Assembly: GCA_030272155.1 (NCBI GenBank)
Contig: CP126192.1
Span: 6,420,501 to 6,484,500 of the forward strand
Length of the DNA: 64,000 bases
Direction: 5' to 3'
From: Tetradesmus obliquus
Taxonomy: Eukaryota > Chlorophyta > Chlorophyceae > Sphaeropleales > Scenedesmaceae
In this document: piece after piece, positions 1 through 64,000 of the stretch
Layout of the letters: each line of letters begins with the position of its first letter
Position numbering within the stretch: position 1 is the stretch's first letter
The notes under the pieces: model-generated
The model's database searches: none
What the model was told of the DNA's origin: nothing
What the model saw: only the letters and a program-made list of their open reading frames with translations
Translations under genes and position numbers: made by a program

Positions 1-943
1 ACCTCACACCATACCATTACTGGCTCTCACGTCGCATGAGCTGCCCCTGCTGCTGCTGCTGCTCTGCTGCACACCGCAGGCAGTACCACAACATCGACGT
101 GAACGTGGCCGTGAACAGCCCAGCCGGCCTGATGGTGCCGTTTGTGCGCGACGCTGATAGGAAGGGCCTGCTGGCCATCAGCGGGGAGGTCAAGGAGCTG
201 GCAGCAAAGGTGAGGGGGAGTGTCAGCACAGCGCTGCAGCTAGCAGCAGCTAGCAGCAGCACGGGGACAGCAGCATGGCAGCGGAGCAGGGCGCCATGCC
301 AGGTGCACATCCTCAAGAACCAGGCAGCTCCGCCCCGGTGCTGCGAATTATCTTTGCTGTTTCCGCACGCGTATGTTACTGACATGTTACAAACATGTTA
401 CTTTCTGCCATTTTCTGCAGGCCAAGGAGGGCAAGCTGCAGCCGCAGGAGTTCATGGGTGGCACCTTCACCATCTCCAACCTGGGCATGTACGGCATCAA
501 GCAGTTTGCGGCCATCGTGAACCCGCCTCAGGCAGCCATCCTGGCTGTGGGCGCAGCGCTGCCAAAGGTGGTGGAGATTGCCCCGGGAGAGTTCGCGGAG
601 GTCCAGGTGCGCTCTCAGGGTTTGTTGCTTGTTGGCAGACGTGCGGCAGGCACAGCATATGAGCCATGTGTGTTGTGTGCTGTCCAGCTTCCTCGGGTAC
701 TGCAGATGATGGCGTGAGCTCCTGAAACACTTGCTGCAGCTGTGCCACGCTGAGCTTGCAGTTGCAAGCAGCATACACAGAGCAACAGATGGTGGCAGTA
801 CTGACGGCTGCTGCTGCTGCTGCGTGCAGGTGCTGACGGTGACGCTGAGCTGCGACCACCGCGTGGTGGATGGCGCAGTGGGCGCCGAGTGGCTCAAGGC
901 GTTCAAGCAGGCGATTGAGAACCCATACATGTTCATGCTGTGA
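1..943 (+). CDS. DLAT: Mitochondrial pyruvate dehydrogenase E2 (dihydrolipoamide acetyltransferase), 3' part
   Basis: This is the C-terminal catalytic (acyltransferase) domain of the E2 core of the pyruvate dehydrogenase complex, which moves the acetyl group from lipoamide to CoA in the mitochondrial matrix. Three exons are visible: about 80-209, 421-606 and 830-943 (stop TGA 941-943). Joined, they read in frame through [11 protein letters not shown], then [17 protein letters not shown], then [19 protein letters not shown]. The HRVVDG motif carries the active-site His and Asp of this family. The ending GAEWLKAF...ENP resembles mitochondrial plant E2 rather than the plastid form. The lipoyl and E1/E3-binding domains lie before the window, so the gene is cut by the window edge and not broken. 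Introns are GT-AG. The family call is firm; the compartment is inferred from similarity remembered for the family. Confidence 0.93.
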
Positions 944-1870
944 GGGCGAGGCAGCTTGTGTGCAGGGCACATGTATTGGAGCTGATGGCTGTCTGCTGGC
1001 TTGTGTGAGCGTGCTGTGCATGGTGTGAGTGTTGGGATGGCCAATGGTGCTGGGATAGGTTGTGGTGCATGCTTACCTCGCCCTTGATGATTTGCTTTTC
1101 GGAGGGGCGCACTACCGCATGTGCTGCCACATGTAGCAGCCTTGCAGTTTTGTTGACGGGGTATCGTCTTCCAGCACCGGTGGCAGTAGTTGTGCTGATG
1201 ATGCCTTGCCGTAGGTGGCAGCGCATATGTTGAAGGGTAGAGCACATGCTCAGACAGCGCGCGTGCTGGGTTTTGGCAGAGGTGCTAATGCAGCTTGGAG
1301 CCTGCACTCTGCAAGGGGCGTGCTTGTTGTTTTGCAGTGAAGCTGCCGTGCTGTTGAGCAGCAGGTGCCTTTAGTGCTGCTGGCAAAGTCTCCCGCCGCT
1401 TTGCATCGGACACCATGTGCATTTGCCATACGAAACATAGCGTTGGGTGCCCGCGCAAGCCGTGGTGGCATCTTTTGTTAACAAGCATATTTCTTGTGTT
1501 CCGCTGGCCACATGCTTCTTGCGGCTGCGCGCGGTCTGCAATGCTGTCGCACACGAGTTTATTGGTTGTGGCTGGCCAGCCATCATGCTGTGCGCCGCTC
1601 ACTGCTGGCAGCAGTGGCAGGCATTCCATGTTCGCTTTATGCCAAGGGTGTTTTGCTGACAACAGAGGGGTTGCTGACAACAGAGGGGTAACTTGCACCG
1701 ACAAGGCCTGGCACTTCTGTTTGATAGCCTTATCGTCAGAATCCTTCCCCGAGACTGCCCACTCTGCGACGCTGTTGACACGAACTGCAAGCTGCACATG
1801 CCTGCCAGTGCACACGCGCGCGCGCTGAACAAGATGCTTGCGATGCATGCTTTTGTATGCAGTTGTGAGA
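944..1870. other. Intergenic, likely 3' UTR of the E2 gene at its left end
   Basis: After the E2 stop codon there is no reading frame with splice-site support on either strand. The first part is presumably the E2 3' UTR. The open frames here are overlapping and cysteine/tryptophan-rich, typical of non-coding DNA with CAG/TGC bias. Confidence 0.4.
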
Positions 1871-1966
1871 TGGAAGTGGCGGGATTCGAACCCGCCAGGG
1901 CAAGGATGGTGGCCTGCTGTTGCAAGGCAAAGCCACCACCACCTGCTACGGCACACCTGCCATTCC
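1871..1966 (-). tRNA. tRNA-like sequence (degenerate tRNA gene or tRNA-derived SINE)
   Basis: The minus strand carries a perfect T-arm: a GCGGG/CCCGC stem around TTCGAAT, followed by an acceptor-like CACTTCCA. A possible acceptor 5' strand (GGAATGG) lies 96 nt upstream but pairs at only 5 of 7 positions. Between them a 7-bp stem (TGGTGGC/GCCACCA) could be the anticodon arm, with an enlarged loop that might hold an intron. The D-arm is poor. The B-box is therefore well supported, while a working tRNA and its isotype are not. A decayed tRNA or a SINE head fits equally well. Confidence 0.4.
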
Positions 1967-2702
1967 TGACGTCCAGCTGACAAGGCAGCAGTGCTGCCCT
2001 GTCAGCTGAACGGGTGGGCGGAGCACAGACCTGGCGGCTGTGCTTCACCCACCATGCAGCATGCATGCACGTGCTTGCTGACCATGCAAATACCTGCAAC
2101 GCACTACACAAGCAGATGAGCCAGGTACAGGCAGCAGCGCACACATGAATGCAGTTGAGCTGCGAGCAACAACAAGCACCTGCATTACGAAAGTGACAGG
2201 CAGCGTAACAGCTAAATGTAGCGCAGTTGAGCTACGCCTTACTGCGAAGAACGCAGGTAGTTCACCCTCTCAACTGTACAGCACGCCTGCACATCTACAG
2301 CAACCAGCACAACAGAAACAACTCAGCCACCCTCCCCTCCCGAGCCCACCCTCCCTGCCCCCAGAGACAGCATGTGACGCACACAAGCAACAAGGACTGA
2401 AGTCTGCTGCAAAGATCACAGTGCAGGTCTGCAAAGACAGCTGAAGAAACATACATGGCACAAGGCAGCCTGCACGTTCACCAGAAGAGGCACCTTCCAA
2501 CCTTCCAAGCCGGCAGGCAGGAAACACCAGAGCCTGCGCTAAGGACAGCAGCAACAGCAGAAAGCAGTCATCCCTTCCCGCCCGCCCCCCCCCCCCCCAA
2601 ACATATCCAGCCCGGCCACCCCGTGATCACACATTGTACAGCAGCAAACCATAGGACTGAAGCATGCCGCACTGTTCACTGAACATGCACACGACAAACA
2701 GC

Positions 2703-3166
2703 AGCCTGCAAGCATTCAACTGACAGAAAGCACGCAGTCAGGGCCAGCAAACCATTACCAAAAGACTGGCTCCATGCCCAGCATGCGACTTCAAACACCA
2801 GCCTGCACTGTGAAAAACAGCAGCAGCACACACGTTCCACCCGCAAAACCCATGTCCCTTTTTCCCACCCCAAAGGCTGCAGCAGGCAACTGATGGCAAG
2901 CAGCAGACTGCAAAAGTGAATGAAGCAACTGGTGCACACAAGAAACGGCATCCTGCAAGCATGCAGCTGGCAGCAAGCATGCAGTCAGGGCCGACAAACC
3001 GTTACCGAAGGACTGGCTCCATGCGCAGCATGCGACTTCAAACACCAGCCTGCGCTGTGAAAAAGAGCAGCAGCACACAAGTTCCACCCGCAAAACCCAT
3101 GCCCCTTTTCCCCACCCCAAATGCTGCAGCAGGCGACTAATGGCAAGCAGCAGACTGCACAAGTGG
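2703..3166. repeat. Tandem repeat, about 216 bp, two copies, period 247 bp
   Basis: Copy 1 (about 2703-2919) and copy 2 (about 2950-3166) align over their whole length with scattered substitutions. Shared landmarks are GCAGTCAGGGCC (2734 and 2981), GACTTCAAACACCAGCCTG, TTCCACCCGCAAAACCCATG and GGCAAGCAGCAGACTGCA. No coding frame is conserved between the copies beyond chance. Confidence 0.85.
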
Positions 3167-5234
3167 ATACAAAAGACTGCTTTGACAGCAACTTACGCAC
3201 GCAAGCCTACAAACAGGCAGAAGCAAGACATACAAAGGGAGTTCAGACACTGGCGCTGCGAATGCAACCCACCCAAAAAGCGGCTCCTTTGCACCCACAC
3301 AGCCTGCAGCACCACCTGACAGTACAGCAGCAAGTTATGCACCCACCCACCCCACCCAGCCCACCCCTGCCAAAGCCCTCTGACAAGATGAGCAACATAC
3401 ATAATGCAACATGACAGGCAAGATAGGCAAAAGATAAGAGACAACAGCAGAGAAGCTGAACGAAGGCATGGACAAGCAGACCTGCCTTGTGCACAGGAGA
3501 TACTCAGCAGCAGCGTGCCCTGTCAGCTGTCCACGGCCTACCCAGAAGACGGACGAAGCACAAGACCACACGGGACGAAGTACAAGGCCAAGAGGGACAA
3601 GGAAGAGCCGCTGCCAGGAAAAACACAGTTGGACGAGCACTCCCTGCGGCCAATATAACTGCAGCACCGCCCACCAGCAAGTTACGAACCACCCACCCCA
3701 CCCAGCCCCTCCCTGCCAAGCTCGGCGAACAACAAGCACTACACAGGTGCATCATGACAGGCAACATTTACTTGCAAGACAACAAGGGGCATGCAGCAGC
3801 TGCAATGTACATGCAAACTACAGCAGAGCAGCAACCTGGGGCGATAAGCAGACTGACCTTTGAGCAGAGCTGGGATGCAGCATCAGGCGGCCCTGCCAGC
3901 TGTTCACACCCTACCCAGAAAAGGACACGAAGCAAGGACCAACCAGTTGAAGTAAGTGCTGTCCAGGACTCAAGCTGGACATCCTGCAGCAACAAAGCCG
4001 CACACACCAACACCGTCCCATGCATGCAGCACGCTGGTGGCTGAACAAGAGCAGCACAGCATGCATGCTGGAAGCTGACCAGGGACAGCAGTGCAAACTG
4101 AAGCGCAGAAAAGCAAACTGACGGGCAAAGCAGCAAAGACCGACTGCACAGACCAAGCAACCCCACCGCAGTGAACGCAACTGGCACAGTACATCATCAC
4201 CTGCGCTTAGTCACAGCAGCAGATGCACACAAGAGCATCCCCAGCACAGCACGCACGAGCTCCTCCCAAAGCATGTCACAACTGAGTCCAGCATAGGCAC
4301 TAACAGAGGCACCGAAAGCAGCATGGCCAGCATTGCGAAGCAGACAGAGGAGCACCGACAGTCGAACGCACATCACTACTGCTGCTGCTGCTGTGACACT
4401 GCTTTGATCCACCTGTTGATGAACTCCAACAGCTTGAAACAGATGAGCTTGCTCAGCCCTGCAAACAACTGCATGGCGAATGTGCAGGTGCAGCATGCGC
4501 ACGCAACCACAACCGCGCAAGGCAGACAGCCTAGAAAGCAGCATGCCCATCATGCAGCTGACGTGCCTGGACGCAGCTGAGACATTGCAGGAAGCAGTAA
4601 CCACAAGCAAGGCACGCAGAAGCCATGCGCCATCATCCCACCGCACTAAGAGGACCAGCAAGGACAGCAGGGTGGAGCTCAAGGGACCTGCACTGCAAAG
4701 AAGCCACACCAATCCCAACCCAAGCAGAGCACGATGCCGCACGCAAGCACGGAGCGAAGCTGGCCCATGAACAGATGCACAACAACCTGATGAGTTTTTT
4801 GCCTGCATAATGCACCTGAGTTGCTGGCTCATGCTACGTTGACCTCAACGCATACAAGCGGACTTGTGGACCTTACAGGGGCTAGAAGATGACACCCGAG
4901 CATGCAGTGGGCACTTGTCATATTACCTGTGAAGCAAAGGCGAGCGGCGGACACAGCCCAAACCAAGGACAAAACAACGCTATTGCTGCAACAGCTGCCG
5001 CAAGCGAAACTGCCGGTTTTTTATGGTGTTGACTGCACGTGTAAGCATACATTGCTGCAACTCAATTACTACAACAATGTGCAAGCCAGCTGGTAAGATC
5101 TCAGAAACGCAGTGAATGTGAATGTGTGACAGCTGATGACTGTACCAAGGTAGTAGAGATGTGCAGCTCTTGGTGCCTTGCCATGTGTGAAGTTGATTGT
5201 ACTCCTGACAATGAACCTGAGTTTGCAAAACCAG

Positions 5235-5556
5235 GGGCAGCAGCAGACACCACCCCACACCAGCCGGAACAGCACAATGTGCGCATGCACTGTACTAGGT
5301 GTTGCTCTTTGATTGCCTTTCACAGCAGAACGACTGCAGATATATTTCAAAGCCGTAAGCTGAACCGGAAACTGAACCGGAATGTGCACGACAATATACA
5401 GTAAACTGCAACCTGCCGAAACCCTTACTGCTTAGTTGAGCTGAACCACAGGATCCCTTTGTACTGTTTGACAATGCGGCTGTGGCTGCCTTGGCCTGAA
5501 TTGACCTGTGCTTGCAGAGCAGGGGCAGCAGCAGACACCACCCCACACCAGACCAG
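5235..5556. repeat. Dispersed direct repeat (GGGGCAGCAGCAGACACCAC block)
   Basis: The stretch beginning GGGGCAGCAGCAGACACCAC and ending in CCACACCAG occurs at about 5235 and again at about 5521, followed by diverged but related sequence. This makes the 5-kb part of the gene-poor region a second repeat family. Confidence 0.6.
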
Positions 5557-8053
5557 CAGGACTACAGGTGCATGCACCCTATGGCTATACAGCACACAAT
5601 GCAGCAAGCAAGATGTACATATGAGCTGCCTGAGACGTACACACAGTGTGCATACAATATGGTACTTCGCCCACAAGAGCAACTGCGCAGGCATTTGGAG
5701 CGAGCTTACGAAGAGCAGGTGCACCGTAGATAAACTGACACGATGTGATAGCTGGTTTGATGCTGGACTGAGGTTGGCGCAGACGAGACAAAGGCTTGTA
5801 TGGTTCCCTGTGAAAAAGAACACAGCAGCAGGCACACAACACCCCCAAGCACAAGGCAGAGAGAGCGTGCATGCGCTACGCTGTGCACCTGTTACGACCA
5901 TCTACTGCTGTTACGGCTGTTACTGAACCTGTGTTACTGCCAGCTGAAGACACATCACAATCTGACACTAGCACGATCAGAAGTCACAGCTGATGGCAAA
6001 AACAGCGTAAAGGTGTGGTGCGCTTACTGCCACGAGAAGTCTCACACAGCATCCAAGGGCCACACGAGATCCTGCACAGGGCTCAGCAATGCAGCCACAA
6101 TGCACCTAATACGAGCACATGTATGCGTGCCAGCATGCAAGAGAGACACCACAGCAAGAAATAAATTAGTTACATATATTACATATGTGCAACATGAGCA
6201 CAGATAGCAGTTTGCTTAAGGTAACAAAGGCGATGTACCCCTGTTTGGCAGAAGAGACGATAGCAACTGCATGACCTTTTAGATGTGTGCCAAGTGAGTG
6301 ACACCTGCAAGTGCTTACTGCAGAACTGCGTAACCAGACGCCGGCCGGATTGAGTCGAGCCTGCAGTGTGGCGATATGTCCAGCTGAAGCTCATTCTTGG
6401 CACTGCCCGCCAGGTGAAGCCTGTACAGCTCAGCCGAAGACAGGGCAGCCAGGTGCATACATGCCTATGCGTCTACTGCTACTACCTTCTGCCACAGCTA
6501 AAGCTTGCCATCGTTACGCCTCTGCCTTCCAGACCATGCAAAAGTGGCCATGTTACTCCAGAACCCAGCATGTCCGAAATCCATGTCTGACATCAGCGCT
6601 GCTGCAGGGCATGCCGCACGCTGTTGCCGCTAGTCTGCTGCAATTACCAAAGGCTGATGACGCTGTTGCCGTAGCTGCAGGATGCCTCCGGCTTGGCGCC
6701 CACGCGCCCTGGGCCGGGTTACGAGGTGGTGTCTTGACTCCAAGCCAGTGGCGAGGTGGGGTGCTGCGCAGCCGGGAAACAACGGCCAGGCCAGAAACAA
6801 AGCTACCAGAAGCATCTACTCCTACTGCCTGCTGTCCACGACTACTGCACAAAGCTGGAAGCCCAGGCCATGAGTAGTCAAGTGAAGCTGCTGAACAGGG
6901 AAGGACGAGGGAAGCTGGATGGACCAACTGCTGCAACGCGGGTTCTGCGTTAGGTGCTGAGCATCCCATCATTAACTCTTCATATCCAACATTAGATGCT
7001 GCCCTGTGGAAGGCGCAAGCGTTCACCGGGCTGCTGGAAGTCGATGTTGTGCGAAGTCCGAATGGCGTAGGACCCTGTCTTGTACATGTCGTGTTGTTGT
7101 GTGGCATCATCCTAGGCGTGTTTGCAGCTGCGGGAGGACCTGCAGAACGACAAGCGGGCGAGGGAGGGCAGGCGAACAAAAAGGCAGGGGAGCAAAAGGA
7201 GGATGCGTGCAGCGGGCGCCGGGATGATTGAATGTTCACTTCTTGAGGCGATGTGGCTGGATGGCTGCGTCTTCCGGACAAGGCAAGAAGGTGAGCCGAG
7301 CAGTCCAGGATGAGCGGTCCGGGGCAACATGAGTTGAAAATTTTGAAGTAAAGTTGGAACAATTACATTTGCAGGCAGTTACGGCGACGGGCAGAAGCGG
7401 AAACAGACCAAACGTGGAATCAGTTTGTGCGCGAGCTGCGGGGCGTGCATGAATGTTAGAAGGGTATGAAAAATAAGATGGAGGTTGAAAGATGGAAGCT
7501 AGGCCTATGAGGGATGCCAGGGTCGCCCTGGGCACATGTACCCGGGGAAGCGAGACGCGTCACTCGAATGCCCTGAACCCTCGAGGGACCTGCCAATCCT
7601 CCACGATTCCTCCACGATTCTAACATCAGCAAAATATGCCTGCAACTAAATGTTCTGTTTCAGCTCTGGTGGTGCTGCCCCCCAAACAGGCAAGTACAAG
7701 CATGTTGATAGCTAAGGAAACTTTGATTGCAGAGGAGCTTCACCGAGATGTGCCTCTGTGTGTTTAAAATTTGTATTGACATACTGATAAATTAGATAAA
7801 GTTTTACAGACGCTACAAACCCGAAGGCGCCCGTCCGGCCACATGCTCAGTGCACTGAGTGCCCTCAGGCTGAATCACTGGTTGATCACTGCAATTGTTC
7901 ACTACCTATCGGGAGTTGCAGGAAAGACAGTACATTTGCAATAGCTGAATCATGCAACATATAATGCTCACTCACATAGCTAAATCATTGCTAAAACAAA
8001 GAAGAGCGGCCCCTGTCACCATGGCTGCTTCAACTTGAAGCAGGTGACCTGAC

Positions 8054-8479
8054 ATGTCAGGGTACAGCAGGGAGATGCTGCAGTTCTTGCAGCACTACAC
8101 GGGTGATTACCCATTTATAAATGCAGTGCAATGTGCAGCAACTAATCCTCAGTACATCAGCCTGCCGCCGGCACGAGCCTGCCACAGGCACCAGCTCAGC
8201 GAGCTTATAGGGAATTTATGGCGCATAGCAAACAATTACGCCAATCCATACATCCTCGGCCATTCAGGATGCACACACCACGCCATCAGAGACACCATTG
8301 TCCGCACATTTGCATGCAACCCTGTTGCATTTGGCAAATGCAACATCTCAGCCAGCACTGTTTCATTATGCAAGTTGCTGGCACCTCATGTTGACCCGTA
8401 CATTTATCAGCCTGATAGTCCGGGACTGACATCGGCCAGAAAGCCAACTAATGTTTGCAAAGTGCAGAGTCAGTACTAG
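8054..8479 (+). CDS. Unknown intronless ORF, 141 aa
   Basis: An uninterrupted ATG-to-stop frame in a locally AT-richer stretch. Unlike the low-complexity open frames around it, it has a balanced amino-acid mix, with Tyr, Asn, Ile and Pro well represented and several Cys/His residues (for example HSGCTHH near the middle). I recognise no family. It could be a short gene or a piece of a mobile element. It ends about 130 bp before the last exon of the minus-strand hydrolase gene, so it may also be chance sequence in that gene's 3' flank. Confidence 0.3.
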   Translation: MSGYSREMLQFLQHYTGDYPFINAVQCAATNPQYISLPPARACHRHQLSELIGNLWRIANNYANPYILGHSGCTHHAIRDTIVRTFACNPVAFGKCNISASTVSLCKLLAPHVDPYIYQPDSPGLTSARKPTNVCKVQSQY

Positions 8480-8610
8480 CGACAAATTTGATCAGTTTTG
8501 CATAAGACATGCCAGCACTTACAAATGCCATGCCAGCCCGCCGACAAAATCAACAAATCAACATGCAGGTGCAAAACCGATCCCATTCACAATACCTGAG
8601 CTGTTATTTG

Positions 8611-11600
8611 TCAGGATGCAAAGAGGGTATTGGTCGCATCCATGGCCCATGACTGCTGTGGGGGCACCAGGGGCTTTGAGCTGATGGCATCCTTGCCTTG
8701 CGGCCAGGCAGCGGATGCAAGGGACACAGCCCTGTACATGACGTTGTTGCCAGTCCTGCACAAGACACATGCAGCAAGCGCAACAATTGAGCAACAGCTG
8801 TCAACAGGGGTTCTGAGCAATGAGCTCTACACAACAACTTGCATACATAGCTCCCAGGGGCGCTGCTGCAACAGGCTCCAATCACAAACTTGCAGCTGGT
8901 GCTAGACATGGCTCACGGCATCGCTCACTCAGGCTTGCTGCTGTGCACGATAAGGGGTGGGATGCTGAAACGTAGCAGCACCCCAGGGTGATTGTGGTAA
9001 TTGTCAACATCATGCAATCAGCTGCTTGGCCATACCTGTAGAAAAACACCTTGGACGTGTGGTCGCGCAGGGTGCTGTATGGAGTGACCTCGCGGTCTGA
9101 GGCCTTGCTTGATGCCGCCTGCCCATCGTCATCCATGCCTGCAGCAGCAAATCACCCACAGCAGCTTGTTCAAAATGCACTCGCGTTGCCAAGTGTCTCT
9201 GCTGCATGTTACTCTCAACACTGCACCAGCAACTGCATGCAGTGCCAGTATAACCGAAAGTGGCACGCTACGCTGCCAGCATCCCATAGCTAGCAACTAG
9301 TCTGTGACTGTGCAGGCGCCCGCTGCTCACCGCGTGGCAGGTACACCGTCTGCGTGATGCCCAACACCGCCAGCAGCGCAGGGCTGTGCTGCGGGTACTG
9401 CTTGTTAGGCAGCGTGCCTGGGCTGAGCAGCTGGCTCTCGTTGCCGGCCAGTGTGGGCCAGCAGGTGGCCAGGGCTGCAGCACGCACCATGGCCATGCGC
9501 GTGAAGCGCGACGGGCTGCTGTAGTCGCCTGCAAGTAACCGGCGTAAAATGTGTTAGCAGATGAGAATGTCCGCTTTTTGGTGAGCAACATATGATGCGC
9601 TGGCTGTGTTTGCCTCGACACTGGCAGTAGACATGCTGCTGGCAGCTGTTGTGCAGCTTAGCACAGCACTCAGCTGACAGAGCTGCAACAGGTGCTTCCT
9701 AATGAAACATTACAGCGCAGCTGTGTGCTGTTGCATGGCATGCCAGCTGTAGCACATGGGGTGTGATAGTCAAGCATGTGTCCGCCACCCCAACAGCCTA
9801 CAGGCATGATTCATGCACGGTCGGATACATTGGTTTGTCACCAGTGCAACTTCATCACTCTGGCTAGGCACACGTAATTGCAGCCATGGCTGCTGCTGCT
9901 GCCGCTGCTGCTGCTGACCTGGCAGTGACCACAGCTTGCCGTTTGGCTTGGCATCACTTGTCAGATTGTGCTGCTCCATCCAGTCCTTGTGGTGCTGCAG
10001 CAGCAGTCAATGGCAGTAGCCAACACAATTCAACAATGTTGCGCGCGTTATTGCCTATGAAGTGAGCGCCTGCTGCTCCATGCACACCTGCTGCAGGTTG
10101 CTGCTGGCATGCTAATACAACATAACTGCAAGCTGACTCCGTCAAGCTGCACATGTTCCCTGCAAGCTGACGTCAGCAGCTCACCTGCAGCTGTTCCTGC
10201 AAGAAGGGCGCGTTTGCAAACACGCCCAGCGGGTTGCGCAGCACTTCCGGCACCCCGTCCCTGAATTGCAGCACTAGCGATGCGCCTGTGCTGTCATGCA
10301 CAGTGATGTGGAAGGGTGGCGCGTCCTGTGCCCCATGGGCCACAAGCCTACCGACTGCATTGTAGTTTGGGGCCCACACCACCTGCAACAAGGTGCAGTA
10401 GAAAATGCAGTCAGAGGTGGGATGCTGGTGATTAAGCCTGGACTTGCTTGGTGACACATATATGCTGCCGCTGGAAGCAGCAGCAGCTGCGGTATGTGGT
10501 GTTTGTGCAGGGTGACGCAACGGGGATGCTTGGCAGAATGTAGTTACACTCAACGCATTGTCCTGCCAATGAGTGCAGTGAAACCATTGCAGGATGACCA
10601 GAACATAATGCAGAGCACCCTGCAGGACTTATCACGTGCTGTGCACAGGCACCCACTGCTGCTCGCACCTGCAGGCTTTGCTTCAAGTCTTTCTCCACTG
10701 CTGCTGCTGTAGCATACCTGCACACAACAGCGGGCAGCAAGCCAACCTGTGAAAACCGCAACTGTATCGTGGGTAGCAGCTGATGCTATGCTGCTAAGTT
10801 TGGTGTATGCCAAGCATTGTTTCATGCTGTTGGCACGCGCGCCATGTGCCTGCGCTGGGATGATAAGCAAGAACTGACTGTCACCAAACAAGCAAACCAC
10901 CATAACACACGACGTAGACAAGCGGAAGAAGTTGTGCGACGCATTGGGTGGTCTAGCTCTTGCATATATGGCATGTTCACATGCTAGGAATCACCGCCTC
11001 CTGTCACACCTGGCCAACAAGAACGCTGGCAGATCCAGAAAGTTTACAGCAGAGGTCTTGCTGGAGGTGCGGTCGTAGAAAGGCATGCTGGTTGTATTTT
11101 CCTGCAGCAACAGACAAATGCAGACACAGGTTTGCCAGAGGTGCCCTAGGCAGGAGCGCAATCTGCCGCGCATTGTGTCAAAGTGTATGCACACGAGTAA
11201 TCAGTTACAAGATGCAGCACTCTGGACAGCAACTTGGCAACACAGCCGACGCAGGAGCCCCGACCAGTTACACCACTTGCATGCACCAGCGACACACGCG
11301 CTAGCTGCAAGCTGCAGAAACTGAGCCCCTGCAGACACCTCCTGGTGTGCTGCTGGTGTTTTTGTGGCATAACTGCCCACTGCAACTGGCACAAAGCAGC
11401 ACCATGCAGGCTTGCTGCCATGCCCCCTCTCTCACCTGGTATAGCACTGCTATAGATAAGCCAGCGGCATTCAGCCCGTCAATACAGATTGCATGATTCT
11501 TCTGCCGGATAGCGTCCGACGCAGGGTAAACCTCCAGCACGGTAGGTGCGTGGCTGATGCAGATAAAGCGGTGTTTGACTGCCACGCTGGTCCCAAAGGT

Positions 11601-11938
11601 GGAGGTTGTGTTGTCAGCCACCTCAAGCAGCTGCAGTGTTGCTCCAGGGGATGCTGTATGACACGATTACAAGAGAACTGTCAGCTGCAACAGGTCCCAG
11701 TAGCAGTTGAAGAGTCCGGTTGCATAAGCAGCAGCAGCAGCAGTAGCAGCAGCAGCAGCAGCTCACCTGCGGTCACCCTAGGAGACAGCTCCGCAGCAAA
11801 TGACAATGTTCGAGAAGACACGACTGCGTTGCTGCATTGGTCTTTAATAACTGCATCAGTGCACGCCGTGGTGGTCACTATCCCGTAGCACAGCAGCACC
11901 AGCCCCGCAACAGCAGAAATTTGCCTTGTATCCAGCAT
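8611..11938 (-). CDS. Choloylglycine hydrolase family (Ntn) amidase, intact copy B
   Basis: Predicted secreted or lumenal N-terminal-nucleophile hydrolase that cleaves linear amide bonds (bile-salt hydrolase/penicillin V acylase family; the algal substrate is unknown). Nine exons: 11767-11938, 11436-11653, 11010-11101, 10669-10717, 10185-10382, 9919-9994, 9331-9528, 9036-9138 and 8611-8755. They total 1251 nt (416 aa) with every phase consistent. Residues 1-25 are a hydrophobic leader ending TTTA, which would expose Cys26, the expected nucleophile (ACTDAV). Arg43 lies in SSRTLSF, where the usual family Asp three residues after Arg is Ser. Further family blocks are CIDGLNAAGLSIAVLYQ, HITVHDSTGASLV, NPLGVFAN with its active-site Asn, and GDYSSPSRF with the active-site Arg. 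A second copy lies upstream on the same strand. Confidence 0.88.
11761..11766 (-). other. Splice donor of exon 1, next to a CAG run
   Basis: The donor GTGAGC follows ACCGCAG. It is immediately followed in the intron by a run of CTG on the minus strand (plus-strand CAG, about 11729-11760). The same exon length (172 nt) and phase are found in copy A. Confidence 0.6.
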
Positions 11939-13071
11939 GTTTGACACTGAAAAAGGTTAAAATGGTTTTGAACGTGTTTAAATCTGCATCGGCTATATGT
12001 GGTGCTATATATGATGCGCTCGGTCCAACTTGGACCGCATCAAATGTACCAAATGATGCATCAAATCAACGCTGGTCAGCGTAAGCCCTCGCTGCGCCAA
12101 TTACAAATCACGTAATTACCTTTTCGAGTATTTTTTGTGGTTTTTAGAAGAAAAGGGGTTCAGCGTAAACGGCGGGGATTATAAATTTGAAGTTCTCACT
12201 GTCGCAGTGTGAAGATCACACCAACGGAAAGAGTGGGAGTGTGTCCTCAGAGATGTTTGCCATCAACAGTCTAGCAATTCAAGGAGTCTAACTGATTATG
12301 AACATATCACGGTGGTTAGGCTCATCAGCATCCCGCCCTTGACCAGCTCAGCCACTCTGCCGCTCCCACTGGGGGTGGTATGGCATACCACCATGCTTCA
12401 CCCTGGTCCCAAACACTCCCACCTCAGGAGGCTCCTCAACCACGCAGGAAAACACCTCTACGAACATATTTGAGGTCACAGTCAAGATCCAGGTGATACA
12501 GTGACGTTGTGCTGTACACCACTGCCAGGCAGCCAGCATTGCCCTAGGCCTGTGAGTTGGGTTGCAGGCACCACATGTGCACCACATGCGTGTGAGCTGT
12601 ACAGCTCAGGTACACGTGGAGCACAGGCTATCACACACTCTGTACAGTGGTGCAGCACCATGGCAGGTTGATGAGGCAATCACGTTTAGACAAGGCAATC
12701 AATTTATTCAGCAGGCGCAGCAGAAAGAAGCATGATATCACTCAATCATGCATAACCGCAACTTCGGAAGGCAGAGGGTGGGAAGCAACATGAATCCGTC
12801 GTCAAGACGCAGGCTACAAGGATAGCCACTGCGTGGTGCACCCTCAAGAGCTGTCCCCACAAGCCGCAGCAGCCAGAGCCGTGTGCAGCCATTAGCAGCC
12901 TGGGCCCTGTGCAGCCATTGGCAGCTGCTGGGCTGCCATACAAACTGGCCTCTTCCTCCTTCCGCTCCAGTTGCCGTGACTGTATATACATATTTATGTG
13001 TTATATGTATATATTGGTATCGTTTTGTTGCACATGATGACAATAATGACACCACACTGGGCAGATCTTGG
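11939..13071. other. Intergenic spacer between the two hydrolase copies
   Basis: No supported gene. Near the left end is a minus-strand TATA-like ATATATAG (plus 12005-12012), about 70 bp upstream of the copy B start codon, a plausible core promoter. Next to it lies a short imperfect inverted repeat around CGGTCCAACTTGGACCG (about 12020-12040). The remaining DNA is slightly AT-rich and has no repeat or coding signal I can support. Confidence 0.4.
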
Positions 13072-15527
13072 TCACTTCTGTGGGCTGAAGAGGGTGCTGG
13101 TTGTGTCTATGGCCCACGACTGCTGTGGAGGCACCAGGGGTGTATGGCTGAACGCGCCCTCGCCTTGCGGCCAGGCAGCAGATGCAAGGGAGACAGACCT
13201 GTACATGACATTGTTGCCAGTCCTGCACAGGAAAACACGGCAGGTTAGAAAAGAACAGCAAGCAGCGGTTGAGCAACCGCTACAGTTGCAAACAGCAGAG
13301 TGCAAGCTTCACTATTCAAAATAACCAGAGTATTCGTTGTTGTGGGCATCGCTGCTCAGTACGAGCTGTGTGTCGTGCCGAGTGCTGCAGTCTGTAAAAT
13401 GCAAATGTAGCACTGCCGGTGGATTTGTTGCTTTGTGGCATCAAAACAACTGGCTAGATAGTGGCAAGCACTGCTTTGGGCCAAATGGCCCCCCTCCTCA
13501 CCTGTAGAAGAACACCTTGGCTGTATGGTCCCGCAAGGTGCTGTACGGCGTGACCTCCCAGTCTGAGGGCTCAGCGGAGTTTGCCTGGCCATAATCATCA
13601 ATGCCTGCAGCAGCAACACCCAACCAGGCCAAAGCCACTTACATAGGATGCAGACAGGACCATATGCTGCACATCACAAAGTGAGCAAGGTGCAACACAC
13701 ACAAGGAGTCTGGCGGCTGTATCCACTTGTGCAGCGACTGCAGCACAGGAAGCACAGGAATTTGGCAGTGCGTTTGCTGGATAAAGGGGCTGAGCTGTGC
13801 GGCCGCTGCTCACCGCGTGGCAGGTACACCGTCTGCGTGATGCCTAGCACTGCCAGCAGCGCAGGGTTGTGCTGCGGGTACTGCCTGCCGGGCAGCGTGC
13901 CCGGGCTGAGCAGCTGGCTCTCGTTGCCGGCCAGTGTGGGCCAGCAGGTGGCCAGGGCTGCAGCACGCACCATGGCCATGCGCGTGAAGCGCGAAGGCTG
14001 CTGTAGTCGCCTGCAAGTCGCATGTACAGGCACACCAAAGGCGTCAGGCCAAGAGCATGGCACAGTACAGGTTTGGTGGGCTATATTGATGCTGCATCGT
14101 CCAAATGTAAGCTGCCTTAGGCAAAGATAAGGCGTAACACAGACATTGCTTCAGCAGAGGGTTGACATGCGCGGCCATCTCTTGCTGCTGTTGCTGCTGC
14201 TGGTAACGCTGCTGTTGCTGCTGCTGCTGTTGCTGCTGCTGACCTGGCAGTGGCCACTTCTGGCCGCTTGGCTTGGCGTCGGCTGTCAAGTTGTGCTGCA
14301 GCATCCAGTTCTTGTGGTGCTGCAGCGGTGCTGCAGCAACCGGCAATGGCAGCAAGTGAAAGAGAGCGAGGTTGGGGAGTGTTTGCTGGGCATCAATTGC
14401 ACCGCTGGGTGTACTGTACTCACCATACAGGTGAATGCGTCATCCGATGCAGCTTCGCTTTTTGCTTTAACAGCAGATCCAATACAGTCCGTCCCATATC
14501 TCCCAGCGTTTGATTGCAAGCCGGCACTGTGCCTCCAAGCTCACACAGACAAGCGCATTTCCTGCAAGCTGGCATCAGCAGCTCACCTGCAGCTGCTGTT
14601 GCAGGAAGGGCTGGTTGGCAGACACACCCAGCGGGTTGCGCAGCACCTGCATCACCCGCCCCCTGAACTGCACCACCAGCGATGCCCCAGTGGCATCATG
14701 CACAGTGATGTGCAGGGGCGGATAGTCTTGTGTGTCATATGAGAAGAACCTGCCAAGCACATTGTAGTAGGGTGCTGAGACCACCTGCAGCACAGCAGCA
14801 TTGTGTTGCGAGTTGGAAGCTGCAGCGCTGCCGATTATGCAGCATTGAGGTTGAGCAACAGGTGGAGCTTGAGGGTGCGGACACAGAGCCATTTCCAGGC
14901 ACTACAATGTCTTATTGTGCTCGGTGCACTGCGAGCTGCACACACTACGATGCTGGCACACTATTTGATGCTAACATGCTGTACAGTGTCACAGTCCCAG
15001 GACATGCGACGCGCCACCATGCAGTGCTGCAAGAAGCTTTACACACTGCACGATCAGCCAGTCATTGCTGCCCGCACCTGTAGTTTCTGCTGCAGCTCCT
15101 TTTCCACTTCTGCTACTGTTGCATACCTGCACAGCACATGCCACAGCCGGCACAAGCAGCCCTGTCAACAGCAGCATCACCAGTGCTAGAGGCAGCTGGA
15201 GCTGCTCTCAGGCCTTGCCAGGCGCCAGCCTAGCATATACTGGCGTCTCAGGGCCTATTTGGTGAAGGCTGAGTCCTGCTTTGCACATGCCATGTAACAT
15301 AAAACTGCAAGTGTGGCATACCTTGCCAGCAGGAAGGCAGGTAAGTCGAGGACATTGATGGCAGAGGTCTTGCTGGAGTTGCGGTCGTATGCAGCAATGT
15401 AGGTTGTCTTCTCCTGCAACAGCCACAGCACAAATAGGTTTGTTTGGACTACACCACCTAGTAAGAACCAATTGGATTCCGACAAGTGCCTTGCTGTTCA
15501 ATCTGCTGCTGGCAGTACTAATGCATA

Positions 15528-15639
15528 TGCACCTGGTACAGCACCGCAACAGACAGACCAGCAACGTTCAACCCATGCATGGGCCCTGTTTGCACCTGGT
15601 ACAGCACCGCAACAGACAGACCAGCAACGTTCAACCCAT
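15528..15639 (-). repeat. Direct repeat (49 bp, period 63 bp) duplicating the exon 2 end and donor
   Basis: The 49-bp sequence at 15528-15576 recurs at 15591-15639. Each copy contains, on the minus strand, the codons for LNVAGLSVAVLYQ followed by a GTGCA donor. Splicing at either donor keeps frame because the period is 63 nt, so the downstream donor would add 21 residues. Confidence 0.9.
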
Positions 15640-15721
15640 CGATGCATATGGCGTTGTTGTTCTGTCGGATAGGGTCATCTGCAGGGTAATACTCAAACGC
15701 AGTAGGTGCATGGCTGATGCA

Positions 15722-16139
15722 TACCCTAATCACTCGAAGTGATTGATGCGCGAACGTTTCGCGAGAGCCCCTGATTTTGGGTGACTATTTACGGTGTTTC
15801 CTATGGTTTCGCGAGGAGTTGGTGGCTGGATTTCCTGGTTACTCAAAGGTTTCGCGAGGTGTTAGTGCTTTTCGCGTACAGGCAGTGCAGCTGCCTTTAA
15901 AAGCCATAGAAGAGGCAAATATATGTGCCAGGGGATTAGATGTTAGATTTATAGTGTGGGCATTTGTTGCAGTGACTCGCAGCTGCCAAAAGGCTTTGCT
16001 GAGAGAGTAATCGAACGTGACACTGTTACACAAACTTTTCGCGAGCAGCAGCAGCGAAACATTACTTCACCCATTGGTATTCGCGAATGAAGAGCTATGC
16101 TGAATTATCATTCAGCAAAAGGTTTGAGTGATTAGGGTA
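15722..16139. mobile_element. MITE-like non-autonomous DNA transposon with TA target duplication
   Basis: The 414-bp insert (15724-16137) is bounded by perfect inverted repeats, CCCTAATCACTC on the left and GAGTGATTAGGG on the right, each next to TA. Alignment to the intact paralogue shows the uninterrupted exon sequence directly on both sides, which proves insertion. One TA would restore the codons Arg-Phe-Val-Cys-Ile-Ser. The inside has no long frame, but five copies of the palindromic TTCGCGA (15758, 15808, 15851, 16038, 16080) plus one TTCGCGT (15871) lie mostly near the two ends, as expected of transposase-binding sites. The TA duplication suggests Tc1/mariner-like transposition, but the superfamily is not settled. 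Confidence 0.88.
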
Positions 16140-16520
16140 CAAAGCGTTGCGTGACTGCCACACTGGGTCCGAAGGTAGATGTTTTGTTGTCAGCAATCTC
16201 CAGCAGCCGCAGTGACGCCCCAGGCGTTGCTGCATGTCCAAACATACGAACATTAGTTCGCACCATCGTACAGTACTCGTTCCATTTGATCAAGAACTGC
16301 ATTTGCGGTGGATGGCAGCAGCAGTAGCAGCATCACGGACTGGCTTACCCGCCGTGACCCTGGGCGACAGCTCAGCATCAAACGACATCGTTCGTGATGA
16401 TACAACCACGTTACTGCATGGGTCATTTATGATTGCTTCGGTGCACGCAGTTGACAAGGCTGTTCGGTAGCACAGCAGCAGCAAGGCCCGGAACAGGGTG
16501 AAGCGTAGCTTTGAATGCAT

Positions 16521-17802
16521 GGTTGTGGAGTTCGGTACAACAGGAAAAGTTCTTCGGAACTGCTTTCAACACATGGTGCACCTGGTAGACGCGAAGCCTA
16601 CTAGAGATCGCCGCAACAAATCCTTTCACCACGGAACTTCGCTGTCATTCGCACTCGTGAACCTAGTGCAGATTCGTGCTGAACATAGTGCTAGAACACG
16701 TCGCTAGAATTGAACTTTCATTTTCATTGCCAGCAAGATGCGCCTAGGGTGGCTCAGCCAGCGACTGTACACGACGGATTTGACAGCAGTGTGTCATGTG
16801 CAAAGATTCACGTGGCTCTGTCACTGCCTGTCCAAAGTATCACCGTGTGCATCACCTGATTGTTTTAGCCGATAGCCAGCACACATCACACCCTCCCAGG
16901 CTGGTAGATGGGCAAGGCAGTTCGTCGGAAGTCTGATTAAGATTTTCCTGGCAAGCAAACAGGTTTCAACACACTGCAACAAGCAGCATACATGCCATGT
17001 CGCTGATGTACTGCACCTGCAGCACCCACAGCAATAGCAGCAGTCTGATTGCTCACACACTCTCGAAATTGACAGACTGCCTGACAAAACAAAGTTATGA
17101 TAATATCTGCTGTATACAGGGCTACGTAGCCCTGTACCAGCAGCTCTGAGCCTGTGATTTCAAAGCGCACAGATTACCGCAAGAAGCCTTTTGCCAGCCT
17201 GCAAACGGCATCACCTGCAGGCTACAGCTGTCACAAAGTTGCAGCTTAAAGCTATGCAATGACTGCTTAGCAGGCAGCAACTCGTGGCACAAATCGTGGC
17301 TGTGCTGTTCACATGTCTGTAAATGTAGGCCAGGCAATGGCCTGGAGTTGATACCTTGACCAAGCTGCAACATAGCACCTGACCTAGCCAGCGGTACTGG
17401 CCACACAACTCAACGGACGCAAAATCCACAGCACCCTGTGCACAGCGCACATTGCTGCGCCTTGCCCGTCAGCCTCCAGAAAACAGGCGATGGCACACCG
17501 CCCATGGTGTACATTAAAAGTAGCAGAAGCATGATTGCAAGCAGCGTGACACACAGCCAAAGGCACGGCTCAGGAGCAGGCTGCCAACTAGCCAGCTGAC
17601 TACAACCTGCAAGGCGCACTTGGCTCAGGCGGCAGTGTACAGCAGGGTGTTGCAGTGGCACCGTCTGCCACACGCCTTGCAGTGAGCGGGCAGCTCAGTT
17701 CTCCCCTCCAACCTCCTCTCCAACCTCCTCTGCATTCATGCGGCCGCCAGGCAGTGCCTGCAGCTGCTGCAGCAGCAGTCAGGCAGACAGCGGCGGCGAG
17801 CG
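16521..17802. other. Intergenic, no supported gene
   Basis: Upstream flank of broken copy A. Open frames are short and Cys-rich on both strands and do not join through splice sites. Confidence 0.35.
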
Positions 17803-17891
17803 TTACGAGTGCAGCAGAATTGACACAGTACAGCAAAGGTTTAGCATCGGCACAGCGGTTCTACCAGGGCCGGAGGTACCGTACAAAGCAT
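17655..17891 (+). other. Possible plus-strand exon
   Basis: A plus-strand frame that could begin after TTGCAG at 17654 runs through an Ala/Pro-rich leader-like part into ELTQYSKGLASAQRFYQGRRYR. It ends at a strong donor (CATT then GTGAGTAA, near 17892). The last 25 codons look coding. I could not find partner exons. The same DNA can be read on the minus strand as a last exon (17803-17913) of the gene ending near 18174, so only one of the two readings is likely right. Confidence 0.3.
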
Positions 17892-18173
17892 TGTGAGTAA
17901 ACGCCATTGAAAGCTACTACTGCTTGACATGACACTGCCACTGAGCACTAGCATGCACACAATACATGGTGGACTCCCAGGCTGCAAATCACACAGCGCG
18001 AGCATACTTGATGCACGGTGCGTCGCATGCAAGCAGGGTAGCAAAAATCTCTGGCAATTTCAGGCTAGCTGTGCATCTTGTGCATCTGCAGCACGATTCT
18101 GTGCCACGTGACTTTGACAAGCTTTTTAATGCTGCTCAGCCATGGCATCAATCGTCCAGGCTACAGAGCCCAC

Positions 18174-19495
18174 CTGCATGTTGCCGCCGCCCAGCTGCCC
18201 AGCGCCAGCCAGCACAGCAGCACCAGCCTGCAGCACAGCATGACAGCATGACAGCAGCAGCAGCAGCAGCAGCAGCGACGTTAGCAGCAGCCAGCAGCGG
18301 TAGCAGAGAACTTGCTTAGCTCGCAGCCAAGTGTGCTGCAAGTGATGTGCTACACAAGAGGCTGAACACCATCAAGATGTGCTTGCAGTGCTTGCAGCGC
18401 TTGTGCGCCAGCTGCAGCGCAAAGCAGGCATTCAGCGTGCTTGCACTGCGCAGGACTCACCTGCAGCTGCTGCACTGCACAGGACTCACCTGCAGCTGCT
18501 GCACGCCTGACACGCCGACGGCGACAATCTGCGCAATCGCGAGCGCCCTTGCTGCTTCTGTGCGCACCGCCTCTTCCACTGCGCGCGCCTGGGCTGCCGC
18601 TGCGCGGCTCGCCTCAGTCTGCCTCTCTGTCACGTTCTTGATGATGGCCACCAGGTCACGGTCCTGCAGCCACGTCACACATGTTGAACGGCAGTTCACA
18701 AGTCTGCAACATTTCAACACACTACACTGAATGCTTCAACATCCTGGGAACTGCGTGCCACAGGTTGCTCACCTGGCTGGCGGCCTGATGTAAAAGGGTG
18801 CGATAGAATGTGTCGCAGCTCGCTAGAGGCAGTCTCGACAGCTTACCGCACCGAATCCAGCAACACCATCTGCATTTACTCATGCGCCTACTCTACCACC
18901 AGCGCACGCAGACTCACCTTGCCCCAGCCAGGCGTCGCCCTCACATCCCTCAGCAAAGCCTGCATGTCGTCTTCACCGCTGCCTGCGGCGCCAGCTGCAG
19001 CAGCTGCTGCACTGGATCCAGCGCCTGCAGCCCCTGCTGCCGCAGCAGCAGCGCGCTGCCGCGCATCTCCCACCATCGCTGCCGCGGCGCGGCCTGCCGT
19101 GGACTTCTTTGCTGCGGGCGCTGCCCCTGCTGCTGGTACATCACCGGCACGCTTGGTGGGCGTTGCAGCAGCTGCAGCTGCTGCTGTGCTGTGGCCTGTG
19201 TTGGCGTTGCCTGCCGCTGCTGCTGCTTCATAATCCCCGTACACAGCTCTGTCAGCAGTGCGCTGCTTGGCAGCTGCTGCAGGGCCTGAGTCTGCTGGTG
19301 CTGGCGTGTCTGGCTCTGGCGGGTCTGATGTGTCAGCATTGTCACCAGTGCCGTGCTCATCCCCCTGCTCAGCTTCTGCTGCAGCTGCCTCAGCCTGCGG
19401 TGCCTCTGCTGCAGCTGCTGCAGCTGCTGCAGCTGCTGCAGCAGCGTTGTCCCGCCTGTTGGCGTGCCACTCCTAGACAGTCGGAAGGTCAAGAC

Positions 19496-19526
<31 letters not shown>

Positions 19527-20858
19527 CGGCGGCAGCAGTTAGCACAATGAGGTTTGGCAGCATCTCGAACACAGCGGCTGGGCAGGTGGTTTGAGTTGTT
19601 CACTGGGGCAACAGGCATCAAGGCTGGCACATTGAGGGTTTGGCAGTGTCTGTCATGTCTCAAGGAGAGCGGACGGCCTGGCCCAGTGGGCACGTAATAT
19701 GATATGTTCCCTGGGGAAAGGCATCTAGTCTAGCACCAGTGTCAGAGTTGGAGGGTATCGCTGTATGTCTGGCCACGAGTCTAGTCATATGACAACAACA
19801 CCATGCATGGTGTCATCAACTTGCGGGACGGCCTCAGCTGATCCTCTGCCGCAGCTGATGCTGGATCGAGGCCCTCACAGGTGGCGAATGCCGCTGGCAG
19901 ATGTGATCCAAATGCTATGCAGCTACACACAAGTTTGCAGCTGCAAAAGAACTTGCAGCGGTCTCACCTGCACCAACTCTCGCAGTGGGGGCAGCAGGTC
20001 CTCCCCGCCCACGCCCCTCCAGACCACATTCTGAGAGCCATTGCGCTGCAGCCAATACCTGCAGGCTCAGACGGGCGAGGGAGATAGAGAGATAGACAGG
20101 GGTTACACGGTGTGTTACTGCGGCATACGCCACCACAGACACCTGGTCAAATAGGAAGCTGCAAGCAGCAGCACAAGGGCAGCAGCAGCAGGGCTGGCTT
20201 TATATGTGCAAGTTGAAGTGTGTGCTGGCGGCAGTGGCTGCTGCGTCAATACACCTTGAAGGATTTGAGAGTGTGGTAAACTATGCGACGGTGCAGCATT
20301 CAGTGCTCAGCAGAGTGCCACAGTGCAGCTTGCGTATCATCGCAACGGCAGGCACCCCCGATGCTGCTGCCACCAGGACACGCAACAACTAGTAACAAGT
20401 GGCATTCAGTAGCCCCATACTTGTATCTGAAGGGTTGGGCAGTGTAGGCGAAGTCAGGGCGGCCCTTCCTAGCCTCGTCTGTCCACAGGTGCAGCCGCAT
20501 GTCTGTCACGCAGCGCGCAATGAATTGCTGCTGCTCCTGCTCGTTGCGCAGGCCATGCTCGTTGAGCTTGGACACCAGATGCAGGTAGGGGCTGTACTTT
20601 GTCTGGCTGTACTTTTGTGCTCAAACCACAGATCTCTTTGCAAGCGATTACACGTGGCCCTTCAAGCTAGTTGACTTGTACATGCCAAGATTGCCGTGCT
20701 GCCTTTCGGGCTGCACATCCAAGCTGAGTTACGTCGTGCTGTGCAGCAGATCTTCTGCTGCTGAACCAGATCTTCTGCTGCTGCACCAGATCTGCGCACC
20801 TGGTGTAGCTCCCATCATCCAGTTCGGTTCCATGGATTCCCAACTCCCCGTTCTCCAT
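18174..20858 (-). CDS. Unknown protein with poly-Ala region (3' end uncertain)
   Basis: Six exons join with consistent phase: 20800-20858, 20421-20606, 19968-20058, 18918-19472, 18490-18663 and 18174-18227 (373 codons). The start ATG at 20858 opens MENGELGIHGTELDDGSYT. Residues 1-112 form a non-repetitive, probably folded domain with KLNEHGLRNEQEQQQF, LHLWTDEARKGRPDFAY and NGSQNVVWRGVGGEDLL. Then follow about 150 residues dominated by Ala, with acidic and basic patches, ending in DDMQALLRDVRATPGWGK. Next comes an Ala/Arg/Glu-rich segment likely to be coiled coil (VTERQTEASRAAAAQARAVE). I do not recognise the family. A possible last exon at 17803-17913 fits the phase and ends in a stop, but competes with a plus-strand reading. 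The gene is divergent from the plus-strand gene at 21255. Confidence 0.6.
18452..18504 (-). repeat. 24-bp direct repeat duplicating a splice donor
   Basis: The 24-bp stretch beginning AGGACTCACCTGCAGCTGCT occurs at 18452-18475 and 18481-18504. On the minus strand each copy gives CAGCTGCAG followed by GTGAGTCCT, two consecutive donors 29 nt apart. Only the upstream donor (exon end 18490) keeps the reading frame. Confidence 0.85.
19395..19530. repeat. CAG/CTG-rich low-complexity tract
   Basis: Near-continuous GCTGCTGCA and CAGCAGCAG runs. The left part codes for poly-Ala on the minus strand in the unknown gene, and the part after 19473 lies in its intron. Confidence 0.8.
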
Positions 20859-21254
20859 GTTCAACAAAGCAAGCGCGCTGCGTGGTTGATCTGAGGATGC
20901 TGCGCAACAGCAGCGCTCGCCCAGTGAACACCTGGCTTGACGTGTGGAAAATCTGCCACAGCAGTGTACGGCCTGTGACGTATCTAGCAGCACAACGAGC
21001 AAGACGAAGACACCACTAACCTCTGAAAGCAGTGCTAGCGGTGTCCGAGGAGCGTCGCAAAGATTCCACCGACGACGTTGGACCCGAAGATCACTGGAAT
21101 CCCAGCACTACTGGCGTAATTTGTGGGCGAGCACGGACCCCGACCACAGTTGATAGGTCTTCGTCAATGTTTCTTCATCGTTTGAATAGCACCAGCAGCG
21201 TCTGCACGTGGGCCTGATTGCTACACCGCTGCAGCAGTCCGTGCTGTGCTGCAG

Positions 21255-22828
21255 CAGCCTGTCGCTCGCGCATTCGCCCGGAGCGCTGACCAAGTAGGTG
21301 ATCGCTTTGTGGTGCCAGATCTCATGCAACGCAAGCACCTGTTCTTTGTGCTGATATGCTGCTGTTGCACCATGGCAGAGGCCTGGTTCATGTCAAGTGT
21401 ATGCCCAGCATCATGCTGTGCAAAGCATTTGTGCAGAGTGGGCAAACACAATAGCAACTTGCCTGAAACCCCTACATAACGAAGCCAAAGCAACGTGCAG
21501 CATGTGACAGCTACAGCAGGGGATTCCTGCGCTTGCATTGCTGATAAGCCTCCATGTGCCCTGTGCTGCAGCAGCACTGCTGCCAGAGCACTGCCGCTGC
21601 CATTGCGCTCCCCTGCTGCTTTTCCCCAGACTGTAATCTTCAACCTTCTGTACTGCTGATTGTCGACTGCAGGTGCCCTCAACACAGTACACGGCTTCAC
21701 TGGCTGCAATGTTTGCTTCAATGAGCAGCGAGCGCCAGGCTACCATCAAGGCCCTGGCAGTGGTTGAGGCCGAGGAGAGGGGAGTACTGAAGCCGGGAAT
21801 ACCAGACAGCAACATAGAGCTGCATGAAGTGATACTCTCTGTCAAGGTAGGTTAGCGCACCTCAGCGGCAGGTGCAGAATTTATGCAGTATCTGAATGCG
21901 GCAGCCATGATTTTGGCTTAGCCTGTTTGGCAGCGTTGAATTCTTTAGGATGACTTGGTGCCTGGTTAGAATACAAAATGCTTATGCAGCAACATGTGTC
22001 ACATGCTGCCAGTGGCCCTGCCACTAACACACCTGTGATAGTGGGTTTGCTTTGAACAGCAGCAACCAAGTCGCCGCGACATGGCGGCCATATATTTGCC
22101 GGTGCCACCAATGCTGCTTCTCCTGCTGCTGGTGGTTGTGCTGCTTGTATGTCTGCTTGAATTTCCGCTTCTGCTCTGCTGCTGCTGCTCCTCCTCTGCT
22201 GCTGCTGCTGCTTCTGCTGTGGCTGCTGCATCGTCTTTCACTGCTGCTGTTGTTGTCACAATTGATGTGTGGTGGCTGCTACTGCCGCGGATGCAGGACC
22301 GCGGAGGTAGACGGACCATCTCCATTGGTGCAGGTGAGGTTGGCCTGCATTGGCAGCTGGCACTGGCAGCAGCACTGCTGGCAGCAGCACTGCTGACACC
22401 AATCCAGCACTCAAAGCATGTTGCTTCTGTGCTCTGCGCCCCAACCAGGCTCTCATGCTCAACAGGTGTCCTGACGCGCAGCACTGGCAAACAGCACAGT
22501 GAAGATACTGCTGCACTTGTTCAGCGTCAACTGTTGTGATGTACAGCGCTGCTATGACACCTGCAGAACAACCAAATGGGGTTGACAGAAGGAGGCTGTG
22601 CTGGCGCTTATTGCCAATAAACCCACACCAGTGGTGCTGATTGCCAGCGTGCTCGCAGCAACACCGGTGCTTTGCAGGCTTGAGTGCTTGTTCTTGGTTT
22701 CAAGGCATGCAGCGTGTTGGGCAGGCGATCAGTGTCATCAGCATTGTAGCGTCAATGCAGCTGCCCCTGCCACCCACCTTCTGCTTCTCACTTGCCACTT
22801 GCTGGCTGGTTGCCGACTGGGCTGCTCG

Positions 22829-22880
<52 letters not shown>

Positions 22881-23565
22881 TGTTGCAGGCTGCATCATTG
22901 AAGAAGAGCCCACCACCAGCGCTGCTGCTGCCGCTGCTGGCCCACATACACCACCAACACCTGGATCACCGCCACCAGCATCAGTAGCAGCACCACCATC
23001 AGCAGCAGGAGCAGCAGCAGCAGCAACAGCAGCGCCAGCAGCAGCAGCAGACGCACCAGCAGAGCAGCAGCAGCAGGACATGGACTGCCCAGCAGCAGGA
23101 GACGTGCCATCGCAGCCCTACATCATTGACGACCCCGCAGAGACAGAAGAGGTTGAGCAAGCAGCGACGCTGCCTGCAGATGTCGGGTCAAGTGAGCTGG
23201 GCAAGCGCAAGCCTGCTGAGACTGGCGCACGGCCAAAAATCAGCATCAAGGCCAGCAGCAGCAGCTACGCCTGCACCATCAGGGCCTACGATATACGCCG
23301 CACGCCCGAGGACAGATCCAGCAAGCGCCGCTCGCGTGATGCCAGCAGACAGGAGAAGCCTTGGCAGCTATTCCTGGACACGCCTGAGACAGCGGCAGCA
23401 GACCGCACGCACAAGTATCTGTGCACGATCAGTGAGGAGGGGCTGCAGCAGCTGCAGGCCAGCTTCAGCCAGCAGCGCGCCGAGGACTGGGGCGATGTGC
23501 AGCGACGCGTCGAGCCGTTTGTGACTGACAGCGTGAGGCAGCGCCTGGCAGGGATGAAGGCGTAG
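21255..23565 (+). CDS. Unknown protein with Pro/Ala-rich linker (5' end not found)
   Basis: Four exons join in frame: 21255-21293, 21673-21846, 22297-22333 and 22889-23565 (stop TAG). The first part reads through SMSSERQATIKALAVVEAEE and a conserved-looking PGIPDSNIELHEVILSVK into GRRTISIGAG. A Pro/Ala linker follows. The C-terminal 110 residues are well mixed and probably folded: KISIKASSSSYACTIRAY, KPWQLFLDTPETAA, THKYLCTISEEGLQQLQASF and a final VRQRLAGMKA. A basic patch (SSKRRSR) could act in nuclear import. I recognise no family. The start codon was not found; upstream sequence to about 21000 may hold a first exon. The acceptor of the last exon is preceded by about 16 CTG units. Confidence 0.6.
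22831..22879 (+). repeat. (CTG)16 run directly before a splice acceptor
   Basis: An unbroken CTG run ends eight bases before the CAG acceptor at 22886-22888. It stands where a pyrimidine tract would normally be. Confidence 0.9.
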
Positions 23566-23609
23566 GGTGTGAACCTGGGGCGCTGCCTCGCACATGTCAT
23601 GTGCAGCAG

Positions 23610-23610
<1 letters not shown>

Positions 23611-23657
<47 letters not shown>
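23611..23657 (+). repeat. (GCT)15 run in the 3' UTR
   Basis: A pure trinucleotide run starting 46 bp after the stop codon of the preceding gene. Confidence 0.9.
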
Positions 23658-25477
23658 ATGCACTGCGCATGCTGCATTTGCTCTGGCTGTGATTGTAAAT
23701 TCAGAGGTCCTGGCACCGGCGGCGAGTCACAATGTTTACTGTGATTGCCGTGCCAGTGTTGCGATCGGCGTGTGAAGCTTGGAGCACCCCCTGCAGCCAC
23801 TGCTGTGCAGTAAGTTCAATATTTATTCCTGCGCCAGGTGACTAGCGCCTGGGTGCGTGTATCGGTGTGTATGCACTTATGTATACTGCATCTAGGTGCC
23901 GCATGTAGCGTCGCAGCGTTGCACCTTGGTGTGCCGACTATGTATGTGCATCAGGTTGCAGATAAATTGCTGCCAGCGCCGGCTGCATAGTGGCGGCGTG
24001 CTGATGTGGGCTGCTGCTCATCCAACACACCCCAAGATGGATGGCTGCAGCAGCGCGGCGCGGCCACAAGCAGTAGGGGAATCGGCCAGGCGTAGCTGTA
24101 AAACGACAGTTTTCAACTAGCTGTGCATGATTGTTGACAGAGGCCTGCAGCAGGTTCAAGCCAGCTTGTGCTAGCAGGGGCTGCACTTCTAGGCAGATGT
24201 GCAGTGCTGCATGAGGCTTTGGTGTCTGACTTTGTGCTGCAGTGCGTGACAGGGATGGCCTGATATGCCGCCACTGCGATTGCGCGTTGCTGCAGCTTGT
24301 TATGTTAGTGCTGCAGCACATGTGTAACATCTGCTGCATGTGACGTGCTGCTCCTGCAAGCAGCTGTTGCACGTGCTGTGGGGACTGCAACGCTGCTGAG
24401 TGATCAACTAGTGACAGTGTTTTGCATGGCGCAGAGATGCAACTACTAGTATCTGTGAACGGCTATGTGATCGCATCATATGCTCGTGGAAAGACAGCGG
24501 CCGACGGCCGCAAGAAACCCCTACCAGTTCAAACCAGCCTACCTGCAACTCCAGATCGCACCATATTCTGTCACTTCACAAGCTGTCAAAAGCCTGACGT
24601 TACTTGGCCTTCCCAGGTGCACGAATTGACGCTGATGCTTGCCTTGCGCCCTGAAGCACGTGCAAAGTGTACTGCCGGCACTTGAGAGGCACAGGGGGTT
24701 ACAAAAAAAGTGGTTGCATGCTGGGCAGGACAATTCGGCAGTGTACAGCACAATGCGGCTCTCCCACGCAAGACACAACTGCTGCACCAGTTGTCTTAAC
24801 AGTGACTCATTAAACCGCGTTCCAATATCAACAGCTGACAGCAGATGAGAGTACAACTGGCAAACAAGTAAGTACACGAGCCACAATGGACAAAACAGCT
24901 GAACACAGTTGCAGGCAGACCTGGCAGCACACAGCACGCCACTGCGGTAGCTGCAAGCCGCCTTGCAGCATATCCATATGGCTCGTGCAGCAGATGCCGT
25001 GCTTGCTTCAGCTCTCCAACAAACAAGTGTGTCACACTCCATATGATACAGTCAACCAGCAAATGGCAAGACACTTCTCGCTGCTTCACAGAAAGCACTC
25101 CTCGCTGCTTCTCAGGCATACTTAACAACCGAATGGATGCAGCATATTGCCTTTTTGCAGGCACTCTGAATGATTCCTGCTGTTATACACCATCCACTCA
25201 AGCAGTAACAGCGTGACTACACAAACAGTATACAAAGATACCACAAACCACAGGCACGTGTGGCATAGCACAGCAAACATGATCTCCTGCCAGGCATCTT
25301 TGTCTCAAAGGCTGCGCCTGTGCATCAGCAGCATCGTGTATGCAGTAAGCCGCAGGCGCAAGCACAAGGATCACAGGCACCTGCGGCGTATCGTGGCACA
25401 TCGCGCTTCCTTGCCAGGCGCTTCTGCTGCTATACTGCACTGTAATCGTGGCTTACCACATGAGCTGGCGCATGCAC
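23658..25477. other. Intergenic, no supported gene
   Basis: Between two convergent genes. A plus-strand frame at 24422-24685 (87 aa) starts with ATG, but it has no neighbour exon, no family resemblance and an overlapping minus-strand frame of similar length, so I do not call it. Confidence 0.35.
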
Positions 25478-28060
25478 TCAGCTGCTTGCAGGTGCCGGCA
25501 CTGCAGGGCCCTGCTGCTTGGGCTTGCTCTCACCAGCCACGTACATGTAGGAGGTCCACATGAACGCCGCGATCTGTGCTGCCATCATGCCGATGGTCTT
25601 GGGCCCGTGCAGCAGCACACCGCTCTGCCAGTCGATCGTCATGTGGCACACCATGGCCAGTAGGGAGCCTGCAAGGCCCAAGTTGAGCCACCTGCGGCAG
25701 CAGCAGACGCCGGCACGTGGTCTTGTTGTTGCTGTGGAACGCTGAAAGACAGCATGCGCTGGATGGGTTCCAAACATAATCTGCTGTTACAGCTGCCAGG
25801 CGTGTGATGGTGCGGCGTCAGACATGGGTGCCGCCTGCAGGGTATCAGCTAGAATACTCCAACTACTCCATCCCTGTTTCCCACCCACACACACCTAAAT
25901 GTGGTTGCCCCCAGCTTCTCCCTGTCAGCGCCATCCTTTAGGCTGTACGCCACCAGCGTCTGCAGCAGCATGCCTGCGCCCGTCACACGGTGCAAGAACA
26001 CCGTCATGGGCCCGCTTAGGCCCTCATACGTGACCAGGGGCCTCCCAGGGCTCGCGCCGAGGCACATTGCCGCCATGCCGGCAAATGTTATGGTGAGGAG
26101 AGAGTACAGCGTGGCTGGGCTGTTGCGCGGCATGAGTACGCTGATTGCGGCGGAGAGGGTCTTTTTGGGTGATGGAAGTGGCGGGCCTGCCTTGTTGAGG
26201 GTGTAGATGCGCGAGGACAGCAGCAGCGACGCGCCGCACAGGGTGCCCATGAACGCTGCAGCGGCAAGACCAACACGGGAGCGGAGTGGCTGAGATGGCG
26301 GCCTTGCAGGGGGAGCTTCGAGTTCCGATCATGCATATCCAAGCAGAGCCACATGTAACGCAACATGCAGGAAAGGCTAACAGCATACAAGACATGATCT
26401 TTTTTGGCGCTCTTGGGCAGACTTTGTCCAAGTGAGCACACCTTGGAGGGTGTGCTAGCATGCTTCCTGCAAACCAATTGCGGAGCTTGCAGCCAGTACA
26501 GCCTCGGCAACAGACTCACCTGCGAGCAGCGGGTTGCGCAGGCTGATGGCCTGCGCCAGCACCACCAGGCAGGTGCTGGCCTGCAGCGCCAGCCCCAGGT
26601 TGAGCCGCTGGAAGGTGTCCATGTACAGCTGGCCCCGCAATGCAGCCTCCTGCAGCAGCAGCAGCAGCAGTGATGAGCTTGGTTGGCTGCATAGGGTTTC
26701 TGGTGCTGTTGCTGTCGCTGCTGGTGCTCCAGCATTCAACAACAACCAGCACACGCATTACTGCACATCCTGAGACAACAGGCAGTCGGCTTGACATGTA
26801 TCAAGCGCACGCACCTTCAGGGTGTACTTGACAGTAGCGCTGGCTATCAGCGTGGCTCCTGCTGCCCGTGCAATGCTGTTCACCACTGGGTCTGTGGCTG
26901 CACCAAACATGAGCCCAGCAAAGTACCCAGGCAGCAGCAGCGCGGCAGCTGCAGTGGCCACGCCAGCGCTGCCCAGTGTCCAGTAGGCCTTGGACTGCGT
27001 GGCAGGGTCTGACAGGAAGCCTGCCATGGTGCGAGTCACTGGTGGCAGCAATAGCAGCAGCAGCAGCAGCAGCAGCAGCAGTGAAGAGCAGCAGGCCCCA
27101 GAGCAGTTTGCACATCAGCCATTGCTTGTGCAGGGCGCAGTCTGGCACAGTTGCAAGGATGCAGGATGGCACAAAAGCACTTTGGTGTTGTGGATAGGTG
27201 TGCCAACGCATGCATTGGGGCGAGAGCTGGTGCTCGCCTGCTAGCTCACCAGCAGGCAGTGACACAACCAGGCATAGTGGGTGCAAGCAAATCAAAGCAG
27301 GGCAGCATCATGCTGTAGTCTGCCTCAGCTGCCAGCAATTCGCCATGAAAGCAAACAGCTGTCTGCTGCTGCTGCCATACACAACTGCTGTACAAGGGAG
27401 CAACTGTCTGGGCATGTGAAGGTATAACCAGTTCCTTCGATCTGCCCCCTCTTGTGGCCATGGCACATTGCATGCAGATCTGTCCAGCAGTGCTTGCCTT
27501 TTGCCACATTCTTCTCCACCGCCTTCTCCACGCCCTTGCTGACTGGCTTGTCATTCTCACGGAAGCACACAGGCTGCAGCAATTAATATGACAGCAGAGG
27601 GGTGTGGTTATGACACGTGTGCGTGGCAGAACTGCAAGCCCATCAGTCATGCATCGACACCATGTCGATCACATGATGTGATGCGCCAAGCGCCAGAATG
27701 CCCTGGGCATAGGCAGGCAGGAACCACTGGTTGCTGCTGGTTCGACACTATAAGAATACCTGATAATTGAGACAGCTACTGTTGAAGCTTACCTTAAAGA
27801 CGCGCTTGGTGGCTCTGTTGATGTGGCATGCAAGAGCAGGCCTGGCACTGCCAGCTGCAGCAGTGAGCAGGGACAGATGTCACCCGTCGTCACTTGCAAC
27901 GTCCGAGGGACCTATGCAGCCTTTGTGAGGGCGTGCACTGTTGTTGCTGCAGCAGCTACTGCCCCAAGCCTACATCAGGACTGGCGCTAGTGCTAGTCAG
28001 TGAGTTACGACATGACTTACCTCGCACAGTGGCACCGCAACGCTTGTTCAGCAGCATCAT
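25478..28060 (-). CDS. Predicted plastid multi-pass membrane protein with duplicated halves
   Basis: Seven exons: 28021-28060, 27793-27854, 27498-27573, 26815-27020, 26520-26649, 25895-26255 and 25478-25691. They total 1089 nt (362 aa) in frame. The first 35 residues (MMLLNKRCGATVRAGSARPA...) are basic, free of acidic residues and rich in Ala, like a chloroplast transit peptide. Several hydrophobic segments follow. Two halves resemble each other: DPVVNSIARAAGATLIASATVKYTLK...RLNLGLA in the first and GPMTVFLHRVTGAGMLLQTLVAYSLK...WLNLGLA in the second, so the protein probably arose by internal duplication. The third intron uses a GC donor (AAAG then GCAAGC), needed to keep frame. I do not recognise the family; location and duplication are inferences. 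An alternative start exists at the ATG inside the acceptor region near 27027. Confidence 0.68.
27048..27082. repeat. CAG run in an intron
   Basis: About ten AGC/CAG units just upstream (minus strand) of the exon that begins at 27020. Confidence 0.8.
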
Positions 28061-28581
28061 ATGTATATAAAAGCACTAGAAAGGACAACAAGGCTGCAAC
28101 GTCGCAAAAGAACAGCAAAGATCGAGGTGATTGAAACGCCTTGGTCTCTTGCTCAGCTGGCACCACTAGAAAGGCGTGACCATACTCACACACGTATTAG
28201 GTTGATACTTCTCGAACTTAGAGGGTTCGATCCCCTGGTCAGTGGCCCTCACTGAATTTGCTGACAGTGCTCAGGTATAGGTCCTAGCAATCAAATTTGC
28301 TGCTTCAACTGCAAGACGCGCACCATTCACTTGTGATAACTCGGTTTTTAGGAGAGTTCCCGTGGATCTGCAGCTGTCTTTAGCAGGGGTAGCTCCCCTA
28401 AGCCTGATGCTGTGCAGACCGGCTCTCTCCTCGTAGCGATGCTCGTTCTAGCTACAAGCGCTTGAAGCTAGTCCAAGATCTTGTAGATCAGAATTAGCAC
28501 CAAAGACAAGCTCTTGTCTCATCGACATCAGCTGCAACAACCTGACTGCTGCAACCCTAGCACCTAGCTGAGGGCCGTGCC
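28061..28581. other. Divergent intergenic region with tRNA-like and hairpin-forming sequence
   Basis: Lies between the minus-strand membrane-protein gene and the plus-strand lipase gene. It contains a pol III B-box-like motif (28228-28240) and a TTGCTCAGCTGG A-box-like motif about 80 bp before it. Further right are small hairpins such as AGGGGTAGCTCCCCT (about 28384-28398). No coding frame is supported. Confidence 0.4.
28145..28250 (+). ncRNA. tRNA-like pol III element (A-box and B-box)
   Basis: TTGCTCAGCTGG resembles the tRNA A-box and GGGTTCGATCCCC the B-box. No acceptor stem closes the pair and the T-stem has one mismatch. The A-to-B spacing is longer than in a normal tRNA without intron. 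A tRNA-derived SINE or a dead tRNA gene fits best. Confidence 0.3.
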
Positions 28582-31179
28582 ATGGGGGGAGAGGTGGCAC
28601 CTGTCAGTGCTGGTCACAGCCGAAAAACTATATATGTGCTCGTGGCATGGGTGTTGTTGCTGCAGTGTGCCTTCACAGGCTTGCAGTGGCAATCATTCTT
28701 CCCCAGCAAGCAGCAGCATGTGCAAAAGCAGCAGCAGCCTGCTGCCCCTGCATCACCACCAAACAAGTACTTCAAGCCAATGGCTGGTGAGCTTGAGATT
28801 TGCATCACCGAGGTCATCTTGCGCATGCGGCTGTCTCCTGCTGTGTGTGCCATCAGCAACTTTGTCACATGTGACTGTCAATTCACCCACAAGCGTCCAT
28901 GTGCATAACAACATGCCTGTGTGTGCCCCGCAGACCTAGTGCAACCGCATGGCTACCCCTTAGAGGAGCATTTTGTGACCACCGAAGATGGCTACATCCT
29001 GCGCCTCTTCCGCATACCATCCTCAGCTGCATCATCAGCATCTCCTGCAAGCACACATTGCGTGGTGGCACATCCAGTGGCAGCAACTGTTGACAACCGA
29101 CATTGCGGCAAGTGCAGCTGGCACCACAACAGCAGCAGTAGCAGCGTATCAAGCAGCTCTGGCCGCCCAATGGTGTTCCTGCAGCATGCGCTGATGGACT
29201 CGAGTGCAGGATGGCTGCTGCTGGGACCCAAGCGCTCGTTAGCGCTGCAGCTGGCAGACGCAGGCTTCGATGTGTGGCTAGGCAACTCGCGCGGCAACCG
29301 CTACAGCCGCAACCACACGCAGCTGGACCCAGATGCAAGCAGCGCTTTCTGGGACTACTCCTGGGATGACCTGGCACAGCACGACCTTCCTGCAAGCATA
29401 CGCTACAGCATGGCTGTGTCTGGGCAGTCCAGCCTGGTCTACATAGGCTACTCGCAGGTGAGCCACAGCAGACAGGCGCATGCTGAGGTAATCAGTCATG
29501 TATAGAATGATGCGTGTGTGCGTGCATGTTTTGCGCAAGGGTCTCCTGTATTCCGTCCTGCAAGCACCAGTTTATCTTGTGAGCTATGCAGCTCCAAGGC
29601 ATCAAGATGATGCCTCGCCAGTACTCTGGCCCTTCGAGTTGCCTACACCAATCTGAGTGCCTGCGTCACCTCTTCAACAAGTTAGTCTCCGTGCTCACAT
29701 GTTGCCAAACTCACTTCCTGCAGGGCACTATGATCGGCTTGGCTGCGCTGGCCAGTCAGCCGCAGCTGGCAGCCTCCATTTCCCTTGCTGTGCTGATTGC
29801 GCCTGTGGCCTTCACCACGGCGATGACCAGCCCCGCCTTTGTGCTCAGCAGCAGGCTGGGCTTTGACCGCTTCGCACTGTCCCAGGGCTGGGGCGAGTGG
29901 GGCAGCTTTCAGCAGGCCAACTCGGATGCCATGATGCTGATATGCAGGTGGGCAATGACTGCAGCACACCCCATGCAGGTGCTGTCAGGTGGCTACTGGT
30001 GCCCAACAGCATGCACGTGCAGCTGTGTACGCTTGCGCAACTGTGATGGGTGCTGGTTTCATGTGGTTTTATGTGGTCTCATCAGCGTGGGCGGCGGTGT
30101 ATTAGCTGGATAGCCAGAACTGAATAGCCATAACGGTTGTGGCTTATGTGCTTTGGTGCTTGCAGGCGCTTCCCCTGGTTCTGCTTGGGCTACTTGACCA
30201 CTTTCTGCGGCTCCAACCCGCGCGGCAATGTCGAGGAGGAAATGGTGCCGCTGGTGTTCGGGCATCTTCCTGCAGGCACCAGCGTGAAGGTCATGTCGCA
30301 GTGGGCACAGGTGGGCGCAGGAGGCGGCCAAACGCAGCATGTGCGGCAATAACAGTCCTGTTGGGCAGTAATGACACCGCCGATGTATGCTGTGCATGCA
30401 GGACTGACATGTCTGGTGTTGGGTGTGCGGGCTGATTCCTGCTGTTCATGACATGTCAAGGGGGTGCTGGGGTGATTCTGGGCAGCCGCCACCTTGCAGT
30501 AGCTGACACATGTATTACGTGTCCGGAAACCGCTGCAGAGCATGCGCCGAGGCAACACGCAGCACCTGCACCGCTTTGACTACGGCAGCGAGTGCAGCAA
30601 TGTCAACAGCACTGGCCCCGGCAGTGCTGGCAGTGGTGTGCTGCGTTGCAACCTGGAGGTGTATGGCCAACCTGAGCCTCCTGTGTATGACCCTGCAGCC
30701 ATCACAACACCTCTCGCATTGTTCACAGGTATGGGCCAGTTTGCCAGACTTCACACGCATGCAGCCAAGCTGGTGCTTTGCATATTCCAGCAGCTCATGC
30801 AGCGGTGCGCTGGCTTGCGGCACAGGGTGCTGCAGGTTGACAGGACTGACACCAACACACCTGAATGGTGTGCTTAAAGCAGCGTGCAAGGCAGCTAGCT
30901 CATCAGCGTGCACAGGAGCTCTGACCTCATCTCACTTCTTGATGTGCCCGTGTGGTGCTGCCGGCTGCAGGGGGTCGGGACACCATCTCTAAGCTGGCTG
31001 ATGTTGAGCTGCTGAAAGGCGTGCTGCAGCCAGGCGTGCTGCAGCTGCACCAGCACCAGCCTGACTACGGGCACCTTGACTTTGAGCTGGGTGCTGACGC
31101 GCCAGAGCTTGTGTATCCCGAATTGCTGCAGCTGGTGACCAAGTTCGGCGCGCAGAGCCAGGCCGCTACAGCTAGCTAG
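28582..31179 (+). CDS. Acid/gastric-type triacylglycerol lipase (alpha/beta hydrolase)
   Basis: Lipase of the lysosomal acid/gastric lipase family, which hydrolyses neutral lipid and sterol esters. Six exons: 28582-28786, 28934-29457, 29724-29947, 30166-30310, 30539-30728 and 30971-31179 (498 aa, all in phase). Residues 17-36 are one hydrophobic segment, a signal anchor or signal peptide. The family N-terminal block [18 protein letters not shown] is clear. Catalytic Ser242 sits in GYSQG, split by an intron; Asp433 lies in GGRDTIS and His464 in PDYGHLDF. The lid-region landmark [12 protein letters not shown] is also present. The oxyanion loop reads [12 protein letters not shown], with Ala where the family normally has Gly after His. 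Residues about 100-135 are a Ser/His-rich insertion. Family and triad are well supported; the compartment (vacuole, ER or secreted) is not. Confidence 0.92.
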
Positions 31180-33559
31180 CGCTAGCAACAGCCAGCAGCA
31201 GCAACAAAGCACAAAGCCTGATCAGGGTGGCTTTGTGGGTCGCCTGACTGAGCAATAAGGTACTGCATTGTTTTGCGCTGCTGTGGATGTCGTCTGCCCA
31301 GCAGCCAGCAGAATGTCAGACATCAGCTGCCATTGTAGCAAGCTCTCATTTTGTGGTTGGCCATCGCCACACTTTCTCAGCGCATGTTAGTTGTATCACT
31401 GCTACCTGCAGCTAATGATGTTAGCCTTGCTGTTACTTGCGTAATCGTAGTCTGCAGCTTAGCTACAGTATGTGTGCAGACAGCAGCTTCATATGCTTAG
31501 TTGTGTGCAGTGCGTGTACGTGTTTTTAAGCATTGCCGAATGTGCTTCCTCGGGCAGCTGCTGCCAGCAGCAGCAGCATATGAGGGCAGCAGGCTATTGA
31601 ACATGCAGTGACATGCAAAAAGCATGTTCAACAGCAGGCCAACACACGCCTTGGTGGATGATGTGTGTGCCACCAGCGGCCCACCATCACCTTGACGGTG
31701 CTCATGGTGTTTGCTGTTATATATATGTTATGACTCCACGCGATCAGCTGTCAAATTCAGCTGTGCTTCTCCATTGTACCTATTACTGCTATGTGCACAT
31801 TTGGCTGTGGTGCCATGATTGCTCACCGCTGACATGGCACCACTTTTCTGACACTAGTGACCTTGAAAGTACACATTTCATTGCCCTGCTGCTGGCATTT
31901 TCCCTCAGCCAGCAGTGGTGTTTTGTGTACCTGCTTTGGTGCGTCCACCAAGGCTGGTGACGCATCCACATGCTTTGATACCCTGTTTTGTTTGTCTGGA
32001 TAAAAATTTCCATGTAGCCTGGGCATGCGCTGTGTATGTACTGTAGGCTGGTCAGTGTGTTGTGCTATTGCAGGTGTATGTGTATTTGTGTGCTGCTGTG
32101 TTATGCTTGATGCTCTTCGCCGGCGGGTTTGTACATGTGTCTAGCTGCAATGCTGCTGAAAGTATTAATTTGAGCACTAGGGTCATGCAATAGGGTCATG
32201 CAATAGGGTCAGGCACCTACAGCCTAGCTAGGCTATGGGCATGTTTGCATTGCTGTGCGGCTGGCAGCACCAGTGTGCTGTCAGTGGATATCGCCTCCTC
32301 GGCAATTCTCGACAGGGGTTTGCAGCGCGCTGCATAAGTGTTTGGGGTGCTGTCTGCTATTGACACTCCTGCCCTGTTTGCTTGGGGTGACGATCTGTGT
32401 CCATTTGCATATTGACACAGGGACTGCGATTTGATGTGTACGTTCCACCTGTATGACCTTTCATGCATGCCTGTATACCACGTAGTGCTGCTTTTATGCA
32501 CTACACCTCCTAGGCTCGACAGCAGGGCGCCTTGCCCTCGTTTTGTAGGTTAGAGTGGAGATCACCTGCAGCGTGTGTCAGCGCTGGTGTACCAGCGAGG
32601 ATGATGAATGCGTCTTTGCTTTTCTTGTGCTGTCTCCTGTGTGTGTGCAGTCGTCACTCATGCCCTTGGTGGTGCTGGCAGTGCATGCTGGTGGTGGCTC
32701 TCAGGCGAAAGCCTGTGTAGTTTTGCCCGCTGAAGCTGCACCAGATGTCAGGCTGTCGTGCAGTGCATGTTGTGCTGACTGCACATCCACCTGGGTGTGC
32801 TGTAATGCGTCCTTGCCACACAACACTATGCATACCTTGGCTGGAACTGTCTTACCCTGAAGGCGCACGATTAGGACCAGGCTGGGCACCCGGCTGTGTC
32901 CTGAAGCCGTTGTTTCCAAAGAATGCAGCAATGCGTATTAATGCTGACACCCACGCGTACGAGGCTGCATCTGCTTGTTATCATTTGTTAACACAATGCC
33001 ACCGGAATTCCGCTACAATGGCGTGACGCCACATTGGCAACAACGAATAGCCACAGTCAACGGTTACAACCATGAGACACGTTGCGTGAACACATGCGGC
33101 TGCAGCTGACACCGTGAGCCTTGCACCAACGTGGCTGCAATGAAGCAATATCAAAACAGGAGCAGCCATGCCTGAAGCGCCAGCTGGCTGCAGTACCAAA
33201 GTCAGCCCTATCAGTACCACAACATGTGCAGACACATGGACTGCGATGCCTTGTTGTGCAGCTCATGGAACCTCTAGTGCTGGCGCCGACAAAACATCAT
33301 ACATCTTGCCAAGTCGGCAGCATCGGCTCTGTACGATGATTCTGGCATGCGCGGGCAATGGATATGTACAGCCTGCAATCACCATTACTGCTGTCATGCA
33401 CACTCTGTGCCCAACACGTCCCCGGTGTATGTAAACTCTCTATTAACATCCTGATCTACCTTAGCCACCACAGGCCAATCACGTAGGCCGCACCACGCGC
33501 CATGTAATGCACAGCGACACGCCAAGCTCATCAAGCACCATTGTAATAAGTAACAATAC
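31180..33559. other. 2.4-kb intergenic region without a supported gene
   Basis: Between the convergent lipase and sulfate permease genes; it must hold both 3' UTRs. A perfect short tandem repeat of AGGGTCATGCAAT lies near 32178-32205. A Cys-containing frame near 32555-32650 (CSVCQRWC) has no partner exon and is not called. Confidence 0.4.
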
Positions 33560-36012
33560 CTACTTCCTGAAGCGCTGCGCGTACGACTGCAGCCAGTTCA
33601 CGCCCACCATCATCACCAGGCTGATCAGCAGCAGCACCGTGCCGATCACTGTGGCACCCACAAAGTCGTACTGCTCAAGGCACTGGAAGATCAGCACGGG
33701 CGCAATCAAGTCCTTGAAGGGGAAGTTGCTGGAGACGATGACAATGCTGCCAAACTCGCCCAGGGCACGGCTGAAGGCGAGGGCCGTGCCGGTCAGCAGC
33801 GGCGGCAGCAGCGGCGGCAGCAGCACCTGCGTGAAGGTGGTCCATGGGGAGGCGCCCAGCGACCACGCTGCCTCCTCAACCTCCTTCTCCATTTCCTGCA
33901 GCACAGCACGGAAAGAGCAGGAGCCGATCATGCAACACAGCTGCGGGTGCTTGAAGCATGAGCAGGGTATCAGCTGCAAACATGCTGTGATATCAAGAGC
34001 AGCTGTATCCATACCCATGCGCCACGTGCACACGCGCCAGTAACTGCCACAGCATGTCTCTACCTACGCCCTGCAGCACTGGCTGCATGCAGTAAATGCA
34101 TCATGATGAACATTGCTTGGATCAATCATTATGCTTGCAGCGCAGACTGCACAACAGCCGGCAGCGTGATGCACAGCAGCACAACAACAGCAGCCACCTG
34201 CTGCCCTCCCCTCTGCCTTCTCACCTGCAGCACGGGCTGCATCGTGCGCACCACAAAGGGGAACGACACAAACACCATGGCAACCGCCACTCCTAGCCTT
34301 GTATACACCACATTCACGCCCAGCTTCATCAGCAGGCTGCCCAGCACTCCCTCCTCGCTGTACACAGTGGCCAGCGTGAGCCCAGCCACTGAGGTAGGCA
34401 GCGCAAATGGCAGGTCCACTGCGGCATCGATCCACTTCTTGCCTGCAACAAAGGCGCAGCAGCAGCAGCAGCAGCAGCACAGGGTCAGAGACGCAAGAAC
34501 ACCATTTACACCCACCAGGCAGCGGCCATCGCAGAACAAGTGCAGCATGATAAGGCAGCACACTCTGCTGCTGAGTTGGCAAACAAGCACGCATGGTTGA
34601 GATGCGAGGCTATCCTCCTTGCAGCTGCTGCTCCTTGCGTGCTGGCCTCCTGCTGCACATCACAGCGGATGTAAACACCACCTTGTATGACACAAGCGAG
34701 TTGTCAAAACAGGAGTGTCAGAACTACCAAAAGCATGACAGCTGGCTCAAAGCCCTCCTGCAGCAGCTGCTGCTAGCATGTCACGAAGCTGCATGCTATA
34801 TATCAGCCGATGCCGCACACTGCCACCCTGAACCCTGTCACGCCAAGCACAGCATCCTTACAGCTGCTAGCTGCGGCTGCTGGCACGGCTGCTGACAATG
34901 TTGCTGTGCTGTGCCACCTGCCTGCACCACGCAATGCTGTCTCAGGATGTCACACACAGTGATTGCATGGCACACATTGCAAAGCTCAAGATGCTCACCA
35001 GGAAACTCGTATTTGACCAGCACCCACGCCAGCAGGAAGCCAAACACAGCGTTAATAACGCCAGCTACAATCGCCATGCTGAACGACACATAGTACGCTG
35101 ACAGTGCAACCGGCTCTGTGGCCCGCGCAATGAACTGCTCCAGAGGTACTAGGCTCGACTTTGCAAGCAGCGCTGAAATGGGCAGTATAAGCATGACAGC
35201 AAGGTAGCCAAGCATGTAGGCCCATGCCAGGGGCCCTCCTAGGTCCCAGAGCTGTATGCGTGGCAGCCGGAAGCCTTTGCCGCTGCTGCTGGGCGGCTGC
35301 CACGGCTGCTCGCTGCTGCTGCCGCCTGCAGGAGAGCACAAGGCGGGTGGCAGAGTTGCGGCACGCGGTCAGCAGGCGCTGGAGCCAACAGGTGCATCAG
35401 CTGAGGTGCGCTGGGAAGGGGCTGGGACGGACTTGATGGCTTGCAGGAAAGCTGCACACAGAATTGCTGGTGCTGCTGCAGCTTCTTACTTGCAGACATT
35501 CTTCCAGCATATCCACCGGTCACACAAGTAACGCTTAATGTTGAAGATGCTGTGCACCGCAAGTCCATGTCTACTGCTGTCCTGTTGAACTAGTCAGAGG
35601 TTGAGACGTGAGCGTTGCGGCGCCTCTCACCTGCGCTCAAGGCTCCTGCAGCTTGTAAACGTGTCTGAAGCTGCTGCCTTTGATGCTGTGGTGGATCTAA
35701 CCTGCTTGGTTGGAGCTGGCTTGCTTGGAGCGGCTGCAATGCTACAGGAACAGGCCGTATATGCCGTCCTGCTGCTGCTGCTGCCGCTGCGCACCCGCAC
35801 ACTCCTGTGTCCAGAAGTGAATGTGGTGAGTCAGTCGTTGTCCTGAGACTATAACGTCGTATACCTGGATGTACATAGTACTCGTGTGCCAACGAATACG
35901 CACCCGCATGTTGCTGGAGGCCTGCTGCTGGTACCAGCCTGCGGTGTGCTGCCCTGCTGACTGCTGGTGCTGCTGCCGATGCTGCACCGAGCCCCATAGT
36001 CAGCTGCTGCAT
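33560..36012 (-). CDS. SULP1: Chloroplast sulfate permease SULP (CysT-type ABC transporter subunit)
   Basis: Membrane subunit of the sulfate importer of the chloroplast inner envelope, nuclear-encoded in green algae and related to bacterial CysT. Five exons: 35904-36012, 35631-35804, 34999-35325, 34225-34442 and 33560-33895 (387 aa, all in phase). Residues 1 to about 100 are Ala/Gln/Arg-rich, a transit peptide with a low-complexity part. The mature protein starts near [11 protein letters not shown] and has about seven hydrophobic segments. The permease signature is complete: [20 protein letters not shown], then the EAA loop [20 protein letters not shown], then [15 protein letters not shown]. 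The EAA loop contacts the ATPase subunit (SABC in algae, not in this window). Length is close to the known algal protein. Calling it SULP1 rather than SULP2 is inference. Confidence 0.9.
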
Positions 36013-36980
36013 CCGTTCCAGGTTTTAAAAAGCTATTTTAACCAATGGGACCGTTGGAATAGCCTCAACTATCTAAAGAACGGCATGGTTATGATCCAGC
36101 CGGCCGGCAGCACCGATCGCAGCAAGTACAAATAGATTCAAGCAAACTAAGTAAGTAATAAGATGATATTTCGGGCTTGGTGCTGGCGATCAGGACTTAA
36201 AACAAACTTCAGGCGTAATGAGAGACCGGACGTTCCCTTTTACAGTCTGGCGTGGTGTGGATGAATGCAAACGAATAATATTTGGCCCCATACACTTTTC
36301 TGAAGCTAGAGTGACTACTGCAAAACGTCGGTGCCACTGTAACATGCCATGACAGGTGACAGCAGGTCTCAACAGCAGGACAACAGAGTGCGGGCCATGC
36401 TGTGTTGCATAGGCCGACTTCGCTGGCGCCACATAAGTCCTTGGTTCAAATGGTGATACTTTGCCTGACAAACTGTCCAAGCTTCAGCAGCTGATCTTCA
36501 TCTCGGTGCACACTCCAGCACAGCAAACACGCCTGCTACTGTGCGTGTCTTCTTCGTTCCCCTGTACACCACAACACTCCCACAACTATGTGCTGACCTA
36601 TATCACAGCACCAATATCTGGGTATATCAAACGCAGCCATTACGACAGCCATGGGCAGCGTAAGTTGATGTGCCTGGTGTACTCTTCAGCACTCCACTCG
36701 CAGCAGCACATATCAACAGAGGTCTGCTGATCACCTGCAGTTTGACGCTGCCAGAGGCGGTCAGAACAGGAGAGACTATAACATACCAGGCCTGGGCTTC
36801 CAGGTGTGCTTTTTTAAACCAGTGGATCCGCTGAACTGGCATCACAAATGCAGCATGGCTTGCAGCTGATGTCAACAGAACGGTGTTACCCGGCAGCAGC
36901 TGCAATGGAACTGGCACCAATGCTAATGCTTTACAAGCATTATTGTGCCGTCTCACCAGCACGTTGTTGTGCTCTTGCAG
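36013..36980. other. Divergent intergenic region and unresolved 5' part of FIP37
   Basis: Between the sulfate permease start and the first recognised FIP37 exon. The start codon of FIP37 must lie here or further left, but no short first exon ending in phase 0 stood out. The left 400 bp are more AT-rich, consistent with promoter DNA. Confidence 0.4.
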
Positions 36981-39900
36981 GACCACAAATCAGATGAGCA
37001 GCAGCGCAGCTTTGGCGCTGGGTGAGTGGCAGCAGCAGCAGCAGCAGCAGCAAGCAAGCAGGCAGGCAGTTGCTGCCTCTGCTTTAGCACATGCACTCAG
37101 GGGTCATCGATACCTGTACAGGTCACATACAGTGGTGATTGCTCCGGCTGGTTCAACGCGCTGCTGTCCGGCTGCCACTTGTCGTCACATTTGCTGGGCT
37201 GCTGCAACTGATTGAGACGTGCATGGCTGTTGTTGCTTTTGCAGGCTAGCAGGCAAAGACACACAGCTGCAGGTACTACTGTGCCTGGGCCTTGTTGCCC
37301 TTCAGCAACCTCCAGGACATCTTTACACGTGCTCGCAGCATGCTGCAGCAAACAAGAGCAGGCAGCCGAGCAGCAGCAGCCAGTTGCCTCAGCTGTGCAG
37401 GGCTGCAGCAGCGTGATCTCTTTTGATTCACACTGCAGCAATGATTTCTCCCGGCTGCGAGACTCTGCTTGCACAGCACACGCCAGCGGATCCTTGAAGT
37501 GTTCTTAAGTTGGTCTGTTGCATCACTGTAACAAACTGCTGCGTGTTGACTGCGCAGGGTGACAAGTGGCGCAGGGCGTTCCTGCAAGTGGCTGAGGCAC
37601 TTGGGGTGCATGTGCAGCAAGGCAGCGAGCTGCAGCCAAATGCAGTGCTGCAAGCAGCGGCAAGCCTCCAGCAGTCACAGCATCGGCTGCAGGTGCGGCA
37701 AGCTGCCTTGTGATGTGTGAGCTGTGCATGCTGTGGGTATTACAGACTGTAGCAGCACAGTCTGCGTTGCTGCATGTTTGTGCGGCACAAGGCAGTCCAC
37801 AGGCGTTGGCAAGCCTAAAGGATGAGTAGACGGCAGCGGTTGACAGGTCTGCCGCAGGCCGCTGTACCCCCAACTCACAATGTGCCACTATATTCTGCTT
37901 TGTCTCGCTGCGTGGCTGGTAACACTTACTGGCAGGACTGTGTGACCCGGTCTTTGGGACTCGTCGTTGACTGTGTTCGTATGTTTGACCGTTTCCTGCA
38001 AGCGGCTGCAGCAGCAGGAGGCAGCGCTGCAGGTGCAGGTGGCGCACCTGACACTGCAGAACATGGAGCTGCGCAGGGAGCTGGGCAGCGGCTGGAGCGC
38101 AGCAGAGCCAAACGTGATGCAGGTGAGCACCAAAAAGCAGCTGCAGCAGCAGCGACGCAACTCACTATCGCATCACTTGCTGCGCTGCAGTATGGCTGCT
38201 CAGCCGTTGATCACTAGGAGCGGCAACAGCGCCCAGGCATGTGCTTAGTAGCAGGCAGCGGCTGCCACATCAGTGCAGGAACATAGCAAACACACCATGA
38301 AGCAAACAGTATGACAGTATAACAATGTGTGTTATTGATCTGTTCTTGCAGGTGCGGCAGCTGGTGCTGGACCCTGCCATCCAGCAGGAGTTTGGGCGGC
38401 TGCGGCGGCAGCTGGAGGAGCAGCGCAGCGCCCTCGCACAGCTCAAGGAGCAGAACGACAGCCTCACCTTCACCGCGGTGAGCTTTCTGTGTAGTCTGTT
38501 TGTTGTGGGTTCGTTGTGCCAAATGGGAGCAGGACGATCGTCTCGCCTCCATTGCGACGGTGATGCTGTGTGCTGTGATGGTTTGTGGATTTGTTGCTTT
38601 GCACAGAGCAGGACGACAACCTTGCCTTCACTGCGGTGAGGATGCTGTGTGTAGTGTTGCTTTGTGGGGTTGTTGCCTGTGACAGAGCACACCGGCAGTT
38701 TCACCTTTGTATGCCGCTGGCTGCGCTGTCTTGCAGGTGTTGTTTGTTGTATTGCGGGTGTGCTGTGTGGTCATCAAAGACGCCAGCGCACAGGGTGCGG
38801 CGTGTTTGCGGCAAGCTTTGCATGCCTGGCTTGCTGCTGCTGCAGGAGTCCAAGATGGGCCGTGCGTTGATCTCCAAAACAAAGCTGCTGGCTGACGAGA
38901 ACCAGGAGATGGCGGCACAGCTGCGTGAGGGAACAGCAGCAGCACAGGTGCGGCGCAGCACATCAGGCAGAACAATCGGGCACAGCGTACAGGTCATGCC
39001 GCCGAGGCCTATTTGGCAGGCCCTGCTGCCCCCAGCAGCACTGGTGCTCATGGCGTGGCAGCGTCTTTGCTTGCCAGCATATGAATCTAAAAGCCATATC
39101 GATCCGTCCTTCTACATAATCGGCAGTGAGCTGCTGAGGCCTTTCTGGCCTGCCCTGCTGCCCCCAGCAGCATTGCTGGTCTGGCAAGGCAGGATGCTTG
39201 CTGACTTCAATTGGCCAGCACATGAGCGGCAGCGTGCACTCCTGGCAAGACGTTCCATACGTGCCACGCGCACAAGATGCCCAAGTCGTCAGCAAGCTTG
39301 CTGCATCCGCTCCTGCGTGCTGCATTGTACAACATTGACATCACTGGTTTCACTTGAAAGCTGAACAGGAAGCACTGCTGGCGCTGGAGCGGCACTATGC
39401 TTCTGCCATGGGTCTGGTTTCACACCTAGTTTCAAGTCCTTTGTGTTGTTCCAACTGATGATGTGTTGTGGGGTACACTGCTGGTGCTGGAGCGGCACCA
39501 TGCTTCTGCCAGGGGTCTGGTTACAGACCTACTTCAGAGTCCCTCGTGGGTTGAGCAGGCTTGTGTTGTTCCGAATGATGTTGTGCTGCAGGGTGCGCTG
39601 CTGGCGCTGGAGTGCCACCACGCGTCTGCCCATAGGGGTCTGGTTTCAGACCTAGTTTCAGATCCTCTGTGTTGTTTCGGTTGGTGCTGTACAACGTGTT
39701 GCAGGGTGCGCTGCTGGCGCTGGAGCGCCACCATGCTGCTGAGCTACGCAAGGCTCTATCCGAGGTCAGGGACCACTGCTGCTTCCTGGAGGAGGAAAAT
39801 GAGGAGCTGAGCATGGTAGCCTTCCTGAATGCTCGCCAGATCGCAGAGCTGCAGGCTGCTGCTGCTGCAACTGGGGGCGGCGGCGGCCCTACGGGTGCTG

Positions 39901-40392
39901 CTGATAGGGATCGGGCCAGGGAGCGAGGGGAGCGGGAGCGAGGGGAGCGGGAGCGAGCCAGGAGCAGGAGCCGCAGCAGGTGGGTGGGCGGTGTGTCTGA
40001 CGGCTGGTGTTTTGTGTCAGGGACTGAAGTGAAGTCGTCAGGGAGTGTTGTAAATGGCAGCCAGAGGTGATTGTAGGTGAATCGGCTGGCCCGCTTGCAA
40101 GCAGCTCCCGCAGATATCTTAGTCTGCAGTGAAGATTGCCTGCTGCAAGATGGTTTGGGTCTTTTCCTGGTGCCGGTCATGTTGTGAGCTTTGCCCTGCT
40201 GTGGCTTCCTGCAGGGACAGGGACAGGGAGAAGCACCAATACTCAATGAGCAGCCGCGGGGGTTCTGGGGGTGGCAGGGGCTACCGCCATTTTGGCGACA
40301 GGGGCCGCACTGCTAGTGGCCTTGGCAGCAGGGGCAGAGGGCGCGGCAGGGATGACAGCAGCCGCTACGTTGGACACAAACGACCGCGCTGA
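36981..40392 (+). CDS. FIP37: WTAP/FIP37 homologue, m6A methyltransferase complex subunit (5' end not found)
   Basis: Adaptor of the nuclear mRNA N6-adenosine methylation complex, which holds the METTL3/METTL14-type enzymes. Exons: 36981-37021, 37245-37272, 37558-37692, about 38003-38122, 38352-38477, 38846-38947, 39705-39979 and 40215-40392 (334 codons plus stop, in phase). The family core is unmistakable: LVLDPAIQQEFGRLRRQLEE, then NDSLTFTAESKMGRALISK, then LLADENQEMAAQLREG. The middle is long coiled coil (LQQQEAALQVQVAHL; HHAAELRKALSEVRDH). The C-terminus adds a stretch of Arg/Glu/Asp and Arg-Ser repeats and an RGG-like tail (GGGRGYRHFGDRGR, SRGRGRGRDD), suggesting RNA contact and nuclear-speckle targeting. 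The start exon is missing from my model. Two introns are expanded by tandem copies of their exon junctions. Confidence 0.88.
38447..38730 (+). repeat. Four tandem copies of a FIP37 exon end plus donor, period about 80 bp
   Basis: The end of exon 38352-38477 (GAGCAG, then the Asn/Asp-Asp-x-Leu-Thr codons, then GCGGTGAG) is followed in the intron by related copies with GAGCAG at 38527 and 38606 and GAGCAC at 38685. The third copy still has an intact GCGGTGAG donor near 38628-38637. Copies diverge with distance. Confidence 0.75.
39004..39190 (+). repeat. Two-copy direct repeat inside a FIP37 intron, period 132 bp
   Basis: The block GAGGCCTATTTGGCAGGCCC (39004) with the following CTGCTGCCCCCAGCAGCA recurs as a diverged copy beginning GAGGCCTTT at 39136. 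Confidence 0.75.
39372..39770 (+). repeat. Four tandem copies of the start of a FIP37 exon, period 103-120 bp
   Basis: The start of exon 39705-39979 (codons for ALLALERHHA) is present in earlier copies aligned at 39375, 39478 and 39598. Each is followed by the same intron-like text (GTCTGGTTTCA or close variants). The third copy is preceded by an intact CAG acceptor (CTGCAGGGTGCG near 39587). Only the fourth continues into the real exon. Confidence 0.85.
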
Positions 40393-40941
40393 AGACATGT
40401 GCACGTTGCGGCAGCCGTGCTTACTGTGGTTGAGCATGGCTGTGTGTCCGTTGTTTCCGTGGGTAGGGTGACAGCAGCCGCCTGTGCCTGGCCTTGGTGT
40501 CGTGTGCTCACGCGAATGTTCCAAGGTGTGTACGTAATTTGTGCATAGAATGGTTGTGCGTTGGCATGTTGGCTGCATGCCCGAAGTTAAAGGGATACCC
40601 TGTATGCCACGTGGCACATCTGCACACAAGCACTCGTGTGATGCGCCAAGGATGCATGTTACATTAACAAGCATGATGTCGACGGGTATCTGGACACGGT
40701 CTCTGTAAACAGACTTAAGAACACAGAAATGGGGCTGAGGCCAGTGCTCGAGCTCCACGCGACTAAACGGCGATCATGGAAGCGCGGATGATGACGCACT
40801 TGAAGTAACCCACCGCAATTATAGCACGGCCATGACCATGACTCGACCGCTCGATCGGACTGTGGACACCATGCCGCACAGCAGCAGGCAGCATCAGCTG
40901 CTGCTGATGCAGCATGACAGGGGCAATGCTCTGTTTCATAT

Positions 40942-41910
40942 GTGCATCACCTGCCTCTCTACTTGTCAAGGCAGTTCTCTGCGGAGCAGCAGCACGAACG
41001 CAACACCATCCTGGAACTCATGCTGGTGGAAGTAGCTGCGCTGCTGCTGCAAGCCTGCAGCACCCTCAAAGGATCAGCTGCAGCAGCCTTCTACATCCGG
41101 CACCGAACAAGCTGCATCCTCCTGCTCCAAAGCATTGAGTTTGCAGCCAACTTGGCATACATTCCACGCGCTTTTGCGCTGAATGTGGCAATTCAACTGG
41201 GCAATGGCAAGTTCCACAGTGTGTTCTGGAACTCCCTCGTGTCGGGTGAGCAGAGCTCTGATCCTACATGCAGCTGGGATTATATTCAAGCGTTGGTGTT
41301 GTGCCGAGCAAACTTTGCAACAGATGCTTATCTCCGCAGAGTTAGGGCTTATTCTGCACAATGTTCACCTGCCGGGATGCATCAGGTGCATGAGGTGCAC
41401 ACACACAACATGGCCAGAAGTATCCAGGCATGCCATTTTCATCAGTCGCCACTCTTCCGCTGCTCTGCCAAGATGAAATTGCCTTGCGCTGAGTCAGCTG
41501 CCTGCCGCGTGTTGTGCCTGCTCCAACACCCGCCGCCAGGCTGCGCCTCATTTAACGTGGCGCTGCATTGCCTGTCAATGCGGCTACCGGTACACATAGC
41601 AGCGCCCTTCGCAGCAGCAAAGGCCGCAGCTGCGCTGGCGCTGCTACCACAGCACGTCGCGTACCTCAGCATGCCTCAGATCAACGGCATTACATTGGAC
41701 GTCAAGCGGGCAGTGGACACAGCGTACAACACTGCGCTGGGCCTGTTAGCAGGGACAGACGGCTGTGGTGCTGCGCTGCCTGCGGTGCAGCCATGCCCGC
41801 AGCTGGCATTTATGCTGTGGTTTCATCTGTGCCTCGCACGCGATCTGCCGCTGTACTGCCTAGCAGTCATGGAATTTAACAGCAGGCAGAGTGCCGGCAG
41901 CAGCAGCAGG

Positions 41911-41949
<39 letters not shown>

Positions 41950-43204
41950 CAACCAACTGGCGTGCCTCCACTGCGGCTCAGCAGCATGGACCTTCAACTG
42001 CAGCAGCTTGCAGCAAGCATGGCTGCTGGTAATACGCCTGAAAGCAGCAGCAGCGCCGCAGCAGCGGCAGGGATGCCAGCATCACCCACACCACCACCAG
42101 CAACAGGCCCCGCTGACAACGCCAGCACTTGGCTGCTGCACCTGCAGCAGCAGCAGCAGCTTCAGCAGCAGCAGGCCTTCAGTTGTACGGGGCTGCTGGG
42201 CAGCGCATGGTGTGGTGTGCGTCACATGCTGGCTCTGTTCCTTGCCAGCTGCTTTGTGTGGGCTATGGTGGATGTCGGGCTGGCGGCGGCTGTGCCACAG
42301 TATGGTAAGCTGGCTGCTGCTACCTGATCGCTGCGCTGCAGTGCAGGCAACGTAGTGTTACGTGTAGGTATGTGATGAGTGCTGTTGCTTGGGGGGAGGG
42401 ACACATGTTAGGCATTCTAGCACTGCATGCTTGGGGTGGGATGGTTCGTGAGTATTGGGTGGCTGTTTTGGGGTCATAGATTGCTGCTGCGCGCTGCTGC
42501 GCTGTAGCAACTGTGTGGTTTAGCTGCTATGTTAATCCCTTGTCTCGTAAGTGACAACTGCTGTACCAGGAGGGCAATGCGTTTCAGTTGTCAGCCTGTT
42601 TGTGCGCAACCAGCGCACCTGCAGCGTGCAAATGCGCGTTTTGATGTTTGATGAGATCGTCTACACACTGCCATTGTATAAACTGCACCGAGGGGTTTGG
42701 TTGGAGTGGACGCGCAGTACACAGTGAGGGCCGCATGGTTACATAGAGTCCTCCATGTTGCGCAGCAGGCTTTGCTGCGGCTGTGGCACGCAGCAGATCG
42801 GTTTTGTTGTGTGAGAAGGTGCAGGGCCGTGTGCCATGGCTCGCACACAAGTGCAGAGCTGCACCATATTTAGGCTGTGCCGTTGGCTGTTCACTGCAGC
42901 AGGGACTGTCTGACGTGTAGTTGCGACAGACTGCTTGTCAAGCGTGGCACATTCGCGTGATTGGCTAGATGGTTGGGTTGCCTTGTGATGACATGTTGGT
43001 GGTGTGGAGCTCGTGGCAACGTGATATCTTCGCATCGTGTTATGTTTGTCACAGGTGGCTTGGGGACAACATCATCTGTTGAACAGCTATCTGCTGCTTG
43101 CAGCAAACGGCAGCACAACTGTACTAACTGAAATAGCACCACTGCGAAGCGCAGACTGCACTCACACGTTTGGCGACTTTGGCACGGATGTTGCAGGGTC
43201 GTAG
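40942..43204 (+). CDS. Unknown protein, three exons
   Basis: Proposed exons: 40942-41245 (from an ATG; a splice acceptor at 40974 is an alternative left edge), 41600-42304 and 43104-43204 (stop TAG 43202-43204). The frame is also open across the first intron (354 nt, a multiple of three), but the retained stretch is rich in Cys and His and looks non-coding, and GTGAGC/ATAG borders fit splicing. The protein has Leu/Ala-rich, probably helical segments (ILELMLVEVAALLLQACS; RTSCILLLQSIEFAANLAYI), a poly-Ala tract, a Gln-rich tract and a hydrophobic LALFLASCFVWAMVDVGLA near the C-terminus that may be a membrane segment. I recognise no family. The last exon is supported only by phase and a clean frame. 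Confidence 0.5.
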
Positions 43205-44958
43205 GGGTTGAGATGATCTGGCTGCATGTTGTGTTATAACGCCCCAGAGGTTGGAGTGATATGGGTGCATGCTTTGGTCAGCACCTGACAAGAGTCGCAA
43301 TGATACCTAGCATGCGATCATGGCTGCAATTAGCAGCATATGTGGCTGTTGAGGTTAGCAGGTGAACAGAAAAGCAAATAGGTCGCATCACATCAGAACG
43401 GTGCTGCTCTTCTGGTTAGGTTCATGCGTTTGAGGTTTCCAGAGGCATGCTAGGCAGGCAGCATCCTGCCAGCGGCACAATGTGCCTGCATGCTTTTTTC
43501 ATCACGGCTTGTACTCAACCGCCTTGTTGCGCTGTCTATCATACACTGAGCGCCATTCATCGTTGCACTGACGATTACTACATGGTTTGCAGCTACGACA
43601 GCTGCCCTTTGTCTACAGCGTACTTACATATATACCTATGTGCAATCGTCTACATGAGATGCATGCACTGCATGCATGTGTAATGCTGCAAGGCATGTGT
43701 GCATACACTTAACAAGTTGGGCATTGCTGCTGCTACCCCAGGCACAGGGTGTTGGTGTGCGAAGTCAGCAGCGCGCAGCGGTGTGGTGTTACTAATATCA
43801 CCTTGTAGTACAAGCATGCACCGTATGCGCACCAGCAGGTGTCAGACTCGTTCTGGGTTAACTCAACTGCCTTTCAGCGAAATTACAGTATATGGGGGGT
43901 TGTTGTGTTGTCATGCGTGAGCTAGCTGTAGCCGCTGCAGCTGCTACTAATACTTCTGGTGTAGAGCTTGTAATCCTGCACTACATGCTGACAGAGGGAC
44001 TGTGTCTTGGTGCTGTAAGCAGTCCAGCGGTGTGCTGAACGAGCAACGTGCCACAGCAGCACGGTGCTGGCCTGGCCTTGGGTGCCTGCCAGTTAAAAAA
44101 CATTGTGCATGTTCTCGCGATGTTGCACATTGCGCATGTACACTGCAACGGGGCGCGGCGCTGGCGGCGTTGATGCTGCGGCTTGATTGAAATTTGGTAT
44201 GGTGATGACCATGATGATGATGGTTGTGCAGGTGCTGCTGCTAGTACCAGAATGGCACACAGGGTGGGTTGGTTGTTTTTTGATGATGATGACAGGGGTA
44301 GGTTGCTACGTCGCACAGACTGTCCATCTTTACAGCTAGCTGAGTCCTCGGGAGCTCTACTAGGGCCTAAGTAAGGGCGGTCTTTGTGACGGAGTAAAGC
44401 GAGAGAGCATCGTGTATGGCTTGATGGGTAACATGATGATGAGAGCATCGTGTCTGCCATATGTTACGGTAACACATTGTACACAAAACTTGCCTTGAAG
44501 AGTGCAGGCAGCCACTGCAGCAGCAGCAGGCAGTAATAGCCGTTGGGTAATGAGACCACAGCTGCAGTCACACAAAAAAATGCTGCACAGTGTGGGCAGC
44601 CAATGGGTTAGTGCACCTGCGCATGCCGCCGGCGCCTCACGATAGGGGTCACCCAAGACATCTGGCAGCCTCAAGACAGCAGTGGCAATTGCAAGCATGC
44701 ATCACGGGATCCTCGCCCTCACAAGATGCACTTCCATACGGCTGCTGCTGCAGGCTGGCTGCCATGGCTGCCGTGCACCCGCAGCAAGGCCAGCACGTCC
44801 CGGCGATAATCATCAACGCCACTGGCACTGACTAGCAAGCCGTTGCACAAGCTTGCGCTTAAGCGCACGACATGAGCAGACTGCCGGACGGCTTGCATGC
44901 ACCTTGATGCACTCCCTCTGCCAATAAGTAACGGAGGTCTCAGCTGCTGCTGCAGCTG
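43205..44958. other. Intergenic region between convergent genes
   Basis: Holds the 3' ends of the unknown plus-strand gene and the cap methyltransferase gene. Two short minus-strand frames (VLRLPDVLGDPYREAP near 44600-44690 and VDDYRRDVLALLRVHG near 44755-44830) look mildly coding and may be exon remnants, but they do not join. A GATGATGATG run lies near 44210. Confidence 0.4.
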
Positions 44959-45181
44959 CTACTCCACATATCTCGGCGCCATCGCCAGCAGCTGTTCCAG
45001 CAGCTCCCCAGGCAGCTGAGACACCTCCACAGCAGCAGCAGACTTGTACCCCAACGGGTCAGGCGCCACGCCACGCATCAGCGGGCCTCCTGCCTTGCCG
45101 CCTGCACCAGCAGCAGCCTTGCCGCCTGCTGCGCGCTGCTGCTGCTGTAGTGCTGGCCGCTTTGCTTCCTGCTGCTCGTCC

Positions 45182-45222
<41 letters not shown>

Positions 45223-45371
45223 TGGTTCGCCAGCATCCCCACCAGCATCATCTGCTGCAGCTGACCCTCCATCGGATGACTGCCGAGCGCGCTTGCTGCC
45301 AGCAGCCCGGCCGCCCCTGCTGCCCCTGCCCCTGCCACGCGTAGGTGACGCCACATCAGCACCTGCCTCAC

Positions 45372-45417
<46 letters not shown>

Positions 45418-46286
45418 TCTGCCGCGGCCCCTGCCACGCCCTCTGCCGCCGCCTGCAGCATCAGCCGGCACCGCATCTGCTGCTGCTGCTGCTGCTGCTG
45501 CCGAGCCTGCGGTAGCATCTGCCGCTGCTGCTGGCTGTGCAGGTGGAGGCGGCCCTGGGTATGCAGCAGCATTTGGCGGCGGCATGCCCCGCTGCTGCTG
45601 CTGCTGCTCAGGTGGCTGCTGCTGCCTACTGACCACGCCACCACCTCCGCCGTAGTGCTGCTGCTGCTGCTGCAGCGGTGGCGGCTGCGGTGGTGGTAGC
45701 CCCTGCCCTGCTGCTGCCGCCGCCAGCTGCTGCTGCTGCTGCAGCTGCGCATGGTAGTTAAGCTCGTCATAGTAGCTGCTAATCCACGCGCCGTTTGGCA
45801 GCTGGGGGTACACCTCACGCCCGAATGCGTCATATTGAACAGGCCCGCATTGTGTAGGCAGCGGCGGCGGCTGAATAACAAAGCGGCCCTTTGCTGCGCG
45901 GTGGTGCAGGTGGGCCGGGTAGTGCTTTACGTTGAGGAAGGCCGAGGGCATCTCCTGTGGCGGCAGGTGGCGTGCTGCGTAGGGCAGCACCCAGTCCGCA
46001 TTCTGCAGGAAAGCAGGAGGCAAGCAGGCAGGCATGGGAAACAGTCAATGGCGGGCAGGAGTTCCGCGACGAACTGTGTCTGATGCTAGCCACTGATATT
46101 ACAGCATCAATGCACACAGGGGGTTCAAGCCTGTAAAACAAGCAAAACCACGCAGCGCTGCAGTCAAGCAACGAGATCGTGTTGTGGGAATTTGAAGTGA
46201 TGTGAACCAGGTGACATTTACTGCCAGACTAAAGAGTACATACCCGCTTGCGATTCCCGCCCCCTCGCCACGCCACCGCCCCATCT

Positions 46287-46322
<36 letters not shown>

Positions 46323-49300
46323 AGGCCGCCACCTGCAAGCCGCTGCTCACGCGGTGGCGACTGCCGCTGCTGCTGCTGCTGGTTGCGCTGCTGCTGGCTG
46401 TTTGGGCCACGCCCCTTGTCTGGCGGCGGCAGCGGCGGCGCATGCACCTCCTGCGCGCTGTCAACCTTCTGCAGCACGAAGGCCATGTACAGCTTGGAGG
46501 CCTGCACATGCCATGTATGGTTACACATGCGTCAGTTGCCTTTGCTTGCTTGCTTTGTTTGTTGCAGCACAAGTTTTGGACACTATCATTGGTTCAAGCA
46601 AAGCTGATTGGCAGTCCTGTTGGTTACTGTGTGCCTCTGGCCGTGACACCAGCAGCAGATACACGCCACTGCAGACGGCACAGCGCAGCCTCCAGCGCTG
46701 CACATGCAATAGCAGCAGGCCGCACTTGTCACTCCCAAGCTCTGCCATGCATGCTGCTGCAGGTAAAGGTTTGCTCACCGTTGCGAGGCTGGGGTCTGCA
46801 TCAGCTGGGTACTGCGGGTGGAAGTGCTTCATGGGCTTGCCTGCATCGCCCTGCAACAGCAACACAGGCAACACCTCGAAAATTACTGTTTCAAAGGCAT
46901 TGAAGCACCAGGCGCCACATTTTCTAATATCAAATACCTTCACCACCACCGTGAAGCGAGGTGGTCATTGCCACCATCATGCGCAAGGTGCTGTTCTGAC
47001 ATGTATAACTGAACATTCTGTGCTTGCAGGGCGGCTCTGTGGCGCACATCCTGCGCTACAAGTACCCTGAAGGGCTGTCTGAGGTGGTCATTGCCACCAT
47101 CATGCGCAAGGTGCTGGAGGCGCTCGCATACGTGCACAAGCAGGGGGACATCCACAGGTGAGGCGGCAGAGCAGTTTGTTTTTGTAGGGTGTGCAAGCGT
47201 CAGTCAGGCATGCATTTGGTTGTCCGACTGTGGGTTACCTGCTGTTTTGGGTGGAGAACACCATCAAATGCAACACCTATGTACTTGCCTCCCCCTCTGG
47301 TGATGTTTCTGCTGCCTGTTTGGCCTGTGCTGCTGCTGCAGCCTACACGGTACAGTACTCTAGCAGGGTCAGACCAAGCAGATGACGCAACATGTTGGGA
47401 TGGACGTCCCTGGGTAAGCATGCAGCCTCTTTGGCCACTTTTTAAATGGAAAACAGCGCAACAGTGCACACAAAATAGCAGTTCATGCCTGCTCACCTCC
47501 TCAAACAGCGCGTCAAGGGCTGGGTCTTCAAAGTTGACCACCTGCGAGCACAGCACAGCACGCAGCGCAACGGATTGTGATGCCAGCACAGTGCAGCTTC
47601 GCACGTTGGCTGCTAGTTTTGCTGCCGCCTGACTGGGTGCAGGCTGCGCGTGTCCAGCAGCTAACGCCGGCACTCTTCCAACACCGCGCTGTGCTCACAT
47701 CAGAACCTGTGTGCCCAGCTTAGCCGCTGCTGCTTGCAGGACACCTATCAACAACATGCTGTACTGTTACCTGCAAAACTTGCTGCCGCACACTCCTGCA
47801 GGGTCGAGGCGGTACCCCTTCCACTCACCGGGTGCAGGCCGTACTTCTTGGCCACTGACAGCAGCACCTTTTCAAACACCAGGTACTCGCGGCTGCCCTC
47901 GCTGAAGCCCTCGTGGCCCGCAACCACTGTATCCAGGATCTCCATGATGTACGGCGAGCCAAACGGCGCCTCCTTGCCCTGCAGGATTTTGTCGACAAAG
48001 TGCAAACAAAGTGCTTGGCAGAATGTGAGGAGGGCTTTGATATTGATAAGGAACCCTGTGCGACGTGTCAGACTACTGGAGGTGTTCATCAGATGCAGCA
48101 GCCACCACAGAGCAGCTTGATCCTGCAAGCTGGCACGCACGCAGGCTTGCTGGGAAGCTCTGCTGCGGGTGAGACAGCGGGGAGCATGCAGTAAATGGGA
48201 GAGCTGCTGCGGTGCATATGCCAACAGTGCAGCATGTTTGCACTGTGCACGCTGGAGATGCCAGGAGGAATGCGTTGCTGCCTGCTCTGCCCCTGCAGCT
48301 GAACATGAGGCAGCGCCACAGGCAGACCCATTGCCGCGTAATGCACAGCAGCCGCACCAAATACTGCAATGCCACTGCACACAACCACTGGGCTGCTGCC
48401 GTACCTGGCAATCCTGCTTGAGCATGAGGGGCCCCGCAGACACCACCTCACCGTGCTACCACGGCAACTAAATCCATTCAGACTCACCTGCTGCTCTTGC
48501 TTGAGCATGAGGTTACCCGCAGACACCCACCCCACCGTGCTGCCACCGCATTCAACCCTGTTCAACCTCACAGTTCACCTGCCACGCATGCTTGAGCTTA
48601 AGGTGGCGCATGGACACCACCCCACCGCGCTGCCACCGCAATCAACCCTTTTCACAGCTCACCTGCCACTCCTGCTTGAGCATGAGGTGGCCCATGGACA
48701 CCTGCCCCGCTGCCTTCACCAGGTGTGCCTTCACACGCTTGCCGTCAGGCACAGTGCCGAAAAAGTAGCCGCCTGCAAAGTGCAACCAGGAAGCAGCACA
48801 CAGGGCAGCATGCTCGTCATCTGTAATATTACGGCATTCATGCCGTCACGCATTCTTCACAGGACTGCTCACCTGTGAGTACAGCATGCAGCAGCACATA
48901 CGGAGCAGCACGCCAGCAGCGCACTTACACAATATTGCTGGCAATGGTCAAGCAGCATGTAGACGTGCAGTGCATAGCTCCGACAACGCTGCTGCAGGCG
49001 CCGCACGCCATGACAAAGCAGCTGTTACACTGCACCAGACCATACCAGCGCAACTACTTGTGCGCAAAACAGTTGCATGCGTGCGGTGACCAGCCGGCCA
49101 GCAGGCACCAAGCGCACAGCTGCAGCTCACCCGGCTTGAGGTTGGCTGCCACTGTCTGCATCAGCATCATGAGCGTGGCCTCCTGCTCGAAGAAGTAGTG
49201 CAGCGCAAACATGCAGGTGGCTGCATCGTACTGCCGCTCCTCCTGCCACAGCTGCAGCCCCAGCTGGTCTGTCTGCTCGAACTGCGCCTGCATGCTGCAG

Positions 49301-50539
49301 CCTGCAGCACAAAGTATACAATGCGCAGCGGCATGTCAGGTGCTGTCAGCAGGCTTGCAGACAAGGGCGGGTGGTGTGACCAGGCAGGTTGTTATGTAGC
49401 GTCATCACTGCTGCAGCTGCTGCAATCGAGGCATCGTCCTTGCTTGTGCTGCTGCCGCTTGCCTCTGTGGCCTGTGCCCAATCACAGAGCAAACACAAGC
49501 AGTTGCTGCTGCATTCCATTGCCACTGCTACAGCGGTGTGTGGCCCAGCTGCTACTGCGCCAAGCACGCTGTAGCAGCTGCTGCTGTCTGCTGTGCACTC
49601 CACTTCTCTCTTTGTGCAGCCGCGAACCATCGACCCTTGCTGTCGCTGTTGCTGCTGCTGCTGCTGCTGTTGTGACAACAAGCAAGCTCCTGCTGCCTGT
49701 CACTGTTTGCGTCGCTATAAGCTGCGCACCTCTGTCTTTCTGCAGCAGCTCTCCATAGCGCCTGCGCGCCTCCTCCACCTCCCTAGGAGACAAGTCCAGG
49801 CCCTTGACAAAGGCCACCTGCAGCCACAGCAGCAGCAGCAGCAGCCAGGCACCACACATAACAAACTGTCAATGCAGCACATTTCAGCCATTGCAGGTTT
49901 GAGGCATGGCTGCCATGCAAACAGCTGCTGTGGGCAAGCAGCTGCTCCTGGCGGTGCCACAGGCGGGTGCCGCTGCTGTGCTGCGACCCTGTCTCACGGC
50001 TGCCGAGGCTGCTGCTGCACTGGCAGTGTTCTGTTACACAATGACTGATAGGTTGTATGACTGAGTATGAAAGAGTCAAAGTATGTGGAAGGCACCTGTG
50101 CTGACTTCCATTTCTGCAGGTCCCCGCCACGGCCGCAGGCGTAGTCCAGCAGTGCTTCTGCGCCGTACGCGAACCTGCAGGAAACGCGCAGCAGCTGCAG
50201 CTCTCAGCGTGCGACTGCCACCAAACCGTTGCCAACTCAATCTGTGCCTGTCAGCAGTGGCTGCTGCTCCAAGGCGCGGGCTGCTACGTGCGCAGCAGCA
50301 TGCCCACCTGTAGATCAACCGGCGCTTGATTTCATTGTGGTACTGTTTGAGGGGCGCGGCTGGGCCCTCACGTCTCCTTGCAAGCGCCTGGAAGGCATCA
50401 AGTATGTCATATGTGCTGCCATGTCACGTTTGGCAGACTTGGCAAGGAGGGCTGTGCTGCTGCTCACTTCTTTGGTGGTTACTCCCTCTTCTACATGCTG
50501 GTTGTAGTGCTCCTTGATCAGCTCCCTACTAGCAGCCAT
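44959..50539 (-). CDS. RNMT: mRNA cap guanine-N7 methyltransferase with long low-complexity tail
   Basis: Methylates N7 of the cap guanosine of nascent mRNA with S-adenosylmethionine, in the nucleus. Eleven exons: 50468-50539, 50308-50387, 50096-50174, 49730-49817, 49131-49301, 48663-48772, 47829-47978, 47497-47541, 46779-46850, 46244-46501 and 44959-46002 (722 aa, all in phase). Residues 1-50 hold the cap-binding N-terminal block (IKEHYN and LKQYHNEIKRRLI). The SAM motif is DYACGRGGDLQKWKSA. Then come FALHYFFEQEATL, GGYFFGTVPDGKRV and the closing strand KLYMAFVLQK near residue 292. The remaining 420 residues are unusual: poly-Gln, Pro-rich stretches, a conserved-looking block (NADWVLPYAARHLPPQEMP...GAWISSYYDELNYH), long poly-Ala, and GRGRGRGRGRK and RGRGSRGGR motifs. 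The enzyme call is firm; the tail's role is unknown. Confidence 0.92.
45375..45414. repeat. CTG run coding for poly-Ala in the cap methyltransferase tail
   Basis: Thirteen trinucleotide units, read as GCA (Ala) on the minus strand; a similar interrupted tract lies at 45186-45222. Confidence 0.9.
46289..46323. repeat. CTG run coding for poly-Gln in the cap methyltransferase tail
   Basis: Eleven units, read as CAG (Gln) on the minus strand within exon 46244-46501. Confidence 0.9.
46958..47157 (+). pseudogene. Orphan protein-kinase exon (STE20/OSR1-like), antisense in an intron
   Basis: On the plus strand, 47030-47157 is one clean exon between a CTTGCAG acceptor and a GTGAGG donor. It reads GGSVAHILRYKYPEG, then SEVVIATIMRKVLEALAYVH, ending GDIHR just before the catalytic HRD Asp. 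This is the alpha-D to alpha-E part and catalytic-loop start of a STE20-family kinase (SPAK/OSR1, plant BLUS1 type). No other kinase exon is seen nearby on this strand. It lies within the minus-strand intron of the cap methyltransferase gene between 46850 and 47497. A 36-bp piece of the same exon (46958-46993) repeats 47081-47116, 123 bp to the left. The most likely origin is a captured gene fragment. Confidence 0.75.
48417..48687 (-). repeat. Four tandem copies of a cap-methyltransferase exon end plus donor, period 83-91 bp
   Basis: The 3' end of exon 48663-48772 and its donor (plus strand: CTCACCTGCCACTCCTGCTTGAGCATGAGG) is repeated in the following intron, with the CTTGAGCATGAGG anchor at 48417, 48500, 48591 (diverged) and 48675. 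The second copy keeps an intact donor (plus CTCACCTG near 48483). Confidence 0.85.
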
Positions 50540-51316
50540 ATTGTTATCTATGAAGCCATGGGCGTTAACCACGGGTGTTATCTAGCACTTCCAAGGTGTA
50601 ACGGGTTGTGTACTGTTCGCCAGCAGCATGACACTTGGGTGGGAGTGCAGCAGCAGCACGAGTAGGGTTGCCCGATCTCTGTAATCAAACGTGCAGCAGA
50701 AAAAAACGCACCATTGCATTGCGATGCATTACTGGAGGCCCCCGCTCTTCCTAGCAGTGGCCATTGTCTGTGACAACAGGGTTGTTCACGGCAGAACACG
50801 CGATAGGCGTCTGCATCAGCCAGGCGCAGCCCTGGGACGTTAAGTTTGTATTTATTAGTTCGTTGGTACTCTGGGGGTGACTGTGCTTGGTATATACATC
50901 ATCCTGAGCCAGACCTGCACTACATGACTGTGGTCTCGTAGATTGCAGCGTAACCTTCGTGGATCTATTTATAGAACACGCATTTATTGGTTTAACTATT
51001 GGTTTGTATTTCAGAAGTATTGATTCAACAAGGCGGAGCACTGTGCTTTTGAATTCCCGCGTCAGGCAGCAGCAGCTGTGTCAGCATGTCGACCTCCAGC
51101 AGGCAAGTTGTGACTCTTGGCCCGAAAATAAGCAGCCTCTGATAGACAGAAGCTGCTACACAGCCTATCAGGCCCGGCATAAAATGCCAACAGTTCTTTA
51201 AACCTGGCGGCATCCACCAGCATAGTGATGTCCATGATGCTCGGTGCAGCAACCCAGGATATAGATGCAATTGCGCATGCGACTGCAGGAACAGCGCTCA
51301 GAGGCGCTTGCGCAGG
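50540..51316. other. Divergent promoter region between cap methyltransferase and potassium channel genes
   Basis: No coding frame is supported. The middle is AT-richer than its surroundings and contains a TATTTATAGA TATA-like element near 50966, oriented towards the channel gene. An acceptor-like CTCAG just before 51301 leaves open a non-coding first exon for the channel. Confidence 0.4.
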
Positions 51317-54300
51317 ATGAAGGCTACCAAGCAGCCAGATGCTGAGTATGAGGAGCCAGCACCCTTTGGCACTGTGCCGCTGTCAAAGCGGGTGCACAAC
51401 TGGATTGAAAGGACGGAAGCAGGCAAGCTGCACCCTGCACTACTGTCTGTTCCACAATTTCCATGTGTATGCCTGTGCACCTTGCAGGAAGGCAGCAGCT
51501 CCCGTGCCTGGGGCCCTTTGTAACTTACACATGCACACGTGTTCTCTGTCCTGCAGGCATCCAGATCGACATTCTGTCATCTCTACTGTCCGTGCTCACT
51601 GTATTCACTTACATGGTGAGCAATAACAGCGGTGGATGAAAAGCATGGCCAGCGCAGCGGCCTGCTTGCTTGCATCTTGCAGAAGCGGACTCACAGGATG
51701 TCCTGTCACTGTAGCTGTGCACAAGGAGCTGCTCAGCGTCCTGCAACCTGTGATGGGCAGCAGACGCACAGGCTGATGGTACTGCCAACCTTTCCCAACC
51801 TTCCCTGCAACCCAGGTTGAGACAGCTCTGCCAGACTACCACCCAGTATACCAGAGCTTGCGGCAGGTGGACTTGGTGTGCAGCTGCCTGTTTGTCTTGG
51901 AATGGCTCTTCTGGCTGTGGCTGGCACATGACAGATGGCGCTACGTGTTCAGCAGCCAAAGCTTACTGGACCTGGGGACAACTATACCGTTATTTGTATC
52001 CTTCGCCATGCACCGTGACGTGAGTACAGGGCCTTGCACATAACATGCAAGTGCCCTTCATCGGCTAGGAAGGCATTTAGCTGAAGCCGCTGACAGCAAT
52101 GCTTGCTGCAGACAGCATTACAAGTGCAGCCAAGTCGCAGCGTGTGTCACCGGCAACCCCTGCCTGTGTGGTACACAAGCTAGGGATCTGGCTGCACTGA
52201 TTCTTTCCAGCTCAGTGCCCTGCATCCAACAGCATCGTCTACTGCTGCCTCTGCTGCTGTTCATGTGGCGCTCTGCAGGTGTCCACGTCAGCTGCATCTG
52301 TGGTTGAGAGTATGGTGCGCATTCTCAGGGTGCTGCGTGTGTTCAGGATCTTCAGGCTGGGAAAGCGGCTGCAGAACGAAATACAGATGCGGCTGCTGAC
52401 GCTCATCTTCACACTGCTCGCCATCATAGTCACATCTGCAGGACTCTTTTATGAGGTGGGTGCTTGGCCAGGCAACAGCTGACATAAACCTGCTGCCTGC
52501 ATGCACCGAGTCTCACCTTGCCTGGCACCCTATATGCAGCACTTCAGCTGTTGCAGAGCAGCCCTGATGACGCCCTCAATGCATTGTTTGAAACAGTTAT
52601 ACGCAGGCAGTTGGCGCCTTGGATGGCATGCTCCATACACAATGAACCTATTCACTTTTCAATGCAGATTGAGACACGCTTTGGTGACCGCTACCCAGAC
52701 TTGACCATTGTTCAGGCACTCTACTGGTCTGTGGTCACCACCACAACAATAGGTAGGCCTGCCATTACTGACACCTGCTCATTTGAAACCACACAGCAGT
52801 GCTATGGGGATCGATTACACAGACTGTCACACAGCAGCAGCAATAATAGCAGCAGCAAAATTCTGAATATGATGTTTTGAAAAGTTTTTAGATTATGATT
52901 TTATAAAGTTTTTCTTGGATAAAAATACTTCTTATAAAAAAAAATCAATTATAAATCTGAGATATAAAACTAAAAAAAATAAAAAAATATGAAAATGAAT
53001 TTTTTTGCTGTCTACACATGTTGCAGTTGGTGGCCTGCATTGTGCTCACCAGCAGTTCGTCACTAACAGGGACTCAACTGCAGCAGCGCCTATGCTGACA
53101 ATGATCTGCAGATTACATAGCCTTGGGTGCTGCTGCCTTGCAGGGTACGGTGACATAACTCCATCTGTGATGGCTTCGCAAGCCACACTGATCCTGGCGC
53201 TGTTGCTGACATTTGCCATCTTACCATACCAGACAAGCATGCTGGTCACAGCCCTGAATGAGACCAGCCCCTACCAGACGGCTCGCTACTCTCACACAGC
53301 CAGGTAGGCAGCTCACATGTTGAAGTGTTGCGGCATTGAACGGCTTTCCGTACAAGGAAGGGAGGCTGCAGCAGACAGCTGCGCCAAACCCATCAGCGAG
53401 ATGCAGGCAACTGCAGCCAGCGCTGCGCTATGCACTGCCGGCCATTGCATGCATAAAGTATCTTCTGCTCTGGCACCTGCTGCTACTTTCACCTATGCAT
53501 GTGTGCAGGGGCAGGCACGTTGTGTTCACCGGCCAGTTCAGTGTGCCCAGCATGGGCCTGCTTGTGGAGGAGCTGTACAGCACACAGGACTATGGCTTCC
53601 CTGACTTCAACCTGGTGCTGCTGAGCCCTGAGGCACCCAGCGATGAGCTGAAGCGGCTGCTCAAGACGCACAAGCAGTCGCACCGCATGCTGTACTTGCA
53701 AGGCAGCTGCATGAACAATGCGGTGAGCTGGGCATTGGTCTGCGTTGTGCAACTTTTGATAGCAAAACCACTCATAGTACATATGGTCTATGGCCACCTT
53801 GGGCAACAGCCAATGTCAAACATGTAAGGCAGGTGCATGTGATGAAGCCCCTATGTTGCTGGCAGGCATAGGGCCCCTACCGCTGTTGCCAATTGTTATG
53901 CTGGGCTTGATGATGATGCTGGGTGTTTTGTTGGTGCCACTGCAGGACCTGGCCCGTGCGCAAGTGCAGTTTGCAGATGCCGTCTTCATCATGGCAGACA
54001 AGTCGCCGCAGGATGCGCGGCAGCAGGACCTGCAGAACAGCATGGCCTGCCTGGCTGTGGGGCACTACTGCCTGCAGCTGCAGCGCACACAGGCCAGGCA
54101 TGGGCCCAGGCCGCTCAGTGAGCAGCTGGCTCAGCTGGTAAGGGACATGGAGGCACGGCTCCGCCCGGTGAGTGGCTGTATGAATGTTCTACACCAGTTG
54201 CTACCATTTCACAGCTGGTGATCCTGTTGTTGTTGAGCATTGTTGGTGCTGCCTGTCGTCAGCCGCCGTTGTACACTGCTCACATTGTCAGCGTCACCCC

Positions 54301-57300
54301 TGCTGCAGCTACTGTCGTGACTTGCAAGTGAAGCTGATGCAGCAGTTGAAACAGCCAGCATGGTGTTGGCGTGTGTCACGCAACGGCTGTACCTGCACCT
54401 TTGTCGGCGCAAAATTGAGCAGAGCTCTGTGCCCCTTGCCTTAATGTCCCTGCATTCCTGCAGAAGAAGAGCTCTGCTGGGCTGCCTCTCGTGTGCATCC
54501 AGCTGCTGCTGCCAGAGTCACAGCTGAACCTGGACAGCTTGCTGGCAAGGTATGCAGCAGCAGGTAGCGGCACCAGCCTGCAGCCGCATGCAGTGAGCAG
54601 GGCTGATGCAGCTGGCGATGCTGCAGCGACATGCGCTGGCAACAGCCCAGGAGGTGCTGCTGGGTGCAAGTCTGGCACTGGCAATGAGCTGAATGATGTT
54701 CTAGCAAGAGTGATGCTGAAGGCGTGCGACAAAAGCAGCAACAGCGCAGGACCAGCAACAGGCAAGCCTACAAGCGGCACGGCAGCAGCTGCAGAGACAG
54801 GCATGCATGCCGCTGGCACCGGCAGTAGCAGCGGCAGCAGCGGCATTGTCAGCAGCAGCTCGTTCTGGCAGCTGTTCAGCAGCCACGTGACCGTCATTTG
54901 TGTGAGTGAGATCAAGTACAGCCTGATGGGGCAAAGCTGCCTGGCCTGCCCTGGTGCGGTTACGCTGGTCAACAACTTGGTGCACAGCGTGGACTCCCAG
55001 GCGCTGCTGCACGCGCAGTGTGAGCAGGCGCCGCTGGCTGTGCAGGAGTACCTGCAGGGCTCAACAAACGAGCTGTACGAGGTGCGCACAGCTACTGCTG
55101 CTGCTGCTGCTGCTGGCTAGCTACGTGATGTTCCTTCTCCTGGGCGCCCTGCTGCTTGGCAGTGATGCTGGCTGCCAATTGCATCTGTTGGCTGTTTGCA
55201 AACACCAGGCCCTCATGCATAATGCTTGCTTCTGCTACAGGTGGCAAGTCTGCCAGCCCATTTGATTGGTGAGCCAGTAAGCTTACTGGCTGTGTACCTG
55301 CACGAAGTGTACCAAGCAGTGGTAATTGCAACAGCAGGTGGTGCAGATGCAGCCGAACCAGAGAGCGCCATAGACCCAGACATCGACACAGCACAAGCAG
55401 CGAGCAGAGGCAGCAGTGCGCTGTCAGCTGGATCAGTGGCCACAGCTGTCAGCAATGCACACTCACTCGTGCTGGCGCCGCTGCACCAGATCGTGACGCC
55501 CCACACGTCAGCCTTTGTCATTGCCTCAGACCTGCGGGTGGTGCTAGACATTATGGATGCACTAGCAGAGGAGTACTTCACTTGGAAGCTGGCGCACACA
55601 GGTGCTGCTGCAGCGGAAGCGCACACACGGGTAGCGCAGCAGCATGACAAGGTGGCACTGCAGCAGAGTGTGATTCAGCTGTGTGATGTCAGCTTCAGCA
55701 GCATGGGCTCTCCACAAGGCGGCACAGCAGCCAGCAGCCCTGTGAAGGAGGCAGCTCAATTACAGCCTGAGCAGACAGCTGACGGCATCCAGCTGTTGCC
55801 ACAGCAGCAGCATTTGGGCAGCATAAGCGTACCGGTTTTCAGCGTGGAGTGCTCAGACATCAGCGCAGCCAGCAGCGTTGAACACCTGCGTATGCTGAGC
55901 CCCAGCAGCAGGAGCGTTGCAGAACCAGCAGCAGCAGCGGCAGAGTCTGGCTATTCAGGCAGCCTCAGTCAGCAGGAGAGGCGCCTGGACGCAATGTCTG
56001 CTGTCATCCCTGGCAGCGACAGCACATCAGCAGCAGCAGCAGCAGCGGGCGCTGGGCCAAGGCTGAGAAAGTCTCGCAGGACAGCTGGCGATGTTGAGGC
56101 AGGCTCTAGCCGCATGAGTGCAGCAGCAGCACTGGTCAGCACCAGTGCCAAGTCACTGCTAAGCATACCTGCTAGCTTGGCAAGTGCGCCTGGGTACGCA
56201 GCAGCTGCTGGGCTGGACGGTGCTACAGGGGGCAGGAGGCGGCAGAGGACCAGCAGAGGAGCGATCCAGGTCAACACACGGCAGCGAGACTTTGGAGGTC
56301 CGTGCTCTTGGTTAATCTGTTGTAGTGCATCAGCGTGCCATAAACATGTCTGTGACAGGCACTGCTGCACATGCACCAACTTGGTGTTGTCACGGCACAC
56401 CTTTCATGAGAGTGCTGTGATGCAATCAATTTTAGCTGGAAGGTTTGCCCTTGACTCGTGACTGATGATGATATTGCGCACATGCTGCTGCTGCTGCTGC
56501 TGCTGCTGCTTTTGCTGTGCAGACGTGGCTCTTGCGGCAGTGCAGGCCGACCTGCCTGAGCTGCGGCGGCGGCTGACATCAGCCAGCAGGAAGGGCAGGG
56601 CGCTGGCAAGCAAGCAGCTGCAGCTGCTGTACCATACGCGCAGTGAGGCGGAGGCAGATGACAGCTTGGAGGTAGGCTGGCATGCTATTAAGGTGATCGC
56701 GTGCCTGTCATGGTGTGTGACTGCTCATTTGTGACTCCTTGATCTACTGCGGCACACACTTGCAACCTTCAGAGTTTCAAACAAGTCAACCATCTTCATG
56801 GTTTGGAACTGCACCTTGTTGTGTTACTCACTGCCCTGCCTACTGACACTGCTGGGTTTTGCAGGGTTTCCTGCAAGCAGAGGTGCAGCTGCAGGGCCAC
56901 CTTCTGGTGTGCGGCAACGGCGCGCCACCTTCTGCACTGTTCTGCCTGCTGGCCCCGCTGCGCAGCAGCAGCCTGCCTGTGGTGCAGCCTGTGGTGGTGC
57001 TGGACAGCCGCACGCCTTCGGGGCCTGAGTGGCAGCAGATTGCCAGGTGTGTGCGCCAGCAGCTGCTCAGTTGCAACTGCCACAAATCCAGCAGCAGGAT
57101 ATCCATTTGCCAAACACATTGAGGTACACATATGCTGACACACATTGAGGTTCTTGATCAAACAAACTTGCGGCCTTCATTCATGTTTCTGCTTTGCAGG
57201 CTGGAGAAGGTGTACTTTGTGCAGGGCAGCATGCACGACCCAGAGGCGCTGCTGCGCGCAAATGCAGAGAGCGCGGCAGGTACAGTGCTGCTGCTGCCGT

Positions 57301-59024
57301 GGGGCTGCGGTGGGGCCAGCGGGCCGCACTGCCCCACCGGAGATGCTGGCATGGCTGACGCCTATGTCATGGCTGCTGCCAGGCACCTGCACAGCCTTAA
57401 CCCACACATGCAGGTGCGCACATTATGGCACTGCACAGATGTGCAGAATGCATTGTACACAATGCAGCCAGAGTTTGCATGACACAAGCTGTGCTTACGT
57501 TTCAACTGCGGCAGAAGTCACGAGCCAGCTGGCAGCATAGCTCGATGCTGTTGAAGGCATGCTGCCACGCATGCTGCTGTACAGCAATGCTGGCTGCCGT
57601 TCATTTGTGTTGATGACATGCTATGCAGCCCAGCGCATGCCTGTCCTTCTCGTGGTGATAGCTCCGACGAGCATAGGCTGGCGCAGGCCCGCCTGCTCGT
57701 TTGTGACATGTTACATTTGCTGCTCATGCCCCAGGTGCTGTGTGAGCTGAGCCAGTGCAGCTCTCTGGTGTTCCTGGACCCCCTGGGCAGCCTGCTGGAC
57801 TGGCGCTGCGGCGAAGCAGCTGCAGCAGCAGCAACGCCAGCCTTCATGTCTGGTGGGGTGCTGCTGCCACAGATGCTAGACAGCTTGACCTGTCAGGTGA
57901 GGGGCTGTGTATTTGCTATGCTCTGCGCGAGGTGTGGGAGGTGTTGTGCTGGCATACTACAGAAGGCAGTGCTGCTGTGAGCAGCTGGCCTTGTTCAACC
58001 CTTCGTTTGTTGTGCGTCTAAGGAGCAACCTCTCTTGTTTGACGCTTGCACAGTCGTGCTGGCAACACGTGGCAAACAAGCCGCAGTGCTGTTTGGGGTG
58101 GTGCTGCATACTCTACCATGCCACCGCGTGTAGATGTTGCAGCAGTGATTCTTATGCTGTTGGGAAGGGTTCAGTTCACTGATACCCATCTGTGCCGGGC
58201 TGCTTGCAGGCACTATACAGCTGCGGCACGCCCCGCATCATCAGCCAGCTGCTGACGCAGTGGCACTCGCAGCCAAGCGGCAGCGGCGGAGGCGTGCTGC
58301 TGCAGCTGCCAGTCGCCGACTTCCCCTGTGATACCTTTGGGCAGCTCTTTGCCTGGCTGGTGGGCTGCGGCATGGTGTGCTGCGGGCTGTACCGCTGTGC
58401 AGAAGTGGCAGAGCTGGGTGGCAGAGAGATCTGCTACGTGTACACCAACCCAGATGGGGTGAGCGGCTGCTTGTGACGCCTTGTTGCCCGGTTAACAGCT
58501 GCAGCGTCCTGGTTGAGGCTGTATGCGCTGTGATAACCGCAGCCGTGGCATGGTTCTCTGCACTCATCGTCGTAACACTAATGAACCCACAGCAATGCTC
58601 TCTGCACTGACACCTTGTACCGCATGCCTGGGTGCACGCTCACTACCAGCTCTGTGCATTGTGGAGCACAGTCCAGTGTTTGGCAACGGTGAAAACCACC
58701 GACTCCAGCACTCTGGCAACTCTGTGCCTGCAGGACACACAACTGCATGCAACAGACCAAGCATATGTGCTGGTGCCGCACAGCAGCAACTGCCAGGCTG
58801 GTGGTGCAGGAGGCAAGCCTACAGGGTCAAACACTCCAATTGCAGAACCCACTGGGTTGGTGGTTGCAGCTCTAGCTGGAGCAGCTGCGTTAGCAGCAGC
58901 AGCAGCAGCAGCAGATGGCAGCATGCCAACTGTGGCTGTTGTCAAGCAGTCAAAGTGGGCAGCAGCAGCGGCAGCTGTGACAGCAGCAAGGGCTGCTGCG
59001 TCGGGGCCCTCGGGGTCACCATGA
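51317..59024 (+). CDS. Slo/BK-type potassium channel alpha subunit with two RCK domains
   Basis: Tetrameric K+ channel gated by cytosolic RCK domains. Sixteen exons: 51317-51422, 51557-51615, 51816-52019, 52279-52455, 52557-52752, 53144-53303, 53509-53722, 53946-54167, 54464-55081, 55241-56297, 56523-56671, 56865-57046, 57200-57413, 57735-57896, 58210-58458 and 58734-59024 (1419 aa, all in phase). S1 is near residue 40. S4 reads RILRVLRVFRIFRLGKR with five Arg every third residue. The filter is TIGYGDI near 246-252, split by an intron. RCK1 (from about 305) has LQGSCMNNADLARAQVQFAD and SEIKYSLMGQSCLACPGA; RCK2 (from about 1055) ends YVYTNPDGDTQLHATDQAYV. A Ser/Ala-rich linker of about 350 residues joins them. 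No S0 segment is seen, and the acidic calcium bowl is absent. The first intron needs a GC donor (GCAG then GCAAGC). Confidence 0.9.
52858..53008. other. Extreme AT-rich island in the intron that splits the filter codons
   Basis: About 150 bp consisting mostly of A and T (for example AAAAAAAAATCAATTATAAA), against roughly balanced composition everywhere else in the window. No coding frame. It lies in the intron between exons 52557-52752 and 53144-53303 of the channel gene. Confidence 0.9.
56483..56512 (+). repeat. CTG run just upstream of a splice acceptor
   Basis: Nine or so CTG units followed by TTTTGCTGTGCAG, the acceptor of the exon starting at 56523 in the channel gene. Confidence 0.8.
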
Positions 59025-60870
59025 ACATGTGGCTTGCGCAAGGAGAGGCATGTCGGCTTACATGCAACCCACGTGCTCAGCTTGTTGCAGTCATGCATGT
59101 ATCGCATGGGCTTGTTTGTTTTCAAGTTGGAAATCAAGTGAACTGGCAGGGACAAGCAGCAAGACAAGTTGCACCATTAGCGTGTCAAAGTAAATGGCAG
59201 CTTTCTGATGTCAACTGAGCACCAGGAGCAGCTTTTGCTGACGATACAGTGTCCCTTCACGCAGACTAGTGAAGGTTGGTGACGTGAAGAGAAGCAAGTC
59301 AAAAGTGGATTTACACCTTCACAGCTGCTTGCAAAAGGGGAACCAGGGCGGGAGCCGATCCTAAGGCTCCAACCTGCATCTCCCTTCCAAACATGCGTCA
59401 TGGCACAGGCCATGCTGGGAGCCAAACATTGCCCCTTCAGTAACAACCTGATACTGGAAAATTGGCATCCGCAAGATATGTGAAGGAATGGAGTCGAACA
59501 CATCAGAAAATGAGTGCCGACAGGCTGACCATGACACGCTGTCCAGACACCAGCAAAGCTTGCACAGCAACACACAGGCAGGCGCAGGCCAGACGCAACT
59601 GGGCACGCACCCAAGCCTCTGCTGCCACCAGCTAGCTAGTAACGGTCACTGCTGAAGCTTCCGGCCACATCTGTTGTGTTGTGGCTGGCACAAACTGCTT
59701 GCACTTCAGCCAGCTTGCTTTGCAGCAAGGCTCCACTTGAGTGCCATGTGCACAAGCAGGTAGAAAGTTGGCCAAGACCAGATGCCTTAGAATTGTGGCA
59801 CCACCATTGTGGCCGCCACACCATACAGGCAAGAGCACCCCGCAAAAAGTGCTTGACTGGCCATCAGCACCAATGCTGGAAGTAGCATCAGTAGCCTCCA
59901 GCAGCAACTTTTCAACGAAATGCCCCTATGGTAGCTGCAGCCCCGCAACTTTTAACAGGTTCAAGCCAGGTTTGTCATACTCTATTGGTGTCTGCCACAC
60001 AAACCTGGCAAGCCACCTCCCATGCTCCCACAGCAGATAGCACAGCCTAGCATGGGCAGCGTGTGTGCAGTCACACAACTGCCGAGTGCACTGCTAACAC
60101 AAGGGACAGTCCTACCATAGCCATCCCAACATTTGACAGTGCAGTGATGCAATCCATGACAAATCAGGTGGTCAATGGATTGTACAGTTGTTGTCAAGTC
60201 ACTGTGTGCACACAGCTAAACAAACACTAGGCCCCAGCCTGGCCCTGTCTGCTGTCCCGCCACAACCAAATGGCCAACAACTAAACAGTGGGTTTAGAGT
60301 GCCTTCATAATTCACGTACGGGCTGCACCCAAGCTGTGCTATGCGAGGTAAACCTTGCTCCCGTAGCTCACAGCAGTGCTGAGTACTTATTCACGGGGCA
60401 CAGCAACCTGCTGCCCACGTGGCTGCCTGACTACCTGACACTCAAAGGAATGGTGGGTATGCAGCTGCAGGTGCATTGCAGCACCTACTTTCGCATGTTG
60501 CTGCTGGATTTCCTGAACTGAATATGGCTGATTTGACAAGCAAAAAACTGGCTTCCCTGATGAGTGCCCACACCTACTGTGGCCTCCTACAGTAAACAAA
60601 ATAACCGGCACACAAGCAAGTTGTCCATGTCAGGCGTGCCTGCTGCTGTACTGCAAGCGCACATGCAAGGTGCCCCATGTCCCAGCTAGCTGGATATCAG
60701 TTCTGCAGTATGGGGCGCCGCTCCTCAGGCAACGACACATTGGCTTCGAGTCACAGCAGGAGCTGTCTGTACAGGCTGTAGGGGCCAGCAGCTGCAACAG
60801 CAGCTGTAACAGCAGCTACTGCTACTGCTACCTCTACTGCCGCTGCCACTGCTGCTGCTACTGCTGCTGT
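59025..60870. other. Gene-poor region, possibly decayed coding sequence
   Basis: Downstream of the channel gene. Minus-strand open frames at 59177-59614, 59632-59907 and 59982-60197 follow one another and are fairly balanced in composition, so they may be remnants of one old minus-strand gene or mobile element. They have no recognisable domain and no ATG-to-stop continuity. A short plus-strand frame near 60350-60470 (EYLFTGHSNLLPTWLPDY) is similarly orphan. Confidence 0.35.
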
Positions 60871-61299
60871 TTAGCGCATTGGGTGCAGCTGTGTGGCCTG
60901 CCGCTTCACAGGGGGGCAAAAGCTGCTTTCTGAGTCCTCCGGAGCACGGAATAAGCGCAGGGTTGGCCGCCTCAACGCGCAGTCCTGCTGTGAGTCGTCC
61001 GTGACAGCAACCGGAATGACCAGGGTCAGCTGTGTCCTCAAACGCTTCCTGCTGCCTGTAACTCCCGCCTGCTGCTGTGGACGCTCCAAAACCTTTTGTC
61101 TGGGGCTAGGAGAGTGCAGGGCGTGCCTCCCGCTGCGGTGGTGCTGCGTTTTGCCTGCCTCTTGCTTGGTGACCTCTTTGGCGGGCCTGCGGCAAACAAT
61201 ATATGTTAGACAGCTGTTTTAGAAGACATTAATGCTAACTGGACGCTTGTCTGAGCAGTTTGCAGCAACGCACCCGCACTGCAAGACGAGCCCTTGCAT
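60871..61299 (-). CDS. Small basic protein of unknown function, two exons
   Basis: Exon 1 (61274-61299) starts with ATG and codes MQGLVLQCG. Exon 2 (60871-61186) continues in frame to a TAA stop, giving 113 aa. The protein is rich in Arg, Gln, Lys and Pro, has a likely nuclear-localisation cluster (GSRKRLRTQL), and ends VKRQATQLHPMR. Its even composition and lack of trinucleotide runs argue for real coding sequence. I recognise no family. The first exon is very short and rests on splice-site and phase agreement only, so the true start could be elsewhere. Confidence 0.5.
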
Positions 61300-62834
61300 T
61301 TCGTTCAGCACAGAACAGACGGATATGTTGGCCTCCATGCACATTTTTATCGAAAGTTGAAGTAGGTAGCAAAGCGCGCTGGTATGAGCGCCTTGCACGG
61401 CCGCAGTAGACTATATCCCTCGTCCATGGCCGTTTGTGACGAAGTTTGAACCTAGTCAACGTTACGCATACCGGGCCAACCACGCGCCCAAACAGATCAA
61501 AGAAAACTCTATAATACTTCAAATTAATATATGTAAATTTGTTGATACGCTTAGGCCACATATTCTACCCTTACGGCAGCAACCGGGAATTTCCCTCGCG
61601 CCAGTATTTCAAATGAGAAGGCTGCGCTGCAGCTTTTGCACACTGAAAAGGATGTAATAAAGCTTGAAAACAAATGAAAAAGCGAAGTACCGTGTGTTTG
61701 GTCTGGCTGGTTGAACCGTTGTTGACTTTGCTGTTGCTGCTGCCGCGTGCTGCGACTGTTTGACGGTCAATGACCGCGCAGAGCATAACGCACTTCCGTG
61801 ATATCATCGTGGCAACACAACACTCGTTGTTATATGATCACAAGACCCCAATAGGTGGTGATGAAGGTCAGGGAACTGGGCTAACCAGTCAACCTACCTG
61901 GTACCTTCCCACTGTAGTGTAGACTACCCTGGGAGTGGCACTGGGGGCTGACTCAGCTGGTCGAACCAGCACAGCCTGGCTGATTGTTGCACTGGGCACC
62001 GGGGTGTAGGGTGGTCAACCCCTTGGTTAATTGCTCAGCAACTTGAAGGATATTACAAAGATGGAGCATAACCATGCTGTCCTGGCTGTCTGACCTGCCA
62101 GCAATAGCTGTGGCGAACAGCTTGATGATCATCATGATGCATGCATCCTTATGCTTGAGCACACACTGTTTCAGATTCAGGTTATACAACGGCACATCAG
62201 GCACGCCATGCACAGCAGGTTGCCCACTCCTTGAAGCCAAGGCCATGCTCTACACAGCCACACGCAACTGTGTTTGGAGTGCTGGGCTGGTGTACTACAC
62301 CCCTAGCAGGGGCTGGGCCACCATGTGAGCTGAGCAGAAGTGGGCCACCAGCTGCTGCTGCTGCTGCTGGTGGTGCTGCTGCTGCTTCTGGTGGTGGTGG
62401 TGGTGGTGGTGCTGCTGCTGCCGCTGCCGCTGCTGCTACGTTAACTCAGCTGCGCCAGCAGCCCGCATGCGGCATGCAGGCTGAGGTGCGTGAGGCGTGC
62501 ACAGGCACTGTGTAGCTCAACCTCCTGCAACTTGGCTGTGTAAACAACATGAGCTGACGCCAAGCACTGCTGAATGGCACACACACATGCTCGTGCACGC
62601 CCAGCTGATGCAGTGTCCAGCCAGAAAATGGGTTGATGCTTCAAAGGGGGGCTCCCCCTTGTGCGGTCAAATGTAAAAGGACGAATTTTTACGGCTCCAG
62701 GATCCAGAAGGACCGTGGTTAATGCATAGCTGTGCACCTTCAAGCAATGCTGGACCAATGCTGGAATGATCTGGTCACTGCACTGCAGGATTCAGCCACA
62801 AGAGCTTTGCTGGAGGTGTATACTCAACAGCGCA
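61300..62834. other. Intergenic, AT-rich left part, trinucleotide-rich right part
   Basis: Left of about 61900 the DNA is AT-richer. At 62350-62440 there is a compound CTG/GGTGGT tract. Two minus-strand frames (61953-62246 and 62441-62758) are moderately well mixed but do not join neighbouring exons by phase, so they are not called. Confidence 0.35.
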
Positions 62835-63596
62835 TCAGCTGTTGGCATGGCCCTCGTGCTGCTGCTGCTGCACCCCGCTGTGATGCTGCTCAGGCGCATT
62901 CCATAGCTCCGAGTGCTGTGCAGGGCCCTCCGTCCACTGCTCTTGCTGCTGCTGCCGATGCTGCTGTTGCAAGGCCTGCCAGTTGTCCAGAGCTTGCTGC
63001 ACCGCCTGCTCTGCCTCTGCCCTGCGCCGTGCATCCCATCTTGCAGCAGTGGCCTGCAGGCAGGTGCACAAGTGCAGCAGACAGCAGGCACTGTCACAGG
63101 CGCACACCTCGGCCAATGACTAAGCAGCATGTATATGGAACAATGTGCCTGCCACTAAAGGCCAGGCAATTGAGCCTGCCAGCGCCTGCACGGTGTCCCA
63201 CTGGGGCAGGTGGCACTTCCGCGCACAAAACATCTGTTGCATGGCATACTGAACAAGGGCTGCAGCTCACCCCTAGCGGCCCCGGCTGCAACACTTCTAC
63301 CACCTCTTGCACAGACCGCTCCAAGGACCTGCGGAAACACAATTCTGCAGTTGAACGCCAACACAGAGCAGCACAGCCAGCAGTTGCAACTCCTGCAGCA
63401 CCTGCTGCCCTCACCTGGCTGCCCGCTGTGACTGCTGCAGCACGTTGCCTGCGAGTTGCAGAGTTACATCAGATATCATATCGTTTTGGGCTTGCATGTC
63501 CTGGTAGATGGCTAGAGGACACCATGGGTGCCAACGCATGACAACAGCTACTGTTCCTGCTGCTCACCAAGCGCTTTGAGGAACTGCATAGCTGCT
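62835..63596 (-). CDS. Unknown coiled-coil protein, C-terminal exons
   Basis: Four exons join in phase: 63568-63596, 63415-63448, 63271-63328 and 62835-63053 (stop TGA 62835-62837). They code AMQFLKALGNVLQQSQRAAR, then SLERSVQEVVEVLQPGPLG, then an Arg/Glu/Gln-rich helix (RWDARRRAEAEQAVQQALDN) and a Gln/His-rich end. The heptad-like pattern suggests coiled coil. The 5' part was not found; it may lie before 63600 or past the window edge. I recognise no family. Confidence 0.5.
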
Positions 63597-63980
63597 CTGC
63601 TGATGCAAAACCACCACTCCAAGGAAGGGATCACTGCGAACACAGGCTTAGACGCAGCACGCCACAGCTGCAGCTATTGTTGCATGCTCACCAGAATTCA
63701 CACAGACGGTCACACCCTCACACCCAGCGTGTCAGTTAGCTGTTTGCGCAACTCCATTTTATTCTATCTTTCTCTTCAAGTGGGCTAAACTTGTTGTTGC
63801 AACGCGTGTGGCCTCGAACCTGTTGCAGCCACCGCTGCCCACCCATTTCGCACTTTCGGCAGCCAGCAAGTGCCGAGCGGCTGCTGTGAAAGGGCAGCTA
63901 CCGCAGTGTTCATTTGTTCTTCTTTCTTCAGCTTTCTTCAGCTTTCTGAACGTTGCCTCAAGTAGCAGGAGCGCCACGCC

Positions 63981-64000
63981 ATGGCGTCTGCCTCTACTCT
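63981..64000 (+). CDS. Possible start of a gene running off the window
   Basis: ATG in a CGCC-ATGG context followed by Ala-Ser-Ala-Ser-Thr codons, as at the start of an organelle leader. Only 20 bases are visible, so this is a weak call. It would be divergent from the coiled-coil gene. Confidence 0.3.

Follow-up and report, generated by a model that had tools for sequence, protein, structure and literature searches.

Tandem duplications across predicted exon–intron borders in Tetradesmus obliquus

Five repeat arrays in a 64-kb window

The stretch of DNA analyzed here, hereafter the window, is a 64-kb segment (G000:C2:6420501-6484500; G+C content 55.7%) of the 104.66-Mb, 17-contig genome of Tetradesmus obliquus. 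A first-pass annotation had reported direct repeats across exon–intron borders at five places within it. All five are present as head-to-tail copies, one of them (18433-18504) being weaker, and four of the five fall on junctions of homology-supported genes. The sizes of the units (29 to ~120 bp), their presence in two to four copies and the involvement of donor as well as acceptor sides are also as it had described.

The first array (15528..15644, minus strand) covers the donor of a gene which is choloylglycine-hydrolase-like by Pfam (E 7e-18) and consists of two copies, 54 bp long at 96% identity and offset by 63 bp, offering alternative exon ends at 15596 or 15533. A paralogue of this gene, also located in the window, has a single copy at the matching donor, which corresponds to the right-hand copy (exon end 15596), indicating that the duplication in array 1 is derived. 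The annotation had also considered that the reading frame is preserved by these duplications. This is the case provided that the outer copy serves as the splice site; in array 1, the 63-bp step is divisible by three and open, and the gene model runs through it. Another element, distinct from the array and located at 15721-16140, is present in few copies. The second array (18433..18504, minus strand), at a predicted donor, is the weakest of the five, with a CAG-rich 29-bp unit in 2.4 copies; its exon, placed by the gene model at 18490-18663 on the minus strand, is without homology support, and the array is missing from the masked scans and hence outside every count given below.

Arrays 3 and 4 belong to one and the same WTAP/FIP37 gene on the plus strand (Pfam E 3e-23). 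Array 3 (38447..38769) comprises about four copies with an offset of 79-84 bp at donor 38477/38478, the exon end being the first copy, and follows an exon at 38352..38477, while array 4 (39366..39743) comprises four copies with offsets of 103-120 bp at acceptor 39704/39705, the exon start being the last copy, and precedes an exon at 39705..39990; both exons are given by the gene model and Pfam. The fifth array (48403..48714, minus strand) lies at a donor in the gene for an mRNA cap G-N7 methyltransferase (Pfam E 2e-17) and contains about four copies with an offset of 83-91 bp. Here the exon end is the right-hand copy, and the upstream exon (48663..48772, minus strand, gene model and Pfam) has its left end at 48663.

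Frequency and placement of the duplications in the genome sample

The window was supplemented with 25 segments of 10 kb, every one of the 17 contigs being represented at least once, to give a sample of 314 kb (L001-L003 and L029-L033 are not part of it). Genes were modelled on both strands by an ab initio finder self-trained on this sample, with simple repeats masked and donors restricted to GT, and all exon–intron borders are therefore predicted ones. The finder learned CAG/GTG(A/C)G-like donors and TGCAG acceptors and placed 955 junctions, that is one per 329 bp, and 465 introns (87 in the window and 378 elsewhere). Predicted exons below 25 bp were dropped from the counts, as were, in the main scan, arrays that scored below 26 or whose match covered less than half of the offset and, in the exon-masked scan, those scoring below 24; microsatellites, 13% of the bases, were masked before the repeat scans. 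From the main array scan only the class counts are used, the column identities of long arrays being unreliable owing to global realignment. Of note, multi-copy arrays can draw false predicted exons, as in L010, L019 and L023. L019 and L023 are exon–intron satellites, which were omitted from the centring, offset and donor/acceptor counts and retained in the array-class, intron-copy, codon and splice-site, decay and exon-masked counts.

Direct repeats scoring at least 18 numbered 362 in 264 kb, whereas three shuffled sets gave an average of 0.0. Among the 397 repeat pairs lying at most 1 kb apart, the two fullest offset bins were 100-119 bp (53 pairs) and 120-139 bp (33 pairs), and a smaller rise at 220-259 bp (22 and 21 pairs) fits a third copy. 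The main scan gave 97 arrays of all sizes, including 61 with units of 60-170 bp, and in 55 of the latter a predicted junction lies inside the array, versus 18.7 expected from random placement of the same units (binomial p 4e-22, in a test that ignores clustering). The remainder were intron-only (2, with 16.8 expected) or intergenic (4, with 16.9 expected), and none was exon-only (8.6 expected). Under circular shifts within loci, 1000 rounds gave on average 21.2 junction arrays and at most 33 when single units were moved, and 39.3 and at most 51 when whole spans were moved, the latter being an over-strict null. The excess was also found among two-copy arrays (30/35, versus 12.7 under the unit null and 20.2, with a maximum of 28, under the span null), when exons shorter than 80 bp were disregarded (50/61 versus 12.6 expected) and with the window removed (51/55).

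As an exon copy standing opposite a conserved exon stays recognisable longer, a possible source of bias, a scan with exons masked was also run. It returned 46 arrays, versus 5 in one shuffled set. Of the 46, 30 contain or adjoin an exon, and the intron-only and intergenic classes have 8 each, for null shares of 35%, 35% and 30%, respectively (p 2.7e-5 for 30/46). The preference for junctions in the sample is thus nearer twofold than the raw threefold, and better-preserved exon copies account for part of the junction excess, not all of it. A preference of the duplications for predicted junctions, relative to random placement, is hence supported in the sample, as the annotation had anticipated, and within this sample the repeats are not equally frequent in introns, exons and intergenic DNA.

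Seen from the introns, 72 of the 465 contain a copy of an adjoining exon edge (score of at least 18): the upstream exon end is copied in 51 of them, the downstream exon start in 38, and both edges in 17. In controls pairing each case with one length-matched intron from another locus, no copy was found at this threshold for either edge, and at score 14 the controls gave 7 (exon end) and 12 (exon start) versus 69 and 58 in the true introns. Loci vary strongly in their share of copy-bearing introns (chi2 72, df 25), from 8/16 in L015 to 0/81 in seven loci taken together. The annotation had treated this particular stretch as special; however, the window is no hot spot, with 5/87 copy-bearing introns versus 67/378 elsewhere. 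Outside L019 and L023, donors account for 30 rows and acceptors for 21, and their 51 offsets fall at 97-125 bp (22) or 126-172 bp (16), with 3 smaller and 10 larger. Introns with an exon-edge copy have a median length of 357 bp, versus 219 bp for those without (p 9e-7). Regarding the annotation's proposal of a process that lengthens introns and offers competing splice sites, it is thus the recurrent copying of junctions and the longer introns that the sample bears out. A dispersed intron family was considered as the source of the copies and found unsupported, since few introns resemble other loci: 403/465 have no match in any other sampled locus (E 1e-4), and among the 40 best matches listed for the other 62 many are CAG-type repeats.

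Decay of the copies, splice sites and position of the junction

The similarity between copies extends into the intron. Over 68 rows, the intron side matches over a median of 50 bp at 81% identity (null mean 8 and 95th percentile 45 columns). The two sides have diverged to different extents: per-column mismatches and gaps amount to 10.2% and 1.9% in the exon part and to 19.0% and 5.7% in the intron part (68 rows each), which is roughly the expectation for a free copy facing a constrained exon versus two free copies. Mismatches at codon positions 1, 2 and 3 amount to 6.8, 8.4 and 16.3%, respectively (89 copies). In donor copies, the G of GT is intact in 33/39 and the T in 31/39, and in acceptor copies the A of AG in 25/28 and the G in 26/28, a retention close to the identity of the adjacent exon flanks (0.84 and 0.87). 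The spare sites are thus available, and may or may not compete. Ungapped identity is 0.79 at +3..+6 past the donor, then 0.50 and 0.40 deeper in the intron, and 0.56, then 0.46, ahead of the acceptor. In 17 of the 68 copies, the intron-side similarity is of 13 bp or less. Five of these (L009, L010, L013, L015 and L028) have exon parts of 31-65 bp that are 89-100% identical, with 0-8 bp of intron. A simple duplication should keep the intron part, and these copies count against it.

The exon share of the unit, available for 40/68 rows, has a mean of 0.47 (sd 0.17) and exceeds 0.72 in 3 rows versus 12.1 under a uniform null, with a fraction of 0.0015 of 2000 nulls being as narrow, in a test where rows from the same intron are not independent; in a smaller set of 21 arrays, the centring was not significant (KS p 0.12). 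It is hence suggestive that the junction is centred in the duplicated unit.

Comparison with homologues supports the coding sequence at several arrays. The L005 model matches Snu114/U5-116-kDa proteins (best chain 8xi2_C, with the PDB label elongation factor Tu, and next SNU114), L010 a plant-type glutamate-cysteine ligase, L028 an XPF nuclease domain, L016 an OPR/old-yellow-enzyme protein and L025 MsrA; alignments were weaker for a ubiquitin hydrolase of L024 and for the FKBP portion of the L025 model. The five former models contain residues beyond the homologue, including a second copy of the exon-edge peptide, which is present once in the solved homologues.

Origin of the junction copies

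Copies, their location at predicted junctions, the peak in their spacing and the pattern of their decay are directly observed. From these features, we consider, with about even confidence, that the arrays would derive from tandem duplications made across splice junctions during break repair, where the additional copy makes the intron longer and is almost free to decay. Duplications of mostly 100-140 bp would keep arising in genes, preferentially across exon–intron borders, where a staggered break, or two nearby nicks on opposite strands, would be filled in from both ends and rejoined, so that the strip in between is copied head to tail; both the repair step and the targeting of breaks to borders are parts of the model. 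The coding sequence would keep the complete exon and the outer splice site beside it and, if the outer site is used, the extra copy would come to lie inside the intron, which becomes one unit longer for the same coding sequence. This copy would then decay under little or no constraint, while slippage or unequal exchange may expand the arrays to three or four copies. A head-to-tail and local arrangement, a border inside the unit and a preferred length fit a filled-in staggered break. Indeed, the copies are adjacent and without dispersed source, as break repair expects, with the exception of the 17/68 lacking an intron-side match. A broader claim, that a mutational process aimed at junctions, through breaks centred on the borders, and producing units of ~100-140 bp has been a main engine of intron growth in this lineage, affecting roughly every sixth or seventh predicted intron, and is still active, we advance tentatively, as more doubtful than not.

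Duplications of ~100-140 bp might, instead, arise at random everywhere, exonic ones being purged and those at junctions being tolerated, the extra copy being spliced out and staying recognisable longer opposite a conserved exon. Such a scenario, which we regard as rather unlikely though worth keeping in view, agrees with the complete lack of exon-only arrays where 8.6 are expected, with junctions so dense (one per ~330 bp) that a unit often meets one, and with the fall of the junction excess from about threefold to about twofold once exons are masked. It predicts, however, that intron-only and intergenic arrays are common, whereas they are 2 and 4 of 61 (16.8 and 16.9 expected) and, with exons masked, 8/46 each versus the expected 35% and 30%, and it gives no reason for the centring of the junction in the unit. 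Artefacts, in the form of assembly errors or of wrong gene models turning ordinary repeats into apparent junction copies, are the most improbable of the explanations considered. The models are self-trained and ab initio, and arrays such as those of L010, L019 and L023 can attract false exons, but the matches to WTAP, methyltransferase, glutamate-cysteine ligase, Snu114, XPF, OPR and MsrA support the coding sequence at the arrays and the count hardly changes with long exons only; an assembly artefact is not favoured because the copies differ from one another and carry indels.

Two further possibilities concern the copies themselves. Splicing-linked or RNA-templated copying of exon edges, ending at or near the splice site and distinct from plain DNA duplication, is a very improbable source; it is given some weight because of the 17/68 copies with almost no intron-side similarity (13 bp or less), including the five loci that retain 31-65 bp of exon edge, at 89-100%, next to 0-8 bp of intron. 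Against it, over the 68 rows the intron side matches as well (median 50 bp, 81%), in genomic order and head to tail. That copies are retained as working alternative splice sites or alternative exons would be in line with mostly intact GT and AG, with third-position mismatches double those at the other positions (16.3 versus 6.8 and 8.4%) and with gene models often taking the copy as an exon. We hold this to be very improbable: nearly the same codon pattern is expected from a free copy facing a constrained exon, the intron side has diverged about twice as much as the exon side, fewer than one third of the offsets are divisible by three (10/50) and the exon-edge peptide occurs once in solved homologues. 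As regards alternative or mutually exclusive exons arising by exon duplication, the splice dinucleotides are kept, and the codon pattern is close to that of a free copy.

Break-repair duplication at junctions has partial counterparts in known systems. In the potato RdRp gene, a tandem genomic duplication over an intron–exon boundary, with its splice signals, is described to have led to the gain of a new intron, with inserted exon sequence present in the mRNA (PMC4974935). Here too, the duplicated unit crosses the boundary (55/61 arrays, with homology support for WTAP and the methyltransferase); while the potato report describes one gene and a new intron, many genes are involved in T. obliquus and the extra copy apparently lies inside a lengthened intron. 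The Rogers model, as presented in PMC4974935 and, for Drosophila, PMC2891723, has introns gained by tandem duplication of an AGGT-containing piece of exon and shares with our observations a tandem duplication that changes exon–intron structure and supplies splice sites. In that account, however, only exon sequence is duplicated and the new intron equals the unit in length, whereas most units here include true intron: intron columns are duplicated and the intron exceeds the offset in nearly all 68 rows (L019 being the one where it equals it). Small tandem duplications from fill-in at staggered breaks, involving CST and Pol alpha-primase, are reported as established in mammalian cells (PMC8355091). 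Dependence on Ku, CST and Pol alpha would be a hallmark of this route. They are similar in that a short strip is copied locally, head to tail, and differ in being usually below 100 bp and described there without a tie to splice junctions. Introners, presented as transposable elements creating introns (PMC9860276), likewise alter the intron content of a lineage on a large scale. They form dispersed families, with many similar introns at unrelated sites, unlike the local copies found here, since matches elsewhere were obtained for 62/465 introns and none for 403/465.

Duplications crossing intron–exon boundaries or creating introns have been described in one or a few instances (PMC4974935, PMC2891723), and among the open-licence PMC papers listed by our searches none described them in an alga on a genome scale, or at this density, size and place. 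The origin of intron growth and of spare splice sites has so far been argued mostly from single cases. With ~15% of sampled introns containing a copy of an adjoining exon edge that can be dated, T. obliquus would offer many natural experiments on the choice between two nearly identical splice sites, on how decoys decay and on whether breaks gather at junctions. Moreover, junction duplications may bear on the published intron length of this species, whose mean is tabulated at 462 bp, four other algae ranging over 230-302 bp (PMC5966456, Table 1). What is new is the abundance of the duplications, their preferred size and, likely, the fact that a single WTAP acceptor was duplicated again in a relative. 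Among the relatives' WTAP ORFs, six end short and one, the metagenome ORF P0057, reaches far enough upstream. From the sequences, the duplication probably recurred independently at this acceptor, a shared origin followed by change being the alternative: the WTAP exon start of P0057 has its own copy at a distance of 42 residues (126 nt) upstream, versus units of 103-120 bp at the same acceptor in the window.

A transposon-like element in the hydrolase-like gene

Two adjacent paralogous genes (8611-11405 and 13072-16229) are located on the minus strand, the second of which resembles choloylglycine hydrolases (PF02275), and this pair constitutes an aid for dating changes. Within the coding part of the second gene lies a 420-bp element (15721-16140) bounded by terminal inverted repeats, taccctaatcactc ... 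gagtgattagggta, which is removed as spliced sequence in the ab initio gene model. The paralogue is uninterrupted at this position. Genome-wide, four further partial or full matches to the element were found, two of them at 89%. It is possible that this gene has gained an intron through a transposon-like element.

Uneven distribution of arrays among the sampled loci

Across the 10-kb loci sampled elsewhere in the genome (L-numbers), the distribution of arrays proved to be very uneven. In three loci, 8/16 (L015), 7/18 (L016) and 7/19 (L010) introns are affected, and none of the 81 introns is affected in L006, L007, L008, L012, L017, L021 and L022 combined. Long satellite-like arrays were also present, namely L023:589-2629 and L010:3229-4626, in which exon-like and intron-like pieces alternate (units of ~106-120 and 151 bp), as well as L021:116-5768 and L009:1-888 (units of 279/345 and 191 bp).

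Further repeats in the window

A tandem repeat with a 247-bp unit (1.9 copies, 89% identity) occupies 2686-3168 and, despite the weak gene model at that place, accounts for one row in the count of predicted introns carrying a copy of the adjoining exon edge. Regarding the methyltransferase gene, two identical 36-bp copies located 123 bp apart (46958-46993 and 47081-47116) lie on the opposite (plus) strand and, judged by eye, belong to a protein-kinase-like reading frame. Finally, the WTAP intron holding the four-copy acceptor array contains an additional 52-bp repeat (38998-39225), its copies 132 bp apart, away from the junction.
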